Translations under genes and position numbers: made by a program
Notes under the pieces: generated by a model
The model's database searches: none
Told to the model about the DNA's origin: nothing
What the model saw: the letters and a program-made list of their open reading frames with translations, nothing else
In this document: positions 1-64,000 of the stretch, one piece after another
Numbering within the stretch: the first letter of the stretch is position 1
Layout of the letters: each line of letters starts with the position of its first letter
From: Rhizobiales bacterium 62-47
Lineage (GTDB): Bacteria > Pseudomonadota > Alphaproteobacteria > Rhizobiales > Xanthobacteraceae
DNA length: 64,000 bases
Direction of reading: 5' to 3'
Assembly: GCA_001899255.1 (NCBI GenBank)
Contig: MKVX01000006.1
Coordinates: 1-64,000 of the forward strand

Positions 1-32
1 CCCTTGAAAACCGCGGCTACCAGCAAACGACT

Positions 33-88
33 CCGCATAATCCCGCGCTACGCATAATCGACCTTATGCGGTGCACCGCATAATGTCG
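33..88. repeat. Repeated CGCATAAT octamer with a 20-bp perfect palindrome
   Basis: The octamer CGCATAAT occurs directly at 34-41, 51-58 and 77-84 and in inverted form at about 64-70. Positions 64-83 form a perfect 20-bp palindrome centred on GTGCAC, and 59-88 form a 30-bp inverted repeat with one mismatched pair. No gene is visible in 1-183. The array is too short and irregular for CRISPR. It could be a protein-binding or recombination site, or the edge of an element lying outside the window. Function unknown. Confidence 0.55.
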
Positions 89-183
89 AGTTCGACGCGG
101 CGTGCCGGCAACTCCGGGTTCGCTCCGTCTGACGTCTGAACGACAACGACGAAACGCGGCTCTCTTGAGAAGAGGCGCTTCCG

Positions 184-1524
184 TCACTCTTCATGTTGCA
201 TGTGATGCTGGCGGATGCGCCGTACCGTCAGCCAGATCGACAATGCCGCGACCGGAATGAACGAGGCGATCATGTAAGCCGGATCGAACGGCAGCAGATG
301 GGCTTCGTGAACCGCCTTGGCGACATAGCCGAACAATCCGACCACGTAATACGTTATCGCCGCCACCGACAGGCCTTCGACCGTGGTCTGCAGGCGCAAC
401 TGCATGCGCGTGCGCGCATTCATCGATTTCAGCAGTTCCTGGTTCTGCTTCTCCAGTTCGACATTGACGCGGGTGCGCAGCAAATCCGCGGCGCGCGACA
501 ACTTGAGCGAGAGCGCGGCCTGCCGCGATTCGATGGTCGCGCAGGTGCGCATCGCCGGGGTCATCCGGCGCGCGAGAAACGACGTCCATGTCGAGATGCC
601 GGGCGTTTTGCGCTCGCCGATAGTCTGCAGGCGTTGGCGCATAATCTCGTGATAGGCGCGCGTCGCTCCGAAGCGGTAGACGCTGGCGGCTGCACCTGCT
701 TCGAGATCGGCAGCGAGACCTGTCAGTTCATCGAGCAGGTGATGGTTGCTGGCCAGATCGTTGGCCTTGCGCATCGCGTTGGTGACTTCCGCCAGCCGCC
801 GCTCGATCTTGGCAATCGACGGTGACAGCCGCTGTGCTTCGGGCAACGCCAGCAATGCCAGCGTGCGATAGGTCTCGACCTCAAGGATGCGCTGGACCAG
901 TGCGCCGGCGCGTTCACGATCCAGGCCGCCGTCGACGACGAGGATGCGGACGAAGCCGGAGTCGTCGATGCGGAAGTCCGTCGCATAGGTTGCCCGGCCG
1001 TCAGCGTTCTCGGCGATCGCCAAGCTCGGCCGGTGAAAATGCGGTTCGATCGCGAGCGGCGGTTCGGTTTGCGGCAGGATGTGAAGATCAACCGCAACCA
1101 GCAGCGGTCCTGGCGGCGGCAACATCTGTAGCTGCGATTGCAGCGCGCCAGCTTCCGGCGAGAACGGCGCGTCGCCGGCTTGAGCGACGATGTCCCAGGT
1201 ATAAGTGGTAAACTCCGAATGCTGCTCCCAGCGCAACGATGCGGTGCCGAGCTGGATGCGGAAATGTTTTTCGGAAGGCTGGGGTCCCGGATTACCTTGC
1301 CGAGCGCAGAAATCGGCCAGCCGCTGGCGGTCTTCCCGGGCGCTGACCTCATCGGTCAGAAAGCCGAAATGCAGAATTCGCTTGGGGGTGGCCAGCGGTG
1401 CGAAGGGGCGGGCGTGGACTTCGTTGAGGATCGCGGCACGGAGCGGATGCGCGACCAGGTCAAGCGGAGTTGCTTTGCCTGGCTCGGTATCCGGCCTTTC
1501 GATATTTGGCCTGCTGTCGCTCAC
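184..1524 (-). CDS. DUF3422 family membrane protein
   Basis: A 446-residue protein of the DUF3422 family, whose biochemical role is unknown. The N-terminal part carries the family-typical HPLRAAILNEVHARPF stretch near residues 26-41, which is the main basis for recognition. The middle is largely soluble and helical. The C-terminus has two hydrophobic segments (about 385-405 and 415-435) and ends in a basic, His-rich tail, so the protein is probably anchored in the inner membrane by its C-terminus. Length fits the family. It is transcribed on the same strand as the downstream-numbered small-gene operon but is separated from it by 137 bp, so it is probably its own unit. Confidence 0.88.
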   Translation of the reverse strand: MSDSRPNIERPDTEPGKATPLDLVAHPLRAAILNEVHARPFAPLATPKRILHFGFLTDEVSAREDRQRLADFCARQGNPGPQPSEKHFRIQLGTASLRWEQHSEFTTYTWDIVAQAGDAPFSPEAGALQSQLQMLPPPGPLLVAVDLHILPQTEPPLAIEPHFHRPSLAIAENADGRATYATDFRIDDSGFVRILVVDGGLDRERAGALVQRILEVETYRTLALLALPEAQRLSPSIAKIERRLAEVTNAMRKANDLASNHHLLDELTGLAADLEAGAAASVYRFGATRAYHEIMRQRLQTIGERKTPGISTWTSFLARRMTPAMRTCATIESRQAALSLKLSRAADLLRTRVNVELEKQNQELLKSMNARTRMQLRLQTTVEGLSVAAITYYVVGLFGYVAKAVHEAHLLPFDPAYMIASFIPVAALSIWLTVRRIRQHHMQHEE

Positions 1525-1661
1525 GGTCGCCCATCCACCAGTCTCGCCACACTCTGGCGTTATCCGGTAAATGCCAATCCATCAAGCGCAATTGGGCCTC
1601 GAATCGAAGCCGGTTCGTGCTGCCATCGTGCGGGGCAGGCTCGCCAAACGAGTCAGCAGTC

Positions 1662-1919
1662 CTATGGTCGTTTTGCGATATGTATCGAGGAGCGCTGCAG
1701 AATATGCCCGGAGGTATCGACACTGAGCCGGGCGCGGCGGCCACCATAGAAGAAGCTGAGTCGATACTGACCCTGATGCGTATCGATGCCGCGTTCGCAG
1801 ACGCTGGTGATCGCGTTTTGCCGCATCAGTTCGGACACTTCCGCGGGCGGGACGCGTAGCAATTCGCCGACCAGAACGGCATCGACCACGATATCGCTGC
1901 CGGTGATCTCAATCTGCAT
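1662..1919 (-). CDS. DUF6522-like small protein
   Basis: An 85-residue soluble protein resembling the small DUF6522 family (N-terminus MQIEITGSDIVVDAVLVGEL, a C-terminal beta-rich stretch RYRLSFFYGG-like followed by SVDTSGHIL). No catalytic motif or membrane segment is visible. Its start overlaps the end of the DUF1971 cupin gene by 11 bp, so the two are translationally coupled. It is the last gene of the minus-strand operon that begins near 5156. Function is unknown; small proteins of this type are often found beside DUF2249 and nitrogen-oxide genes, which is context rather than proof. Confidence 0.7.
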   Translation of the reverse strand: MQIEITGSDIVVDAVLVGELLRVPPAEVSELMRQNAITSVCERGIDTHQGQYRLSFFYGGRRARLSVDTSGHILQRSSIHIAKRP

Positions 1920-2217
1920 GGGCGGGGTCTTTGCGATAGAATTCGACGAACATGCGCCCCGGTGTAATAAATTCGACCCGATGCGGCACCTCGGCTTCGA
2001 TCACGACGGTGTCGCCTGCATTGAGGACGCGCTCGCCATCGTGCGGCGGCTCGAGGCGAAAGCGCAAGTTGCCTTCGAGCAGGTGCAGCAGCCCCCAGGT
2101 GCCGGCCTTGGTGCTATGCGCCGACTGCAGCTTCGCCGGCAGGTTGTCGGAATGGAAGTCTGGCGATCTGCCGTAAGCGACGAAACCTTCGGGCATGCGG
2201 GCGGGAATGGTGGACAT
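1909..2217 (-). CDS. DUF1971 (TehB-type) cupin protein
   Basis: A 102-residue single-domain cupin. The pattern of a small beta barrel with LLHLLEGNLRFRL, then AGDTVVIEAEVPHRVEF and a final VEFYR matches DUF1971, the domain also fused to or found near tellurite-resistance TehB proteins. The His in EVPHRV is a candidate metal ligand. It is predicted cytoplasmic (no signal peptide). The gene lies 12 bp after the 79-residue unknown and overlaps the DUF6522 gene, so it belongs to the same operon. The substrate is unknown. Confidence 0.8.
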   Translation of the reverse strand: MSTIPARMPEGFVAYGRSPDFHSDNLPAKLQSAHSTKAGTWGLLHLLEGNLRFRLEPPHDGERVLNAGDTVVIEAEVPHRVEFITPGRMFVEFYRKDPAHAD

Positions 2218-2229
2218 GGACAGGCTCTC

Positions 2230-2469
2230 TTATGTTGGTGATGTATCGGCGACGTGCTTGATCATCTTGTGCAGGAATACATTCAGGCGCTGCCAGGCGA
2301 CCGGATCGGATGTCCGCACCACCGCGCAGGCTTGACCGGCGAGCCGGCAGGCCAGATCCGCCTGCCCGGCGGTGGCCAGGGCGCCAAGTCCCGTGACGAG
2401 AATTTGCGTCAGCGCGACGGTGTCTTGCGTTTCGGCTGGCGCCGCGGCGTTGGTCGAGCCTGCCGTCAT
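2230..2469 (-). CDS. Hypothetical 79-residue operon protein
   Basis: A small Ala-rich protein that I do not recognise. It starts MTAGSTNAAAPAETQ, is helical in the middle (LATAGQADLACRLAGQA) and has two cysteines near residues 41 and 48. The ATG overlaps the stop of the MIP18-like gene by 4 bp (2466-2469), which is strong evidence that it is a real, coupled gene. A longer reading frame extends upstream but that part is a shadow of the MIP18 gene. No signal peptide or membrane segment. Function unknown. Confidence 0.6.
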   Translation of the reverse strand: MTAGSTNAAAPAETQDTVALTQILVTGLGALATAGQADLACRLAGQACAVVRTSDPVAWQRLNVFLHKMIKHVADTSPT

Positions 2470-2786
2470 CCGATACCGAGGTGTTGCTTGGCGTCCGGCG
2501 TCATCATGTCCGGCGTCCAGGGTGGATCGTAGGTCAATGCCACATCGACGAACTCGACCGCCGGCACCGACCATGCGGCGTCCCGTGAACCGGATTTGAG
2601 ATAGTCGGTCGCAGGGCAGCCGCGTGTCGTGGTTGTCATGGCGATGCGCACGACTCCGCCGTCTTCCACCGCGACATCGTAAACCAGTCCGAGATCGACG
2701 ATGTTGTAGCCGAGTTCTGGATCGATCACCATGCGCAACGCTTCGCGGATGCGCCCGGAGAATTCGGTGGCCTCCTCGTCGGTCAT
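2466..2786 (-). CDS. MIP18/PaaD-like (DUF59) metal-sulfur cluster assembly factor
   Basis: A 106-residue protein with the DUF59/MIP18 fold signature: IREALRMVIDPELGYNIVDL near residues 12-31, then a Gly-Val beta strand and the TTTRGCPATDYL motif containing the conserved Cys near residue 57. Members (SufT, PaaD, MIP18) help mature Fe-S proteins or multicomponent oxygenases. Both ends overlap neighbours by 4 bp (tandem DUF2249 gene upstream, unknown gene downstream). In this context it probably serves a metalloprotein encoded in or controlled with the operon rather than a phenylacetate oxygenase, since no paa genes are present. Confidence 0.85.
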   Translation of the reverse strand: MTDEEATEFSGRIREALRMVIDPELGYNIVDLGLVYDVAVEDGGVVRIAMTTTTRGCPATDYLKSGSRDAAWSVPAVEFVDVALTYDPPWTPDMMTPDAKQHLGIG

Positions 2787-3322
2787 GCGGCTGCTCCCTG
2801 CGCGCCACCGATCCGCACCAGAATTTTATAGGTCTTGCCGTCGGTTTCGAAGCCGCCGCGCCAGCCGTGGCCGCGCTTGGCCAATTCCGGCAGCAGGAAT
2901 AGCGGTTCGCGGCACAGCAATGCCGACAACACCTCGCCGTTATTCATCGATTCCGTGGCCGCCAGAATGCGCACCATCGGCTCGGGAGGATCGAGATCGC
3001 GATTGTCGAGATGTTGCACCGGCTCCGGCCAGTTGGATTGATCCGGTGTCGCGGTCGTTGGCGTTTCCTGTGGTGCGGGCGCCGCCTGCTCCGGTGCGGA
3101 AGGTGAGAACAGCACTTCCCAGTCGCCGCCATCGAGCTCCTTGGCGACGTAACTGAAACCCTTCGAGCCCAGCACGTGAAACAGCGGCGTCGGTTTGAAT
3201 GTTGCCAACAGCCGCAGGCCTTCGCCGGGTTTCAGCGTGCCGATTGCCTGCATGATCTCGCCGAAAGGCTCGCCGCCGGCGCGCAGCGTGGGGCGAACGT
3301 CGACATCCACGAATGTTGTCAT
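2783..3322 (-). CDS. Tandem DUF2249 domain protein
   Basis: A 179-residue protein with two DUF2249 (SirA/TusA-fold-like) domains: residues about 1-75 (TTFVDVDVRPTLRAGGEPF ... LRLLATFKPTPLFHVLGSKG) and about 110-178 (LDNRDLDPPEPMVRIL ... PLFLLPELAKRGHGW), joined by a Pro/Ala-rich linker. The ATG at 3322 was chosen because GAAGGAG lies about six bases upstream; a longer frame to 3418 exists but has no Shine-Dalgarno sequence and would add a Cys/Pro-rich tail. It sits 13 bp after the membrane protein gene and overlaps the MIP18-like gene. DUF2249 proteins are often linked to nitrogen-oxide or hemerythrin-type genes; exact role unknown. Confidence 0.8.
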   Translation of the reverse strand: MTTFVDVDVRPTLRAGGEPFGEIMQAIGTLKPGEGLRLLATFKPTPLFHVLGSKGFSYVAKELDGGDWEVLFSPSAPEQAAPAPQETPTTATPDQSNWPEPVQHLDNRDLDPPEPMVRILAATESMNNGEVLSALLCREPLFLLPELAKRGHGWRGGFETDGKTYKILVRIGGAQGAAA

Positions 3323-3335
3323 AGCCATCTCCTTC

Positions 3336-4691
3336 TCAGGTTGGTTGCACCCAGCAATAGAGCAGGTGCGGAGGGCGCACGCCTTTGGGCAGGCGCAAGG
3401 TGGGTTGCACGTTGGCAAGCCGCCGGGTGCGCAGAAGTTGCTTGATGATGCCGACCGTCGCGAGCAGCATCACGCCGGCGCTCAGCCTGAAGGGCAGCGG
3501 CGCGCCGAGCATCAGGCTGGCGGCGGCACACCAGACGGCGACCGTGAACAGAACGAACCATTTGTTGGCACGGTTCTCGACGACGAGATCCTGCACGCGC
3601 GGCGTTGGCGTCTTGCCGAGCACCGGACCGTAGCATTCGAGCCAGGTCAGGAAGGCGACGATCTTGTAAAGCTTGGCGAGACCGAGATTGGTCAACCATC
3701 CGAAAGCGATGAGAAAGACCACCACGCCGACGTGCTTGCCGAAGACTCCGGCGATCAGAAGGCCGATGCTCACGACCAGAGTGGCCACCAGGTTGCCGAG
3801 CGCAACGCCGGCCATGCGGCTGTTCAATTCGATGACGCGCCGTTTGCGGGCGCGATAGAGATGCAGCACGTCGCGGCCATAGCATGCGATACCGGCCAGC
3901 CCCAAGATGCCGCCGGCGCTGACGATCATGATGACATTGCCAGAGGCGCACACCGCTGCGAAGCCGCCAAGGATGGCAACCCCCAGTGCCCCCGTGCCGC
4001 AGTAAAAGGCCGCGCGGGTCGTCGGCCCTTCGAGCTCGGGCGCCAGCATGAACATCGCCAGCAGCCGATAGCTGACGCCGATGGCGCTGAACGTCAGCCA
4101 GCCGCCGAGTCCGGCGATCACATGGATCGGCAGGCCGAGCGCCGTGACGTTGAGGAGATGCGGGACCGTCGCGATGCCTCCCAGCACCAGCGTAAAGATG
4201 ATGCCCAGGACGACGGTGGCGCCGAGGCTCAACAGGGCGACCACGACGAACCGCGCCGGCAATGGCAATGGCCGCGCGGCCCATAGCGTGCGTCCGAGAT
4301 TAAAGAGCGTGAGGCCGAAACCCGCTGCCAGCAGAGCGGCCGCGGCGACAAAGCAGGCCGGATGCGACGGCACGATGCCCGCGATCTGGAGGAAGCTCAG
4401 CAGTAGTGCGAACAATCCCGCCAGCAGGCAGCCCAAGGTCGGAAGCGGTAGCGTGTTGTTGTAAAGCGGGCGCGCGATCAATACCGGAACGAACTGAAAC
4501 AGCGCACCGCACATTAGCAGGCTGAGCCAGCCGATGGTTACGATGTGGACCAGAACCAGCGTTTCAGGCGCTTCGATCGGCGCTGCGGGATAGCCGAACC
4601 CGGCAACCATCAGGCATTCGGCGACAATCAGCGATATCAGCGCCGCAACGAAATACGACATCGTCCAACGCGAAAGTGCGACGCCGGTCAC
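3336..4691 (-). CDS. Multi-pass membrane protein related to heme-copper oxidase subunit I / NnrS-like proteins
   Basis: A 451-residue integral membrane protein with about twelve hydrophobic segments. Conserved-looking histidines lie inside membrane helices, in LVHIVTIGWLSLLMCGALFQ (near residue 49) and GLPIHVIAGLGGWLTFSAIG (near residue 195), which resemble the haem-ligand helices of proteins distantly related to CcoN/NorB. It lacks enough of the catalytic core for me to call it an oxidase. It lies between two DUF2249 genes in one operon, which supports a role in redox or nitric-oxide physiology. Substrate and cofactor are inference. Confidence 0.65.
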   Translation of the reverse strand: MTGVALSRWTMSYFVAALISLIVAECLMVAGFGYPAAPIEAPETLVLVHIVTIGWLSLLMCGALFQFVPVLIARPLYNNTLPLPTLGCLLAGLFALLLSFLQIAGIVPSHPACFVAAAALLAAGFGLTLFNLGRTLWAARPLPLPARFVVVALLSLGATVVLGIIFTLVLGGIATVPHLLNVTALGLPIHVIAGLGGWLTFSAIGVSYRLLAMFMLAPELEGPTTRAAFYCGTGALGVAILGGFAAVCASGNVIMIVSAGGILGLAGIACYGRDVLHLYRARKRRVIELNSRMAGVALGNLVATLVVSIGLLIAGVFGKHVGVVVFLIAFGWLTNLGLAKLYKIVAFLTWLECYGPVLGKTPTPRVQDLVVENRANKWFVLFTVAVWCAAASLMLGAPLPFRLSAGVMLLATVGIIKQLLRTRRLANVQPTLRLPKGVRPPHLLYCWVQPT

Positions 4692-4707
4692 GGCGGCAAT
4701 CCTTTCA

Positions 4708-4743
4708 GAAAAGGGGTGCGCCGGCTGAACGACCAGCCGGCGC
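4708..4743 (-). terminator. GC-rich hairpin between the DUF2249 gene and the membrane protein gene
   Basis: A perfect 10-bp stem (4718-4727 with 4734-4743, six-base loop) is followed on the minus strand by ACCCCTTTTCTG. It lies only about 17 bp before the start codon of the membrane protein gene. It may be a weak terminator or attenuator that lets the first DUF2249 gene be expressed more strongly than the rest. Confidence 0.4.
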
Positions 4744-4786
4744 TATCAACGGGCCTCAGCCATCTGCGGCTGGCTTCCACCCGTTG

Positions 4787-4804
4787 TTGTTCTGTCAAGA
4801 ACAA
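4787..4804. promoter_or_regulatory. 18-bp palindrome, putative operator
   Basis: TTGTTCT and AGAACAA form a 7-bp inverted repeat around GTCA, in the 207-bp spacer between the two operon parts. It does not fit the FNR/NnrR spacing (TTG-N8-CAA). It could be the binding site of a dimeric regulator acting on the membrane protein gene; the regulator is not identified. Confidence 0.35.
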
Positions 4805-4898
4805 GGCTTGTCTTTCGGCGGATTTGCCTGCGACAGGCCGGGAATTGGTAATTGTTCGAAGTTGAAAACCGCCCCTTCATTCGTGGGGCTGGTCTAGC

Positions 4899-5156
4899 TT
4901 ACGCAGCCTTCGGCAGCTTGCCGATTTCGACGCGCCAGACTGCCGGACCCTTCTCGAGGTAGGTCCAGGAGAACTGGTTCGGGTGTTCGGCTTCGAGCTG
5001 GTAGTAAAGCGGCTTGGGGTCATGGTCGTTGATAAGAACGAACGAACCGCCCGGCGCCAACTCGCCGACGAGCTGGAAGATTTTTGCATGCCGTTGCGCC
5101 GGAATCAGGCTGCGGACATCGATCTGCTGTACGGCCGTGCCTTCTAGCTGAGACAT
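4899..5156 (-). CDS. Single-domain DUF2249 protein
   Basis: An 85-residue cytoplasmic protein that is one DUF2249 domain: VQQIDVRSLIPAQRHAKIF, then LAPGGSFVLINDHDPKPLYY near residues 33-52, a Trp/Tyr segment (FSWTYLEKGPAVWRVEIGK) and a short tail. The Asp-His-Asp-Pro-Lys-Pro motif is the typical family core. It is the first gene of the minus-strand cluster, 207 bp upstream of the membrane protein gene. The 228-bp region upstream (5157-5384) is AT-rich near 5260-5290 and probably holds the promoter. Function unknown; the family co-occurs with anaerobic and NO-response genes. Confidence 0.82.
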   Translation of the reverse strand: MSQLEGTAVQQIDVRSLIPAQRHAKIFQLVGELAPGGSFVLINDHDPKPLYYQLEAEHPNQFSWTYLEKGPAVWRVEIGKLPKAA

Positions 5157-5384
5157 AATAACTCCTACGGTTGCGCATGGTGTTCAGCGGCAGGATCGCA
5201 ACCAGTTTCCCGTCCGATTGGAATGTTCAGCGAGGGTGCCTCGCATGCCGGTAACTTCCTTTATCAAAGATATATTGTCAATACATGTTTATAGCCATCG
5301 TTAAACGAGGGGTTTTTGGCGGCTTGTCGAAGGGCGAAGTCCAGCGGAAGGGCTGTGTTGGCAAGCCGCGCGGCGCGCGCCGGA

Positions 5385-6587
5385 TCAGGCTATCGGCATC
5401 CCGAGCCCGTTGCCGCCATAAAGCCAGGCCAGGTGATTGTAGTAATCTTCGGAACTCTTGGCGCGCATGATGGCGTTGCGCGCCAACGCGTGCGCGCCCG
5501 CCGGATGATAGATGTGCTCGCCGATGGCGCGCGATTGCAGTTGTACCGTCGCAGTGCGCGCCACACGCTGCAAGCGATAGCGTTCGAGCGCCTGCGCATA
5601 ATCTTGCGGATACGCATCGAGCATATGCGAGAGACACACCGCATCTTCGAGTGCCATGCAGGCGCCTTGCGCGAAGTATTGCATCATCGGATGCGCGGCA
5701 TCGCCAAGCAAGACGACGCGGCCGTCGGTCCAGGTCTCGACCGGATCGCGGTCGCATAGTACCCACAGGCGCCAGTTCTTGCCGTGAAGAATGATGTTGC
5801 GGGCGCGCTCGTGGATATGTTCGAAGCCCTGCAACACTTCGCGCTCGTCGACGGGCTTGCCTGCTACCGGTTCGGGAGCATCGTTGTGATAGGTGACGAC
5901 GAGATTGAAGACTTTCCAGCCGGAAAGCGGATAGTGGACGATGTGACACTTCGGGCCCGCCCATAGCGTCGCAGCGTTCCAGCGCAAATCGTCGGGCATC
6001 TGCTCGGTCGGGATCACCGAGCGATAGGTGGTGTGACCGGACACGCGTGGAGCGCCGTCGCCGACGACACGCTTGCGAACATTCGACCATAGGCCATCGG
6101 CACCGACGAGCAGCGATCCGGTCATCTTATCGCCCGAGGCAAGGCGTGCGCGTACCGACGAACCATCCTGATCGTAATCGATCACCTCGCTGTTGACGCG
6201 AAGCTCCACCAGTTCATGCGCCTGGCAGGCTTTGAGGAATACGCCGTGCAGATCTCCGCGATGCACGACGGCGTAGGGATTGCCGAAGCGCGTGCGAAAT
6301 GCCTCGCGCAAATCGATATGGGTGATCTCTTCCGCGGTCAGCGCATCCATCAGGCGCAATTGATCGATGTAGACGGCCATGTTGCGCGCCGCTTCGCCGA
6401 CACCGAGGTAGTCGAAGGCATGAAAGGCGTTTGGCCCAAGCTGGATACCGGCGCCGATTTCGCCCAGCGCTGCGGCCTTTTCCAGGACGATGCTGCGGAT
6501 GCCCTTGTTCGCCAGCCCAAGCGCCGTGGCGAGGCCGCCGATGCCGCCGCCGGCGATCAGAACGGGCAGGGAAGGCGACTTGCGCAC
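5385..6587 (-). CDS. 3-hydroxybenzoate 6-hydroxylase (FAD monooxygenase)
   Basis: A 400-residue flavoprotein that should convert 3-hydroxybenzoate plus NADH and O2 to gentisate. The class A flavin monooxygenase motifs are all present: GGGIGG at about residues 13-18, GADG at 162-165, and GDAAHPMMQY at 295-304. Length matches known 3-hydroxybenzoate 6-hydroxylases, and the divergent neighbour is gentisate 1,2-dioxygenase, the next enzyme of the pathway, which favours this over salicylate hydroxylase. The promoter lies in the shared palindrome at 6698-6732. Later pathway genes (maleylpyruvate isomerase and hydrolase) are not in the window. Confidence 0.88.
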   Translation of the reverse strand: MRKSPSLPVLIAGGGIGGLATALGLANKGIRSIVLEKAAALGEIGAGIQLGPNAFHAFDYLGVGEAARNMAVYIDQLRLMDALTAEEITHIDLREAFRTRFGNPYAVVHRGDLHGVFLKACQAHELVELRVNSEVIDYDQDGSSVRARLASGDKMTGSLLVGADGLWSNVRKRVVGDGAPRVSGHTTYRSVIPTEQMPDDLRWNAATLWAGPKCHIVHYPLSGWKVFNLVVTYHNDAPEPVAGKPVDEREVLQGFEHIHERARNIILHGKNWRLWVLCDRDPVETWTDGRVVLLGDAAHPMMQYFAQGACMALEDAVCLSHMLDAYPQDYAQALERYRLQRVARTATVQLQSRAIGEHIYHPAGAHALARNAIMRAKSSEDYYNHLAWLYGGNGLGMPIA

Positions 6588-6697
6588 ACCTCGTCTCCAT
6601 ATGTGGCTTGCGGGCGATGCCGGCTGGGACGTCCCGGAATCGATGACCGGGTCGCGGGTGAAGGTTGTTCCGCTCGTCGGGCAGTCATTGCCGCATT

Positions 6698-6732
6698 ATT
6701 GACAGTATGCAGTTCGACAGTATGCTGTCAAT
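6698..6732. promoter_or_regulatory. Face-to-face divergent promoters inside a 35-bp operator
   Basis: ATTGACAG (6698-6705) and CTGTCAAT (6725-6732) form inverted ends, and GACAGTATGC is repeated directly at 6701-6710 and 6716-6725. On the plus strand this reads TTGACA-N16-TATGCT, and on the minus strand TTGACA-N16-CATACT. Each promoter's -35 box therefore lies over the other's -10. This should drive gentisate dioxygenase to the right and the hydroxylase to the left under one regulator, not encoded nearby. Confidence 0.6.
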
Positions 6733-6774
6733 TAAGAGCGCCCGGCGATAAGCCGTCACAACGGGAGGCCGACC

Positions 6775-7818
6775 GTGGATCACGCTGTCGAGAAGACACC
6801 AGAGCGCGAAGCCTTTTATCGCAAGATCGATGGGGAAAATCTGTCGGCGTTGTGGAACGTCATGGGAGACCTGATTACGCCGCACCCCAGGAGTCCGTGC
6901 CGACCGCATCTGTGGCGGTTCGATGCCATCCGCGATTTTATGCTCGAAGCGGGCAAGCTGATTACCGCCAAGGAGGCCGAGCGCCGCGTCCTTGTACTGG
7001 AAAATCCAGGTCTGCGCGGCCAGTCGAAGATCACGACATCATTGTATGCCGGCGTCCAACTGGTGATGCCGGGCGAGGTTGCGCCGGCGCACCGTCATAC
7101 GCAATCCGCATTGCGTTTCATTCTTGAGGGACGCGGAGCCTATACCGCGGTGGACGGCGAGCGCACGATGATGGAGCCGGGCGATTTCGTCATCACACCA
7201 TCGATGACCTGGCACGATCACGGCAATGAGACGTCCGATCCGATGTTCTGGCTGGATGGCCTCGACATCCCGATGGTGCAGTTCTTCGACGCCTCGTTCG
7301 CCGAAGGCCTCGGCGAAGACCAGCAACCGATCAGCCGCCCGCCGGGCGACAGTTATGCACGCTACGGGCATAACCTGTTGCCCGTCGACTTGAAGCGCGC
7401 GTCGCAGACATCGCCGGTGTTCAACTATCCCTACGCGCATACCCGGGAGGCGCTCGATGCCGCGCGGAAAGCGACGGAATGGGATGCCTGTCACGGGTTG
7501 AAGCTGCGTTACAGCAACCCGGCGACCGGCGACTTCGCGATGCCGACGATCGGCACCTTTGCTCAACTGCTGCCGAAAGGGTTCAAGACCGCACGCTATC
7601 GGTCCACCGACGCAACGGTATTCGCGCCGATCGAGGGACGCGGCCGCTCGCGCATCGGCGATCAGACGTTCGAATGGGGCCCGCGCGACGTCTTCGTGGT
7701 GCCGAGCTGGCACTGGGTGACGCATGAAGCCGATGAGGACGCGGTGCTGTTCAGCTTCTCGGATCGTCCGGTGCAGCAGAAGCTGGACCTGTTCCGCGAG
7801 GATCGCGGAAACGCCTGA
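6775..7818 (+). CDS. gtdA: Gentisate 1,2-dioxygenase
   Basis: A 347-residue bicupin Fe(II) ring-cleavage dioxygenase that opens gentisate to maleylpyruvate. The N-terminal cupin has GEVAPAHRHTQSALRFILEG with the metal-binding His pair (about residues 100-119) and the later TWHDHGNE; the second cupin is in the C-terminal third (VFAPIEGRGRSRIGDQTFEW ... PSWHWVTHEA). It starts at GTG 6775, preceded by GGGAGG. Length and motifs are typical. It is divergent from the 3-hydroxybenzoate 6-hydroxylase, so the two give a two-step 3-hydroxybenzoate to maleylpyruvate route. Confidence 0.93.
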   Translation: MDHAVEKTPEREAFYRKIDGENLSALWNVMGDLITPHPRSPCRPHLWRFDAIRDFMLEAGKLITAKEAERRVLVLENPGLRGQSKITTSLYAGVQLVMPGEVAPAHRHTQSALRFILEGRGAYTAVDGERTMMEPGDFVITPSMTWHDHGNETSDPMFWLDGLDIPMVQFFDASFAEGLGEDQQPISRPPGDSYARYGHNLLPVDLKRASQTSPVFNYPYAHTREALDAARKATEWDACHGLKLRYSNPATGDFAMPTIGTFAQLLPKGFKTARYRSTDATVFAPIEGRGRSRIGDQTFEWGPRDVFVVPSWHWVTHEADEDAVLFSFSDRPVQQKLDLFREDRGNA

Positions 7819-7882
7819 GGCATTGGTTCGCAACCCGATCCAGCGCGTGAGCGGCCACCTTCATTGCGATGACGGAATCCAC

Positions 7883-7914
7883 AAAAAGAAACGGCGCGCT
7901 TTGCGGCGCGCCGT
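7883..7914 (-). terminator. Rho-independent terminator of the molybdenum hydroxylase operon
   Basis: A perfect 9-bp stem (7891-7899 with 7906-7914, six-base loop) is followed on the minus strand by TTCTTTTT. It lies just downstream of the FAD-subunit gene ending at 7939. It may also slow plus-strand transcripts from the gentisate dioxygenase gene, but there is no T tract in that direction. Confidence 0.75.
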
Positions 7915-7938
7915 AGTGGTCCTCTGCGGGAGAGAACG

Positions 7939-8739
7939 TTAGCTGCCCTCGGCCACGGCGCGTTGCGCCATCACCTTGATCAGGTTGGCGCGGTAGTCCG
8001 CCGCACCGTGGATATCCGCCATCAGGCCATCGGCGGAGATCTTGATGCCGTCGATGGCTGATGCCGACCAGTTGGCCTTCAGCGCCTGCTCGATGTTCGG
8101 CACCCGCATCACGCCGCTCGCGGAGGCCCCGGTCGCGGCAACGCGAACGTTGCCGGCCTTGTCCTTGGCGACGAATACGCCGGTGAGTGCAAAGCGCGAC
8201 GCCGGGTGGCGGAACTTGGCGTATCCGGCCTTGGCAGGGACCGGGAATGACACCGCAGTGATGATCTCGCCATCCTCGAGTGCCGTCGAGAACAGGCCCT
8301 TGAAGAAATCATCGGCCGCGATGCTGCGTTTGTTGGTCTTCACCGTGGCGTTGAGCGCCAACACGGCCGCGGGGTAATCCGCCGCCGGGTCGTTGTTGGC
8401 GATCGAGCCGCCGATGGTGCCGCGATAGCGCACCGCCGGGTCACCGACCATCGAGGTGAGATGGGCGAGTGCCGGAATGGTCCGCTTCAGGTCGGCATTG
8501 TTGGCGATGTCGTAGTACGTCGTCGCCGCCTTGATGGTCACGGTGTCGCCGCTGGCTTCGATGCCGACCATCGCCGGAATCTTGGCGAGGTCGATGACGT
8601 CCGACGGCGCGGCGAGGCGCTGCTTCATGACGGGAAGCAGCGTCTGGCCTCCGGAGAGGTACTTTGCATCGGAGCCTTTGGCGAACAATGCGGCGGCGTC
8701 CTCGATGCTGGAGGCGCGATGATAGTGAGTCTCGTACAT
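7939..8739 (-). CDS. Molybdenum hydroxylase FAD-binding medium subunit (CoxM-like)
   Basis: A 266-residue FAD-binding subunit of the xanthine dehydrogenase/CO dehydrogenase family. It shows the FAD motifs AKYLSGGQTLLPVMK near residues 25-39 and the TIGGSIANNDPAADYPAA segment near 107-124. It passes electrons from the [2Fe-2S] subunit to the acceptor. The start has a strong AAGGAGG sequence. It is the third gene of a small-large-medium operon, 12 bp after the large subunit, and is followed by a clear terminator. The substrate is set by the large subunit. Confidence 0.92.
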   Translation of the reverse strand: MYETHYHRASSIEDAAALFAKGSDAKYLSGGQTLLPVMKQRLAAPSDVIDLAKIPAMVGIEASGDTVTIKAATTYYDIANNADLKRTIPALAHLTSMVGDPAVRYRGTIGGSIANNDPAADYPAAVLALNATVKTNKRSIAADDFFKGLFSTALEDGEIITAVSFPVPAKAGYAKFRHPASRFALTGVFVAKDKAGNVRVAATGASASGVMRVPNIEQALKANWSASAIDGIKISADGLMADIHGAADYRANLIKVMAQRAVAEGS

Positions 8740-8751
8740 GGTGCGTCCTCC

Positions 8752-11097
8752 TTACGCTTGGCCGTGAATGGCGTGCCACACCCGATCGGGCGTCGCCGGC
8801 ATTTCAAGTTTGTTGTGACCGATGGCGTTGGTGATGGCGTTGATCACCGCCGCCGAAGCGCCAATGGCGCCGGCCTCGCCGCAGCCTTTGACGCCGAGCG
8901 GATTGCCCGGACACAGCGTCGTGGTGTGCTGCAGCTTGTAGGATGGCACGTCGTCGGCGCGCGGCATGGCATAGTCCATGAACGACGCGGTGACGAGCTG
9001 TCCGCTTTGGTCATAGACCGCGCCTTCGAGCAGGGCCTGACCGATGCCCTGGGTCAGCCCGCCATGGACCTGGCCCTCGACGATCATCGGATTGATCAGG
9101 CGGCCGAAATCGTCGGCGGCAACGAAGTTGACGAACGACGTCTTGCCGGTGCCGGGATCGACCTCGATCTCGCAGATGTAGGTGCCGGCCGGGAACGTGA
9201 AGTTGGACGGGTCGTAGAAGGCGCTTTCCTTCAGGCCCGGCTCCATACCATCGGGCAGGTTGTGCGCGGTGTAGGCCGCGAGCGCGACCATCGGCAGGGC
9301 GATCGACTTGTCGGTGCCGGTCACCTTGAACTCGCCGTTCTCGATGACGATGTCGTTCTCCGACGCCTCGAGCGCGTGAGCCGCGATTTTCTTGGCCTTG
9401 GCCTCGACCTTTTCCATCGCCTTGATGATGGCCGAGCCGCCGACGGCCAGCGAGCGCGAGCCGTAAGTGCCCATGCCGAACTGCACCTTGTCGGTATCGC
9501 CGTGGACGATCTGCACCTGGCTGATCGGAACGCCGAGACGCTCCGAGATCAACTGCGCGAAGGTCGTCTCATGGCCCTGGCCGTGGCTGTGCGAGCCGGT
9601 GAGGATTTCGATGGTGCCGACCGGATTGACCCGTACTTCAGCGGATTCCCACAGGCCGACACCGGCACCGAGGCTACCGACCGCTTTCGACGGTGCGATA
9701 CCGCAGGCTTCGATGTAGCAGGAGAAGCCGATGCCGCGCAGCTTGCCTTCGCTCTTCGCCTTGGCCTGCCGTGCCGGGAAGCCGGCATAGTCGATCGACT
9801 TCAGTGCCGCGTCGAGAGACGCGTTAAAGTCGCCGATGTCGTAGGCCATGATGACCGGCGTCTGGTGCGGGAACTGCGTGACGAAGTTCTTGCGGCGCAG
9901 TTCGGCCGGATCGACCTTGAGCTGCCGCGCCGATGTCTCCATCAAACGCTCGATGACATAGCTCGCTTCCGGACGCCCGGCGCCACGATAGGCATCGACC
10001 GGCGTGGTATTGGTGTAGACGCCCATCACCTCTGCGTAGATTGCCGGGATATTGTACTGACCTGACAGCAGCGTGGCGTACAGGTAGGTCGGCACAGACG
10101 ACGAGAACAGCGACATGTAGGCGCCGAAGTTGGCATGGGTGCTCACCCGCAGCCCGAGTATCTTGTTGTCCTTGTCGAATGCCATCTCGGCCGTGGTCAC
10201 GTGGTCGCGGCCGTGCGCATCGGTGAGGAAGGCCTCGGTGCGCTCGCCGGTCCACTTCACCGGACGATTGACTTTCTTGGACGCCCATAGCGCCACCATC
10301 TCTTCCGGATAGATGAAGATCTTCGATCCGAAACCGCCGCCGACGTCCGGCGCGATCACGCGAAGCTTGTGCTCCGGTGCGATGTTGTAGAAGGCCGACA
10401 GCACGAGGCGCGCCACGTGCGGATTTTGCGAGGTGGTATAGAGCGTGAAGTGCTCCTCGGCCTCGTTGTATTCGGCAATCGCAGCGCGCGGCTCCATGGC
10501 GTTCGGCACCAGCCGGTTGTTGGTGAGTTCCAGCTTCACCACGTTGGCAGCCTTGCCGAAGGCGTCGTTGACCGCGCCCTTGTCACCGATTTCCCAGTCG
10601 TAGACGATGTTGCCGGGGGCTTCCGGATGGAGTTGCGGTGCGCCCGGCGCAATCGCCGCGCGGATGTTGCCGACCGCAGGGAGTTCTTCGTAGTCCACCA
10701 CGACAGCTTCGGCCGCATCCTTGGCCTGATTTTTCGTCTCGGCGATCACCACGGCGACGGCCTGTCCGACGAAGCGCACGGTTTCCGGCGCCATCGCGGG
10801 CCATGCGCCCATCTTCATCGGCGTGCCGTCCTTGGAGTGAATGGCCCAGCCGCAGATCAGATTGCCGACCTTGTCATCGACGATCTGCTGACCGGTCAGC
10901 ACCGCGACGACGCCCGGCATTTTCAAAGCGGCGGATGAATCGATGCCCTTTACCTTCGCGTGGGCGTGTGGACTTCTGATGAAATGCGCATGGGTCATGC
11001 CCTGCAACTTGATGTCGTCGACATACCGGCCCTTGCCAGTAATGAATCGCTTGTCTTCCTTGCGCACGACGCTTGCGCCAATACCCTCAACACCCAT
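8752..11097 (-). CDS. Molybdopterin-binding large subunit, form II CoxL-like
   Basis: A 781-residue catalytic subunit of a molybdenum hydroxylase. The active-site loop reads AYRGAGR at residues 369-375, the signature of form II (CoxL-like) enzymes; true CO dehydrogenases (form I) have AYXCSFR. The catalytic Glu is in [10 protein letters not shown] near the C-terminus. The ATG at 11097 is preceded by GGGAGAGAG; an alternative ATG at 11130 adds 11 residues. So this is probably an aldehyde- or heterocycle-oxidising enzyme, not a proven CO dehydrogenase. It is co-transcribed with the Fe-S and FAD subunits. Its position beside the PQQ alcohol dehydrogenase locus, with a shared upstream motif, suggests aldehyde oxidation as one possibility. 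Confidence 0.9.
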
Positions 11098-11184
11098 GTT
11101 CTCTCTCCCTACCGGAGTGTGTTCCGCCATTTTCCTTCGAAATTCGGCGGCCTTTGAATTTGTTTTGCAGTCGATCGGGCAGCG

Positions 11185-11670
11185 CTATTCCGCCGCGGCC
11201 GAAACTTTCATGCGGCCCGCCGCATCGAGCACCGATTTGACGATGTTGTGGTAGCCGGTACAGCGGCAGATGTTGCCTTCAAGCTCCTGCCGCACGGTCG
11301 CTTCATCGAGTTCACCGCCGTGACGGTTGACGATGTCGATGGCCGACATGATCATGCCCGGCGTGCAATAGCCGCACTGCAAACCATGATTGTCGCGGAA
11401 CGCGGCCTGCATCGGATGCAGTTCGTCGCCCTTGGCGATCCCTTCAATGGTGGTGACGTTGGCGCCGTTGACCTGTCCGACCAGCATGGTGCAGGACTTC
11501 ACCGCGCGGCCGTCGACATGAACCACGCACGCGCCGCATTGGCTGGTATCGCAGCCGACATGAGTTCCGGTCAGATTTAAATGATCGCGCAGCAGGTGGA
11601 CGAGGAGAGTGCGATCCTCCACCTCCGCCGACACCGACCGGCCGTTGACTGTAAGCTTCACTGTTGACAC
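11185..11670 (-). CDS. Molybdenum hydroxylase [2Fe-2S] small subunit (CoxS-like)
   Basis: A 161-residue iron-sulfur subunit with two [2Fe-2S] clusters. The plant-type cluster ligands are C40, C45, C48 and C60 ([10 protein letters not shown] ... SC), and the second cluster uses C99, C102, C135 and C137 (CGYC, CRCTGY). It relays electrons from the molybdenum centre to FAD. The start is GTG with GGGAGG about five bases upstream. It is the first gene of the minus-strand operon; the 229-bp upstream region holds a CTACTACC motif shared with the PQQ locus. Confidence 0.93.
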
Positions 11671-11738
11671 GGATTCCTCCCACTATTGAATGGTTCCAAT
11701 TAGAGGCTAGCGCCACCGGACTTGGCAACAGCGATCTT

Positions 11739-11746
11739 GGTAGTAG
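11739..11746 (-). promoter_or_regulatory. CTACTACC motif upstream of the molybdenum hydroxylase operon
   Basis: On the minus strand 11746-11739 reads CTACTACC followed by AAG. The same octamer or a one-base variant occurs at 12905-12912, 21577-21584 and 28040-28047, all intergenic and all in the adjacent PQQ locus. It lies about 70 bp upstream of the start of the small subunit. A binding site for one of the local LuxR-type regulators is inferred. Confidence 0.4.
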
Positions 11747-11899
11747 GTATCTTCGATTTAATTCATTGAACTTATTGGTAATTTTTCCGCATTCCGCGGC
11801 TTTTAAGAGCGCCTTGCGGCAGATTGAACCAGCCCTGCGGTAAGCCGGATTTGCCCGGACGGCTCGTGCGCTGGTTGTGACCGGCCGCTTGGGCCTGGA

Positions 11900-12859
11900 T
11901 CAGAAATTGAGGCCGAACAGCAGCCTGGCCTGGTGGCGCTCGAAATGGGTGAGGTCGAGCGCGCCGGCCTCGCCGGCCGCCTTGCCGGCGATCTGGCTGC
12001 TCCAGGCCGCAGTCAGCCAGGCGCGGGGCGACAGCCTTATGAACAGTGTCGGTCCGATGAAGCCGGCGTGTCCGGCAAAGTCGCCAAAGCCGAGGCTCTC
12101 ATAGTAACGGAGGTAGCGCGCCTCGACGCCAACGAAGACCCCCGGCGTGAGTTGCGCCATCAGCGCACCGGCAATGCCCGACGTGGAGTCCTGCGACCAT
12201 GTGGCGGTCGCTTTCGCACGCGAGGTTTCGGGCTGATACAGCAGGTTGAACGCCGCGACGATGCGGTCCGGAACGATCTCCTTGTCGAAGGCCGCAACGA
12301 AATCGGCGCCGTATTGCCGGACCGATGCTCCGGAAACTTCATCCACCCGCGTCCAGTGCGGTTCGACGCCGACGGCAAAGCCAAACGGCGCGGTGGCGCG
12401 GTCGAGCAACCGGTATCGTATATCCATCGACACCCCGCCGATTGCTGCCTGCCGCCGATCTTCGAAGCCGCTCACGCCGGCAATGTCATAGGCAGCGACG
12501 ATTGCGGTGAATTCCGTGCGCAGATTCTGCATCGGGACGAATTCGGCCGAGATTGTCTGTTCGCCGGCACGGTAGGTTCCCGTGCGCTTGCCTGCGCGTC
12601 CCGTGGTCGTTCCTTCGAGCTCGCGTTCGCCCAGGGTCCCGACGTCGCTACCTATCGTGAAGCCGAACAGATGCTCGGTTTCGATCTCACCGAGTCGATC
12701 CCCTGCATGGCTCTCGGTGCTGTGCATGAACAGGTACAGCGCAGTGAGCAAGCAGGCTGCGATGCTGAGTTTGCGCGTTGCGCCGACGCCACGACGGCCA
12801 CCGCGATGCGATGCATATCGCAGTCGGGAGAGATGAAGAATTGTCGGCCGCAATGGCAT
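11900..12859 (-). CDS. Probable outer-membrane beta-barrel protein
   Basis: A 319-residue protein I cannot place in a named family. It has a long basic N-terminus then a hydrophobic signal segment (about residues 29-46, AACLLTALYLFMHS, ending near SHAGD). The mature part has alternating beta-strand pattern with many aromatic residues and ends in LLFGLNF; a C-terminal Phe is typical of outer-membrane barrels. It is divergent from the PQQ alcohol dehydrogenase and shares its 202-bp upstream region, so co-regulation and a role as a channel or envelope component are plausible. The start at 12859 is uncertain; a shorter start nearer the signal segment is possible. Confidence 0.55.
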   Translation of the reverse strand: MPLRPTILHLSRLRYASHRGGRRGVGATRKLSIAACLLTALYLFMHSTESHAGDRLGEIETEHLFGFTIGSDVGTLGERELEGTTTGRAGKRTGTYRAGEQTISAEFVPMQNLRTEFTAIVAAYDIAGVSGFEDRRQAAIGGVSMDIRYRLLDRATAPFGFAVGVEPHWTRVDEVSGASVRQYGADFVAAFDKEIVPDRIVAAFNLLYQPETSRAKATATWSQDSTSGIAGALMAQLTPGVFVGVEARYLRYYESLGFGDFAGHAGFIGPTLFIRLSPRAWLTAAWSSQIAGKAAGEAGALDLTHFERHQARLLFGLNF

Positions 12860-12904
12860 GACTTGGCGTCCGGTGTCGGGACGAATTCCCGAATATAGCC
12901 GGGA

Positions 12905-12925
12905 CTACTACCTTCCGCCTATACT
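12905..12925 (+). promoter_or_regulatory. CTACTACC motif and -10 box upstream of the PQQ dehydrogenase
   Basis: CTACTACC at 12905-12912 is followed after seven bases by TATACT (12920-12925), a good -10 box, about 137 bp before the ATG. No -35 consensus is visible at the right distance, and the motif occupies that region, which would fit an activator-dependent promoter. Confidence 0.45.
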
Positions 12926-13061
12926 GGCTGTGAAAATCCGATGCTGTAATTCCATCACGATGGCGCAGCTCCGGCGCGCGCATCGGCGCTTTGCAAATGT
13001 GCTCTGCGGATTCAGTTGGTCGAAGTGCCAACGCGGCGAAAGCAACATTGGGAGGAAGCAG

Positions 13062-14780
13062 ATGAGATTGAGGAGCAGGGGTTTATTGGCCGGCGTTTCG
13101 ATTCTCGCCAGCCTTGCCGCGGGGGCGATTGGCGCCAGCGCCAACGATACCGTGGTCAAAGCGGTAGCCGATCCCAATCAGTGGGCGGTCGCCGGACACG
13201 ACTACGCCAACACGCGCTATAGTCCGCTCAAGCAGATCACAGCAGATAATGTCGATAAGCTGTCCCTGGTCTACTCGTTTTCGCTCGCCTCGCTCCGGTC
13301 GAATGAATCATCGCCGGTGATCATCGGCGACATGCTGTATGTGACGACATCCTGGGGTCCGAAGTACGTCTACGCGCTCGATGCCGCGACCGGCGCGCGG
13401 AAGTGGACCTATGAACCTGAAATTCCTGACGATGTGCTGCAATATGCCTGCTGCGACGTGAACAATCGCGGCGTCTCCTATGCCGATGGCAAACTCTTCG
13501 TCGGTCGTCTCGACGGCAAGCTGACCGCGCTCGATGCCAAGACCGGCAAGGAACTCTGGACCACCAAGGTGGTCGACTACAAGCAGGGGTCGGTCATTAC
13601 TTCGCCGCCGCTCGTCGTGCGTGACAAGGTCATCACCGGTTTCGGTGGCGGTGAATATGGCGTGCGTGGCGCGTTGCTGGCGTTCGATGCCAACACCGGC
13701 AAGCAGTTGTGGCAGACCTACACCGTTCCGGCTCCCGGCGAAGAAGGCAGCGACACTTGGAAGGGCGACACCGGATTGCATGGCGGTGGCGCCGCGTGGC
13801 TGGTCGGCTCCTACGACGCCAAGACCGACACGGTGTATTGGGGCACCAGCAATCCCGGCCCGTGGAATACCGGCGTGCGTTCGACCGGCGACGGCAATTT
13901 CGGCAAACTGTCGAACCTCTACACATCGTCAACGCTGGCGCTCGATCCGAACACCGGCAAGATCAAGTGGCACATTCAGAATACTCCGGCCGATGCTTGG
14001 GACTATGACGGCGTGAACGAACTCGTGCTGGCCGATCTCAAGATCGGAGGCGCCGATACGCCGGTGTTGATGAAGGCGGATCGCAACGGATTCTTCTTCG
14101 TTGCCAATCGCGAGACCGGCAAGGTTCTGTCTGCCGAGAAGTTCGTCGCTTCCACCAACTGGGCCAAGTCATGGGACATCAAGACCATGCGGGCGGTCGA
14201 AGATGCGGACAAGCGTCCGGGTCCGGGGCATCCCGCCAAGGACATCTGTCCGAATCTGATCGGCGGCAAGAACTGGCAGCCGATGTCGTTCAATCCGGAA
14301 ACCGGTCTCGTCTATATCCCGACGAACAACGTTTGCATGGACTGGGCGGTCAGTGACGTGTCCTACAAGCGCGGTGTGTTCTATCTCGGTGCGGAATTCC
14401 CAACCAAGGAAGGCCCGGGCGGATTCCTCGGTGAACTCGTTGCCTGGGATCCCATCGGACAAAAGAAGGTGTGGGGCATCAAGGAAGATCTGCCCTTCAA
14501 TGGCGGCACACTGACGACGGCAGGCAATCTCGTCTTCGCGGGCAATTTGCATGGCGAGTTCCGCGCCATCAATGCCAAGGACGGCAAGATCCTCTGGAGC
14601 AAGAAACTCGGCTCCGGCATCGGGGCGGGACCGGTCACCTATTCGGTCGGCGGCAAGCAATATGTCGCGATCGTTGTTGGCCGAACCGCAGCACTACCGG
14701 CGTTTCTCGGTGACGTCGGCAAGAAGATGACGGCCGCGGCCCCCGAAGGCGGTGCGCTGTTCGTGTTCGCCCTGCAATAA
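13062..14780 (+). CDS. PQQ-dependent alcohol dehydrogenase with lanthanide-type metal site
   Basis: A 572-residue periplasmic quinoprotein of the methanol/ethanol dehydrogenase family. The start at 13062 has GGGAGG upstream and gives a clear signal peptide (residues 1-27, cut near ASA-ND). The vicinal disulfide is C130-C131 (YACCDVNNRG). Metal/PQQ ligands fit Glu199 (GGGEYG), Asn264 (TSNPGPW) and catalytic Asp314; Asp316 in AWDYDGVNE is the extra acid that marks lanthanide-dependent enzymes (XoxF, PedH), where calcium enzymes have Ala or Ser. Outside these points it looks like a PedH/ExaA-type alcohol dehydrogenase rather than a classic XoxF. It oxidises a primary alcohol to an aldehyde and feeds a cytochrome c, probably the fused one next door. 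Confidence 0.9.
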   Translation: MRLRSRGLLAGVSILASLAAGAIGASANDTVVKAVADPNQWAVAGHDYANTRYSPLKQITADNVDKLSLVYSFSLASLRSNESSPVIIGDMLYVTTSWGPKYVYALDAATGARKWTYEPEIPDDVLQYACCDVNNRGVSYADGKLFVGRLDGKLTALDAKTGKELWTTKVVDYKQGSVITSPPLVVRDKVITGFGGGEYGVRGALLAFDANTGKQLWQTYTVPAPGEEGSDTWKGDTGLHGGGAAWLVGSYDAKTDTVYWGTSNPGPWNTGVRSTGDGNFGKLSNLYTSSTLALDPNTGKIKWHIQNTPADAWDYDGVNELVLADLKIGGADTPVLMKADRNGFFFVANRETGKVLSAEKFVASTNWAKSWDIKTMRAVEDADKRPGPGHPAKDICPNLIGGKNWQPMSFNPETGLVYIPTNNVCMDWAVSDVSYKRGVFYLGAEFPTKEGPGGFLGELVAWDPIGQKKVWGIKEDLPFNGGTLTTAGNLVFAGNLHGEFRAINAKDGKILWSKKLGSGIGAGPVTYSVGGKQYVAIVVGRTAALPAFLGDVGKKMTAAAPEGGALFVFALQ

Positions 14781-14799
14781 CAAATCGAGGGAGTCGAGA

Positions 14800-16011
14800 A
14801 TGCTTGCAAGTCGTTCGGGTCGCGACGGTAGGTCCGCTTCAAACCGATTATCTTCCGCCCCGATAACTATCTCGGCTCTCGCGATTGCGTTGACCTTGCT
14901 GGCGCCGGCCTTCGCGGCCGGTGCCGATGAAGTGCACCCGCTGCGCCTCTGTGCTGACCCGACCAATCTGCCGTTCTCGAGCGACAACCCGGCGACACCG
15001 GGACTCTATCTCGAGGTCGGGCAGGCTTTGGGCAAAGCGCTCGGGCGGCCGGTAGTCTACGATTGGTACAAGTCCTATTTCGGCAAACGTACGGTGCGGG
15101 TCACGCTGCTCGGCAAGCAATGCGATGCGATGGTTGGCCTGACACCGAGTACGGATTTCATGGGACCGGCGGTGATCTTCTCCAAGCCGATCCTCAAGGA
15201 AGGCTACGCACTGGTGACGGCGAAGGGGCGCAAGATTGCCAGCCTCGCCGATCTGAAGCCGTTGCGTGTCGCTGTGCAGTATCAGTCGACGCCGCAGAAT
15301 CTGCTGGCGCAGCGCGACGAGATCCAGAAAGTCACCGTCCTCAGTCCCGACGAAGGCATGAAGGCACTCGATCAGGGCAAGGCCGACGTGGCGTTTATCT
15401 GGGGCCCGGTCGCAGGCTGGCTGAACAAGACGGAGTATGGCGGCAAGTACGACATTCAAAGCGTCGAGGGCGAAGGCCTGCTGTGGCCGGTGGCGATCGG
15501 GTTCGCCAAGGCCTCCACGGAGTTGCGCGATCAGGTCGATGCGGTGTTGCCGCAGGTTGAAGCGTTGCTTCCCGAATTGTCCGCGAAATACGGCTTGCCT
15601 GCCGACACGCCGGTGAAACTCACGGCGCTGCAACGGCCCCTGGTCCGGCTCGCCGCCGCGGATGTGCCCGCGCCGCAGGTGGTCGTTGACGCCGGCGCGC
15701 CGCAACCGCCGCTCACAGCCGCGATCATCAAGAGCCGCGCGAATGATTCCGAGGCGGTGACCTCCGGGCGTGAGACATTCAACGGAACTTGCGCGCATTG
15801 CCATGGTCCGGACGCCGTGCAGAGCGAGCGTCATATCGATCTGCGCCGGCTCAAATTGAAATACGCCGACGACGTGCGTGACGTTTATTGGAAAACGGTG
15901 CATCAGGGCCGCCCGGCCAAAGGCATGCCGGCCTGGAAGGAAGTTTTCGACGACAAACAACTCGATGATGTTTACGCTTATCTGATGACGGTCCAAACCC
16001 CCGGAAACTAG
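14800..16011 (+). CDS. Quinoprotein-associated substrate-binding protein fused to cytochrome c (XoxJ-XoxG-like)
   Basis: A 403-residue periplasmic fusion. After a signal peptide (to about residue 40, FAAGADE) comes a solute-binding-protein-like domain (about 45-270; LRLCADPTNLPFSS, YDWYKSYFGKRTVRVTLLG) of the type found beside quinoprotein dehydrogenases (MoxJ/XoxJ, TIGR03871). A Pro/Ala linker leads to a class I cytochrome c domain: CAHCH at 331-335 with Met376 (KGMPAW) as likely sixth ligand. It begins 19 bp after the dehydrogenase, so they are one operon. Partner and electron acceptor are usually separate proteins; here they seem joined. ATG chosen because of GAGGGAG upstream. Confidence 0.85.
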   Translation: MLASRSGRDGRSASNRLSSAPITISALAIALTLLAPAFAAGADEVHPLRLCADPTNLPFSSDNPATPGLYLEVGQALGKALGRPVVYDWYKSYFGKRTVRVTLLGKQCDAMVGLTPSTDFMGPAVIFSKPILKEGYALVTAKGRKIASLADLKPLRVAVQYQSTPQNLLAQRDEIQKVTVLSPDEGMKALDQGKADVAFIWGPVAGWLNKTEYGGKYDIQSVEGEGLLWPVAIGFAKASTELRDQVDAVLPQVEALLPELSAKYGLPADTPVKLTALQRPLVRLAAADVPAPQVVVDAGAPQPPLTAAIIKSRANDSEAVTSGRETFNGTCAHCHGPDAVQSERHIDLRRLKLKYADDVRDVYWKTVHQGRPAKGMPAWKEVFDDKQLDDVYAYLMTVQTPGN

Positions 16012-16083
16012 TACACGGGGATGGCTTTTCCGCGCGCGATTTGCTGATGATGGAGTGCTCCGCGTTGGAGCCGAGGCCAGGAG

Positions 16084-16818
16084 ATGACGAGTTTTCTCAT
16101 AATCGACGATCATCCGCTGTTCCGGGAAGCGTTGGGGAATGCTGTGCGTCAGGCGCACCCCGACGCCGTCATCTTCGAGACGATGTCGATCAAGGGGGCG
16201 CTGCAGATTCTTGCCGATGAACAGGGGATCGATCTGGCATTGCTCGACCTGTCGTTGCCCGACGCGAGCGGGTTCTCCGGTTTCATGCGCTTGCGCGAGA
16301 CCTATCCACGACTGCCGGTCGCCATCGTGTCCAGCCACGAGGACCAGCAGGTCGTCAACGAAGCGCTCTCGCTTGGCGCCGCCGGCTATTTGCCGAAATC
16401 GACGTCAAAGACCGAACTGGCGCAGGCGATCGCTTGCGTGTTGAGCGGCTCGGTCGCAATTCCGAAGAATTTCATCGTATCGGGCGAGCGTGGCGACGCT
16501 GATTTTACGCAGGCGCTGCGCCAGCGCCTCGAGGAACTGACGCCGCAGCAACTTCGTGTGCTGGATCTGATCCGGCGCGGCTACCAGAACAAGCTGATCG
16601 CGGCCGAACTCAAGCTTGCGGAGTCCACCGTCAAGGCGCACGTCACGGAAATCTTGCGTAAGCTGAAATTGTTCAGTCGCAACAAGGCGGTGATCGAGAT
16701 CGGCAAGATCAGTCTTCCGGTGTCGAAAAAGCGTGTTGGCGCGCGATCGGACGGGGCAATGCCGCAGGTGTTGGATCACAAGCCGGCCGAGACCAGCGGA
16801 ACGCCCAGGCGGCGCTGA
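16084..16818 (+). CDS. LuxR-type response regulator, AgmR/ErbR-like (copy 1)
   Basis: A 244-residue NarL/FixJ-family response regulator. The receiver domain (1-120) has acidic pocket D8-D9 and phosphoacceptor D55 (DLALLDLSLPD); the LuxR helix-turn-helix lies near 155-215 (LTPQQLRVLDLIRRG ... STVKAHVTEILRKL). It closely resembles AgmR/ErbR regulators that activate quinoprotein ethanol oxidation in Pseudomonas, and a second copy is at 28263. It has a Ser/Arg-rich C-terminal tail of about 20 residues. It follows the dehydrogenase and cytochrome genes on the same strand. No kinase is adjacent; the EraS-like or the hybrid kinase are candidates. Confidence 0.9.
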   Translation: MTSFLIIDDHPLFREALGNAVRQAHPDAVIFETMSIKGALQILADEQGIDLALLDLSLPDASGFSGFMRLRETYPRLPVAIVSSHEDQQVVNEALSLGAAGYLPKSTSKTELAQAIACVLSGSVAIPKNFIVSGERGDADFTQALRQRLEELTPQQLRVLDLIRRGYQNKLIAAELKLAESTVKAHVTEILRKLKLFSRNKAVIEIGKISLPVSKKRVGARSDGAMPQVLDHKPAETSGTPRRR

Positions 16819-16898
16819 TACTCATACGGTGATCAAAGGCGATTGGCCGCGCGGGACAACGAGCGCGGCGCGTCGGCAAGGCTAGGACACGGCAGCGG

Positions 16899-17885
16899 AT
16901 GCGGACCATCATCGGTGCAATTGGCATGGCGGTTGTCGTCACGTTGCTCTGCGCGGCGTCTCCGTCGATTGCCGCCGATACGCTGCGCATCGCGGTTCAA
17001 AAAACCGGCACGTTCGCATGGCAACTCAATGTTATTCAGCGGCATCGCCTCGCGGAATCGGCCAATCTCGATCTGAAGCTCACCGAAATGTCGTCGCCGG
17101 ACGCGAGCAAGCTGGCGCTCAATGCCGGCTCGGTCGATATTGCGGTGGTGGATTGGCTGTGGGTGGCGCGCGCGCGTGCGCTGGGCACGCGGCTGCAATT
17201 CTATCCTTATTCGACGGCGATCGGTGCGATCATGGTCAAGTCCGATAGTCCCTTGCGCGATCTCGCCGATCTGAAGGGGCGCACCTTGTCGGTTGCGGGC
17301 GGGCCGCTCGACAAGAGCTGGCTGATCGTTCAGGCGGCTGCGATACGTCGTGGTCTCGATCTGAAGCGCGAGGCGACACTGCAATATGGCGCGCCGTCCC
17401 TGATGTTTCAAAAGACCTTGCAGAATGAATCGCAGGCCAGCCTCAATTTCTGGAATTTTTGTGCGCGGCTGGAAGCGCGCGGCTATCGCCGGCTGTACGA
17501 TGTCCGTCAAGCCCAGATCGAATTGGGGTTGAAGGAGCCGCTGGCGTTGACCGGATATGTCTTTGCGGAAAAGTTTGCGGCGACTCACCGCGATGCCATC
17601 GAACGTTTCCTGATCGTGGCACAGAAGGCCAACGATATCCTGCTGCAATCCGATGCCGAATGGGAGGCGTTGCGGCCTGTGATGCAGGCGGAAGATCAGG
17701 CAACCTTCGAAGCCTACCGGGATCGTACCCGCGAGGGCATCCCGCGCCGCGCCATTCCGGCGGAGGAGGCCGACGCACGGACGTTGTTCAAGACTCTGGT
17801 GGAAATTGCCGGTCCGGCGCTGTTGGGTTCCGCCAAGCAGATCACGCCGGGTCTGTACTATCATCGTGCATCGCCCGGAGGATGA
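16899..17885 (+). CDS. ABC transporter solute-binding protein (NMT1/SsuA-like)
   Basis: A 328-residue periplasmic binding protein with a signal peptide (residues 1-26, ending SIAADTLR). The fold markers are TLRIAVQKTGTFAWQLNVI, the Asp-rich DASKLALNAGSVDIAVVDW (about 68-86) and the second-lobe DLADLKGRTLSVAGG. It belongs to the nitrate/sulfonate/taurine/thiamine-precursor group, whose ligand cannot be read from sequence. It is the first gene of a three-gene importer (permease and ATPase follow with 3-bp and overlapping spacing) inside the PQQ locus, which suggests a ligand linked to alcohol oxidation. Confidence 0.85.
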   Translation: MRTIIGAIGMAVVVTLLCAASPSIAADTLRIAVQKTGTFAWQLNVIQRHRLAESANLDLKLTEMSSPDASKLALNAGSVDIAVVDWLWVARARALGTRLQFYPYSTAIGAIMVKSDSPLRDLADLKGRTLSVAGGPLDKSWLIVQAAAIRRGLDLKREATLQYGAPSLMFQKTLQNESQASLNFWNFCARLEARGYRRLYDVRQAQIELGLKEPLALTGYVFAEKFAATHRDAIERFLIVAQKANDILLQSDAEWEALRPVMQAEDQATFEAYRDRTREGIPRRAIPAEEADARTLFKTLVEIAGPALLGSAKQITPGLYYHRASPGG

Positions 17886-17888
17886 TGG

Positions 17889-18626
17889 TTGGCGAAAGTT
17901 CTCTCGCTCGCGGCGCTGCTCGGTTTGTGGACGCTGGTCGCGTGGCTGACACAGTCCCCGCTGTTGCCGAGTCCGATGCGCGTCGGTGAGGCGATTCTCG
18001 TGGATATGCAATCGGGCGAATTGCCGTTCCAGATGGCGTGCACGCTGGCGCGGGTCGTCGCGGCGTTTGTCATTGCCTTCACGCTGGGGGTTGCAGCAGG
18101 CTACGCAATGGGCCGATGGAGGTCGGTCGATCGCTATGCGGATCCTTGGCTGGTGGTGCTGCTCAATCTGCCGGCGCTGGTCATCATCATCTTCGCTTAT
18201 ATCTGGATCGGTCTCAACGAGACCGCTGCGATCGTCGCGGTGGCGCTCAACAAGTTGCCGAATGTCATCGTGGTGACGCGCGAAGGCGCCCGCTCACTCG
18301 ATCCCAATCTGGACGAGATGGCGCGCGCCTTTCGCTTCAGTTGGCAATCGAAACTGCGCAACGTCATCATGCCGCAGCTGGCGCCTTATCTCGCGGCGGT
18401 GTCGCGTTCCGGTCTCGCTATCATCTGGAAGATCGTGCTCGTCGTCGAATTGCTGGGGCGGCCAAATGGCGTCGGCTTCGTGCTCGGTTCGTCGTTCTCG
18501 CTGTTCGATATGACCCGGATTTTGAGCTATGCGATCTCGTTCGTGGCGCTTATGCTCGCGATCGAAACATTCGTGGTGCAACCGCTTGAACGACGCACGA
18601 ACCGATGGCGCCGCCGGGCCGCTTGA
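17889..18626 (+). CDS. ABC transporter permease (SsuC/TauC-like)
   Basis: A 245-residue inner-membrane permease with about six hydrophobic segments and the coupling-loop EAA-type motif (EMARAFRFSWQSKLRNVIMP near residues 141-160). It starts at TTG 17889, three bases after the stop of the binding protein, with GGAGG upstream. It is the membrane part of the importer encoded at 16899-19347. Substrate unknown. Confidence 0.87.
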   Translation: MAKVLSLAALLGLWTLVAWLTQSPLLPSPMRVGEAILVDMQSGELPFQMACTLARVVAAFVIAFTLGVAAGYAMGRWRSVDRYADPWLVVLLNLPALVIIIFAYIWIGLNETAAIVAVALNKLPNVIVVTREGARSLDPNLDEMARAFRFSWQSKLRNVIMPQLAPYLAAVSRSGLAIIWKIVLVVELLGRPNGVGFVLGSSFSLFDMTRILSYAISFVALMLAIETFVVQPLERRTNRWRRRAA

Positions 18627-19347
18627 AATCCGCATCGATTCGAAGACCTACGTGTCGGCCGAAGGACAAGCCGTCGAGGTTATCCGCGACCTGACGCTGC
18701 GGCTTGATGCCTTTTCGGTCGGCGCGCTGATCGGACCGTCCGGGTGCGGCAAGACCACGATCCTGCACATCGCCGCGGGTCTCGATCCGAATTTCATCGG
18801 GCATTTGCGAATTCCGGGGCAGGGGAGGTTAGGCGTCGTATTCCAGGAGCCGCGTCTGTTGCCGTGGCGCACGGTGGCCGACAACATCCGGCTGGTGCTG
18901 CCTCCCGAACAGTCGTTCGACCAACTCGATGATCTGATTGACACGCTCGGGCTCGGCGCGCATCTGACGCACTATCCCGGCGAACTGTCGCTCGGGCTGG
19001 CGCGGCGCGTGGCGATCGCGCGGGCCTTCGCGGTGCAGCCGGATTTTCTGCTGCTCGACGAACCTTTCGTGTCGCTGGACGTCGCGGTCGCCGCGCGGTT
19101 ACGCGACGAACTGACGATGTTGACGCAACGTCGGCAAGTCACGACGTTGCTTGTCACCCACGATCTCGAGGACGCCATTCAATTGGCCGATCGGCTGTTC
19201 TTCCTGTCGATGCGGCCGGCCAATATTATTGCCGAGATGGCTTTGCCGCCACCGCGCGGCGCGCGCGACAAGGCCACAATCGATGAGATCGCTGAACAGG
19301 TGAAGTCGCAAGTTCCGGGATACGCGTCCGGTGCCGCGCGGACCTGA
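18586..19347 (+). CDS. ABC transporter ATP-binding protein (SsuB/TauB-like)
   Basis: An ATPase of about 253 residues driving the importer. Walker A is GPSGCGKTT, the Q-loop is VVFQEPRLLPWRT, Walker B is DFLLLDEPF and the H-loop is LVTHDLEDA. The signature helix reads LSLGLARRVAIARA, not the usual LSGGQ; the rest is intact, so this looks like a subfamily variant, not decay. The start is uncertain: I chose TTG 18586, overlapping the permease by 41 bp; the first ATG in frame is 18529. It ends 10 bp before the convergent EraR-like gene. Confidence 0.85.
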   Translation: MNDARTDGAAGPLEIRIDSKTYVSAEGQAVEVIRDLTLRLDAFSVGALIGPSGCGKTTILHIAAGLDPNFIGHLRIPGQGRLGVVFQEPRLLPWRTVADNIRLVLPPEQSFDQLDDLIDTLGLGAHLTHYPGELSLGLARRVAIARAFAVQPDFLLLDEPFVSLDVAVAARLRDELTMLTQRRQVTTLLVTHDLEDAIQLADRLFFLSMRPANIIAEMALPPPRGARDKATIDEIAEQVKSQVPGYASGAART

Positions 19348-19356
19348 TGCAGTTAT

Positions 19357-20007
19357 TCAGGCAAGGCGCGATTCGATCGCCACGCGCACCAGTTCGGACG
19401 AGGTGCGGACACCGAGTTTTTGACGAATGATCGACGACGTGTTCGCAACGGTCTTGTAAGACGCGTTGATCATGCCCGCGATCTCGGAAAGGCTTTTTCC
19501 GGCGCCGAGTAGTCGCAGGATCTCGATCTCGCGCGATGTCAGCTTGGCGAGGCGGCTCGACGCGAAGTTCGGCCCGGCGAATGCGAGATTCTGAGCGATC
19601 GAGGGCGGCAGGAACGTGCCGCCCTTGCTCACCTGGTCGATGGCGGTCACCAGATCGCTCGGATCGCCGGATTTGGAGACATATCCCTTGGCGCCGGCCT
19701 CGATCGCTCGCGCGGCGAAAATCGGATCGTCGTTCATGCTGAACATGATGATCCGCGCCGATGCGTCGCGGCGCAAGATTCGGCGTGCCAGTTCGAATCC
19801 GGAAACACCGGGCAGGTTGATATCGATGACGCAAACGTCGGGGGATTCCGTGACGAACGATGCCTCGCCGCTTTCGGCGTCGGCGGCGTCGCTGATAACG
19901 ATGTCTGGATCGTCCGCCAGCATGGCACGGCAACCGGACACCACGATCGGATGATCGTCGACGATCAAAACCCCAACTCTGCTCGCTGCTTTCGACTTTG
20001 CCATCAT
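19357..20007 (-). CDS. LuxR-type response regulator (EraR/ExaE-like)
   Basis: A 216-residue NarL-family regulator. Receiver domain residues D17, D18 and phosphoacceptor D62 (VIDINLPG), conserved Lys in YVSKSG, and a LuxR helix-turn-helix at about 148-205 (LTSREIEILRLLGAGKSLSEIA ... KTVANTSS). The frame extends to a TTG at 20046, but ATG 20007 or 20004 is a better start. It is divergent from a sensor kinase 128 bp away, forming an EraSR/ExaDE-like pair known to control PQQ ethanol dehydrogenase genes in Pseudomonas. Confidence 0.88.
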   Translation of the reverse strand: MMAKSKAASRVGVLIVDDHPIVVSGCRAMLADDPDIVISDAADAESGEASFVTESPDVCVIDINLPGVSGFELARRILRRDASARIIMFSMNDDPIFAARAIEAGAKGYVSKSGDPSDLVTAIDQVSKGGTFLPPSIAQNLAFAGPNFASSRLAKLTSREIEILRLLGAGKSLSEIAGMINASYKTVANTSSIIRQKLGVRTSSELVRVAIESRLA

Positions 20008-20135
20008 GACCGGCGAGATTACGCGCGCATCTGGATATCGCGTCAAAATGCTGTACCGTCGATTAGAACGTCGCAGATTTCATCTGTCAACGCTCGCCGA
20101 AGACGCAGGCTGTAACGGGGGACTGGAGCGAGAGG

Positions 20136-21503
20136 ATGTGGCAGCAACTTTCCCTGCGGACGCGCCTGAACCTGTTGTTCGCTCTGGTGCTCGTCGTCGG
20201 CCTTGCGGCCAATATCGGTCGGCTGGTGCTTGAGGCGGGGCCGCGCATTCAGGCGGAGGACGATAGCGTCCTTCGGCTGGCGCGCGAATTCGTCGATGCA
20301 TCGATCAGCGACCTGAAGGGGAGCGCCGATCCCGAAGCCAAGTTGACGACGATCGTCGATGGTTTGCAGAAGCTGCGCCATGTCAGTGTCACGCATGAAC
20401 GTGCCGGTGAGCGTATCGTTGCCGCTCCGGGCGACGCGGCGTTGGGCAAGGGCCGCTTCGATGCGCCGCCCGAATGGTTCGTTTCGCTGGTGCGCCCCGA
20501 ACAGACCAGCGTCCGCATTCCCATTGCCGTTGAGGGCAAATCGTATGGCAGCCTGCTGATCGCCTCGCATCCGAGCGATGAAATCGCCGAGATATGGGAT
20601 GGAATCGTGACGCAGCTGGAGGTTGGCTCGGCCATCGCGGCAGCGCTGCTGCTGATCACGATGATCGTCGTCAGCAGGGCCTTGGCGCCGATCCAGTCGC
20701 TGGCGGATGCGATGACCGGTATCGAGGCCGGGCATTACGATACCCGCGTCACGCCCACCGGTTCGGCCGAAATTGCTGCGATCTGCGCCAAGCTCAACCA
20801 TCTTGCCGGCACACTGGGTGAAGCGGTGGCCGAGAAGCAGCGGCTCGCTGAACGTATCGTGACGCTGCAAGATGATGAACGCAGCGAAATTGCCCGCGAA
20901 CTGCATGACGAATTCGGGCCGTATCTCTTTGCCTTGCGCGCGCACGCGACATCGCTGATGCGGCTCGCGGATGGTGCGAAGCCGGATCTCGAGGGCATCA
21001 GAAAACACGGCAGCGCCATGCTGGAACAGGTCAATGCGCTGCAGCAGTTCAACCGGCGCGTTCTGGATAAACTTCGCCCGGCCGGTTTGAGCGAACTGGG
21101 ATTGCGCGAAGCGTTGGCGGCATTGGTGCGCTTCTGGCGCGATGCCCATCCCGGCGTGGTGGTGGAGATGCAGGTGTCCGACGCGCTGGGCGCGATAGGC
21201 GAAACGGCCGAACTGACCATCTATCGCGTGGTACAGGAAGCGTTGACCAACGCCTTTCGGCATTCCGGGGCGACGCAAGTTGCCATCGCCATCGAAGCTA
21301 TTCCCGGCAGCACGCGTCTTGCACCGGCCGCGCGGGTGTCCGTCAGCGATAATGGCGACGGCCTGCCGTCGGAACACAAGCTTGGGCTTGGCATGATCGG
21401 GATGCGGGAGCGAGTGATGGCGCTCGGCGGCACCATGCATGTGGCGTCCACCAGCGCCGGCGTTACGGTCGAGGCAATCATCCCCCATAGTCTGAATTTG
21501 TGA
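20136..21503 (+). CDS. Membrane sensor histidine kinase (EraS/ExaD-like, NarX family)
   Basis: A 455-residue HisKA_3-type kinase. Two membrane segments (about 10-30 and 162-181) enclose a periplasmic sensor loop of about 130 residues. A HAMP domain follows (182-235), then the dimerisation motif ELHDEFGPYLFAL with phosphorylated H257, and a HATPase domain with N-box (VVQEALTNAFRHS), DNGDG and GLGMIGMRERV. It probably phosphorylates the divergent regulator at 19357-20007. The signal sensed is unknown; alcohol or an oxidation product is likely from context. Confidence 0.9.
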   Translation: MWQQLSLRTRLNLLFALVLVVGLAANIGRLVLEAGPRIQAEDDSVLRLAREFVDASISDLKGSADPEAKLTTIVDGLQKLRHVSVTHERAGERIVAAPGDAALGKGRFDAPPEWFVSLVRPEQTSVRIPIAVEGKSYGSLLIASHPSDEIAEIWDGIVTQLEVGSAIAAALLLITMIVVSRALAPIQSLADAMTGIEAGHYDTRVTPTGSAEIAAICAKLNHLAGTLGEAVAEKQRLAERIVTLQDDERSEIARELHDEFGPYLFALRAHATSLMRLADGAKPDLEGIRKHGSAMLEQVNALQQFNRRVLDKLRPAGLSELGLREALAALVRFWRDAHPGVVVEMQVSDALGAIGETAELTIYRVVQEALTNAFRHSGATQVAIAIEAIPGSTRLAPAARVSVSDNGDGLPSEHKLGLGMIGMRERVMALGGTMHVASTSAGVTVEAIIPHSLNL

Positions 21504-21533
21504 GCTGCTCAGGTGGATTGCAGTGGATCTGGA

Positions 21534-21559
21534 TCGGGAAATTTTCCCGAATGCTTTTT
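21534..21559 (+). terminator. Possible terminator after the sensor kinase
   Basis: TCGGGAAA and TTTCCCGA (21534-21541, 21543-21550) form a short AT-cored inverted repeat followed by ATGCTTTTT on the plus strand, 31 bp past the kinase stop. It could equally be an operator for the TonB receptor gene. Confidence 0.4.
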
Positions 21560-21576
21560 CCAAAAATCCCGCAGTC

Positions 21577-21584
21577 CTACCACC
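21577..21584 (+). promoter_or_regulatory. CTACCACC motif upstream of the TonB receptor
   Basis: CTACCACC followed by TTCTGG matches CTACTACC-TTCCG at 12905 with one change in the octamer. It lies about 71 bp before the receptor ATG. It is the fourth member of the locus-wide motif set and supports co-regulation of the receptor with the dehydrogenase. Confidence 0.35.
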
Positions 21585-21654
21585 TTCTGGCGATGGCGAT
21601 CATATGCCATCGTCCTAGCATCGGCTCACGCAAAGGTGACCGGGGAGGCGCGCC

Positions 21655-24018
21655 ATGAATCCACGATGTCTATCGTTGGTTTCGACGGTATGCCTGCTGT
21701 TCGCGGCCGAGCGCGCCAATGCGCAAAGCGTTCCGCCAACTGCCGCAGCACCGGCTCCGACCGCCGCCAATACGCTACCGACCATCGACGTGTTCGCGAC
21801 GACTCCGCTTCTCGGTGGCGGCTTGGAGATCGACAAGGTGCCGGCCAACGTCACCGTCGTCGATCTGGACAAAATCGAAGCGGCGCAATCGCTGAATATC
21901 GCCGATGCGCTGCGTCAGCGGGTGCCGAGCGTCAACATCAGCGAAGTCTCGGGTAATTCGTTTCAGCCGGATGTCGAATTTCGCGGCTTTGTCGCATCGC
22001 CGGTGGCAGGAACGCCGCAGGGCCTTGCGGTCTATCAGAACGGCGTGCGCATCAACGAAGCGTTCGGCGACAACGTCAACTGGGATTTGATCCCGACGGC
22101 GGCGATCCGCTCGGTCGGCGTCGCGACTAATAATCCGGCCTTTGGCCTCAATGCGCTGGGTGGCGCGATCAATATTCAGATGAAGGACGGCTTCACCTAT
22201 CAGGGGGCCGAAATCAATACGATGGGCGGCTCTTACGGCCGCATCCAGAGCTCGGCACAGTGGGGCAAGCAGATCGACAATGTCGCGGTCTATGGCGCGT
22301 TCGAAGGCCTGCGCGATGGCGGCTTTCGCGATTTCTCGCCTGCCAACATCCGGCGCTTCTACGGCGACGTCGGCTACAAGACCGATAGCGGCGAATTCCA
22401 TGTAAACATGGGCGCTGCCGACAACAATTTTGGCGCGGCGGCGACGGTGCCGGTCGAATTGCTGCAGCAACGCTGGTCGAACGACTACACCACCCCGCAA
22501 ACGTCGCGAAATCAGGTCGCGTATCTCAATCTGACCGGGAAGGTGGACGCCACGCCGACTTGGACGCTCGAAGGCAATGCCCACGTGCGGGCCTTCAACC
22601 AGCGAACCCAGGACGGCAATCCGACGGGCACGCAGCCTTGCGCCGCCGATCCGGCATTGCTGTGCTTTGGCGACGATGTGACGCCGGCGAATGGCCTCAA
22701 CGGCGCACAACTCGCCAATCCGTTCAGCCCAGGCGCATATCTTGGTGAGATCGACAGGACCTCGACGCGATCGACCACTGTCGGCATGACGCTGCAGGCG
22801 ACCAACACCGACGAGCTGTTCGGACACAGCAATCGCTTTGTGGTCGGGACCAGCGTCGATTACGGCGTCACGCAATTCAATGCGTCAGCGGAGCTAGGAA
22901 CAATCGCGCCCAATTACGTGGTCAGCGGTTCAGGAATATTCCTCGGTTCGTCCGGCGATCCGGTTTCGATAGGGCCGGTCTCGCTGCGCACCACCAACCT
23001 CTACAACGGCCTGTACCTGCTCGACACGTTCGATGTAACGAAGCAATTCGCCGTCACCGCCGGCGGACGGCTCAATGTCGCGAACATCCGGCTTGAAGAC
23101 CAGATCGGCAGCGCATTGAACGGCAACGACACGTACTCCCGGTTCAATCCGATGATCGGCGGTACCTACAAGATCACCTCCGAGATAACGGCCTATGCTG
23201 GATACTCGGAAGCCAACCGGGCGCCGACGCCCCTGGAACTGGGCTGCGCCGATCCGGCGCGCCCATGCACCATTGCAGCCTTCCTCATTTCCGATCCACC
23301 GCTCAAACAGGTTGTCTCGCGCACGCTTGAAGCCGGCTTCCGCGGCTCGCATAATTTCGGTGCCGAGACCGGCTCGCTGAGCTGGAAACTGGGTGCATTT
23401 CGAACCGCAAACGATGACGACATCCTCGCGATCCCAAGCCCCGTGCTGCAAGGGTTCGGATATTTCCAGAATGTCGGGCGGACGCTCCGCACCGGCGTCG
23501 AGGCCGAGGTCAATTTCAGATCGCGCACGCTCGAGCTCTATGCCAGCTACGCTTACATCGATGCTGTCTTCCGCGATGCGCTGCTGCTTGGCTCCAACAG
23601 CCCGTTTGCCGATAGCGATGGCAATGTTCAGGTGCTGCCGGGCAATCGGATTCCGGCGATCCCGGCCAGCCGATTCAAGGCGGGCTTCAACTATGCCGTG
23701 ACCGATGCGTTCAAGGTCGGTGGCGACGTGATGGTGGTCGGCAGCCAGTATTTTGTCGGAGACGAGTCCAATCAGGCGCCGAAACTGCCGGCCTACACAG
23801 TCGTGAACCTGCATAGCTCCTACCAGATCAACAAGACATTTCAGGTCTATGCGCGCATCGATAACCTGTTCGACAATCACTATGGAACGTACGGGACGTT
23901 CTTTGAGACCGATGCATTGCCGAACTTCGCCAATGGCGGCGCGCCATTCACCGATGCGCGCTCGATCAGTCCGGCTCGCCCGCGGGCGTTTTATGCGGGT
24001 CTGAAAGCGACTTTCTAG
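21655..24018 (+). CDS. TonB-dependent outer-membrane receptor, candidate lanthanide/chelate receptor
   Basis: A 787-residue receptor with signal peptide (1-23, ending ANAQS). The plug domain spans about 45-180 (VPANVTVVDLDKIEA, LRQRVPSVNISEVSGN, NALGGAINIQMKDG) and the rest is a beta barrel ending in a C-terminal aromatic strand (YAGLKATF). It imports a large scarce ligand using TonB energy. Lanthanide-dependent methylotrophs use a TonB receptor (LutH) beside an ABC system, and here the receptor lies between a lanthanide-type dehydrogenase and a PedABC-like ABC operon, so a lanthanide or lanthanophore ligand is inferred, not shown. Iron or PQQ are other possibilities. Confidence 0.88.
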   Translation: MNPRCLSLVSTVCLLFAAERANAQSVPPTAAAPAPTAANTLPTIDVFATTPLLGGGLEIDKVPANVTVVDLDKIEAAQSLNIADALRQRVPSVNISEVSGNSFQPDVEFRGFVASPVAGTPQGLAVYQNGVRINEAFGDNVNWDLIPTAAIRSVGVATNNPAFGLNALGGAINIQMKDGFTYQGAEINTMGGSYGRIQSSAQWGKQIDNVAVYGAFEGLRDGGFRDFSPANIRRFYGDVGYKTDSGEFHVNMGAADNNFGAAATVPVELLQQRWSNDYTTPQTSRNQVAYLNLTGKVDATPTWTLEGNAHVRAFNQRTQDGNPTGTQPCAADPALLCFGDDVTPANGLNGAQLANPFSPGAYLGEIDRTSTRSTTVGMTLQATNTDELFGHSNRFVVGTSVDYGVTQFNASAELGTIAPNYVVSGSGIFLGSSGDPVSIGPVSLRTTNLYNGLYLLDTFDVTKQFAVTAGGRLNVANIRLEDQIGSALNGNDTYSRFNPMIGGTYKITSEITAYAGYSEANRAPTPLELGCADPARPCTIAAFLISDPPLKQVVSRTLEAGFRGSHNFGAETGSLSWKLGAFRTANDDDILAIPSPVLQGFGYFQNVGRTLRTGVEAEVNFRSRTLELYASYAYIDAVFRDALLLGSNSPFADSDGNVQVLPGNRIPAIPASRFKAGFNYAVTDAFKVGGDVMVVGSQYFVGDESNQAPKLPAYTVVNLHSSYQINKTFQVYARIDNLFDNHYGTYGTFFETDALPNFANGGAPFTDARSISPARPRAFYAGLKATF

Positions 24019-24039
24019 CTTGAGGGAGGATTCAGCGGA

Positions 24040-24885
24040 TCAATTGGCCGGTCCGCCACGGCGGGTGAGCAGGCCGCGCGATGGATCGTAGGCCAGGATG
24101 GCGCCAGCGAGAAACACGACGGTGCAGCCGGCGACAACCAGCAGCGCCGTCCATTCCATCTTGCCATAGAGCGCAAAGCGGATCAGCTCGGTGGCGTGCG
24201 TAAACGGATTCGCCTCGCACACGTAATAGAGCAGCAAGCTGGACTCCTTGACCCGCCACAGCGGATAAAGTGCCGATGACGCGAAGAACATCGGGAAGAT
24301 CACGAAGTTCATGACGCCCGCGAAATTTTCGAGTTGCTTGATCAGCGACGAGATCAGCATGCCCAGCGCGCCGAGCATGAAGCCGCACAGCAGCAGCGCC
24401 GGGATCACCGTCAGATAGCCGAGCGGCGGCACCTCGATATCCCAGAACCAGGCGATCAGCAGGAAGGCGTAAACCTGCAAGATCGAGACCATGGTGCCGG
24501 CAAGCAGCTTCGAGGTCAGTAGCCACCAGCGCGGGAAGGGGCTGACCAGTAGCGTGCGCATGCCGCCGGTTTCACGGTCGTAGACCATAGTGAGGGACGA
24601 TTGCATACCGTTGAAGAGCTGGATCATCGCGATCAGCCCCGGCGCGATGTAGACTTCATACAGCACGTAGGTTTCGTAGGGCGGGATGATCGAGACGCCG
24701 AGCACCTGGCGAAAGCCGGCGGCGAAGATGAACAGCCAGACCAGCGGCCGGACCAGCGCCGAGATGAAGCGTTCACGCTGGTGAACGAAGCGCAGGCCTT
24801 CGCGCCAGACGATGCCGCAGAGGCAGATCCAGTATTGCGCCAGCGTGAATTGGTGCCGGTGTGGAATCTCCGCGAAACTGCTCAT
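24040..24885 (-). CDS. ABC-2 type permease, PQQ alcohol dehydrogenase-associated (PedC-like)
   Basis: A 281-residue inner-membrane protein of the ABC-2 family with six hydrophobic segments (for example LVRPLVWLFIFAAGF, LLLCGFMLGALGMLISSLI). It matches the permease type reported with quinoprotein alcohol dehydrogenases (PedC, TIGR03861). ATG 24885 has GGAGG upstream and overlaps the ATPase stop by 4 bp (ATGA), so the pair is translationally coupled. In Pseudomonas putida the PedA1A2BC system is needed for growth on scarce lanthanides. Direction of transport is unresolved for this family. It is the last gene of a four-gene operon. Confidence 0.85.
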   Translation of the reverse strand: MSSFAEIPHRHQFTLAQYWICLCGIVWREGLRFVHQRERFISALVRPLVWLFIFAAGFRQVLGVSIIPPYETYVLYEVYIAPGLIAMIQLFNGMQSSLTMVYDRETGGMRTLLVSPFPRWWLLTSKLLAGTMVSILQVYAFLLIAWFWDIEVPPLGYLTVIPALLLCGFMLGALGMLISSLIKQLENFAGVMNFVIFPMFFASSALYPLWRVKESSLLLYYVCEANPFTHATELIRFALYGKMEWTALLVVAGCTVVFLAGAILAYDPSRGLLTRRGGPAN

Positions 24886-25655
24886 GGGCACGCCTCCGCG
24901 TCGACCGCGGCGTCGGTCTGCGTCAGCTTGCCGAAAGCAGCGCCGATGTTGGCGGTGTTGGTCGTGGCCACCACGTCGCGCACTGACCCGCGCGCCAGCA
25001 CGCGGCCTTGATGCAGGATGACCACGTCGTCGTCGGCGCCGACTTCGTCAATGAGGTGCGTCGCCCACAGCACGCCAAGCCCTGTCGCCAGCAATCGCCG
25101 GACGTGGCCGAGAATATCGGCGCGCGCCTTGACGTCGAGGCCGACGGTTGGTTCATCCAGTAACAGCAGTCTGGGCCGATGCAGCAGAGCGCGGGCGATC
25201 TCGACGCGCCGCATCTGACCGCCGGAGAGATTGCTGACCCGTTCGCGCCGCCGATCGGCCAGGTCGACGAGGGCGAGAACGCGGTCGATCTCCTGATGCG
25301 CCGCCTGACGACCGATCCCGTGCAAGGCGGCGTGATAGATCAGGTTCTGCTGGACCGAGATGTCGACATCGAGCGCGCGCGACTGGAACACCACGCCGAG
25401 CTTGCTCAGCGCGGCGCCCGGTTCAGTTTCGACATTGTGGCCGAGAATGCGGATGCGGCCGGTCCGGATCGCATAGAGGCGGGTTATCAGCGAAAACAGT
25501 GTGGACTTCCCGGCGCCGTTCAGGCCGAGGAGCACCGTAAACGACGCGGGCGCAACGTTGAAACTGACATCCTGCAAAGCAACGCGCGCACCATAGCGAT
25601 GGCCGATGCTGGTGACATCGAGCGCAGGTGGATCGAGTTGCACGGCTGTGTTCAT
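24882..25655 (-). CDS. ABC transporter ATP-binding protein, PQQ system (PedB-like)
   Basis: A 257-residue ATPase of the ABC-2 partner type. Walker A is LNGAGKST, the Q-loop LGVVFQSRALD, signature LSGGQMRRVEIARAL, Walker B LLLLDEPTVGLD and the H-loop ATHLIDE. It drives the permease at 24040. ATG 25655 was chosen; the long upstream extension to 25826 is a shadow of the propeller gene. It begins 17 bp after the beta-propeller gene. It resembles the ATPase family annotated as PQQ-dependent alcohol dehydrogenase system (TIGR03864). Confidence 0.88.
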   Translation of the reverse strand: MNTAVQLDPPALDVTSIGHRYGARVALQDVSFNVAPASFTVLLGLNGAGKSTLFSLITRLYAIRTGRIRILGHNVETEPGAALSKLGVVFQSRALDVDISVQQNLIYHAALHGIGRQAAHQEIDRVLALVDLADRRRERVSNLSGGQMRRVEIARALLHRPRLLLLDEPTVGLDVKARADILGHVRRLLATGLGVLWATHLIDEVGADDDVVILHQGRVLARGSVRDVVATTNTANIGAAFGKLTQTDAAVDAEACP

Positions 25656-25672
25656 CGGTTCCGTTCTGTCGC

Positions 25673-26656
25673 TCACTTGGGAGCCATCGCGACGCCCCAC
25701 GGCAGTTCGCCGACCTGGATGGATTTGACGACCTTGAGCGCCGCCACGTCGATCACCGAAACGTCGTTCGACAGGCCATTGGCCGCGAGCAGATACTTGC
25801 CATCCGGCGTGAAGGCTCCATGCCAAACCCGTTGGCCGACGAGAAGATACTTCACCACCTCATGCGTCGTGCCGTCAACGACGGCGATGCGGTTGGATGG
25901 ACCGAGATGAATGAAGCCGAATTTACCGTCGCTGGTGATGTTGATGCCGACCGGCTGGATCTTCTCCGGCCGCAAACCGGGAATGGCGAAGTGCACCACC
26001 TTGACGATCTTGCGGGTGAGCGGATCGACGATCGACAGGCCGCCGCCGACTTCCGACGTCACCCATAGCTCCGATCCGTCCGGCTTGAATGCCGCGGCCC
26101 GCGGGCGCGCGCCGAGCAGCACGTTGGCCACTACCTTGCGCTCCGCAGTATCGATGAAGTGCGCCATGCTGGTCGTTTCCGAGGTGCAGATAACGTATTT
26201 TCCGTCGGGGCTGACGACGATGCCTTCAGGTTCGACGCCGACCGCGATCTTGGCCACGGCCTTGCGCGTCTCGAGATCGATGACGGTGACGGCTGCGTCG
26301 TCCTCGTTGGCGACATAGAGCAGCTTGCCGGCGGGATCGAGCGCGAATTGCTCGGGATCCGGTCCCGACGGCAATTCGCCGACGATCTTGCGTGTCGCCG
26401 TATCGATCATCTGAATGGTGTTATCGTCGCCGACGGCGACAAAAACCAGCTTGCCATCCTTTGAGACCTCGATGCCGCGCGGCCGGTCGCCGGTCTTGAT
26501 CGTTGCTACCGTCGTCATGGTGTCGGTGTCCAGCACCGAAACGGAATTGCCCTTCTCGTTGGAGATATAGGCGGTGAAGGCGGCAGCGGATGCGGCCGTC
26601 CATGCGAGCAGGACGATTGCCAGACCAAACTGTTTGATGACGCCTTGGTTGGTCAT
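25673..26656 (-). CDS. PQQ-associated YVTN beta-propeller protein
   Basis: A 327-residue exported protein with signal peptide (1-26, AASAAAFTAYIS). It consists of about seven YVTN-type blades such as AYISNEKGNSVSVLDTDT, LLYVANEDDAAVTVIDLET and DGKYLLAANGLSNDVSVIDV. This is the beta-propeller family that accompanies PQQ-dependent catabolism and its ABC transporter (TIGR03866). It could bind the transported ligand in the periplasm or scaffold the complex. It sits between the binding protein and ATPase genes (31 and 17 bp gaps). ATG 26656 gives the signal peptide; longer frames do not. Confidence 0.87.
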   Translation of the reverse strand: MTNQGVIKQFGLAIVLLAWTAASAAAFTAYISNEKGNSVSVLDTDTMTTVATIKTGDRPRGIEVSKDGKLVFVAVGDDNTIQMIDTATRKIVGELPSGPDPEQFALDPAGKLLYVANEDDAAVTVIDLETRKAVAKIAVGVEPEGIVVSPDGKYVICTSETTSMAHFIDTAERKVVANVLLGARPRAAAFKPDGSELWVTSEVGGGLSIVDPLTRKIVKVVHFAIPGLRPEKIQPVGINITSDGKFGFIHLGPSNRIAVVDGTTHEVVKYLLVGQRVWHGAFTPDGKYLLAANGLSNDVSVIDVAALKVVKSIQVGELPWGVAMAPK

Positions 26657-26687
26657 ACGAAGATCCCCGCAGCGCCGGAAGGCCGGA

Positions 26688-27941
26688 TCAATTGAGTTTG
26701 CATTTGGTTTCCGGTCGGTCGAGGCCGAGCGTATCCAGCTCCGAGACCTGATGCAGGAATCCTTCCTGCGGCGATATCGACACCGTGTTGCGGCCATCGA
26801 ACAGCAGGATCGGCTGTCGCAATTGCAGGTTCCAGTCGCGCAGCGTCAGCTTCTGGCCTTTGAAAGCCGCAACGGAAAACTCGGGACTCTTGATGAAGGC
26901 AAACAATTTCGCCGTGTCGCTGGTATTCGCGCGCGAGGCCGCTTCGGCGACCATGCGTATGGCAGTCCACAGTTGCATGTCGAGCGGTGTCATGAAGCGC
27001 TGAAACTGTTTCCTGAAACGGTTCTGCAATTGCAGCGCCCCCCATTGATCGAACGCGGCATTCCATGTTGTCGGCACCAGCCCTGCGGAGCCGGCAACCG
27101 GACGCGGCAGCCATGTGCGATAGGGCAGGTAGCCGGCGAACACTTCGCTTTCGTCGGCCGCGACAAGAATGTCGTAGTCGGGTGCGCCCTGCGTCAGGTT
27201 GATCATCTGCCGCTGGATTTCGGCTATGCCGCTGTCGGTGCGCCGGGCGCCGCCGGTATCCTTGAATTCCAGCTCAGCAACGATCTTGGCGCCGAACCGT
27301 TTCGCCGCATGGCGATAGGCGTCCGCCATCAGCTTGTCGTTGTCGTGCGAACCGCTCACCAGCAGCCAACGCCGCCACTTCTTCAGGATCAGGTATTGCG
27401 CAAGACCGTCGGCGAGCATGAAACGCGTCGGCGCAACGTGAATCAGATTGGCGCGGCAGTCCTGTTCGCGCAGGCGCTCATCCGGCGCGCTGGCGTTGAT
27501 GAAGATTTCGCCGCGTGCCTTGCCGGCATCGGCCGCTTGCAGGAGTTGAGCGGCGGGCAGCGCCGTCGCGATGAACGCGACGTTCTGATCGGCCAGCTTG
27601 TTGACGGCGGCTGTGGGATCCTCGCCATCTTTGAGCAGAATATCGATCAGTTCGAACTGCTGACCGACGAAGCGGCCGGTCGTGTTATTGTCTTCGATGG
27701 CCAGTTGTGCGCCGGCCAGCCCTTCGTTCGCGGTCGGAATATCGATCAGAGAGATTCGCTCTTTCGCAAGGGGCGCACGCAGATAGCCGATCTTGATCTG
27801 CTGAGGTTCGGCAGCCCGGCTTGAATCGGCCAAGCTCAGGGCCACGCATCCCGCGAGGGCAAGCCACAGCACGGCCTTCGGATGGCAGCGCGTTGGAGGC
27901 AAACTCCGCAGCCAACGATGCCATGCGGCGAATCCTGCCAT
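26688..27941 (-). CDS. Periplasmic binding protein of the PQQ alcohol dehydrogenase ABC system
   Basis: A 417-residue protein with a signal region to about residue 43 (ALSLADSSRAAEP) and a type I binding-protein fold (IKIGYLRAPLAKE, GAQLAIEDNNTTGRF, then two-lobe pattern with WLLVSGSHDNDKLMADAY). It matches the family annotated as ABC substrate-binding protein of the PQQ-dependent alcohol dehydrogenase system (TIGR03863). It is the first gene of the operon running to 24040. Start ATG 27941 has GGGAG upstream; the 321-bp region before it holds a CTACTACC motif. Ligand unproven, lanthanide complex suspected. Confidence 0.86.
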   Translation of the reverse strand: MAGFAAWHRWLRSLPPTRCHPKAVLWLALAGCVALSLADSSRAAEPQQIKIGYLRAPLAKERISLIDIPTANEGLAGAQLAIEDNNTTGRFVGQQFELIDILLKDGEDPTAAVNKLADQNVAFIATALPAAQLLQAADAGKARGEIFINASAPDERLREQDCRANLIHVAPTRFMLADGLAQYLILKKWRRWLLVSGSHDNDKLMADAYRHAAKRFGAKIVAELEFKDTGGARRTDSGIAEIQRQMINLTQGAPDYDILVAADESEVFAGYLPYRTWLPRPVAGSAGLVPTTWNAAFDQWGALQLQNRFRKQFQRFMTPLDMQLWTAIRMVAEAASRANTSDTAKLFAFIKSPEFSVAAFKGQKLTLRDWNLQLRQPILLFDGRNTVSISPQEGFLHQVSELDTLGLDRPETKCKLN

Positions 27942-28262
27942 GCGCACTCCCAAACCCGTCCCGTTGCAATTTTTGATGCTCCGATATTGGAGCTTGCCCG
28001 GCATGATCTACCATTCACGATAAGGGACAAGGGCCAATTGGTAGTAGACGGCGCCGGGCTGGTCGCGGCTATGATGACCGCGCCGATGTGGAACGGCTGG
28101 GAAACTCGAGCGAAATCAACTTCCGCGATGAATCGCTGCGTGTTATAGAAACGGACAACCAACAAAAGTGAATGAGGCTTGGAAAATCGGGCTTGATTGA
28201 GCGTGTTTTCGTACAGCCGCATGGTTGATTGACGATCCGCTCAGGGTGAGGATCGTGAGGGC
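27942..28262. promoter_or_regulatory. Divergent intergenic region with a CTACTACC motif
   Basis: This 321-bp gap separates the binding-protein operon (leftward) from an AgmR/ErbR-like regulator (rightward) and contains no convincing gene. GGTAGTAG at 28040-28047 is the locus motif CTACTACC on the minus strand, about 100 bp upstream of the binding protein start. The right half is AT-richer and probably carries the regulator promoter. Confidence 0.5.
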
Positions 28263-28958
28263 ATGACGCGATTTCTGATTGTTGAGGATCATCCGCTGTT
28301 CCGCGAAGCGCTGGAAAGCGCGGTTTGCGTCGCCAATCCCGAAGCTGAAATTCTGCAGGCGACATCGATCGATGGGGCCTTGGATGTGCTGGGTTCTACC
28401 CACGCCGTTGATCTGATCTTGCTTGACCTGTCGATGCCCGGCACCACCGGCTTGTCGGGCGTCATCCGCGTCCGCAAGGCGTTTCCCAAGACGCCGGTCG
28501 TCATCGTATCCGGCTTCGAGGACAAGGAGATCATCCGTAGCGTATTGTCGCTCGGCGTCTCCGGCTACATCCCCAAATCGACATCGAAGCGCGAACTGGC
28601 CGATTCAATTCGCGAAGTCTTGCACGGGTCGATCTATCTCCCGAAGCGGTTCCGCGATGTCGCCCGCACCAAGAGGACCAAAGCCGGTAATCTGGATCTG
28701 CTGAAGCGCCTGCATGACCTGACGCCGCAGCAGTTGCGCGTGCTCGACATGGTCCGGCGTGGTTTGCAGAACAAGCAGATCGCATATGAATTGAAGATCT
28801 GTGAAACGACCGTCAAAGTGCATGTCTCGGAAATTCTACGCAAGCTGAATGTGTTGAGCCGCACCAATGCGATCATTGAAATATCAAAGATCGATTTCGT
28901 CAGCCTCGCCAGCGAGGCGCCGGCCAAGCACAACGTTCTCGATCACGCTCAGGCGTAA
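28263..28958 (+). CDS. LuxR-type response regulator, AgmR/ErbR-like (copy 2)
   Basis: A 231-residue NarL-family regulator. Receiver pocket E8-D9, phosphoacceptor D55 (LILLDLSMPG), conserved Lys in YIPKSTSK near residue 104, and a LuxR domain near 155-215 (LTPQQLRVLDMVRRGLQNKQIA, TTVKVHVSEILRKLN). It is clearly paralogous to the regulator at 16084, sharing long stretches of both domains, and closely resembles AgmR/ErbR. It is divergent from the PQQ ABC operon, the likely target, and convergent with the hybrid kinase operon. Confidence 0.9.
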   Translation: MTRFLIVEDHPLFREALESAVCVANPEAEILQATSIDGALDVLGSTHAVDLILLDLSMPGTTGLSGVIRVRKAFPKTPVVIVSGFEDKEIIRSVLSLGVSGYIPKSTSKRELADSIREVLHGSIYLPKRFRDVARTKRTKAGNLDLLKRLHDLTPQQLRVLDMVRRGLQNKQIAYELKICETTVKVHVSEILRKLNVLSRTNAIIEISKIDFVSLASEAPAKHNVLDHAQA

Positions 28959-29015
28959 TCGTTTCGCATCGGCATTCGGGTCGCCTCGGCCGGGTTGGTT
29001 CGGCGCGATGCAGTG

Positions 29016-30368
29016 CTAGGCCAACAGAAACGATAGCAGCGAGCGCATTTCAGCCGGTTTGATCGGCTTTCGCAGCAGTTCAAGACCATAGATCGAGGCT
29101 TCCTTTTCGGCGCTGACCGAATAGTCCGCGGTGACGATAATCGCCGGGACCTCAATCTTGATCTGCTCCCGGATCGCGTTCACCGCATTGAGGCCATTCT
29201 CGCCGTTGTCGAGATGCAGGTCGGCAATGATCGCGTCCGGTGGTTCGCCGAGCGCGCCGATGCGCTCCAACGCATCCGCCGTCGAGATCGTCGATGCGAC
29301 ATCGCAGCCCCATTTTTCCAATAGCGTTGCCATCGCCTCGGCGCTGGATGGATCGTTCTCGATCAGCAGGATCTTGCTGCCTTCAAGTCCGCTGTAGTGG
29401 AAGTCGATATGCTGAACTTCGCGGCTCGCTTCGGTGAAATGCGTGGGCTCGCTGCGTGGCACGGTGATCGAAAACGTCGAGCCGTGGCCCAGCCGCGATG
29501 CCAGCCGGATCTCGTGCCCGAGCTCGGTCGCGAAGCGGCGAACGATGGATAGGCCAAGGCCGAAGCCGGCCTGTTCGTCGTCGATCGTCTCGCCGCGCTG
29601 GAATTCGAGGAAGATGGCCTGGCGTTGCGCTTCCGGAATGCCCGGGCCGGTGTCGTGTACCTCGATGCAAAGCGAGTCGCCGCGCTGCCGACAACCCATG
29701 AGCACGCCGCCCTTCTGGGTGTAGCGCAAGGCATTGGCCAGCAGGTTCTGCAAGATGCGGCGCATCATCAGCGGATCGGTGCTCACCACGCACGATGACG
29801 GGCGGATCTTCAATGACAGGCCGCGCTTGGCGGCGAGGGGTGCAAACTCCTGACGTAGCGGTTCGAATAACGATGCAACTGTGATCGGGCGAACCTCGGG
29901 CCGTAGGACACCGGCATCCAGTTTGGAAATATCCAGCAGCGTTCGCAGCAGGTCCTCGAGCGTCAACAGCGATCGGTCGACTTGTCCGATCAGCGCGATG
30001 CCTTGCGGGGACACGTTCATTTCGGCGAGCGTCGAGAGTGTCAATCGCGCCGCGTTGAGCGGCTGAAGTAGATCGTGCGTGACCGAAATCAGCACCGATG
30101 ACTTGAGCGAGCTTGCCGCTTCGGCCTGCTGCTTGGCGCGCAGCAGGTCGTCGTTGGATCGTTCGATCGATTGCAAGGCGTCCTGCAATTGCCGCGTGCG
30201 TTCCAGCACACGGTGATCCAGCGCGATCGCCGTCTCGAACAACGAGAAAGCATTTGCCTGCTGATCCATCGAACGCTCGACACGGGACATCAGCGCGGAA
30301 TTGATCTTCTTGAGTTTGGTGGCTTCGCGCTGCAATGCGTCGATTTGGTTTGACTGTTGCGACGTCAT
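29016..30368 (-). CDS. Hybrid histidine kinase/receiver protein (NahK/ErcS'-like)
   Basis: A 450-residue soluble hybrid kinase. An N-terminal coiled coil (about 8-90) leads to a HisKA domain with H98 (ISVTHDLLQPLNAARL), a HATPase domain (NLLANALRYT, DTGPGIP, GFGLGLSIVRRF) and a C-terminal receiver with D383 (AIIADLHLD). No membrane segment. The ATG overlaps the stop of the FIST gene (ATGA), so sensor and kinase are coupled. In Pseudomonas aeruginosa the equivalent pair (PA1975 NosP and PA1976 NahK/ErcS') also lies beside the quinoprotein ethanol oxidation genes, which supports this assignment. Confidence 0.88.
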   Translation of the reverse strand: MTSQQSNQIDALQREATKLKKINSALMSRVERSMDQQANAFSLFETAIALDHRVLERTRQLQDALQSIERSNDDLLRAKQQAEAASSLKSSVLISVTHDLLQPLNAARLTLSTLAEMNVSPQGIALIGQVDRSLLTLEDLLRTLLDISKLDAGVLRPEVRPITVASLFEPLRQEFAPLAAKRGLSLKIRPSSCVVSTDPLMMRRILQNLLANALRYTQKGGVLMGCRQRGDSLCIEVHDTGPGIPEAQRQAIFLEFQRGETIDDEQAGFGLGLSIVRRFATELGHEIRLASRLGHGSTFSITVPRSEPTHFTEASREVQHIDFHYSGLEGSKILLIENDPSSAEAMATLLEKWGCDVASTISTADALERIGALGEPPDAIIADLHLDNGENGLNAVNAIREQIKIEVPAIIVTADYSVSAEKEASIYGLELLRKPIKPAEMRSLLSFLLA

Positions 30369-31537
30369 GCGGAAGCGGACCTCTTGCCGATGGCAACGCC
30401 AGTCAGCGTTTGATTGACGTGCATCGAGCGATATTGCTCACCATAAGTATGAAAGCCGACGACATGGTTCTCCCGATAGAGTTGCGACATGTCGCGGGCG
30501 AACTGATGTTGCTCGGCGTCGAGGCGGCGAAATACACATTCGAAGCCGAGGTAGAGCGAAACGTCACCGATCTCCGCTTGCGTTTCGGCAAACAGGTCGC
30601 GGGTTGCGGTGACGGGATTGCGCGCCTGCGCGACGGTCAGCACCATGCCTTCGTCGATGGCGCAGAAGAAGTTCAGGGATCCGTCCGGGTTCACCTGCTG
30701 GATCGAGCGCGCATAATAGGCGCCGCCGGCGCGGACCAGCACCGGATGCGATGCGAACGAAAACATGTCGAGCTTGGTGTCGGCGATGCCGACCGCGCGG
30801 GAATATTCTTCCGCCGCCGGTTCGGCGTTGATCTCCTTCACCACTCGCCGTTCGATGTCGGCTTCGGTGACTACCATCTTGGTTGCCGACGGCTCGAAAT
30901 TGTCGCACTTGAACAGACGGAACGGCAACGATGTCTTCAGCAGGATGAGGATAGCCGCATCGGTATGCGCTTCGCCGTGATAGAACACCCAGGTTTTTTC
31001 GAAGCGCAGGCCATCGCCGGCAGAGCCGCCGACGACGGGAATGTTGTCGAGCGAGGCGTAGATCGACGACATCACCGCTTCCTCGCGCTGACAGAGCCCG
31101 TCGATCAACAGCAGTCCAAACGATTTTTGATCGCTTCCCGTCGGTCCGCTTCGCGCCAGCTCCTGACGCAGCTCGCTGCCGATCCGTCGTCCGTCTTCGA
31201 TGCGGAAATTCGCGAGATCGAGAAGCGGGCGGGCGACGACAGTGAAATCCAGCGCACTGAAACCGAGCGCGACGATGCTGTTATCGCCCCAGCCATCGGG
31301 CGCCAATTCGCCCGCGGTGGTGCAGCCAAACACCGGTATCGCGCCGAACACCTTGCCAAGCTCTGCGGAAAACTGGTGCGGATCATAACTCGGCGACACG
31401 AACACCAGGATCATGGCGAGGCCGTCTGCCGGCAACTGCCTGGCGATCTCCGCTGCGGCCGCCGCTGCTTCAAGCTCCCGGGCTTGTGCGATGACGACGC
31501 CGGATCCATCGCTGAACCGGCTCTCGGTTCGACCCAC
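30365..31537 (-). CDS. FIST-domain sensor protein (NosP-like)
   Basis: A 390-residue cytoplasmic protein with FIST N (about 35-225; AMILVFVSPSYDPHQF, IPVFGCTTAGELAPDGW, DNIPVVGGSAGDGLRF) and FIST C domains (about 225-365; VVKEINAEPAAEEYS, YYARSIQQVNPDGS). NosP proteins of this family bind haem and sense NO, then act on the partner kinase. GTG 31537 was chosen because GGAGGAA lies just upstream; an ATG at 31585 adds 16 residues. It is upstream of and overlaps the hybrid kinase by 4 bp. Whether this member binds haem cannot be read here. Confidence 0.85.
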   Translation of the reverse strand: MGRTESRFSDGSGVVIAQARELEAAAAAAEIARQLPADGLAMILVFVSPSYDPHQFSAELGKVFGAIPVFGCTTAGELAPDGWGDNSIVALGFSALDFTVVARPLLDLANFRIEDGRRIGSELRQELARSGPTGSDQKSFGLLLIDGLCQREEAVMSSIYASLDNIPVVGGSAGDGLRFEKTWVFYHGEAHTDAAILILLKTSLPFRLFKCDNFEPSATKMVVTEADIERRVVKEINAEPAAEEYSRAVGIADTKLDMFSFASHPVLVRAGGAYYARSIQQVNPDGSLNFFCAIDEGMVLTVAQARNPVTATRDLFAETQAEIGDVSLYLGFECVFRRLDAEQHQFARDMSQLYRENHVVGFHTYGEQYRSMHVNQTLTGVAIGKRSASA

Positions 31538-31699
31538 GTGCTTCCTCCACACTGCCTGTTGGTTCGGGTGCCGCGCCGGACCCATTTTGCCCGAAGATAG
31601 GGCTTTCCGTTGACAACTGCAATGAAGCGTCGGGCCGGCTAGTCGACCTATGCGCGTATCGCCCGGCGATCCAACAGCGCAGATTGTGCAGGTGGTTGC

Positions 31700-33283
31700 T
31701 CAGGATACCGCCGGGGGCGCAGTGATCCGCTCGGATTTGAGAACCTCTTCCAGTTCATGGCGCTTGACCTTGCCGGTGGTGCTGCGCGGCAGTTCGCTAT
31801 CGGTCACGATACGGATCGCCTTGGGCAGCTTGTAGCTGGCGATCTTGCCGCGGCACATGCCGAGGACGTCGTCGTAGCTAAGGCTCGCATCGTTGCTGAC
31901 GATGAAGGCGACCGGAACCTCGCCCCAGCGCTCATCCGGGCGACGCACGACGACGGCGTCGGCGATGCGCGGCGAGGCCAGCAGGATGCGTTCGATCTCG
32001 GCGGGATAAATGTTTTCGCCACCGGACTTGATCAGATACTTGCGCCGGTCGACGAATTCGAGCGTGCCATCCGGATTGCGCTGGAAGACGTCACCCATGT
32101 GGAACCAGCCGTTGCGGAAATCCTGTTGCTCCGCAATCTTCCAGTAGCCGCTGAACAGGCTGGGGCCACGAAACGCCAGTTCGCCGGGCTGGCCGTCCGG
32201 AACGTCTTGATCGTCGATATCGACGAGGCGGATTTCGCAAAGCGAGTTCTGTTCCTTCGGCAGCCGCTCCTGCACGACGCCGATCGGGATCAGGTTCTTG
32301 CTCGCGGGCGAGCTGCCGGTTTCGGTTGAGCCGAAACTGTTGATGTACGGCGCTTGCAGAACATCGGTGATTTCCGCGATCTGGGTGCGCGGCACCAGAT
32401 CGGCCATGCAGCCGACCGAGCCGAGACTGCGCGGCCGAATGTTGCTGGATCGGAATTCGGCGGCGGCTTGCTCGACGGTGCCCGGCATCAATTGCAGCCA
32501 GCCGATGTCCTCGCCGTCGCAGGCGCGGACAATGGCGCCGGGGTCGAAGCCGTCGATAACGATGACCTTGCCGCCACGCATCAGGGTTGCGAGCGCGTTA
32601 TCGGTGGAGACCATGTGGAACATTGGTGCCCAGGCGATGAACGTCGCGCCGGGATGAATGATGCGGTCGATTTCGCCGATGATGCCGCGGGCGATCATGG
32701 CGCGCTGGCTGATGACGGCGCCTTTGGGCAGGCCGGTGGTACCGCTGGTATAGAGGATCACGAGTCCGTCTTCCGGATGCGCGACGGTGTCCGGCTCAGT
32801 GTCGCGGGCGCGATCGAGCAGCGCTTCGTATTGGTTGCCGAGCACAATGATCTGTCCGGGATCGCAGGCGAGCGCCCGGAGATTGTCGGCATAACGTTCG
32901 GAGACGAAGGTTATCCTGGGTTCGATCAGCGAGAGGCAATGCACCAGTTCGGACGGCGCCATGCGCCAGTTCTGGCAGGCGACGATGACGCCGAGCTGCG
33001 CTCCGGCCAGTTGCAGTTCGACATATTCGGTGCGGTTCTCGGCGAAGATCGCCACCCGGTCGCCGCGCCGCACGCCGTGAGCCATCAGGACATTGGCCAG
33101 CCGATTGCTACGCTGGCTGAGCTGGCGATAGCTGACAGTGCGTGCTCCCTGCTGCAGGGCTGTGCGGTCGGAGAATCGTCGAGCGGTCTGGCGAAACATC
33201 CGCGCGACCGTCAGGCCGGCGGCCGTGCTGGCAAGTGGGCCACCATAGGCCCGCTGATGTGGTGGCATGGGCGTCTCGCGCAT
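31700..33283 (-). CDS. AMP-dependent acyl-CoA synthetase/ligase
   Basis: A 527-residue adenylate-forming enzyme that activates a carboxylic acid with ATP and CoA. Motifs: P-loop YTSGTTGLPKGA near residues 177-188, FGSTETGSS, the hinge YLIKSGGENIYPAEIE near 425-440 and the catalytic Lys in TTGKVKR at the C-terminus. Full length. The substrate (fatty, aromatic or terpenoid acid) cannot be inferred. It lies alone between the FIST sensor and a divergent isochorismatase-like gene. Confidence 0.9.
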   Translation of the reverse strand: MRETPMPPHQRAYGGPLASTAAGLTVARMFRQTARRFSDRTALQQGARTVSYRQLSQRSNRLANVLMAHGVRRGDRVAIFAENRTEYVELQLAGAQLGVIVACQNWRMAPSELVHCLSLIEPRITFVSERYADNLRALACDPGQIIVLGNQYEALLDRARDTEPDTVAHPEDGLVILYTSGTTGLPKGAVISQRAMIARGIIGEIDRIIHPGATFIAWAPMFHMVSTDNALATLMRGGKVIVIDGFDPGAIVRACDGEDIGWLQLMPGTVEQAAAEFRSSNIRPRSLGSVGCMADLVPRTQIAEITDVLQAPYINSFGSTETGSSPASKNLIPIGVVQERLPKEQNSLCEIRLVDIDDQDVPDGQPGELAFRGPSLFSGYWKIAEQQDFRNGWFHMGDVFQRNPDGTLEFVDRRKYLIKSGGENIYPAEIERILLASPRIADAVVVRRPDERWGEVPVAFIVSNDASLSYDDVLGMCRGKIASYKLPKAIRIVTDSELPRSTTGKVKRHELEEVLKSERITAPPAVS

Positions 33284-33488
33284 CGGGCTGTTTCCGTGTT
33301 TTCCCGGAAGTATCGGGCGGTGAACAACGCAGGGCTTGCGTCCAATAGCTGTGACGCCGCGCCACGCGTGAAATCCTCCGGGCTGGTGTCAAAGCGGGGT
33401 CCCGTTTTGCCCCAAGCTTGTGGGCTCTAGCGCTGCGCTGCTACGATCCAACTTGCGCCGTAAAAATACTTGATTGGGAATAACCGAC

Positions 33489-34181
33489 ATGCACGCCAGC
33501 CGGATTTCGCCGGATATCCTTGAGGCTAGCCGCCGTCGCCGCGGCGGCGACCACATTTTTCTTGATCTCGATCCGCGCCGTACGGCGCACCTGGTCATCG
33601 ATCTTCAAAACGGCTTCATGCGCGAGGGTGCACCGGCCTGGGTCCCCAACGCGGCACGCATCGTTCCCAACGTCAATATGATCAGCAGGACCCTCCGCGC
33701 TGCCGGTGGATACAATGTCTTTCTGCGGTTCACCTGCGATGATCATGAAAGCCGAAGCTGGTCGGTGGTCGATCAATATTTGACGAAGCAGCGTCGGGAT
33801 ATCTTCAGGCAGGCGTTCCTTCGCGGAAGCGAGGACTGGAAACTCAGTGATGCACTGGATCGCGCTGATGGCGATCTTATCCTGGACAAGACGCGGTACA
33901 GTGCCTTTATTCAGGATACCTGTTCCCTGCACGCCGCGCTTGTCGCGCGTGGCGTCGATACGATCATCATCACGGGGACCATGAGCAATTGTTGCTGCGA
34001 GTCGACGGCGCGCGACGGGATGCAGTTGAATTATCGGGTTGTGTTCGTCGAGGATGCCAACGCCGCGCTGAGCGATGAGCTTCACAACGGGACGCTCAAC
34101 AATATGGCGTCGTTGTTTGCCGACGTCATGCCCACCGAACTGGTCGTCAGACAGCTCGCATCACGCGAGTCGGCCGGTTAG
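33489..34181 (+). CDS. Isochorismatase-family cysteine hydrolase
   Basis: A 230-residue alpha/beta hydrolase of the cysteine hydrolase family. The triad is D38 (LVIDLQNGF), K134 (LDKTRYSAF) and C169 (GTMSNCCCESTARD, with three consecutive Cys). Such enzymes hydrolyse amides or ethers such as ureidoacrylate, nicotinamide, carbamoyl compounds or isochorismate. Start at ATG 33489 rather than the in-frame TTG at 33474. It lies between the acyl-CoA ligase (divergent) and an orphan binding protein (convergent). Substrate unknown. Confidence 0.88.
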   Translation: MHASRISPDILEASRRRRGGDHIFLDLDPRRTAHLVIDLQNGFMREGAPAWVPNAARIVPNVNMISRTLRAAGGYNVFLRFTCDDHESRSWSVVDQYLTKQRRDIFRQAFLRGSEDWKLSDALDRADGDLILDKTRYSAFIQDTCSLHAALVARGVDTIIITGTMSNCCCESTARDGMQLNYRVVFVEDANAALSDELHNGTLNNMASLFADVMPTELVVRQLASRESAG

Positions 34182-34212
34182 AAATCCACGCGTCGTGGGT
34201 CCGGAGAAGCGG

Positions 34213-34238
34213 ACGTACCCGGCGCTGGCCGGGTACGT
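34213..34238. terminator. Hairpin between convergent genes
   Basis: A perfect 11-bp stem with a four-base GCTG loop lies between the hydrolase (ends 34181) and the binding protein gene (ends 34295). No T tract follows on either strand, so it may be a factor-dependent or bidirectional stop, or simply a stable palindrome. Confidence 0.4.
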
Positions 34239-34294
34239 GTCGATACTCGGGAAATGCTCCGTGCGCGGGTCACTAACCCAGTCCGCACTCCGGA

Positions 34295-35311
34295 TCATTC
34301 ATACTTTCCGATCTTCTTCAACGCGGCGTCGACATACGACGTATTGACGACCTTGCTGAGGTCAATGGGTTCTTTCATGCGTTTGGCATCGACGAACCAT
34401 TGCATGTCCTTGGCCATTCCGGCGACGTTCAGCGTGCCGTTAGGATTCAGCCCGGGGTAGACCATCTTATCGTACAACGCAGCATTCTTCGCGGCAGTGT
34501 TCTTCGTCAGAATTGCCACGAGTTCGGCCTTCGGCGCTTTGCCTTTCAGCGCATCATTATAGAATCGGACACCCTTCAGATACGCAGTCATGAAACGTTC
34601 GGCGACCTGTGGACGCTTGGTCATGCTGGGACCGAACATGAGGCACGCATATTGTTGCGACGGATAAACCGCGTCGCCGCGCTTCCAGACGACGGCGACA
34701 TTCTGTTCGACTGCCATCGTGACGAGTGGTTCGATCAAGATACCCGCATCGATGGCCTTGGTTCCGAGGCTCGTCATAATATCAGGAAAGGAGAGGGCAA
34801 CGATCTTGAGCTCGCTTTCCTTGACGCCCCCCGCCGACAGCAAATGATGAACCGTTACCTCGTTGCTGGCGCCGGCATAGTAGCCGGTTGCAGCTAGCGT
34901 GTGGCCGCGAATGTCCGCTATCTCTTTGATCTTGTCAGCCATTTCCTTGCGGACCATGAAGGCCGAATAGCCGAAGCCAGGGCTGGTATTGCCCGAGTCG
35001 GCAACGATCTCGATCGGCAACCCCTGCCGAATTGCATTGTAGATTCCTGCGGAAGGCGATCCACCTGCGACGTCTAGTTTGCCGCTGGCGAATGCCGTAG
35101 TCACATCGGACGCAGAGCCAACGACCTGAATCTCGATATCGATTCCCTGTTCGGCGAAGAATCCCTTCTCCTTCGCAACAAAGATTCCGGCATCGGAGAT
35201 GCCCTGGAAAGATCCGATGCGTACGAGGTCATTCGCGTCGGCCGCTTGCGGCAATATCGATAAAACAGTCAATAGCATGGCGCCAAGGGCGCCGCGCTTG
35301 TCCCACTTCAT
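34295..35311 (-). CDS. Orphan ABC solute-binding protein (NitT/TauT type)
   Basis: A 338-residue periplasmic binding protein with signal peptide (1-26, PQAADANDL). The mature part shows the NMT1/SsuA-like pattern (VRIGSFQGISDAGIFVAKEK, GSASDVTTAFASGKLDVAGG, PGFGYSAFMVRKE). No permease or ATPase is adjacent, so it must share components elsewhere or have lost them. Neighbours are an acyl-CoA ligase and an isochorismatase-like hydrolase, suggesting uptake of an aromatic or nitrogen compound, which is a weak inference. Confidence 0.85.
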   Translation of the reverse strand: MKWDKRGALGAMLLTVLSILPQAADANDLVRIGSFQGISDAGIFVAKEKGFFAEQGIDIEIQVVGSASDVTTAFASGKLDVAGGSPSAGIYNAIRQGLPIEIVADSGNTSPGFGYSAFMVRKEMADKIKEIADIRGHTLAATGYYAGASNEVTVHHLLSAGGVKESELKIVALSFPDIMTSLGTKAIDAGILIEPLVTMAVEQNVAVVWKRGDAVYPSQQYACLMFGPSMTKRPQVAERFMTAYLKGVRFYNDALKGKAPKAELVAILTKNTAAKNAALYDKMVYPGLNPNGTLNVAGMAKDMQWFVDAKRMKEPIDLSKVVNTSYVDAALKKIGKYE

Positions 35312-35524
35312 AATACTCCTCCCTGAACGTCGTCGATCAAAGTTCGGCGGAAAACGAGCATCGATTCAAAAAGAGAGCTTCCTGTTGGTGGCGACGCGAG
35401 AATGCCTCCGAGCATAGGAAGGCTTCCCAAGCACCACGATTTCGAGCGTAGGGGCGTTGTGTTGACGTGTCAACGCTTTGGCCGGAACGCCGCCATAAGC
35501 GAATTGTCGCGGCTGTCAGTTGGA

Positions 35525-37132
35525 CTAACTCAATTCCGCGAGCAGTTCTTCGCGCAGCTTTTTCTTCAGCACCTTGCCGTTAGCATTGCGCGGTAACGGC
35601 GTCGTGCTGAGCGCGATGGTTTCCGGCACCTTGTAGTCGGACACACGGGCCGCGCACCATTCCCGCAACGTATCCACGGCGAGCGCGGGATTGCGCGTGA
35701 CCACCACGGCGTGGACCCGTTCGCCGAGCACCGGGCACGGCTTGGCGATGATGGCGCTTTCCACGACGTCTTCATGACCGGCCAGCACCGACTCCACTTC
35801 CGCCGAATAAATCTTGTGGCCGCCGCGATTGATCATGTCCTTCTTGCGATCGAACACGCGAACGAAATTCTGCTGGTCGATCGAGCCGAGATCGCCGGAG
35901 TGCCAGAACCCGCCGGTGAAATTCTCAGCGGTGGCCTGTGGATTGTTCCAGTAGCCTTTGATCACCGAGCCACCGTGAATCCAGATTTCGCCGACGTCGC
36001 CGCGCGGGACTTCGCGGCCGTCGTCGCCCATGACGACGATGCTTGCGCCGGGGCAGGGCAGGCCGACGCTGTCGAGGTGACTGGCGGTCAAATCGGGCGG
36101 CATGATCGTTGATGGCGAGGTGGTTTCGGTCGCGCCATAGGCGTTGATCAGCTTGAGGCCCGGGATTTTGCTCGCCAGCTTCTCGATTGTAGTGATCGGC
36201 ATCGGCGCGCCGCCGTAGCCGCCGATGCGCCAGGCCGACAGGTCGTAACTGTCGAAATCTGCCTGCAGCAGGCAGAGATTATACATTGCCGGCACCATCA
36301 CGGTTTGCGTGACGCGCTCGCGGGCGGCGATCTTGAGATACTCGGCGGCCTTGAATTCCTTGACGATGATCAGCGCGCCGGCACAGCGGGTCATCGCCAT
36401 GACGTTGGCAACCACGCCGGTGACATGCGCCAGCGGCACCGCTGCGATCGAGCGATCCGCCGCGGTCAGCTCCATGCAGGCCTCGTAGACCATGGCCGAA
36501 TGGATGACGTTACAATGCGCCAGCATCGCGCCTTTCGGCCGGCCGGTCGTGCCGGAGGTGTACATGATCAGCGCGGTGTCCTGCTCGCCGACGTCGGCGC
36601 TGCCGGACCACGGCGAATGGGTCGCCAGTTGAGCGAACGACAGTGGCGCGGCAGCGTCGCCCAGCGCTATCCGATGGCTCAATTCCGGAACGTCAGCCGG
36701 GTCCGGCAGGCGCTCGGCCAGCGACGCCTCGTGGATAATGGCCCTGGCGCCGCAGTCGGCGAGGACATAGGCGATTTCCGGCTTCTGCTGGCGGGTGCTG
36801 AGCAGCACCGTGACCAGGCCAAGCTGGGCCGCGCCATACAAAGCGAGGACGAATTCGATGCGGTTGTCGAGCAGAAGCGCGAGCCGGTCGCCGCTGCGCA
36901 AGCCGAGGCCGTGCAAGCCGGCCGCGATGGCCGATGAGCGCCGTACGGTCTCCCGCCATGACAGCCGTTCGTCGCCGCAGATGAGTGCGTCAGCGTCGGG
37001 GTGTTTGGCCGCGGCCTCGGTCACCATCTGCCAGATACTGGCCGGCCGATGGCAGAACGCCGGGACGATCCGATCGCCGAACCAGGCTTCCATGCGCATT
37101 GCGGGAATTGCAGTTTCAGACCAGCCGAACAT
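35525..37132 (-). CDS. AMP-dependent acyl-CoA synthetase/ligase
   Basis: A 535-residue adenylate-forming enzyme. The P-loop is YTSGTTGRPKGAML, later motifs are NAYGATETTS, the hinge DMINRGGHKIYSAEVE and the C-terminal NGKVLKKKL with the catalytic Lys. It is separate from the ligase at 31700 (different hinge and N-terminus). Length normal. It may be co-transcribed toward the binding protein gene, though a 213-bp gap lies between. Substrate unknown. Confidence 0.9.
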   Translation of the reverse strand: MFGWSETAIPAMRMEAWFGDRIVPAFCHRPASIWQMVTEAAAKHPDADALICGDERLSWRETVRRSSAIAAGLHGLGLRSGDRLALLLDNRIEFVLALYGAAQLGLVTVLLSTRQQKPEIAYVLADCGARAIIHEASLAERLPDPADVPELSHRIALGDAAAPLSFAQLATHSPWSGSADVGEQDTALIMYTSGTTGRPKGAMLAHCNVIHSAMVYEACMELTAADRSIAAVPLAHVTGVVANVMAMTRCAGALIIVKEFKAAEYLKIAARERVTQTVMVPAMYNLCLLQADFDSYDLSAWRIGGYGGAPMPITTIEKLASKIPGLKLINAYGATETTSPSTIMPPDLTASHLDSVGLPCPGASIVVMGDDGREVPRGDVGEIWIHGGSVIKGYWNNPQATAENFTGGFWHSGDLGSIDQQNFVRVFDRKKDMINRGGHKIYSAEVESVLAGHEDVVESAIIAKPCPVLGERVHAVVVTRNPALAVDTLREWCAARVSDYKVPETIALSTTPLPRNANGKVLKKKLREELLAELS

Positions 37133-37316
37133 TGTCGTTTTCCTGTTACAATTTTTTGCGTTGGTGGGTCGTGCGACCGGGTGCGTGCCGAAAATGTTAA
37201 CTCAAAAGACTAACGCTCCGCGCGTTTTTCGATTGTCTGATGCGTCAAATTGGCCCTACTAGCGAGATTGAGCCCGACGCGCAGAGACGAATCTCTGCAA
37301 ACGTGATCGAAGCCCC

Positions 37317-38561
37317 ATGGTTGCAGATTTTAGCAAGATTTTTCAATCTGTTACGCCCGGGCGCCTGATAGGGGTCGCGGCGGTCGCTGCTGTTGTGGTT
37401 GGCGGCGGCGTTTACGTCATGCGGTCTGGAGACGCGCCCCGCAGCAGTTCGGAGATGTCGAGCCAGTCGCGGCGAGGAATGCCGCGCTACATGCCGACGG
37501 CTGCCGAATGGGCCAGCCTGACCATCGAGCCGGTCGCCGAACATACATTTCGTGCTGAACATGTCACTGAAGGCAAGATCGCCGTCGACGAAGATCGTTC
37601 GACGCCGGTGTTCTCGCCTTATGCGGGCCGCGTGATCAAACTGCTGGCGCGGCCGGGCGATCATGTGAAGCAGGGCCAGCCGCTGTTCGTCATCGAAGCA
37701 GCCGACACCGTGCAGGCGCAAAACGATTTCATCGCCGCGATCGCCGGGCTCAACAAGGCCAAGTCGCAACTGGACCTCGCCGAAATCCAGGACCGGCGCG
37801 CCAAGGATCTGTTCGAAGGCAAGGCCGTCCCGCTGAAGGAGTATCAACAAACTCAGGCCGCGGTGATCTCGGCGCAGAACGACCTGCGTTCGGCGCAGAC
37901 CGCGCTGGAGGCGGTCCGTAATCGGCTGCGTATCCTCGGGCTGAGCGATGACGCCATTGCCGCATTCCAGGACAAGGGGCGGATCAACCCGGAAACGACC
38001 ATTGTAGCTCCGATCGAAGGCACGGTGGTTCAGCGCAAGATCGGTCCGGGCCAATACGTCAATGCCGGGGCCAGCGATCCGGTCTATGTGATCGGCGATC
38101 TGTCGACGGTTTGGCTGACGGCCTTCGTGCGCGAGACCGATGCTTCGATCGTTGCGACCGGACAGGACATTGCCTTCAAGGTGCTGGCGCTGCCGGATCG
38201 GGACTTGCGCGCCCGCATCGACTACGTCTCGGCGGCGATCGATCCTACGACGCGCCGCCTGATGGTGCGTGCGACCGTCAACAATTCCAGCGGCCTGCTG
38301 AAGCCGGAGATGTTTGCCAACGTGACCATCTACGTCGCCGGCGATCATCCGGCGGTGGCGGTCCCGAAGCGAGCGCTGATCTACGAAGGCGATGAAGTTC
38401 GGGTCTGGGTTGCGCACGACGACAAGACCATCGAGCTTCGCAAGATCAAGACCGGTCTCACCAATGGCGATCTCGTCGAGGTTCGCGGCGACCTCAGGCC
38501 CGGTGAGCAGATCGTTACGAAGGGCAATCTGTTTATCGATCGAGCTGCGTCCGGCAGCTAG
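37317..38561 (+). CDS. RND efflux periplasmic adaptor (CusB/CzcB-like)
   Basis: A 414-residue membrane fusion protein. An N-terminal membrane anchor (about 20-38, VAAVAAVVVGGGVYVM) is followed by a lipoyl/barrel-sandwich domain (VFSPYAGRVIKLLARPGDHV ... TIVAPIEGTVVQRKIGPGQYV), a helical hairpin (about 140-205) and beta-barrel and membrane-proximal domains (PTTRRLMVRATVNNSSGLL). It links the pump at 38595 to an outer-membrane channel. No His-rich metal tail is present, so metal is not certain. The pump gene starts 33 bp later. Confidence 0.88.
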   Translation: MVADFSKIFQSVTPGRLIGVAAVAAVVVGGGVYVMRSGDAPRSSSEMSSQSRRGMPRYMPTAAEWASLTIEPVAEHTFRAEHVTEGKIAVDEDRSTPVFSPYAGRVIKLLARPGDHVKQGQPLFVIEAADTVQAQNDFIAAIAGLNKAKSQLDLAEIQDRRAKDLFEGKAVPLKEYQQTQAAVISAQNDLRSAQTALEAVRNRLRILGLSDDAIAAFQDKGRINPETTIVAPIEGTVVQRKIGPGQYVNAGASDPVYVIGDLSTVWLTAFVRETDASIVATGQDIAFKVLALPDRDLRARIDYVSAAIDPTTRRLMVRATVNNSSGLLKPEMFANVTIYVAGDHPAVAVPKRALIYEGDEVRVWVAHDDKTIELRKIKTGLTNGDLVEVRGDLRPGEQIVTKGNLFIDRAASGS

Positions 38562-38594
38562 TCGTTATCTGCTTTTTGAAAGTCCCGGTCTCGC

Positions 38595-41500
38595 ATGCAT
38601 CGTCTCGTTGCCCTTGCCGTCCAGCGCCGGTTCCTGATGGTCGGGCTGTTTTTGGTCGTTCTTATCGGCGGCTTGATCGCGTTCCGGCAGCTCAATATCG
38701 AAGCCTATCCCGATCCGACGCCGCCGATGGTCGACATCGTGACGCAGAGTCCGGGCCTGTCTTCGGAAGAGATCGAGCGCTACATCACCATTCCGATCGA
38801 GACGCAGGTTGCGGGCATCAAGAACCTGCGCACCATCCGCACCATTTCCCTTTACGGCTTGTCCGACGTCAAGCTGCAGTTCTCGTTCGACTACACTTAC
38901 GATGAAGCTTTGCAGCAGGTGCTCAATCGGCTATCGCAACTCGCGCCGCTGCCCAACAATGTGCAGCCGCAGATTTCGCCGCTGAGTGCGGTGGGTGAAA
39001 TCTATCGCTATCGGCTGGTCGGGCCGCCGAACTACAGCGTGCTCGATCTCAAGACGTTGCAGGACTGGGTCCTGCAGCGCCGCTTCCGTTCGGTGCCGGG
39101 CGTCATCGATGTCACCGGCTGGGGCGGCAAGACCAAGACTTACGAGGTTCAGGTCGATTTCAACAAGCTCGTGGCCTACGGGCTGACGCTGCCGCAGGTG
39201 TTGCAGGCGGTCGGCAACGCCAACATCAACGTCGGCGGCAACACGGTGAACATCGGCGCGCAATCGGCGGTGGTGCGCGGCGTCGGCTTGATCCGCTCGA
39301 TCGACGATCTCGCCACCACCATGATCGCGCAAAGCGGCGGCAATCCTGTGCTGGTGCGCGACGTCGCCACCGTCAGCGTTGGCGAGAAGCCGCGCCTCGG
39401 TATCGCCGGCATGAACGACGCCGACGACATTGTCGAAGGCATCGTCCTGATGCGGCGCGGCGAGCAAAGCTCGCCAACCATCGCGCGGGTCGAGCAGGTC
39501 GTCGCGTCGATCAACAAGTCCGGCGTCTTGCCGCCGGGGGTGCAAATCGAACGCATCTACGACCGCAAGGACCTGATCGACGTGACGACCGCCACCGTCC
39601 TTCATAACATGGTGGTCGGCATCATCCTGATCGTACTGCTGCAGTGGATGTTCCTCGGCGATCTGCGCAGTGCCTTGATCGTCGGTGCGACGATTCCGTT
39701 CGCGCTGTTCTTCGCGGTGATCATTCTGGTGCTGCGCGGGGAATCCGCCAATCTGTTGTCGGTCGGCGCCATCGACTTCGGTCTGATCGTCGATGCCACC
39801 GTCATCATGGTCGAGGCCATCTTCCGCCGCCTGTCGCAAACCACCGAATTGTCGGAGTCCGAGGAGAGTCGGATTTCATCGGCGACGACGATGGAAATGA
39901 AGCGGCACGCCATCCTCAGCGCCTCCGCCGACGTCTCGCGTTCCATCTTCTTCGCCGCTGCGATCATTATCGCGGCGTTCCTGCCGCTGTTCACGTTGAG
40001 CGGCGTCGAGGGCAATATTTTCGGACCGATGGCGCGGACTTACGCGTACGCACTGGCGGGCGGCCTGCTGGCAACGTTCACGGTCACGCCGGCGCTCAGC
40101 GCGATCATCCTGCCGTCGCATCTGCGTGAGACCGAAACCCGGATCGTCCGCTGGCTGCACAGCGTTTACATGCCGGTGCTACGATGGGCGGTGGCCAATG
40201 CCCGGCTGGTGATGGCCGGCGCGGCCGGCCTCGTGATGCTGACGGTCCTGGCCGGTCATCTGCTTGGCCTCGAATTCCTGCCGAAGCTTGAGGAAGGCAA
40301 TCTCTGGATTCGTGCCACGCTGCCTTCGACCATTTCGCTCGAGGAAGGCAACAGCTACGTCAACGAGATGCGCCGGATGATCCAGGCGCGCCCGGAGGTC
40401 GAATCGGTGGTGTCGCAGCAGGGGCGGCCCGATGACGGCACCGACGCCGCCGGATTGTTCAATGCCGAGTTCTTCGCGCCGCTCAAGCCGATCAATCAGT
40501 GGCCCGGATCTCGCGACAAGGATGAACTGACGTCGCAGTTGCTGGCGCAGTTGCAGGCCAAATTCCCCGGCGTCGAATTCAACTTTTCGCAGTATCTGCA
40601 GGACAACGTTGCCGAGGCTGTTTCCGGCGTGAAGGGCGAGAATTCGGTCAAGTTGTTCGGCAATGATCTTGTCGCGCTTACCAACACCGCCGAGAAGATC
40701 AAGTCGGTGCTGGCGACGGTGCCGGGCATCACCGATCTCTCGGTCTTCACCTCGTTGGGGCAGCCGACGATCCAGATCGATGTCGATCGCGCGCGAGCGG
40801 CGCGCTATGGCCTCTCGCCCGGCGATATCAATGCGACGATCCGCGTCGCCATCGGTGGCGATAGCGCGGGCGATCTTTATGAACCCGGCTCCGACCGGCA
40901 TTTCCCGATCATCATTCGGCTCGCGCCGGAGTATCGCAAGAGCGCCGAGGCGATCCAGAATTTGCGTATCGGCGCGCAGGGGCCGAACGGCATCACGCAG
41001 ATCCCGCTCAGCGAGGTTGCCTCGATCAAGCTGATTTCCGGCGCGGCGTATATCTATCGCGAGCAGCAGGAACGATACCTGCCGATCAAATTTTCGGTGC
41101 GTGGCCGCGATCTCGGCGGTGCCATCAAGGAAGCGCAGGACAAGGTGGCGGAGCAGGTCCAGCTTCCATCCGGCTCCCGTCTGGAGTGGGTCGGTGAATT
41201 CGGCAATCTGCAGGACGCGATCCGCAGGCTGTCGATCGTGGTGCCGATCAGCCTCGCGCTGATTGGCATCCTGCTGTGGTTCAACTTCAGTTCTCTCACC
41301 GACACATTGTTGGCGATGAGCGTGATTCCGATGGCGGTGTTCGGCGGCGTGCTCGGTCTTTTGGTCAGCGGCATCCCGTTCAGCGTGTCGGCGGCGATCG
41401 GCTTCATCGCGCTGTTCGGCATTGCCGTGATGGACGGCATCATCATCCTGTCGCAGTACAATCAACTGATCGACGAAGGACTGGATCGCGTGAGGGCAGT

Positions 41501-41714
41501 GATCCGCACCGGCGAATTGCAGTTCCGTCCGGTGCTGATGACGTGCGCGGTGGCCGGTATCGGCCTGTTGCCGGCGGCATTGTCGGCCGGTATCGGCTCG
41601 CAGGTGCAAAAGCCGCTGGCGGTTGTCGTGGTTACCGGCATGCTGCTGGCACCACTGGTGATCCTGGTAACGCTGCCGGTATTGATCTCGCGCTTCTCGC
41701 GGCGCGAAAAGTAA
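38595..41714 (+). CDS. CusA/CzcA-family RND efflux pump
   Basis: A 1039-residue inner-membrane pump with twelve membrane helices and two large periplasmic loops. The proton-relay helix has DFGLIVDATVIMVEA beginning near D394; heavy-metal pumps usually have DFG...DGA...VEN, so the final Asn is Ala here. Other hallmarks are YPDPTPPMVDIVTQSPG near residue 34 and QPTIQIDVDRARAARYGL. Together with the adaptor it forms an export complex for a cation or another compound; the substrate is unproven. The operon ends just before the convergent channel gene. Confidence 0.88.
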   Translation: MHRLVALAVQRRFLMVGLFLVVLIGGLIAFRQLNIEAYPDPTPPMVDIVTQSPGLSSEEIERYITIPIETQVAGIKNLRTIRTISLYGLSDVKLQFSFDYTYDEALQQVLNRLSQLAPLPNNVQPQISPLSAVGEIYRYRLVGPPNYSVLDLKTLQDWVLQRRFRSVPGVIDVTGWGGKTKTYEVQVDFNKLVAYGLTLPQVLQAVGNANINVGGNTVNIGAQSAVVRGVGLIRSIDDLATTMIAQSGGNPVLVRDVATVSVGEKPRLGIAGMNDADDIVEGIVLMRRGEQSSPTIARVEQVVASINKSGVLPPGVQIERIYDRKDLIDVTTATVLHNMVVGIILIVLLQWMFLGDLRSALIVGATIPFALFFAVIILVLRGESANLLSVGAIDFGLIVDATVIMVEAIFRRLSQTTELSESEESRISSATTMEMKRHAILSASADVSRSIFFAAAIIIAAFLPLFTLSGVEGNIFGPMARTYAYALAGGLLATFTVTPALSAIILPSHLRETETRIVRWLHSVYMPVLRWAVANARLVMAGAAGLVMLTVLAGHLLGLEFLPKLEEGNLWIRATLPSTISLEEGNSYVNEMRRMIQARPEVESVVSQQGRPDDGTDAAGLFNAEFFAPLKPINQWPGSRDKDELTSQLLAQLQAKFPGVEFNFSQYLQDNVAEAVSGVKGENSVKLFGNDLVALTNTAEKIKSVLATVPGITDLSVFTSLGQPTIQIDVDRARAARYGLSPGDINATIRVAIGGDSAGDLYEPGSDRHFPIIIRLAPEYRKSAEAIQNLRIGAQGPNGITQIPLSEVASIKLISGAAYIYREQQERYLPIKFSVRGRDLGGAIKEAQDKVAEQVQLPSGSRLEWVGEFGNLQDAIRRLSIVVPISLALIGILLWFNFSSLTDTLLAMSVIPMAVFGGVLGLLVSGIPFSVSAAIGFIALFGIAVMDGIIILSQYNQLIDEGLDRVRAVIRTGELQFRPVLMTCAVAGIGLLPAALSAGIGSQVQKPLAVVVVTGMLLAPLVILVTLPVLISRFSRREK

Positions 41715-41727
41715 GTCAGCCGTTTGC

Positions 41728-43146
41728 CTATTTGCCCGAGGGGGTGCGCAGGCCGTGCCAAGCGTCGCGCACCTGATGGTAGTGCACTTCCGGCAGGTAA
41801 TCCGGCGTGTTTAGCCCGAGCGTTTTGACGTCGAGACTGCCGACAGCACCAAGCAGCGTGTAGGACGCAATGACGCGGTCGCGCTGGGCGCCGATCAGGC
41901 GCGCCTTGGCGACGATCAGATCTTGCTGCGCATTCAAGACATCGACGGTGGTGCGTTGGCCGCCTTGCGCTTCCTTGCGAACGCCGTCCAACGCCACCGA
42001 CGCGGCGCGCACTTCCGACTCGGCGGCGCCGACCGCTATCTTGGCGCCTTCATGGGCGACCCACGCCGCGATGGCGGCTGTGCGGGCCTGATTGCGCACC
42101 TGTTCGAACACCATGCGGCTTTGCGAGGCGATTTCCTTGGCCTGTCGGGTTTGCGAGGCGGCGGTGCCGCCGTCATAGATCGGTGCCGTGACTTGTCCGA
42201 GAACCGAAGCCTGATCGGTCCGGTTTGTACCCAGCGTCGTGTCGGTCTCGCTCGAGCGGCTGACGCTGCCTTGCAACGTTACCGTCGGATAGAGGCTGCT
42301 TTCGGCAACATTGATCGACTTGTTGGCCATATCGACATCGAAGCCTGCCGCCAGCACCGCGGGGTTGGCCTTGAAGGCGAGCCCCGTTGCCTCGTCGCGG
42401 CTGCGCGGCAGCAGCCGGTCCACCGGTTCGGCCGCGGTGAGGCGCGACGGTTGCACGCCGATGACCTGAGCGTAGGTCGCCTGACTGACGGCGAGGGCAA
42501 CCTCGGCGGCATTCAGGTCCGACAAGCCGCGGCTCAAGCGTGCTTCGGCCTGCGAGGTATCGGTGGGGGTGACGTCACCGGCCGCGAGCCGCTTGCGGGC
42601 GACGCCGAGCGTCTCGCGAAGCGATGTCACGTTGGCGCGCTGTGCCTCGACCAGCGATTGATTGGCGAGCACATTGGTATAGGCGGTGACGGCGTCGAGA
42701 AGAACGCCTTGCCCGACATTGCGCAATGCCTCGCGGCCGGATTGCACCTGAAGTTCGGCGACGCGGACGCTGTTGGCGGTCTTGAAGCCGTTGAACAGCG
42801 TTTGCGTCACCGTCAAGCCGATGGTCCATGGCCGTTGGCTGGCGGTCTGGATCGAATTGTCCGGCAGCAGGTTGCGGACCGCCTGCAGGCCGCCGCTCAG
42901 GCTGGCGATGATCTGTGGTCGATAGCCGGCGAGCGCCTGGGGCACGTTCTCGTCGATTGCACGTTGGCGTGCGCGCTCGGCGTTGAGTTGCGGATTGGTC
43001 TGGTAAGCCTTGACCAGCGCCTCGGCGATGGTTTCCGCTTGAGCGGAGGCAGAACCCAAAGCGAAGCAGACCGCAAGCGCCAGACGCGCACTGGATTTCC
43101 GTGCGCGCCCACGAGCCCGGCTCATTCCCCTGATATGCCGAACCAT
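41728..43146 (-). CDS. TolC-family outer-membrane efflux protein
   Basis: A 472-residue channel of the TolC/type I secretion outer-membrane family. It has a signal region (about 20-38, ALAVCFALGSASAQA) and the two repeated helical halves, each opening with the TIAEALVKAYQTNPQL-type motif and the GGQRTTVDVLNAQQDLI motif in the second half. It is convergent with the RND pump (13 bp between stops) and the obvious third component, though it has its own promoter region (43147-43370). Confidence 0.88.
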   Translation of the reverse strand: MVRHIRGMSRARGRARKSSARLALAVCFALGSASAQAETIAEALVKAYQTNPQLNAERARQRAIDENVPQALAGYRPQIIASLSGGLQAVRNLLPDNSIQTASQRPWTIGLTVTQTLFNGFKTANSVRVAELQVQSGREALRNVGQGVLLDAVTAYTNVLANQSLVEAQRANVTSLRETLGVARKRLAAGDVTPTDTSQAEARLSRGLSDLNAAEVALAVSQATYAQVIGVQPSRLTAAEPVDRLLPRSRDEATGLAFKANPAVLAAGFDVDMANKSINVAESSLYPTVTLQGSVSRSSETDTTLGTNRTDQASVLGQVTAPIYDGGTAASQTRQAKEIASQSRMVFEQVRNQARTAAIAAWVAHEGAKIAVGAAESEVRAASVALDGVRKEAQGGQRTTVDVLNAQQDLIVAKARLIGAQRDRVIASYTLLGAVGSLDVKTLGLNTPDYLPEVHYHQVRDAWHGLRTPSGK

Positions 43147-43370
43147 GCTGTCTCGCAGTCAATCCCCGTCACGCTGCCCCTGCTGTTTAGAGGGCGAAGC
43201 AGTCACAGGCAAACACTCTTGCCGCGGTGTCCCGCGTTTTCACAGTGCACATTGTCACAATCCGATGACCGGCCGTCGGACGCGGGCCTGTCAGGACGTG
43301 TCGGTCGGATTCGTTGATTTCCGATGTTTCGTGGAGCGTTCGGCCAGCTCGCCGATGAAGGCGCGGGGGC

Positions 43371-43853
43371 CTACTGGAACAGATAGCGCAGGCCGACCGT
43401 GATGACGACCAGGCAGAGAAAGATCAGCGCAACGGGAAGGCGCGGCTTGGCGCCGTTCGCCGTCACCGTTGGCTTCGGACGTTGCGCCCTGGCGTGCAAC
43501 GCGACCACATTGTCCGGTGGCCGCCGCGGTGAGGTCGCCGAAGGGCTGACCAGGTCCTCATCCGGAGCATGTCGCGCCGTGCCCTTCGGATTGGCGATCT
43601 TGGCATCTGGCGGCACCCCGGCACCGCCCATTTCGGCGTAATAGCTTTTGTAGATGGCTACGATGGTGGCCTCGGCCGCCGCGGTTTCGCCGACCTCACC
43701 GCGAAGTTTGTCGAACTGAGCCAGAAAACCCTGCGCCTCGGTGGTGAGCGAACTCGCGACGTTGAGCTTGGCCATCATACGCCAGGTCGAAAAGTCCGCG
43801 CGGGCTTTGGTGTCGGCGCGTCTGGCAATGAGAAGGTCCGAGGCTCTGATCAC
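43371..43853 (-). CDS. Hypothetical C-terminally anchored protein
   Basis: A 160-residue protein I do not recognise. The N-terminal 75 residues are helical (SLTTEAQGFLAQFDKLRGEV), the middle is Pro/Ala/Arg-rich and probably disordered, and the last 20 residues form one membrane segment (VALIFLCLVVITVGLRYLF), so it is probably a tail-anchored inner-membrane protein. It starts at GTG. Codon use matches its neighbours and it is a plausible lineage-specific protein of these rhizobia. Confidence 0.55.
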   Translation of the reverse strand: MIRASDLLIARRADTKARADFSTWRMMAKLNVASSLTTEAQGFLAQFDKLRGEVGETAAAEATIVAIYKSYYAEMGGAGVPPDAKIANPKGTARHAPDEDLVSPSATSPRRPPDNVVALHARAQRPKPTVTANGAKPRLPVALIFLCLVVITVGLRYLFQ

Positions 43854-44076
43854 GTTCCGGCGTTTCCTGTCTGGGCACCTGCTGGCGGGATGATGCGTTT
43901 CCCGATGTTCTGGAGACGACTTGATCGTGCCACATCTTCGGTGACTTGCGATAGATCAATCCGCCGCAGCTAAGTCTCGATTTGTGGCGAAACGATTTCA
44001 GTCGTGCGGTTGAAAAATCGGCCTGTTGATGGCAGTCCAGGGTACGGGATGGCAACAACGGCATGGGTCGACAGGC

Positions 44077-45042
44077 ATGACGGGAAACGCGCTGGTTCTC
44101 GCGATCAAGAGTGGCGGGCACAATTGGTCTCCGGCGCGCTGGAAGCAGCGCTTTTCCACCGCTTGCCACAACCGCAAGGTGGTCGTGCTGCCAGACGAGA
44201 CCTGCCCGCCCGACGAGGTGAGCTATGCCGCGGTATGGAAGCCGGCTCCTGGCATTCTCGGTACGTTTCCCAACCTGCGCGTGATTTTCAATCTCGGGGC
44301 GGGGGTCGATGCCCTGATGGCGGATCCCACGCTCCCGCGAGTTCCGGTGGTCCGTGTCGTGGTCGACGACCTGACCGCGCGGATGACCGAGTATGTTGTC
44401 CTGCATGTGTTGCTGCATCATCGCCGTCAGCTGCAATTGTTGAAGGACCAGCGCGACCGGCTGTGGCAGCCGCAACATCAATGGGCGGCTGGCGCGTTGA
44501 CGGTCGGCATCATGGGCCTCGGCAATTTGGGACGTGATGCCGCGCAGGTGCTCAAGCGGCTGGGCTTCCGCATTGCAGGATGGGGTGCCACGCCGAAATC
44601 GATCGATGGCATCACCTGTTTTGCCGGCAGCGATGGTCTCGGACCGTTCCTGCGCAAGACCAACATCCTGGTTTGCCTGCTGCCGCTGACGTCCGACACC
44701 CGGCATATCCTCAATCGGTCGTTGTTCGCGCAACTCGACCGCACGTCGCCGCTCGGCGCGCCCGTGCTGATCAATGCAGGGCGCGGCGGATTGCAGGTGG
44801 AAGCCGATGTTCTCAGCTGCCTTGAGGATGGCACGCTGGGCGCGGCGACGCTGGATGTGTTCGAGACCGAACCGCTGCCGGCGCAAAGCCCGTTGTGGTC
44901 AGCTCCGAATCTCGTCATCACGCCGCACAATGCTGCCGATACCGACCCCGACGCAATCTCGGCCTACATCGCCGCGCAGATCGATCGCTTCGAGGCCGGC
45001 GAGCCGTTGCAGAACCTCGTCGATGTAACGCGGGGCTATTGA
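44077..45042 (+). CDS. D-isomer-specific 2-hydroxyacid dehydrogenase (GhrA-like)
   Basis: A 321-residue NAD(P)H-dependent reductase, probably of glyoxylate or hydroxypyruvate. The Rossmann motif is VGIMGLGNLGRD near residues 145-156; catalytic residues are in NAGRGG (Arg), the DVFETEPLP stretch (Glu) and PHNAAD (His). ATG 44077 was chosen because homologues begin with this ALVLAIKSGG-like strand; upstream starts exist at 44026-44029. Its last 7 bp overlap the convergent deacetylase gene. Confidence 0.85.
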   Translation: MTGNALVLAIKSGGHNWSPARWKQRFSTACHNRKVVVLPDETCPPDEVSYAAVWKPAPGILGTFPNLRVIFNLGAGVDALMADPTLPRVPVVRVVVDDLTARMTEYVVLHVLLHHRRQLQLLKDQRDRLWQPQHQWAAGALTVGIMGLGNLGRDAAQVLKRLGFRIAGWGATPKSIDGITCFAGSDGLGPFLRKTNILVCLLPLTSDTRHILNRSLFAQLDRTSPLGAPVLINAGRGGLQVEADVLSCLEDGTLGAATLDVFETEPLPAQSPLWSAPNLVITPHNAADTDPDAISAYIAAQIDRFEAGEPLQNLVDVTRGY

Positions 45043-46163
45043 GCGGCCCATTTGGCGGCAAGCGCCGCGTAGATTGCGGTGGCCTCGTGGATGCGGTCGA
45101 CCAAACAGTATTCATCGGTCTGGTGTGCTTTCGCCGCTTCGCCGGGGCCAAGAATGATGGTCGGCGGATTGCCGAATGCCGGCGTCAGGACTGAAGCGTC
45201 GGTGAAATAGGGCGCCGTCCGCGGCTCGGTTCCGATCGTCTTGCCGGTCACGCTGCCAACGATGTCGTAGACCTGCCCGATCCAGCGCGTGGCGGGATCG
45301 GTCCACACGGCACCGACGTCGACCAGCGTTTCAAGTTCGGCCCCGTCGCCAAGTTCCGCCTGCAACTGTCGCTTGATGTCGGCGTGATCGAGCCCGGGAA
45401 TGCTGCGAATGTCGACGCCGATCTCGGCGCGGTCCGGCACGGAGTTGACATTCAATCCGGCGTGCACGGTGCCGATGTTCAGGGTGGGGGACCCGAGATA
45501 CGGATGCGGTGCAGTGTTGAACTGGAAATTCTCCAGCAATGTAATCGCACGCGCCGCCTTGTAGGCCGCATTGACGCCGAGATGCGGCATCGAACCGTGC
45601 GCGGTGACGCCGCGCAGGATCAGCTTCAGCCAGAGCGCACCCTTGTGGCCGACCACGGCGACATTCGAGGTCGGCTCGGCGACGACGATCGCACCTGCCT
45701 GCCCGAGCACACCGGCGCGGGCAAGTTCGAATGCACCTTCGCAGCCGATCTCTTCGCCGGCGGTGATGACCAGCACGGCGCCTCTGGTATCGCGCAGGAT
45801 TTCCGTCATGCCGCAGATGGCCGCAACGAAGGCCGCCACGCCGCATTTCATGTCGCTGGTGCCGCGGCCGTAGAGCTTGCCGTCGACGATGTCGCCGGCG
45901 AATGGGTCCACGCTCCAGGCGGCGTTGCCGAGTGGCACGGTGTCGACATGGCCGGTGAAGCACAGCGGCGATTTGCCGTTACTTTCGCCAATCCGTGCAA
46001 TCAGATTGGCGCGGTCGGGAGCGAACACATGCACCGAGGTCTGCAGCCCGGCCTCGGACAGAATGCGCTCGAGGTGCCGGATGCAGTTCAATTCCTGTCC
46101 GGGGGGATTGATGGTATTGAACGCGAGCAGTTCGCGCGACAGCTTGATCGGATCGATATGCAT
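45036..46163 (-). CDS. M20-family deacetylase (ArgE/acetylornithine deacetylase-like)
   Basis: A 375-residue metallohydrolase of the M20/ArgE-DapE group. Zinc-binding and catalytic motifs are present: FTGHVDTVP (His/Asp) near residues 68-76, YGRGTSDMK, TAGEEIGCEG (catalytic Glu-Glu) near 134-143, VVAEPTSN, and a late His in AKAHQTDEYC. A dimerisation lid lies in the middle. It should cleave N-acetylornithine or a similar N-acyl amino acid, but ArgE members vary. The convergent neighbour overlaps by 7 bp. Confidence 0.87.
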   Translation of the reverse strand: MHIDPIKLSRELLAFNTINPPGQELNCIRHLERILSEAGLQTSVHVFAPDRANLIARIGESNGKSPLCFTGHVDTVPLGNAAWSVDPFAGDIVDGKLYGRGTSDMKCGVAAFVAAICGMTEILRDTRGAVLVITAGEEIGCEGAFELARAGVLGQAGAIVVAEPTSNVAVVGHKGALWLKLILRGVTAHGSMPHLGVNAAYKAARAITLLENFQFNTAPHPYLGSPTLNIGTVHAGLNVNSVPDRAEIGVDIRSIPGLDHADIKRQLQAELGDGAELETLVDVGAVWTDPATRWIGQVYDIVGSVTGKTIGTEPRTAPYFTDASVLTPAFGNPPTIILGPGEAAKAHQTDEYCLVDRIHEATAIYAALAAKWAAQ

Positions 46164-46357
46164 GGTGATGAACCTGTGTTCGTGACGTCAGCCCTTTGGG
46201 AACCATCAAATTGCCGCGGTTATCGATCTTAGACGATACAATATAGGCGCGAGGCAATCAGAATCGGCGATGGCCTCGCTCGGGGCGGCCGCGCAACGTG
46301 CGGCTAGACAGGATTTATCCAGCTATGGTGACCTTTGTGATGCCGGATCGCGCCTAG

Positions 46358-46717
46358 ATGAATCTTGAAAGCAGGGGGCTGCATCGCGCAATCACGTTGT
46401 TGGCATGGCTTTGCCTGCTGTACGTCGCCATCGCCACGCTCGGGCCGATCAGTTCGCGCCCATCGACCGGGTTCTCGCCGCAGATCGAGCGGGTCGCCGC
46501 CTATGCGCTGGTCGGTGTGCTGTTCGCTCTGGCCTATCCGCGCCACATCATTCTGGCCGGTCTTGTGGTGCTCGGTGCTGCCTTGCTGCTCGAGGTTTTT
46601 CAACTCGTCATGCCAACCCGCCATGGGCGGGTGCTCGATGCCGGCTTCAAGGTTGCCGGCAGTGTCGTTGGGCTTGGCGCAGGGCGGCTATTCGCGAAAC
46701 TGGCGATGCGGCGGTAG
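46358..46717 (+). CDS. VanZ-like membrane protein
   Basis: A 119-residue protein with four hydrophobic segments (for example ITLLAWLCLLYVAIATLGP, AAYALVGVLFALAY, LAGLVVLGAALLLEVFQL). The acidic EVFQL motif in the third helix and the ARG.. basic C-terminal helix fit VanZ-like proteins. Role unknown; the family name comes from teicoplanin resistance but most members are not resistance genes. A strong hairpin follows it. Confidence 0.75.
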   Translation: MNLESRGLHRAITLLAWLCLLYVAIATLGPISSRPSTGFSPQIERVAAYALVGVLFALAYPRHIILAGLVVLGAALLLEVFQLVMPTRHGRVLDAGFKVAGSVVGLGAGRLFAKLAMRR

Positions 46718-46764
46718 GCCATCGCGCAGGTGGTCTTGGCGTTTTCGTTCCGGGGACAAATAGA

Positions 46765-46793
46765 AACGCCGCGACGTTTTGCGTCGCGGCGTT
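46765..46793. terminator. Bidirectional terminator between VanZ-like and desaturase genes
   Basis: A perfect 12-bp stem (46765-46776 with 46782-46793) and a five-base loop lie between the convergent genes. On the minus strand it is followed by TCTATTTG, on the plus strand by CTGGTTCTC. It most likely ends the desaturase transcript and also limits the VanZ-like transcript. Confidence 0.7.
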
Positions 46794-46820
46794 CTGGTTC
46801 TCACCCTCGGCCCAGAGGGC

Positions 46821-47819
46821 TTACGAGTGAACCTGTGCGGTAGAGTCCGGCACCGGGTTGGATGGCGAGGCCATGCATTCCTTGAGCAGCCCTGTCAGAT
46901 AGCCATGGGTCACATGGGCGCGGCTGCGGTAGGGTTCGCGCGTCATCATGATCTTGTGCAGCTTGCCGAGGTTGAACGACGTCACGCTCGGGTAGAGGTG
47001 GTGTTCGAGGTGATAGTTCAGTCCGTACGGCGCGATCATCCACTGCTCTAGCATTGGTGAGATCACCGTGCGCGTGCGGTCGCACAGCGGCAGGTGCTCC
47101 ATGCCGACATGGTCGCCGATGTTGCGGATATAACGGACGATCGAGAACGTCGTCAGGATCGGAATGAACCAGTACAGGATCAGCATCGGCCAGAAGCCGT
47201 ACCAGATCGAAGCGCCGAGGATGCTCAGCGTCACTGCCATGCGGATCGCCGATTTCTTCACCGAGACGTCGCGAACCTGCTCGGTCTTGTGATAGTCGGT
47301 GAAGGTCTGCCAGGTCTTGAGGCCGAGGCCATAACGCACCAGCGTCCACAGGATGGTGCGCAGCGGCTGCGGGAAGATGAACTCGCCGGTCAGCAGGTTA
47401 CGCACGTAATCCGGATCGTCGTCCGTGTTGAGATGCCGATGATGCGCGAAATGGTTCTTGCGGTAGCCTTCAAGCGAGGCGGTGGTGCAGAACGCGACTA
47501 TCTCTCCGACGAAATCGTTCAGTTTGCGGTTGCGATAGCCTCGATAGTGCGAGGCCTCGTGCATCAGCACGCCCAGCGCATGGATGCGGGGACCGATGAT
47601 GCATACCGCAAGCAGGTAGGACCACCACGTGAAGTGGGTCCAGCTCAGGTAGACCGCGGCGGCGATGACGGTGAATTCGAGTAGAACGGCGGCCGTGAAC
47701 TTCGTGCTGTTGATCTGGGAGAATTCGCGAATTTCTTCCTTGGTGGCGACGCGCAGGTCGGACAGGACTGCGGATTCATCACTATTCGCGGCAGATGCTT
47801 TGAGCACGGCAACGGACAT
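46821..47819 (-). CDS. Membrane fatty acid desaturase
   Basis: A 332-residue di-iron desaturase. The three His boxes are HEASH (near residue 92), HFAHHRH (near 128) and HLEHH (near 270), with four to five hydrophobic segments between. It introduces a double bond into acyl chains or a related lipid using O2 and an electron donor. ATG 47819 is preceded by GAGG; an in-frame GTG at 47837 would add six residues. The upstream 281 bp (47838-48119) holds no gene and probably its promoter. Confidence 0.9.
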   Translation of the reverse strand: MSVAVLKASAANSDESAVLSDLRVATKEEIREFSQINSTKFTAAVLLEFTVIAAAVYLSWTHFTWWSYLLAVCIIGPRIHALGVLMHEASHYRGYRNRKLNDFVGEIVAFCTTASLEGYRKNHFAHHRHLNTDDDPDYVRNLLTGEFIFPQPLRTILWTLVRYGLGLKTWQTFTDYHKTEQVRDVSVKKSAIRMAVTLSILGASIWYGFWPMLILYWFIPILTTFSIVRYIRNIGDHVGMEHLPLCDRTRTVISPMLEQWMIAPYGLNYHLEHHLYPSVTSFNLGKLHKIMMTREPYRSRAHVTHGYLTGLLKECMASPSNPVPDSTAQVHS

Positions 47820-48119
47820 ATCGGTAGCCTCATTCACGGGATCTTATGGTTTATAGTAACGCAAAATTAACCCAAATGCGACGCTGAACTCTGTCGCAGA
47901 GGGCTGGAACGGTGCTTAGGTGGCATCGAATTGCTGCCAAGGTTAACGCGCGCTCTTGGAAGTCGTGGCGGCCGCAGTCAGCTGGAACGTGGCCGCCGCT
48001 GCGCCTTTGGCAAAACTGTGGCACCGGATTTTTGCCTGCATTTCAGCGCTTTAGCCTTGTCGTCGCAGCGCGTGCCCGAGTTGTCTGCATCGATAGGGAG
48101 ACGTTCGATCGGCGAACTG

Positions 48120-48626
48120 CTAGCGCGATATCGTCCCGAGCAGAGTATTCAGAGCCTTTTCCGCGAACGCGTGCATGTTGGCGAGCCGGTCGGCGTTGCC
48201 GGTTTCGATCGTGATGGCCGCTGGCTGCGCGCCGGCGATACCGATGCAGCTATGGCCCGCGGCGTCGCCGTAGCGATTGCCGGTGGGGCCGGTCGCCCCG
48301 GTTTCGGAAAGGCCCCAATCCGCCGAGAAGCGCTGGCGGATCTGGCTCGCGAGTATCCTGGCATAAGGCTCTGAGGCGGAGCGGATGCCTTTCATATCGG
48401 CATCGGGAATATCCATCAGGATGCGGCGTGCCTCGCGGGTGTAGACCACGGCCGAGCCGAGGAAATACGCCGATGCGCCGGGCACCGCGAGCAGCGCCGC
48501 CGAGATCAGGCCGCCCGTCGAGGATTCGGCAACCGCGATGGTTTGCTTGCGCGCAATGAGAACCGTGGCGATCCGTTCGGCGGTGGAAATCAGTTCCTGC
48601 ATGGCAGCGTTGATCCTCGATGTCAT
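48120..48626 (-). CDS. Stand-alone CinA C-terminal domain protein (PncC-like NMN amidohydrolase)
   Basis: A 168-residue protein equal to the C-terminal domain of CinA. Motifs are TIAVAESSTGGLISAALL (near 29-46), FLGSAVVYTREARRILM and the GLSETGATGPTG block (near 105-116). Family members hydrolyse nicotinamide mononucleotide to nicotinate mononucleotide for NAD recycling. The usual N-terminal molybdopterin-like domain is absent, a common arrangement. The next gene is divergent. Confidence 0.85.
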   Translation of the reverse strand: MTSRINAAMQELISTAERIATVLIARKQTIAVAESSTGGLISAALLAVPGASAYFLGSAVVYTREARRILMDIPDADMKGIRSASEPYARILASQIRQRFSADWGLSETGATGPTGNRYGDAAGHSCIGIAGAQPAAITIETGNADRLANMHAFAEKALNTLLGTISR

Positions 48627-48754
48627 GGCATGACAGCCTCACGCGATTGCGGGCTGGCGGTGATGCCACAGGATGTGGCAGCATCATGCATAACAATGCC
48701 GGGAAGCAATCGGCAACTCCGAACAGCGCGTGATCCCGGGAGGAAATAGTTGTC

Positions 48755-49840
48755 ATGACGTCACCGATCGCGGGAGGCGTGGATTGCGATCTGCATCCGG
48801 CGCTGCCGCATCTCACGAGTCTGCTGCCGTATCTCAGCGACTACTGGCGCGATCAGGTAACGACGCGCGGCATGACCGATCTGGAATCGCAATCCTATCC
48901 GCCGCATTCGCCGATCTCGGCGCGGCCGGACTGGCGTCCCGCCAAGGGCAAACCGGGCGAGAGCCTGCACGATCTCACCACGCAGGCGCTCGATCCGTTC
49001 AAGACGGCCATCGGCATCTGCAACCCACTCTATGGTCTGCAGATGGTTTTCAGCGAGGACATGGCGGACGCGTTCTGCCGCGCGCTGAACGACTGGCTGG
49101 CGCAGGAATGGCTCGACAAGGACGCGCGGCTGCGCGGCTCGATCGTCATCCCGGTGCAGAGCGTCGAAAAGTCGGTCGCCGAAATCGAGCGTTGCGCCGC
49201 CGACAATCGCTTCGTTCAGGTGCTGATGCTGGTGATGGGCGACATGCCGCTCGGCAAGCGCGCGTACTGGCCGATCTATTCTGCAGCGGAACGTCATGGC
49301 CTCGCGGTCGGCATTCACGCCGGAAGCAACTATCATAACCCGCCGACCTCGGTCGGCTGGGGCTCGTATCACATCGAGGATTATGTCGCGCAGGCGCAGG
49401 CGTTCCAGGCGCAACTGACCAGCCTGATCGTCGAAGGCGTGTTCGCGAAATATCCGAGGCTGAAAATGGTGATGCTGGAATCCGGCTTCACCTGGCTGCC
49501 GTCCTATCTCTGGCGGCTGCACAAATTCTGGCGCGGCATCCGCATGGAAACGCCGTGGGTGGATCGCGCGCCGCTCGAGATTGTGCGCAGCAATATCCGC
49601 TTTTCGTTGCAGCCGGTGGACGCACCGCCCGATCCGGCAACGCTGCAACGGCTGTTTGACCATATGCAGTCCGACGAATTGCTCCTATTCTCGACGGACT
49701 ATCCGCACTGGCAGTTCGATGGTGATGCCGTGCTGCCGGAAGGTTTGTCGGCGGAACAGGTCCGCAAGATCATGATCGACAATCCCTATGCGACCTATGC
49801 GCGCCTTGCCGGCGCCGGATCGAAGGAGACCGCGGCATGA
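48755..49840 (+). CDS. Amidohydrolase_2 family protein (ACMSD-like), copy 1
   Basis: A 361-residue TIM-barrel metal-dependent hydrolase or decarboxylase. The N-terminal motif GVDCDLHPAL gives Asp-x-His in place of the usual His-x-His; later metal/catalytic motifs are VGIHAGSNYHNPP, MLESGFTWLPSYLWRL and LLLFSTDYPHWQFDG. GGAGG precedes the start. The stop overlaps the next gene by 4 bp, and both code for clear paralogues, so they probably form one complex or act in one pathway. Substrate unknown. Confidence 0.82.
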   Translation: MTSPIAGGVDCDLHPALPHLTSLLPYLSDYWRDQVTTRGMTDLESQSYPPHSPISARPDWRPAKGKPGESLHDLTTQALDPFKTAIGICNPLYGLQMVFSEDMADAFCRALNDWLAQEWLDKDARLRGSIVIPVQSVEKSVAEIERCAADNRFVQVLMLVMGDMPLGKRAYWPIYSAAERHGLAVGIHAGSNYHNPPTSVGWGSYHIEDYVAQAQAFQAQLTSLIVEGVFAKYPRLKMVMLESGFTWLPSYLWRLHKFWRGIRMETPWVDRAPLEIVRSNIRFSLQPVDAPPDPATLQRLFDHMQSDELLLFSTDYPHWQFDGDAVLPEGLSAEQVRKIMIDNPYATYARLAGAGSKETAA

Positions 49841-50943
49841 ATGTGCAGTTCCGTCCTTCCGCCGAACAAGATGCAGGCGCCGCCGCCAAGATCGCGATTG
49901 CCGATTGCGACATTCATCCGGCGCGCCGTTCGATCAAGGATCTTTATCCCTACCTTGCGAAGCGCTGGCACGACCATCTCGAAATCTATGGCGGCCACGC
50001 CTATCAGGGCATGATGGAAGGCCCGCCCTATCCGAAGGCGCAACCCAACGCGTCGCGGCGCGATGCCTATCCGCCGGAAGGCGGCGTGCAGGGCTCGTCG
50101 CTGGCGTTCATGCAGCAACAGCATCTCGACGCGAACAACGTCGTGCTCGGCGTGCTCAATCCGCTCAATACCGGGCAAGGTCTGCGCAATCAGGATCTCA
50201 ATGCGGCTCTGGCGACTGCGGTCAACGACTGGCAGATCGCCGAGTGGACCAGCAAGGACGCGCGGCTGAAGGCCTCCATCGTTGTCGCCAATGAAGACGG
50301 CCCGGCCGCAGCGGCTGAAATCCGCAAGCGCGCCGGTGACAGGAATTTCGTGCAGGTGCTGCTGCTCAGCCGCAACGTCGAACCGCTGGGGCAACGGCGC
50401 TACTGGCCGATCTATGAGGCGGCGCAAGAGATCGGCCTTCCGGTCGGCGTGCATGCCTTCGGCTTCGGCGGCAATCCGATCACCGCATCGGGATGGCCGA
50501 GCTATTACATCGAGGAGATGGTCGGGCATTCGCAATGCCAACAGACGGCGCTGGCCAGCATCATCCTCGAAGGCGTGTTCGAGCGTTTTCCGAAGCTCAA
50601 CATGATCATGATCGAGGCCGGATTCGGCTGGGCACCGTCGCTGGCGTGGCGGCTGGATCGCGTCTGGCAGCGATTGCGGAGCGAAGTGCCGCACGTCAAG
50701 CGGCCGCCGTCGGACTACATCAGGGATCATATCTGGTGGACCACGCAGCCGATGGAAGATCCCGAACGGCGCGATCACCTGTTTCAGACTATCGACTGGA
50801 TCGGCTGGGACAAGCTGCTGTTCGCCACCGACTATCCGCATTGGGATTACGACGAGCCGACGCGCGTACTGCCCGCCGGCGTCAGCGATGCCAATCGCGA
50901 GGCATTCTATCTCGGCAATGCGCGAAAGCTTTATGGACTCTAG
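49837..50943 (+). CDS. Amidohydrolase_2 family protein (ACMSD-like), copy 2
   Basis: A 368-residue paralogue of the preceding protein: IADCDIHPARR at the N-terminus, VGVHAFGFGGNPITASGW, MIMIEAGFGWAPSLAWRL and LLFATDYPHWDYDEPTRVLP near the C-terminus. The motif positions match copy 1, so each may be active by itself or together as a heteromer. ATGA overlap with copy 1 and 18 bp to the Rieske gene indicate one operon. The family includes decarboxylases and ring-fission-product hydrolases. Confidence 0.82.
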   Translation: MNVQFRPSAEQDAGAAAKIAIADCDIHPARRSIKDLYPYLAKRWHDHLEIYGGHAYQGMMEGPPYPKAQPNASRRDAYPPEGGVQGSSLAFMQQQHLDANNVVLGVLNPLNTGQGLRNQDLNAALATAVNDWQIAEWTSKDARLKASIVVANEDGPAAAAEIRKRAGDRNFVQVLLLSRNVEPLGQRRYWPIYEAAQEIGLPVGVHAFGFGGNPITASGWPSYYIEEMVGHSQCQQTALASIILEGVFERFPKLNMIMIEAGFGWAPSLAWRLDRVWQRLRSEVPHVKRPPSDYIRDHIWWTTQPMEDPERRDHLFQTIDWIGWDKLLFATDYPHWDYDEPTRVLPAGVSDANREAFYLGNARKLYGL

Positions 50944-50961
50944 CATGATCCGGATTGACTG

Positions 50962-51375
50962 ATGGCACGTCATGTCATCGCGCCGGTGCATGAACTGCCG
51001 CCGGGCACGCGCAAGTTTCTTACCATCGACGAGCGACCGATTGCGGTCTTCAACGTCAGAGGCGAGTTCTTCGGCCTGCTCAATCGCTGCCCGCATCAGG
51101 GCGCGGCGCTGTGCGAAGGGCCGTTGATCGGGCTGGCGCAGTCTTCTAATCCCGGCGAGATCGAATACACTAAACTGGGCGAGATCATCCGGTGCCCGTG
51201 GCACGGTTGGGAATTCGATATCCGCACCGGACAATCCTACTGCGATCCGAAACGCTTTCGCGTCAAGGCCTACCCGGTGAATGTCGAGCCTGGCACCAGC
51301 GTCGTGAAGGGGCCGTATATCGCCGAGACGCTGAACGTTTCGGTCGAGAACGACTACGTCGTCGTCGATCTTTGA
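50962..51375 (+). CDS. Rieske [2Fe-2S] ferredoxin-like protein
   Basis: A 137-residue Rieske protein. Cluster ligands are C43 and H45 (NRCPHQGAALCEGP) and C78 and H81 (RCPWHGWEFD), with an insert of about 25 residues between the two motifs. It is likely an electron-transfer component or small Rieske subunit. It follows the two amidohydrolases by 18 bp, and no oxygenase alpha subunit is in the window, so its partner is elsewhere or the amidohydrolase reaction needs no oxygenase. Convergent with the LysR gene. Confidence 0.85.
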   Translation: MARHVIAPVHELPPGTRKFLTIDERPIAVFNVRGEFFGLLNRCPHQGAALCEGPLIGLAQSSNPGEIEYTKLGEIIRCPWHGWEFDIRTGQSYCDPKRFRVKAYPVNVEPGTSVVKGPYIAETLNVSVENDYVVVDL

Positions 51376-51386
51376 TCTGACTTCGA

Positions 51387-52319
51387 TCAGGGCATGATGC
51401 TCGCCGGCGATTCCTGCACCGATTGCAAAAGCCATGCGCGAAACGCCGCAAGCTTCGGCGTGTCCGCGCGCGCTTCCGGCGAAACCAAATAGAAACCGGC
51501 ATTGGCCGGCAACACCATCTTGAACGGCGCCACCAGACGGCCCTTTGCGATGTCGTCGCGGACGTAGGACGTGCGGCCGATGGCGACGCCGTGGCCATCA
51601 ATGGCGGCCTGGATCGTCACGAAGGTCATGTCGAAGGTCAGGCCGCTGTGCTGCGACAAGTCGGCCGGCAGACCCGCAGCCGTCAGCCACAAGCGCCAAT
51701 CGTCCAGCGCCGCGCCGCTGGTGTGCAGCAGCACGTGATCGGCGAGATCTTCCGGCTCCCGTAACGGCCGCTCGCCCTGCAGCAGCGCGGGGCTGCAGAC
51801 CGGAAAGATCTGGTCGGCCATCAACCAATCGGCGCGCAGGCCCGGCCACTGGCCGCGGCCGTAACGGATGGCAGCATCGACGTCGCCCTTCTGGAAATCG
51901 ACCAGTTCAGTCGACGTGGTGATGCGCACATCGATGCCTGGGTGGCCTTCCTGAAAGGCGGCCAGCCTCGGCAGCAACCACTTGGCCGCCAGCGAGGCCA
52001 GCGTGCTGACGATGAGGACGTGGTTGTTGTCTTTGCGGCGCAGCCGGTCGGTCGCCAGCCGCAGGTCGTTGAACGCCGCGCGTATACCCGGCAAGTAATC
52101 GCTGGCGGCCGGCGTCAACGTTAGACTGCGATTCTCCCGCACGAACAGGCGGATGCCGAGTTCCTGCTCCAGCCGTTTGATCTGATGGCTGATCGCCGTC
52201 TGCGTCACGTTCAGTTCGGCCGCTGCGGCCGTGAAACTGAGGTGCCGGGCGGCTGCCTCGAACGCCCGTAGCCCGTTCAGGGACGGTAACCGGCCGCTCG
52301 TTCGTTGTGCTTTATTCAT
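51387..52319 (-). CDS. LysR-family regulator (GcvA-like)
   Basis: A 310-residue LysR regulator. The N-terminal winged helix is at about 10-70 (LNGLRAFEAAARHLSFTAAAAELNVTQTAISHQIKRLEQ) and the effector-binding domain follows (LIVSTLASLAAKWLLPRLAAF, VDAAIRYGRGQWPG). The SFTAAA/TQTAISHQI pattern fits the GcvA subgroup. It lies next to, and convergent with, the amidohydrolase-Rieske operon, which is a plausible target, and is divergent from the DUF1127 gene 95 bp away. Confidence 0.9.
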   Translation of the reverse strand: MNKAQRTSGRLPSLNGLRAFEAAARHLSFTAAAAELNVTQTAISHQIKRLEQELGIRLFVRENRSLTLTPAASDYLPGIRAAFNDLRLATDRLRRKDNNHVLIVSTLASLAAKWLLPRLAAFQEGHPGIDVRITTSTELVDFQKGDVDAAIRYGRGQWPGLRADWLMADQIFPVCSPALLQGERPLREPEDLADHVLLHTSGAALDDWRLWLTAAGLPADLSQHSGLTFDMTFVTIQAAIDGHGVAIGRTSYVRDDIAKGRLVAPFKMVLPANAGFYLVSPEARADTPKLAAFRAWLLQSVQESPASIMP

Positions 52320-52414
52320 GATAAAAAGTCATGTTAAGCGGTACAAAGTGTCGTTTGTCACGACGCGGAATGAGGATGATATTCGGCGCCAGAACTCAAT
52401 TTTAGGAGGCGATC

Positions 52415-52618
52415 ATGTCAGTTCGCACCATTCAGTCAATGACAAATCATCATGATTCAGGGTTGCTGGCCCATATCGGCGAGACCTTGCACACCTGGCG
52501 CGAGCGCCAGATCCAGCGGCGCGAAATGGCGCACTGGACGGAGCGCGACCTGCATGACGTCGGCATTTCCTGGAGCGAGATGCTGGCCGAGGTCGACAAG
52601 CCATTCTGGCGGAGCTGA
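52415..52618 (+). CDS. DUF1127 small protein
   Basis: A 67-residue basic protein with the DUF1127 core WRERQIQRREMAHWTERDLHDVGIS near residues 28-52. Small DUF1127 proteins of alphaproteobacteria bind RNA or influence phosphate and carbon stress responses; the function of this one is unknown. GGAGG lies five bases before the ATG. Confidence 0.85.
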   Translation: MSVRTIQSMTNHHDSGLLAHIGETLHTWRERQIQRREMAHWTERDLHDVGISWSEMLAEVDKPFWRS

Positions 52619-52680
52619 CCTGCCCAAGCCCGGACGACGCGGTCGCTCCGGGCAACCGCGACGCGCAATGACAGGGGCGC

Positions 52681-53301
52681 ATGATGTTGGCTCTGACCTT
52701 TCAGGATGTCGCGCGGCACGCCGATGTATTGCGTGTGCGCAGTGGGCAATCGATCACGGTGCGTTTTGTCGAACCGAAGGACGCAGCGGCGCTGCAGGAC
52801 TACTTTCGCGGGCTCTCCAGCCGCTCGCGCTACAATCGCTTCCTCGGCGCGCTGAGCGAATTGCCGAGGACCGAACTGGAGAAGTCGCTTCATATCGGTG
52901 AGGACAATCGCTTTACGGTGATCGCGCTCATCAAGGCTGACGGCGCCGAGGCGATTGTCGGCGAAGCACGCTACGCGATCGAGCCGGAGAGCGGCCGTTT
53001 CGAGTTTGGCCTCTCGGTCGACGATCGCTGGCAGGGACACGGCATCGGGCCGGCGCTGCTGTCCAATCTGCAGTGCCGTGCCGCCGCGCTCGGTGCGCAA
53101 CGCATCTTTGGCGATACGCTGCGCTCGAACGAATCGATGATAAAGCTGGCGCGTAAGGCCGGTTATGCATTCGGACCGACGCCCAACGATTGGAAGCTGG
53201 TGCGGTTCGAGAAACCGATCGTGCTCGCGCCTGATGAAATCCCATGCGCCAGCTGGCGGCTGGCAGCCTCGCATCCTGCTGCGGTCGCGCTGGCGCATTG
53301 A
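52681..53301 (+). CDS. GNAT-family N-acetyltransferase
   Basis: A 206-residue acetyltransferase. The GNAT core runs from about residue 22 (SITVRFVEPKDAAALQDYF) through ARYAIEPESGRFEFGLSV to the acetyl-CoA site DDRWQGHGIGPALLSNLQ near 117-134 and the RSNESMIKLARKAGY helix. Substrate (amino acid, antibiotic or protein N-terminus) not determinable. It lies 62 bp after the DUF1127 gene, possibly co-transcribed, and convergent with the enoyl-CoA hydratase. Confidence 0.87.
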   Translation: MMLALTFQDVARHADVLRVRSGQSITVRFVEPKDAAALQDYFRGLSSRSRYNRFLGALSELPRTELEKSLHIGEDNRFTVIALIKADGAEAIVGEARYAIEPESGRFEFGLSVDDRWQGHGIGPALLSNLQCRAAALGAQRIFGDTLRSNESMIKLARKAGYAFGPTPNDWKLVRFEKPIVLAPDEIPCASWRLAASHPAAVALAH

Positions 53302-53336
53302 CGTGCGCGCAGTGCGGCTGCAGGCTTCCGCGTTCG

Positions 53337-54164
53337 TCAGTTGCCCTTGAACACCGGCTTTCGCTTTTCAATGAATGCCTGCACCGCTTCGCGATGATCT
53401 GCGGTCGCCGCGGTGCGGATCAACCGCACGGCCTCGTGGTCGCGCGCGGTCGCGAAGTCGAACGCCAGCGCCTCGTCGAGATTGTCCTTCATGTAACGCA
53501 ATGCAATCGACGGCCCTTCCGCCATCGCCTTGGCCAATGCAAAAGCTTCCGCCTGCAATTTCGCATCCGGCACGACGCGATTGACGAGCCCGATGGTTTC
53601 GGCGCGCCGGGCATCCACCTTGTCGCCGGTGAACATCAGTTCGCGAGCGCGTGCAGTGCCGACCAGCCGCGTCAGCAACCAGGCAATGCCGTAGTCGCCA
53701 CTGAGGCCGACTCGCAGATAGCCGGTGGTGACGAAGGCGGACTCCGCGGCGATACGGATATCGCAGGCCATGGCAATGGCGAGGCCGGCACCCGCTGCCG
53801 CGCCCGGCAGCGCGGCGATGGTCGGCTTACGCACCGAAACCAACGCGCCGGTCAACAAGCGTTGGCGTTCCTGCAAGTCGGCGACCTTGTCGTCGAATGG
53901 CATCGCTTGCTTGGCGACGCTGCGGTTGGCGCCCATGCCCTTGACGTCGCCGCCCGCACAAAACGCGGAGCCGGCGCCGGTGATCAGCAGCGCGCCGATG
54001 CTCGAATCCTCGCCGCAGACACGGATCATGTTGCGCAACGCTGGCGTCAGACGATCCGACAGCGCGTTGCGGGCTTCGGGCCGGTTCAGGGTGATGATCG
54101 CGACGCGGTCGCGCACTTCGCACAACAGTTCGTCGGTGCCGGTGTCGATATTACGATTGGTCAT
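53337..54164 (-). CDS. Enoyl-CoA hydratase/isomerase family protein
   Basis: A 275-residue crotonase-fold enzyme. The oxyanion-hole and CoA motifs are present: ALLITGAGSAFCAGGDVKGMG near residues 58-78 and PTIAALPGAAAGAGLAIAMACD near 112-133. It probably hydrates or isomerises an enoyl-CoA in beta-oxidation or an aromatic acid pathway. The preceding minus-strand gene was an SDR now reduced to a C-terminal remnant (54184-54306), so the original two-gene operon has decayed. Divergent from an AidB-like acyl-CoA dehydrogenase. Confidence 0.9.
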   Translation of the reverse strand: MTNRNIDTGTDELLCEVRDRVAIITLNRPEARNALSDRLTPALRNMIRVCGEDSSIGALLITGAGSAFCAGGDVKGMGANRSVAKQAMPFDDKVADLQERQRLLTGALVSVRKPTIAALPGAAAGAGLAIAMACDIRIAAESAFVTTGYLRVGLSGDYGIAWLLTRLVGTARARELMFTGDKVDARRAETIGLVNRVVPDAKLQAEAFALAKAMAEGPSIALRYMKDNLDEALAFDFATARDHEAVRLIRTAATADHREAVQAFIEKRKPVFKGN

Positions 54165-54183
54165 GGTGGCGAAGACCTATGCG

Positions 54184-54306
54184 CTAGAATTTCTCCACCC
54201 ACGGCCGCAATTCGAGTTCCCAGCTCCAGGCGCTGCGCGGCTGTTGCAACGCATTCCAGTAGCTGGCGGCGATGGCGTCGGGGTCCAGCATCGAATCCGG
54301 CCTGTC
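54184..54306 (-). pseudogene. C-terminal remnant of a short-chain dehydrogenase
   Basis: Reading the minus strand gives DRPDSMLDPDAIAASYW, then QQPRSAWSWELELRPWVEKF and a stop. This is the typical C-terminus of SDR oxidoreductases from this group (DPDAIA.. YW, PRSAW, ELDLRPW). The region upstream lacks the Rossmann GxxxGxG part and the YxxxK active site, and the adjacent frames do not continue it, so only about 40 residues survive. It lies 20 bp before the enoyl-CoA hydratase start, in the position of a lost operon partner. Confidence 0.6.
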
Positions 54307-54454
54307 GGACGATCGAAGCGTTTTCGTAGCGTGGAATATCCATGGGCCTCTCCGCAGGATCGTCGCGCGTCTCCAGAGACGACAGGGCTTTATTCATCAT
54401 CGTATCAGGGGCATGATTGGAATGGAAACGCCGCAGACGATGCCGGAGGCCGCC

Positions 54455-56215
54455 ATGAACATTCAAACGCCGATCGCTGCGAACCTGATCGCGCCCGATA
54501 CATCCGGCACCAATTTTTATCGCACCGATCCGTCGCTGGCGGACCTGCTGCGTATTCATCTCTCGGATAAATTGTTCAAGCACATCGAGCCGCATCTCGA
54601 TCGGCTCGGCGAACTCGTCGGCGGCCGGCTCGATGAGTGCGGGCGCATCGCCGATCGGCATGGGCCGGTGCTGCATCCGCGCGATAAGTTCGGCCGCGAC
54701 GTGCAGAGCATCGAATATCACCCGGCCTATCGCGAATTGGAGAACGCGGCGTTCGGCGAGTTCGGCATTCACGCGATGTCACATCGCAAAGGCATTCTCG
54801 GTTGGCCGGACACCTATCCGGTGACGGCGAAGCACGCTTTCACTTTTCTATTCAATCAGGCCGAGTTCGGCATGGGCTGTCCGATCAACGTCACCGACGG
54901 CGCGGCAAAACTGTTGTCGCGCTTCGGAGACGAGGCGCTCAAGGCAAAGTATCTCGATGGTCTGACGCAGACCGACATGAGCAAGCTGACGCAAGGCGGT
55001 CAGTTCATGACCGAGAAGGAGGGCGGTTCCGATGTCGGCAAGCTCACTTCGACCGCGGTGCAGGAGGGTGATCACTGGCGGCTCTATGGCGAGAAGTGGT
55101 TCTGCTCCAATGCCGACGCCAAGGTGGTGATGTTGCTGGCGCGGCCGCAAGGCGCGGGCGATGGCACGCGCGGCGTCGGGCTGTTTCTGATGCCGCGTTT
55201 CCTCGACGACGGTTCGCAAAATCATTATCGCATCGTGCGGCTCAAAGACAAACTCGGTACGCGCTCGATGGCGTCCGGCGAAATCAAGCTGGAAGGCGCG
55301 ATTGCCTATGCCGTCGGTCGGCTGGATCGCGGCTTCGTGCAGATGGCGGAGATGGTCAACTCGTCGCGGTTGTCCAATGGCGTGAAGTCGACCGCGTTGA
55401 TGCGGCGCGCATGGCATGACGCGATGGCGGTGGCGCGAGGCCGCGTCGTGTTCGGCAGCCGCATCTCCGATCTGCCGTTGGCGCGGCGGCAGATGATGAA
55501 GATCTCGCTGGCGACCGAACAGGGATTGTCGATGAGTTTCCTCACTGCCGATGCGCTGGATCGCGCCGAGGCGGGCAGTCAGGATGCAGCTGCGCTGCTG
55601 CGCATTCTGACGCCGACGTTGAAATTCCGCGCCACCCGCGATGCGCGCAAGGTGTGCGGTGACGCGATGGAGATGCGCGGCGGCGTCGGCTACATCGAGG
55701 AATTCGCCACCGCGCGGCTGTTGCGCGATGCGCATCTCGGTTCGATCTGGGAAGGCACCGGCAACATCGTCGCGCTCGATGCACTGACGCGCGCGGTCGG
55801 GCGTCATGGCGCGGAGTCGGCGCTCGGTGCCGATTTGCACGCACGGCTCGATGATAGTTCGAGTCTGCCGCAGGCCTGGCGCGACAAGTTGCATGGTCTG
55901 ACCGATCGCGCCATCGCGTTCGCGCGCGAAGTTGCGCAACATGCCGACAACGAAGCCGATGCACGGCGCGCCACCAGTACGCTCTATCAAGTCGCCAGCG
56001 CCGTGACGCTGGCATGGGAAGGCGCGCGCATCCATGCGGCGCGTGGCGATGCGCGGCGCGCGTTGTGGTCGCGCGTCGTGGTCGATCATCGGCTGATGCC
56101 GAACGATCCGTTCAAGCTGATGACCGGCGGTGCCGTACGCGCCATCGTCACGCATCTGCTCGACGAGCAGCCGCTGGGTATGCGGGAGGTCGGCGAATTG
56201 CTCGTCGCGGCGTAG
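54455..56215 (+). CDS. AidB-like acyl-CoA dehydrogenase
   Basis: A 586-residue flavoprotein of the acyl-CoA dehydrogenase superfamily. ATG 54455 follows GGAGG at ideal spacing; upstream starts give no family-like sequence. The FAD/substrate segment has SKLTQGGQFMTEKEGGSDVGKL near residues 185-205 (written here in overlapping parts), WFCSNADAK, and RMRGGVGYIEE-like MEMRGGVGYIEE. The long C-terminal extension and N-terminal segment fit AidB-type members, which can act on acyl-CoA or respond to alkylation. Substrate unknown. Divergent from the enoyl-CoA hydratase and SDR remnant. Confidence 0.85.
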   Translation: MNIQTPIAANLIAPDTSGTNFYRTDPSLADLLRIHLSDKLFKHIEPHLDRLGELVGGRLDECGRIADRHGPVLHPRDKFGRDVQSIEYHPAYRELENAAFGEFGIHAMSHRKGILGWPDTYPVTAKHAFTFLFNQAEFGMGCPINVTDGAAKLLSRFGDEALKAKYLDGLTQTDMSKLTQGGQFMTEKEGGSDVGKLTSTAVQEGDHWRLYGEKWFCSNADAKVVMLLARPQGAGDGTRGVGLFLMPRFLDDGSQNHYRIVRLKDKLGTRSMASGEIKLEGAIAYAVGRLDRGFVQMAEMVNSSRLSNGVKSTALMRRAWHDAMAVARGRVVFGSRISDLPLARRQMMKISLATEQGLSMSFLTADALDRAEAGSQDAAALLRILTPTLKFRATRDARKVCGDAMEMRGGVGYIEEFATARLLRDAHLGSIWEGTGNIVALDALTRAVGRHGAESALGADLHARLDDSSSLPQAWRDKLHGLTDRAIAFAREVAQHADNEADARRATSTLYQVASAVTLAWEGARIHAARGDARRALWSRVVVDHRLMPNDPFKLMTGGAVRAIVTHLLDEQPLGMREVGELLVAA

Positions 56216-56276
56216 GCCGAAAGGCCGTCAAAATTGTTGCGGCAACGTTGCGGCAAACCCGTGGCGGCTTGCGGCA

Positions 56277-56314
56277 ATTCCAGGTTCGCTCGCGAAGGGC
56301 TCGCGCCCCGGAAT
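56277..56314. repeat. Short imperfect palindromic intergenic repeat
   Basis: A sequence beginning ATTCCAGGTTCGCTCGCG and ending GCGCCCCGGAATGAC forms an imperfect hairpin in the 125-bp gap between convergent genes. It resembles repeats common in Bradyrhizobium and Rhodopseudomonas intergenic regions. The preceding 40 bp repeat TTGCGGCAA several times. Confidence 0.45.
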
Positions 56315-56340
56315 GACGCTGCCTTTACTGAGCGCCCACC

Positions 56341-57813
56341 TCAGTCCTCGAACAAAGGTGGTGGCGTGAAGCCGCCGAACTCGCGCTCGATCAACGCGGC
56401 GAGTTTCAGCGGCGTGCGATCTTCCAGCCACGGGCCGACGATCTGCACGCCGATCGGCAGACCGTCTTTCGATCGGCCCACCGGGATTGCCGTTGCGGGA
56501 AGGCCCGGCAGCGTGGCGATGCCGGGCCACGCCAGTTGATCCGTATACGGAAACAGCTTGCCGTCGATGGCGATGCGCCGCTGTTCCTGATCCGGCAGAT
56601 GATCGTGCGGGTAGGCCGGCGTCGGCATGATTGGGCAGATCACCGCATCGAACGCCTTGAACAGATCGCGCCATTGCGCGCGCAGTCGCGTGCGGCCGGC
56701 ATTGCACATCACCCAATCGCGATGGCTGAGCGTGATGCCGCGCAGCCGTTCGGCGGCGAGGCTCATGTCGTTCGGCGCAAGCTGCGCGGCGGCGGCCTGT
56801 GCGCCGGCATAGACCTCCGGCGTGAACGAGCCGGCGAGGAACGACATCAGCATCCGCATATAGAGCCGCGTTGTCGCGGCGAGGTCCGGCAGCAGTGGCG
56901 TTTCGCGCGCAACGCTGACACCTTTGCCGGCGAGATTGCGCGCCAATGTGTCGACCGCCGCGCGCACCTCGGCGGCGACCGGCAGCAGCGGGTGGCTGTC
57001 CAGCACTAGCACGCGAAAACCCTTGAAGTCGGGATGACGCGAGGCGGGCAGCGCCAGCTTGTAGCCGACGCCGGCCTCGATCGGATCGGGACCGGCGATG
57101 ACGTCGAGCAGCAAGGCGAGATCGGCGGCGCCGCGCGCCATCGGTCCGATCACCGAGAGATCGCGCTCGAACGGCAGCGGCGGGAACGGCGGCGCCGAGT
57201 GGCCGCGCAGCGGGCAGAGATTGAACGTCGGCTTGTGCGCGTAGACGCCGCAATAATGCGCCGGCACGCGCAGCGAACCGCCGATGTCGGAGCCGAGCGA
57301 CAGTGCGCCGTAGCCTGCCGCCAAGGCCGCCGACGAGCCGCCGGAGGAGCCGCCCGGCGTGCGGTCGAGGCCGAACGGATTGTTGGTGGTGCCGTAGATG
57401 TCGTTGTAGCTCTGCCAGTCCGACAGCGCGACCGGCACATTGGTCTTGGCGAGAATGACGCCGCCGGCCGCCTTGACGCGGGCAATCGACAGCGCATCCT
57501 CCTGCGCGATGAAGTTCTTCTGCGGCACGAAGCCCCATGTCGTCGGCAGGCCGGCGACATTGAAGGATTCCTTCACCGTCATCGGCACGCCGAGCAGCGG
57601 CTTCTTCTCGCCGCGCGACAATGCCGCATCCGCTGCCTTGGCCGCTTCGAGTCCCCGCTCGAAATCGCGTACGCATATGGCGTTGATCTGGCCGTCGTGG
57701 CGCTCGATGCGCGCGATGGTATCCTTCGCCAGTTCGACGGCGGAAACTTTCTTCGCGGCGAGGGCTGCCGACATCTCTGCGGCGGTCTTGAAGCTCCATG
57801 ACGATGCGGTCAA
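56341..57813 (-). CDS. Amidase-signature family amidase
   Basis: A 490-residue amidase with the Ser-cisSer-Lys triad: the Lys is in VPMTVKESFN near residue 78 and the serines are in the Gly/Ser-rich PGGSSGGSSAALAAGYG near 150-166. It should hydrolyse an amide to acid plus ammonia. TTG 57813 was chosen as start because GGGAGA lies six bases upstream; the frame extends to 57918 without a better start. Convergent with the AidB-like gene. Substrate unknown. Confidence 0.87.
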   Translation of the reverse strand: MTASSWSFKTAAEMSAALAAKKVSAVELAKDTIARIERHDGQINAICVRDFERGLEAAKAADAALSRGEKKPLLGVPMTVKESFNVAGLPTTWGFVPQKNFIAQEDALSIARVKAAGGVILAKTNVPVALSDWQSYNDIYGTTNNPFGLDRTPGGSSGGSSAALAAGYGALSLGSDIGGSLRVPAHYCGVYAHKPTFNLCPLRGHSAPPFPPLPFERDLSVIGPMARGAADLALLLDVIAGPDPIEAGVGYKLALPASRHPDFKGFRVLVLDSHPLLPVAAEVRAAVDTLARNLAGKGVSVARETPLLPDLAATTRLYMRMLMSFLAGSFTPEVYAGAQAAAAQLAPNDMSLAAERLRGITLSHRDWVMCNAGRTRLRAQWRDLFKAFDAVICPIMPTPAYPHDHLPDQEQRRIAIDGKLFPYTDQLAWPGIATLPGLPATAIPVGRSKDGLPIGVQIVGPWLEDRTPLKLAALIEREFGGFTPPPLFED

Positions 57814-57925
57814 ACTGGTCTCCCGTGCATGAGGATCGCGACGGCTGCGATGATGCTCAGTTCCAACGGGACATGCAAGGCGACGCTTGCATGCGTGCCA
57901 TCGCCATTGCGATGACATTATGCCG

Positions 57926-58807
57926 CTAGCTGCGATGGAAATCGTGCGGCGAAAATTCCAGGTCGAGAATTTTCCACTCGTCGTATTTGTCGGTGGGCAA
58001 CATGGCGTAAGGCTGGCAGGCCGTCAGCGCGGCAATCGCGCCCTGCATCAATGCCGGACCTTTGACTGACGCGCTGCCCGCGATCAGCGCCGGTGGCGCC
58101 GCCAGCCGGCCGTCCGGCTTGAAGATCACGCGCAACTTCACCTTGACGTCGTCGGACGACGCGACGCCGTCCGGCATCGGCGAGCAGGTCTTGAGGTGGC
58201 GGCGGAATGCCGCGATGTCCACCTTGGAAACATTGGCGGCCTTGAAAGCTTCGCTATCGAAATCGGCTTTGCCGCCGGATTCCGGCAGCCCGAGCATGAT
58301 GCCGTATTTCACCGTGACGTCGGGCTCGGGCGTTCGATAGGCCGGCGCGGCTTGAGGTTGCGGCATGGCCTGTGGCGGCGGTTGTTGTGGCGTCGGCGCT
58401 TGTTGCGGTTGCACCGCAGCCTGCTGCGATGGCGCCGGTGGCTGCGATGCGGGCGGCGGCTTGGGCGCGGCCTGCTGTTGCTGCGGCGCTGGCGGCTGTT
58501 GCGGCGTGCTCGGCGTGTCGAGCGAATTCTTCAGGTCGAGTTGCGGCAAGGTGGGTTCGGGCTTCGGCGGCGGCTCCGGTTTGGCCGGTTGCTCGAGTTC
58601 TTCCGGTGTCACCAGATCGACGGTGATGGCCTTGGCGCTCTCGGAATTGAACGGGCGAATGCCGGAGAACACCAGCACGCCTGCCAGCAACGCGACATGG
58701 ATGGCCACCGATGCGGCGGCACCGGGGTCGAGCAGTTGCCGGAATTTCGCCAGATCGATCAACGACGCAACGCCTACGTTATGCAACGCCTCACGGCTTC
58801 GGGCCAT
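57926..58807 (-). CDS. TonB/TolA-like envelope protein
   Basis: A 293-residue protein with one N-terminal membrane segment (about 30-49, AASVAIHVALLAGVLVF), then a long Pro/Gln-rich region (about 65-165) able to span the periplasm, and a C-terminal globular domain of about 110 residues (VSKVDIAAFRRHLKTCSPMP, VKLRVIFKPDGRLAAPP, ACQPYAMLPTDKYDEW) resembling TolA/TonB C-terminal domains. It may couple the inner membrane to an outer-membrane receptor. ExbB/ExbD are not adjacent. Confidence 0.72.
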   Translation of the reverse strand: MARSREALHNVGVASLIDLAKFRQLLDPGAAASVAIHVALLAGVLVFSGIRPFNSESAKAITVDLVTPEELEQPAKPEPPPKPEPTLPQLDLKNSLDTPSTPQQPPAPQQQQAAPKPPPASQPPAPSQQAAVQPQQAPTPQQPPPQAMPQPQAAPAYRTPEPDVTVKYGIMLGLPESGGKADFDSEAFKAANVSKVDIAAFRRHLKTCSPMPDGVASSDDVKVKLRVIFKPDGRLAAPPALIAGSASVKGPALMQGAIAALTACQPYAMLPTDKYDEWKILDLEFSPHDFHRS

Positions 58808-58933
58808 GAGGGCGGTTCACCATGAGATGACGCCGCGAGTTTCGTCAAGCACGGCGGCGCGCGCTGGGGTCACAGTGTCAGGAGGTCGCGGCTTCCGACG
58901 TTATCAAGGATGGCGAACGCATGACATTCTCCG

Positions 58934-59056
58934 TTGTCATGGCCGGGAATAGTCCGACCACCCACGTCTTGCTTGTGGATATCCCTTAAGACGTGGATGC
59001 CCGGGCATAGGCAAGCGGAAGCGACGCCGTTCTTCGAACGGCTATGCCCGGGCATG
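58934..59056. repeat. Imperfect palindromic repeat, family also at 60973
   Basis: Starting CATGGCCGGG and containing CCCACGTCTT and AAGACGTGGATGCCCGGGCAT, this block can fold into a hairpin. The same building blocks occur at 60973-61062. It fills part of a 444-bp gap (58808-59251) that otherwise holds no gene. Confidence 0.5.
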
Positions 59057-59102
59057 AAGAAACGTTAGTGAGATCGCCGCCGAGGCGTCGTCGATACTGC
59101 GG

Positions 59103-59212
59103 CGTCATCCTGAGGTACGAGCGACGTCAGTCGCGAGCCTCGAAGGATGATGGTTATTGGCGCCGTCGCCCTTCGAGGCTCCATGCTGTGCACGTCGCAC
59201 CTCAGGGTGACG
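59103..59212. repeat. Long inverted repeat (CGTCATCCTGAGGT type)
   Basis: A 110-bp element. Outer arms CGTCATCCTGAGGT and ACCTCAGGGTGACG pair at 13 of 14 positions, and inner arms GAGCCTCGAAGG and CCTTCGAGGCTC pair fully. This is a hallmark intergenic palindrome of Bradyrhizobium/Rhodopseudomonas-like genomes. Likely a non-autonomous mobile or REP-type sequence. Confidence 0.65.
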
Positions 59213-59251
59213 GCGTCCGATTTGCATGACGGCTTCCGCCTTACGTTCGTT

Positions 59252-60409
59252 TCATGCCGGTTGCGCCTGTCGCAGGAATTGCAGCAGCAGCCGGTTCACC
59301 TCGGCAGGCTGTTCCTGCTGGACCCAGTGCCCGGCACCGTCGATCAGGTGGCAGCCGAGCATGTGGCTGCAGGCGGTGGTCTGCATCGCTTCCATGGCGC
59401 CCGCGCGCTGGTAGATGCCCCAGTCCTGCTTGCCGGAGATGAAGCACGACGGCACATCGATGCTGCGGCCGGAGAACAGTTCGAGGTCGGGATTGTTCAC
59501 GCCGCTGGTGCCGCAGCGATACCATTGCAACCCGCCTTGAAAGCCGGTGCGTCGATATTCGTCGCTGTAGAATTGCAACTCGCGATCGGGAAGCCAGCTG
59601 TTGGCGGCGATCTGCGCGGCGCTCGGCATTTCCTTGGCGACGGTCTGCGCCATGGTCTGGTCGAGGTCCATGACATAGTAAGTCGGCAGCTTGGCAAGTT
59701 CGGCGGCATTCCATGCCAGCAGCGGATACGGCGCGTTGCCGGCCCAGTCCGCGCTCTTGTGATGATAGTAAGCGCGCAGAAAATCATGCAGGCCCTGCGG
59801 CGCGTGCTGCATGTCGGCATTGGCTTCGCGCGTCGAATAGTACCACTGGTAGTGCTTGCGCGGCCGCTCCAATGCCGCGAGGTCGCGGTGCACCGGATCG
59901 ACAGCGGTGGCCGGCGGTTTGTCCACGGTATCGAATGGCAGCGATGGCGGGCCGGCGAACGGCGCGCTCATCAGTACCACGGAGCGGAACACGTCGGGCC
60001 GCGCCAGCGCGCACCATGGCGCGACGATGGCGCCGAAGTCGTGACCGACCACGGCGTCGACCGCGCGATAGCCGAAGGCGAAGACGAGGCCAAGTGCATC
60101 GCGCACCAGATTCATCAACCGAAACGGATGCAGGTCGCCGTCGTAACTGGCGTCCCAGCCGGTGGTGCGGCCATAGCCGCGCTGGTCCGGCGCGAGGACG
60201 TGATAGCCGGCGGCGGCCAGCGCCGGCATCACCTTGCGCCAGCTATAGGCCAACTCCGGAAAGCCGTGCAGCAGCAGCACGCAGGGCCGCCCCTTGGTCT
60301 CATAGCCGGCTTCGAGCACGTGCATCGTGAGGCCGTTGATGTTCGCGACGGTGCGCGAGCGGATGCCGGGCGGCAGCGGGATTTCCGGCAGGGGCGTGCT
60401 TAGCGGCAT
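59252..60409 (-). CDS. Epoxide-hydrolase-like alpha/beta hydrolase
   Basis: A 385-residue alpha/beta hydrolase. The oxyanion motif is LLHGFPELAYSWR near residues 46-58, the nucleophile elbow GHDFG near 122 carries Asp, as in epoxide hydrolases and haloalkane dehalogenases, and the C-terminal catalytic His is in GAGHWVQQEQP. The cap region is long and has several Tyr (YYSTRE, RAYYHH). The substrate is unknown. ATG 60409 chosen; no strong Shine-Dalgarno sequence. A 444-bp repeat-rich gap follows its end. Confidence 0.87.
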   Translation of the reverse strand: MPLSTPLPEIPLPPGIRSRTVANINGLTMHVLEAGYETKGRPCVLLLHGFPELAYSWRKVMPALAAAGYHVLAPDQRGYGRTTGWDASYDGDLHPFRLMNLVRDALGLVFAFGYRAVDAVVGHDFGAIVAPWCALARPDVFRSVVLMSAPFAGPPSLPFDTVDKPPATAVDPVHRDLAALERPRKHYQWYYSTREANADMQHAPQGLHDFLRAYYHHKSADWAGNAPYPLLAWNAAELAKLPTYYVMDLDQTMAQTVAKEMPSAAQIAANSWLPDRELQFYSDEYRRTGFQGGLQWYRCGTSGVNNPDLELFSGRSIDVPSCFISGKQDWGIYQRAGAMEAMQTTACSHMLGCHLIDGAGHWVQQEQPAEVNRLLLQFLRQAQPA

Positions 60410-60512
60410 GGTTCGAATCCCGTTCAATGAAGCGCAGCATCTGTACACTTTTGGCCACAGGAACGATCCCTATGCCTGCTCGTTGATCCCCCACAAGCCA
60501 TGGAGGAGTCAA

Positions 60513-60875
60513 ATGGGTATTGAAGCCAGGGAACAAGGCAATCTGATCGGCAGCGACAAGGTCGAGGGCACCAACGTCTACGGCGCCAATGGCGAGAAGA
60601 TCGGCTCAATCGAACGCGTCATGATCGACAAGCCGAGCGGCAAGGTGTCCTACGCCGTGCTGGGCTTCGGCGGCTTTCTCGGTCTCGGCAACGACCACTA
60701 CCCGCTGCCGTGGCAGTCGCTCAAGTACAACAAGGAACTCGGCGGCTATCAAACCATGATCACCGAGGACCAGATTCAAGGCGCGCCGAAATACGCCAGC
60801 GACACTGAGTGGAACTGGAGCGATCCGGGCCGCTATCGCCAGGTGAACGATTACTACGGCGTGCCGATGGTGTGA
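60513..60875 (+). CDS. PRC-barrel domain protein
   Basis: A 120-residue protein with one PRC-barrel domain (LIGSDKVEGTNVYGANGEKI ... SIERVMIDKPSGKVSYAVL, ending HYPLPWQSLKYN). GGAGGAG precedes ATG 60513. PRC-barrel proteins take part in RNA metabolism, photosynthetic complex assembly or stress tolerance; in rhizobia such small ones are often stress-induced. A strong terminator follows. Confidence 0.85.
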   Translation: MGIEAREQGNLIGSDKVEGTNVYGANGEKIGSIERVMIDKPSGKVSYAVLGFGGFLGLGNDHYPLPWQSLKYNKELGGYQTMITEDQIQGAPKYASDTEWNWSDPGRYRQVNDYYGVPMV

Positions 60876-60908
60876 GCGGCGAGACGCAGCGCTGCATCGT
60901 GCAAAGGA

Positions 60909-60933
60909 AAGCCCGCCATCCGGCGGGCTTTTT
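60909..60933 (+). terminator. Rho-independent terminator after PRC-barrel gene
   Basis: GCCCGCC and GGCGGGC form a seven-base-pair stem, extended by AA/TT, with a four-base ATCC loop, followed by TTTTT, 34 bp after the stop. A textbook terminator. Confidence 0.85.
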
Positions 60934-60972
60934 CACGTCGTGAGATGTCGGAGGTAGATGTCGGAACGAAAC

Positions 60973-61062
60973 CGTCATGCCCGGCCTTGTGCCGGGCATC
61001 CACGTCTTTACAACGCAGCGAGGACAAAGACGTAGATGGCCGGGACGAGCCCGGCCATGACG
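60973..61062. repeat. Inverted repeat (CGTCATGCCCGG type)
   Basis: A 90-bp element starting CGTCATGCCCGG and ending CCCGGCCATGACG, with internal CCACGTCTTT and AAAGACGT arms. It occupies much of the 274-bp gap between the PRC-barrel gene and the convergent ligase gene. Same family as 58934-59056. Confidence 0.65.
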
Positions 61063-61149
61063 ATCATCGAAAAGTTGCTGTCAGAGACACGCCGTACAGT
61101 CGAGCCGGTGCGGCTCCTCTGGACGACGGCGTCCGTCGTCAGGAATGCA

Positions 61150-62685
61150 TCACGCCTTCTTCGGCCAATACCTGTCGCGCAGGTGGCGCTTCACCAGCTT
61201 GCCGGTCGGCGTGCGCGGCAGTTCGGCTTCGAAGTCGATGCTCTTCGGGCATTTGATCGGCGACAGGTGCTGGCGGCAGAACGCCATCAGCTCGTCCGCC
61301 AGCAGCTTGTTGGCTTGCGCCATGTCGTGCGGCTGCACCACCGCCTTGACCTCTTCGCCCATTTCCTCGTTCGGCACGCCGAACACCGCGACGTCGGCGA
61401 CGGCGGGGTGCGTGATCAGCACATCCTCGGTCTCCTGCGGATAGATGTTCACGCCGCCGGAGATGATCATGTAGGACTTGCGGTCGGTGAGATAGAGGAA
61501 GCCTTCGTCGTCGAGATAGCCGACGTCGCCGAGCGTTGACCAGCCGCGCGCGTTGAAGGCGCGCTGCGTCTTTTCCGGATCGTTATGATAGCTGAACACC
61601 GGCGCGTCGGCGAAATATACCGTGCCGATCTGGCCGACCGGCAGTTCGTTGTCGTTCTCGTCGAGGATCTTGATCGAACCGACGACGGCCTTGCCGACGG
61701 TGCCGCGATGCGTCAGCCATTGCTGGGAATTCGACACCGTGACGCCGTTGCCTTCGGAGCCGGCGTAATACTCGATCAGGATCGGGCCCCACCAGTTGAT
61801 CATCTTCGCTTTGACATCGACCGGGCAGGGCGCAGCCGCGTGGATCGCGCCCTTCAATGTCGAGACATTGTATTTCTTTCGCACGGCGTCCGGCAGCTTA
61901 AGCATGCGCACGAACATCGTCGGCACCAGTTGCGACTGCGTGACCTTGTGCTGCTCGACCAGGCGGAGGAATTCCTCGGCGTCGAAATGCTCCATGATGA
62001 TCGAGGTGCCGCCGAGCGTGATCGCCATCATGTTGAAGCGCAGCGGAGCGGCGTGATACAGCGGCGCCGGCGACAGGTAGATGCTGTCGGCATTCATGCC
62101 GCACATCTTTTCGCACAACAACCGCAGGAACGGATTCGGTACGTCGATCGGGCCGTGCTCGTGAGCGCGCTTGATGCCTTTGGGGCGGCCAGTGGTGCCG
62201 GATGAATACAGCATGTCGTAGCCGGCGACTTCGTCGGCGATCGGCGTCTTCGGCTGCCTTGCGGTTTCGTCGTCCCACGAGCGGAAACCGAACGCCGGCT
62301 GGTCGACCATGTAGAACAGCGGCGCGGCGGGATCTCGGCTAACCAGGCCTTCGATCTGTCCGGCGCATTTCGGCGAGGTGATGACGACGCGCGCGCCGCA
62401 GTCCTTGACGATGTAGGCGATCTCGTCCTGCGTCAGGTAGCGGCTGATCGCGGTGTAATAGAGGCCGGCGCGCTGCGCGGCCCAGCAGATCTCCATGAAC
62501 GCCAGCCGGTTTTCCATCAGCAGCGCGATGTGATCGCCGGCCTTCAGCCCGAGCGCGCGGAACAGTTGCGCGCCCTGATTGGATAGCTCGTCGAGTTCGC
62601 GATAGGTGATGGCCTTGCCGGTGCCGGCCATCTGATAGGCGATCTTGTCGGGCTGGCTTTTAGCGTAATGCGTCGGATGCGTCAT
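61150..62685 (-). CDS. AMP-dependent acyl-CoA synthetase/ligase
   Basis: A 511-residue adenylate-forming enzyme. The P-loop is YSSGTTGRPKGIKR near residues 161-174; later come YYAGSEGNGV (A5-like), the hinge YMIISGGVNIYPQETE and a C-terminal TGKLVKRH with catalytic Lys. The RAHEHGP segment and the style resemble bile-acid or branched-acid CoA ligases of actinobacteria and rhizobia, so the substrate may be a bulky or cyclic acid. It lies beside a thiolase on the same strand; the 194-bp gap between them holds a repeat. Confidence 0.9.
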   Translation of the reverse strand: MTHPTHYAKSQPDKIAYQMAGTGKAITYRELDELSNQGAQLFRALGLKAGDHIALLMENRLAFMEICWAAQRAGLYYTAISRYLTQDEIAYIVKDCGARVVITSPKCAGQIEGLVSRDPAAPLFYMVDQPAFGFRSWDDETARQPKTPIADEVAGYDMLYSSGTTGRPKGIKRAHEHGPIDVPNPFLRLLCEKMCGMNADSIYLSPAPLYHAAPLRFNMMAITLGGTSIIMEHFDAEEFLRLVEQHKVTQSQLVPTMFVRMLKLPDAVRKKYNVSTLKGAIHAAAPCPVDVKAKMINWWGPILIEYYAGSEGNGVTVSNSQQWLTHRGTVGKAVVGSIKILDENDNELPVGQIGTVYFADAPVFSYHNDPEKTQRAFNARGWSTLGDVGYLDDEGFLYLTDRKSYMIISGGVNIYPQETEDVLITHPAVADVAVFGVPNEEMGEEVKAVVQPHDMAQANKLLADELMAFCRQHLSPIKCPKSIDFEAELPRTPTGKLVKRHLRDRYWPKKA

Positions 62686-62743
62686 ACCACTCCCTGGGCG
62701 TTTCCAATTGCGTCATTCGGCGGATTTTTCCGCTCTGTCTGCA

Positions 62744-62873
62744 CCCTCTCCCCTTGCGGGAGAGGGTGGCGAAATCGAGCCTGGCGAGATTGAGCCGGGT
62801 GAGGGGTTGCGATGATGTGACCCCTCACCCGCCCTCACTGCGTTCGGGCACCCTCTCCCGCAAGGGGAGAGGG
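62744..62873. repeat. 130-bp cruciform-like inverted repeat
   Basis: The two ends (62744-62768 and 62849-62873) are perfect 25-base reverse complements, and an inner pair (62796-62807 and 62820-62831) is a perfect 12-base stem. The arms begin CCCTCTCC and end GGGAGAGG. This is a known style of intergenic palindrome in related genomes; it could also stop transcription between the thiolase and the ligase. Confidence 0.7.
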
Positions 62874-62879
62874 AAGAAG

Positions 62880-64000
62880 TTACAATCGCTCCACAATCGT
62901 CACGTTGGCCATGCCGCCGCCTTCGCACATGGTCTGCAGGCCGTACCGCTTGTTGTTCTGCTTCAGCGCATGCAGCAGGGTCGTCATCAGCTTGGTGCCT
63001 GAGCCTCCGAGCGGATGGCCCAGCGCGATGGCGCCGCCGTTGACGTTGAGCCGTGCCGGATCGGCGCCCGTGGTCTTCAGCCACGCCGTCGGCACCGAGG
63101 CGAAGGCTTCGTTGACCTCGAACAGGTCGATGTCGTCAATCTTCATGCCGGCCTTTTGCAGCGCGCGCTGCGTCGCCGGCAGCGGTGCCTCCAGCATGAT
63201 GACCGGATCGCCGCCGATCATCGTCATGTGATGCACGCGCGCCATCGGCTTGACGCCGAGCGCCTTGAGACCCTTCTCGTTGACGATCATGACACCGGAC
63301 GCGCCGTCGCAGATCTGGCTGGCGCTGGCGGCGGTGAGCTTGCCGTTCTCGGCGATCAGCTTGACGCCCTTGATGCCGTCGAGCGTGGCGTCGAAGCGGA
63401 TACCCTCGTCGATATGATGCGTATCGGTCGAACCGTCGGCGCGGGTGATCTGCAGCGGGACGATTTCATCCTTGAACTTGCCGGCCTGCGTCGCGGCAAT
63501 CGCCTTCTGGTGGCTGTTGTAGGAGAACTCGTCGAGTTCGTCCTTCGAAAGCCCATACTTCTCGGCCATCATCTCGGCGCCGGTGAACTGGCTGAACTGG
63601 ATGTTGGGGTAGCGCCGTTCCATCTGCGGGCTTTTGTAGTGACCGAGCCCGGCCTTGGCGGCAAGAATGCTGGGCGAGCCCATCGGCACCCGCGTCATGC
63701 TTTCGACGCCGGCGGCGATCACCACATCCATCGCGCCCGACATCACCGCCTGCGCGGCGAAATGCAACGCCTGCTGCGACGAACCGCATTGGCGATCGAT
63801 CGACGTGGCGGGGACGCTCTCCGGCAGTTTCGAAGCAAGCACCGCGTTGCGCCCGATGTTGACCGCTTGTTCGCCACCCTGGCCGACGCAGCCCATGATG
63901 ACGTCTTCGATCTGCGCCGGATCGACGCCAGTACGCTCGACCAATGCATCGAGCACCGAGGCGGCGAGATCGGCCGGATGCCAGCCCGCGAGACGTCCTC
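62880..64000 (-). CDS. Acetyl-CoA C-acyltransferase (thiolase), partial
   Basis: The last gene, cut by the window edge: about 373 residues visible and the N-terminus missing (first readable residues are in AGWHPADLAAS). The catalytic Cys is in IDRQCGSSQQAL, and the C-terminal His and Cys are in GGAIALGHPLGGSGTKL and TMCEGGGMAN; FEVNEAFA is also present. It cleaves 3-ketoacyl-CoA in beta-oxidation or condenses acetyl-CoA. Its neighbour is an acyl-CoA ligase, so a fatty- or aromatic-acid pathway is likely. Confidence 0.92.
   Translation of the reverse strand, partial: GRLAGWHPADLAASVLDALVERTGVDPAQIEDVIMGCVGQGGEQAVNIGRNAVLASKLPESVPATSIDRQCGSSQQALHFAAQAVMSGAMDVVIAAGVESMTRVPMGSPSILAAKAGLGHYKSPQMERRYPNIQFSQFTGAEMMAEKYGLSKDELDEFSYNSHQKAIAATQAGKFKDEIVPLQITRADGSTDTHHIDEGIRFDATLDGIKGVKLIAENGKLTAASASQICDGASGVMIVNEKGLKALGVKPMARVHHMTMIGGDPVIMLEAPLPATQRALQKAGMKIDDIDLFEVNEAFASVPTAWLKTTGADPARLNVNGGAIALGHPLGGSGTKLMTTLLHALKQNNKRYGLQTMCEGGGMANVTIVERL

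Follow-up and report, generated by a model that had tools for sequence, protein, structure and literature searches.

A putative ped-like alcohol oxidation island around a probable lanthanide-type PQQ dehydrogenase from a clade beside XoxF

Among the closest described systems is the ped cluster of Pseudomonas putida, which, according to Table 1 of PMC12997753, comprises NosP, PedS1/NahK, AgmR, PedCBA2A1, PedS2R2, an alcohol dehydrogenase (ADH), a cytochrome, and a binding protein. In Methylorubrum extorquens, the lut cluster provides an ABC system and a TonB receptor for lanthanide PQQ dehydrogenase (available text of PMC7391723), and the PqqT protein of strain AM1 is represented by PDB 9b1u, 9b1v, and 9ooz. 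Methylacidiphilum carries a XoxG-XoxJ fusion, a cytochrome and a XoxJ-type protein in one chain, as described in the accessible part of PMC8498564. One Bradyrhizobium strain has seven PQQ dehydrogenases of unknown function besides XoxF, according to the available portion of a 2025 paper (PMC12628762).

How does the present locus compare? The window, a 64-kb stretch of DNA from Rhizobiales bacterium 62-47, had been annotated as holding a complete lanthanide-type PQQ alcohol dehydrogenase island at 11900-31537. An ORF check finds the listed genes as open frames, contiguous and where the initial annotation put them. We think it fairly likely that they make up a ped-like, periplasmic alcohol oxidation island whose central enzyme is a lanthanide-type PQQ dehydrogenase from a clade sister to XoxF. 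Each component belongs to a familiar type, and the enzyme branch adjoins known rare-earth methanol enzymes; it is the assembly that is uncommon. The suggested likeness to Pseudomonas genes is borne out, as content and order resemble those of the P. putida ped cluster. Like ped of strain KT2440, as presented in the available text of PMC12997753, the island has NosP, NahK/PedS1, an AgmR-like regulator, PedA1A2BC, a kinase/regulator pair, an ADH, a cytochrome, and a binding protein, arranged in much the same order. Unlike ped as given there, it has a single ADH from a different clade in place of PedE plus PedH, its binding protein and cytochrome are fused, it includes a PqqT-type importer and a TonB receptor, and no pedD, pedI, or SoxYZ-like gene is among its gene calls. 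Its ABC system and TonB receptor recall the lut cluster, from which, going by the text cited above, it differs in that the enzyme and regulators are encoded within it. The dehydrogenase lies closer to XoxF and its neighborhood is of the ped type; the proposal that the island combines both types is therefore true in that one sense. "Complete," however, is an overstatement: pqqC lies on another contig of the genome, no aldehyde dehydrogenase is among the gene calls within 11900-31537, and no calcium-type partner was found in the genome, because the only two PQQ-ADHs found there are both D-Y-D enzymes with the extra Asp typical of lanthanide enzymes.

The dehydrogenase gene (13062..14780, plus strand) was assigned from family models, a tree, and an alignment, and its product scores 679.2 bits against TIGR03075 (cut-off, 480). 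The Asp314-Tyr-Asp316 metal signature noted earlier is correct with numbering from the ATG at 13062, a start that comes after GGGAGGAAGCAG. The tree and residue counts take in 79 of the 81 clade enzymes, L067 and L071 being left out as partial, and also exclude three paralogue rows with stops at the coordinates used. The extra lanthanide Asp is present in all 79 aligned clade rows, window included, while ExaA has Ser at this position and two quinohemoproteins have Thr. It is also found in 11 of the 14 non-clade rows aligned and is hence a common feature. Its metal residues match those seen in lanthanide enzymes, and judging by sequence the protein is probably a rare-earth alcohol-oxidizing enzyme. 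Could it use calcium, or either metal? The Asp pair is a predictor and not a measurement, but the extra Asp is kept throughout the clade and Ped genes adjoin the ADH here; we give this alternative little credence.

In a quick tree with seven references, from which MxaF, ExaF, and most numbered PQQ-ADH types are absent, the 79 rows form a clade with an SH-aLRT of 99 that is joined to XoxF at 98; it lies outside the XoxF clade proper, separate from but beside the XoxF1, XoxF2, and XoxF5 references. A grouping with PedH/ExaA is not recovered; PedH and ExaA pair apart from the ADH clade. The clade spans Bradyrhizobium to metagenome-assembled genomes (MAGs) of Rokubacteria and Acidobacteria, and a single search of viral contigs turned up no relatives of the ADH. 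Is the locus, then, a plain XoxF-type methanol dehydrogenase cluster? The junction with XoxF speaks for this, as does the best solved-structure match of the ADH, the methanol dehydrogenase 4mae (451.9 bits), which we take to be a XoxF. However, the ADH shares 43% identity with the XoxF5 encoded elsewhere in the genome, its clade is well separated in the tree, and the regulators are of the ped/exa kind, making a plain XoxF cluster a very unlikely description. We thus keep to the ped-like island with a XoxF-sister enzyme.

The next ORF (14800..16011, plus strand) encodes a XoxJ/PedG-like binding domain and a cytochrome c (CxxCH), recognized by profile and structure-sequence matches; the frame is open from 14752, and the start at ATG 14800 is assumed. 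The binding-protein/cytochrome fusion proposed before is thus confirmed as a single ORF, with the binding domain on the N-terminal side and the cytochrome last. TIGR03871 is the best NCBIfam match of the binding domain, yet at 92.9 bits is under its cut-off of 212.15; the match to XoxJ (PDB 6onp) has an E value of 7.7e-11. The cytochrome half reaches 35.6 bits with the PedF c550 model TIGR04494, under the cut-off of 122. Counting the window, 73 of 81 loci have the fusion as a single ORF. It resembles the Methylacidiphilum fusion in joining a cytochrome and a XoxJ-type protein in one chain but, compared with what the accessible part of PMC8498564 describes, would serve another enzyme clade in another phylum.

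The initial annotation listed a second ABC importer, which is indeed present, but left it unexplained; by sequence and fold it is PqqT-like. It consists of a binding protein (16899..17885), a permease with a BPD_transp_1 domain (17889..18626), and an ABC_tran ATPase (18529..19347), all on the plus strand. The binding protein matches PDB 9b1u at 204.5 bits, is 38% identical to PqqT, and gives Foldseek TM scores of 0.92-0.94 to PqqT, so that it agrees with PqqT on both sequence and fold. Lys139 of its LDKxW motif is invariant in 27 of 27 aligned rows and, by our own mapping, would correspond to Lys142 of PqqT, a residue treated in the available text of PMC12828617. The importer therefore shares with PqqT of strain AM1 its fold, identity, and conserved Lys, but unlike it is encoded in the same gene run as the ADH. 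We conclude that it is probably a PQQ importer. A sulfonate, taurine, or nitrate uptake reading was abandoned because PqqT came up as the match, and a literature search found no published link of xoxF to an NMT1, NitT, or taurine importer (NitT was judged by title; "nitt" also matches inside words). PqqT with PQQ also holds a lanthanide, Gd3+ in 9b1v, and by analogy a metal role for the importer is therefore conceivable.

The four-gene PedABC-type operon, all on the minus strand, was correctly recognized, each product being over its NCBIfam cut-off: PedC permease (24040..24891; TIGR03861, 401.6 bits versus 241.35), PedB ATPase (24882..25826; TIGR03864, 326.5 versus 302.25), PedA2 beta-propeller (25673..26797; TIGR03866, 479.5 versus 287.3), and PedA1 binding protein (26688..28004; TIGR03863, 464.7 versus 413.6). 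The TonB-dependent receptor (21655..24018, plus strand), likewise named before, has both plug and barrel domains; no NCBIfam equivalog is over cut-off, and PqqU was rejected as its identity, the score of 89.3 bits being below the cut-off of 1200. The genome has one PedC over cut-off, one PqqT, and one full-length match to the receptor, the next being short and weak. These counts bear on our view of the locus as a ped-like cluster refashioned to serve a XoxF-sister enzyme; it is probably the one place in the genome that provides Ped and PqqT functions, to the separate XoxF5 as well.

Are these genes conserved together? Flanks of at most 10 kb were fetched, extended for the four loci with the full order. 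The whole order is found in 4 of 80 loci; in three of these four relatives, the TonB receptor is more distant (47-49%) and on the opposite strand. One alternative is that only the ADH, fusion, and response regulators form one system, with the Ped, TonB, and PqqT genes serving mainly XoxF5 and lying here incidentally. Consistent with this, PedA1, A2, and C are all absent from the fetched flanks of 35 Bradyrhizobium-group loci, the TonB, EraSR, and Ped genes of Bradyrhizobium diazoefficiens SZCCT0138 are on another contig, and PqqT and Ped genes adjoin XoxF-like genes in some other genomes among the sampled PqqT stretches. Against it stand the identical order in four other genomes and the compactness of the run from ADH through fusion and response regulator 1 to importer, all in the same direction and either overlapping or separated by roughly 3 to 80 bases. 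Furthermore, a broken PqqT gene lies between the two regulators in one Bradyrhizobium-group locus (L020), and three Rhodopila MAG loci have Ped and PqqT genes beside an ADH of the same clade. On balance we find such a loose neighborhood unlikely and prefer a single ped-like island. At thresholds of E 1e-30 for the PqqT-like gene and E 1e-100 for the PQQ-ADH, 109 of 397 genomes of the order have both, 14 the ADH only, 19 the importer only, and 255 neither; this genome set overlaps in part with the locus set because some assemblies are common to both (e.g., G352:C276 is the contig of L028). Forty PqqT stretches, every third of a ranked 128 from the second up to number 119, contain a PQQ-ADH in 21 cases and a Ped gene in 27; nine have neither, six of them cut by contig ends.

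The regulatory genes named in the initial annotation are also present, the EraSR and AgmR/ErbR names being given by domains and place. There are three LuxR-type response regulators: two AgmR/ErbR-like ones on the plus strand, regulator 1 (16084..16818) and regulator 2 (28263..28958), which score 162.5 and 175.9 bits against the ErdR model (cut-off, 390), and an EraR/PedR2-like one from the domain search (19357..20046, minus strand). The EraS/PedS2-like histidine kinase (20136..21503, plus strand) has LapD_MoxY_N, HAMP, and HisKA_3 domains. The FIST-hybrid kinase pair, on the minus strand, is NosP-NahK-like: the NahK/ErcS'-like kinase (29016..30368; NF041832, 398.3 bits versus 400) and the FIST protein (30365..31585; NF041558, 434.1 versus 450) are narrowly under cut-off, with the NosP and NahK/ErcS models by far their best matches.

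Locus comparison also revealed an 18-bp element, CTACTACCTTCCGCCTAT, that is conserved ahead of the ADH (12905..12922, plus strand), a promoter feature that had been missed before. All 36 loci with response regulator 1 have it, and none of the 34 without the regulator does; the count sets aside nine loci cut downstream (among them L028, which has the element) and two whose upstream sequence is short. The association follows phylogeny: 34 of the positives are closely related to Bradyrhizobium or to the window, and a single nested loss of both is seen (L045-L047). Loci such as those of Rhodopila, where a more distant regulator gene lies across the ADH, were scored as lacking regulator 1, and the element is absent from them. 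Each of eight genomes has one site, before the ADH, at zero mismatches in seven and at one in the eighth. With a 15-base version and up to 3 mismatches, the window has 4 sites versus 0.73 expected; the site ahead of the receptor, at 21577, is not matched in L109 or L110. A consensus-based sigma-70 scan of 12800-13100 gave no hit. From this distribution, the element is probably a response-regulator site.

How might the parts work together? The ADH would oxidize an alcohol using Ln3+ and PQQ and hand electrons on to the fusion's cytochrome half, while the XoxJ half may hold ADH and cytochrome together or activate the ADH. The PqqT-type importer would recover PQQ, the TonB receptor and PedA1A2BC would handle Ln3+, and both uptake routes could also supply XoxF5. 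Response regulator 1 or 2 may activate the ADH operon via the 18-bp element, with the EraSR-like pair reading metal supply and NosP-NahK contributing a nitric oxide input; we infer that the island genes respond to lanthanide. A bolder version, which we offer tentatively and rather doubt, has the clade as a further lanthanide-ADH class, sister to XoxF, from Bradyrhizobium to the Rokubacteria and Acidobacteria MAGs, with a dedicated fused XoxJ-cytochrome, and the island as the cell's single PQQ and lanthanide supply point, switched via a nearly unique regulator site and nitric oxide. The island would join PQQ uptake (PqqT), lanthanide transport, and a lanthanide-type enzyme at one place. The natural fusion gives a handle for testing the role of XoxJ, and a branch of PQQ dehydrogenases that is frequent among Bradyrhizobium gains a testable function.

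The initial annotation began its span at an ORF (11900..12859, minus strand) that was missing from its own gene list. The ORF has no Pfam or NCBIfam match; its AlphaFold2 model (pLDDT 88.6) is a 12-strand barrel, probably of the outer membrane, that Foldseek matches to FapF and a COG4313 channel at 9-12% identity, and relatives occur in 45 of the 397 genomes. In the window, no Rfam match at gathering scores and no tRNA by ARAGORN was found, and G+C runs at 0.58-0.66 in 2-kb steps with no break at the island. The left neighbors, outside the annotated span at 7939-11670 and on the minus strand, are molybdenum hydroxylase genes: CoxS-like (11185-11670) and CoxM-like (7939-8739), named by place and eye, and CoxL-like (8752-11130), at 684.5 bits under the aerobic CO dehydrogenase cut-off of 991 (TIGR02416). 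A CoxL relative lies within the flanks of 35 of the 80 loci.

The island is made of known parts on a recognizable ped-like plan. What differs from that plan is the alcohol dehydrogenase (ADH), which belongs to another enzyme clade and has a fused partner, and the presence of a PqqT-type importer in the same gene run. The window was placed on contig C6 of the 4.9-Mb host genome. On the plus strand, the ADH gene (13062-14780) is followed by the fusion gene, the first response regulator gene, and three importer genes, separated by gaps of about 3 to 80 bases or overlapping. Mutually divergent EraR-like and EraS-like genes come next and then a TonB receptor, 3' of which lie four Ped genes (minus strand), the second response regulator, and the NosP-NahK genes (minus strand). 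We infer the metal response, the substrate, and the roles of the TonB receptor, the EraSR-like pair, and NosP-NahK. A second NMT1-type binding protein at 34295-35311 was SsuA-like at 98.4 bits, below the cutoff.

Which metal does the enzyme use? The initial annotation singled out Asp314 and Asp316 as a metal signature, and both residues are indeed there. Together with Glu198 and Asn264 (numbered from the ATG at 13062), they occupy what we take to be the metal-ligand positions of lanthanide enzymes, and by alignment column all four are kept in 79/79 clade rows, the window included. The column of Asp316 holds Ser in ExaA and Thr in two quinohemoproteins. Asp also occupies it in 11 of 14 nonclade rows and is therefore no marker of the clade. 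A quick 93-row tree, built without MxaF and most of the numbered types, joins the clade (support of 99) to XoxF at 98 and places PedH and ExaA elsewhere. A ped-like island around a lanthanide-type, XoxF-sister ADH is a reading held with somewhat better than even confidence, slightly lowered by the absence of MxaF from the tree and by how common the extra Asp is in other rows. That the enzyme works with calcium, or with either metal, is improbable given that all 79 clade rows keep the extra Asp, if a shade less so than originally judged.

The host encodes a second PQQ-ADH, XoxF5-like (1,069.3 bits to Methylorubrum extorquens XoxF) and likewise D-Y-D; no calcium-type enzyme for the usual metal switch was found in its genome. 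The genome has one Ped system over the cutoff (its only PedC over the cutoff being in the window) and one PqqT, so both PQQ-ADHs are probably supplied from the island. At L013, a PedA2-like propeller (66%; 15348-16331) adjoins the genome's XoxF5.

Among the matches listed in 397 genomes of the order, relatives of the ADH at 59% identity or more occur in six genomes besides the host's own, the remainder being at most 47% identical. In a scan of named genomes, the best 80 loci (of more than 80) are 56 to 92% identical, the nearest (91 to 92%) being three MAGs labeled Hyphomicrobiales, with Bradyrhizobium next. They also include Rhodopila, Methylocella, Roseiarcus, Ramlibacter, Polaromonas, Comamonas, and MAGs of Rokubacteria and Acidobacteria.

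Is the assembly conserved? The initial annotation's proposal of a single contiguous system holds in part. The order is maintained from the ADH to NosP in genomes G398, G399, and G400, and from the ADH to NahK in G397, where the contig ends. In G397 to G399, the TonB receptor is a more distant one (47 to 49%) encoded on the opposite strand, as at loci L018, L019, and L048. For the other 76 named loci, neighborhoods were read from flanks of up to 10 kb. The 35 Bradyrhizobium-group loci frequently keep the response regulators (31/35), NahK (31/35), NosP (30/35), and CoxL (29/35), while PedA1, PedA2, and PedC were found in none of them within the fetched flanks. In one of the 35, L020 (Bradyrhizobium diazoefficiens SZCCT0138), the two regulators flank a broken PqqT gene, and the draft genome groups the TonB, EraSR, and Ped genes on a different contig. 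The data fit a fuller ancestral island whose transport block was lost or moved in Bradyrhizobium, though the course may have been the reverse. Three Rhodopila MAG loci hold the NosP, NahK, ADH-fusion, Ped, and PqqT genes close together in a different order. A further island of like composition, around a more distant enzyme, is found at L198, from a genome of the order, where a PQQ-ADH (40%) shares a 20-kb stretch with a response regulator, NahK, NosP, and genes of the Ped and PqqT types.

The fused partner, a XoxJ-like binding domain plus cytochrome c (CxxCH), is a single open reading frame in 73 of 81 loci, counting the window. The cytochrome stands by itself in L085 and L091, contig ends truncate L028 and L052, and no such open reading frame was found in L070, L071 (contig end), L086, or L097. 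In the ADH tree, L070 with L085 and L086 with L091 form two deep pairs, and L097 is nested; the fusion may have been gained once and later lost, or gained later. In Methylacidiphilum, XoxG and XoxJ are known to be fused (PMC8498564).

PqqT itself is already known and is reported to bind PQQ at 50 nM (PMC12124388). The importer's binding protein matched M. extorquens PqqT at 204.5 bits by phmmer and 372.6 bits by profile. Its AlphaFold2 model (pLDDT of 92.3) aligned to PqqT in Foldseek with a TM score of 0.92 to 0.94 (target length) at 38% identity, the runner-up fold having an E value 17 orders of magnitude weaker. Across the 397 genomes, a PqqT-like gene occurs in 128 (one match apiece; E value, 1e-30) and a PQQ-ADH in 123 (E value, 1e-100): both in 109, ADH only in 14, importer only in 19, and neither in 255. 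The odds ratio is 104, with a P value (8e-61) that is too small because the genomes are related. Forty sampled PqqT stretches contained a PQQ-ADH in 21, PedA1/A2/C in 27, either in 31, and neither in 9, with Ped, XoxF-like, and XoxJ-like genes as frequent neighbors. A restricted literature search found no published account of this genome-wide association of PqqT with PQQ-ADH and Ped genes.

How might the run be controlled? An element, CTACTACCTTCCGCC (12905-12919), lies 142 bases 5' of the ADH ATG. The ADH reading frame extends upstream across it; it is taken as noncoding since its spacing to the ADH varies between loci. Allowing up to 2 mismatches in 18 positions, the element is present in 36/36 loci with the first response regulator (a relative with 50% identity or more, no farther than 4 kb downstream) and 0/34 without; mismatch counts of 2 to 4 occur at no locus. 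In seven of eight genomes, the pre-ADH site is the sole site with no mismatch, and in G401 it is the best, with 1; G000 and G400 have one additional site apiece, with 1 mismatch. Neither the regulators nor the element occur in L045 to L047, three Bradyrhizobium loci with a nested position in the clade. The element is a predicted regulator site; loci with only a distant regulator (e.g., Rhodopila) lack it. Three Rhodopila MAG loci (L057, L058, and L065) share another stretch 5' of the ADH, ATACGACCTTTGGGCTATTTC, which could be a diverged form; it differs from the element by 8 mismatches, no better than shuffled sequence.

Upstream of the ADH, pointing away from it, are CoxSLM-like molybdenum hydroxylase genes (7939-11670), possibly the aldehyde-oxidizing step. 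A CoxL relative is present in the flanks of 35 of the 80 loci, most of them Bradyrhizobium, the others including Ramlibacter, Polaromonas, and a Rokubacteria MAG (at 39%). Adjoining these genes is that of a 12-strand barrel family (11900-12859) with no Pfam or NCBIfam match; neither barrel nor CoxL was found in the fetched flanks of G400. Barrel relatives occur in 45 of the 397 genomes (E value, 1e-8), and in some genomes of the same family they adjoin other PQQ-ADH and PqqT genes.
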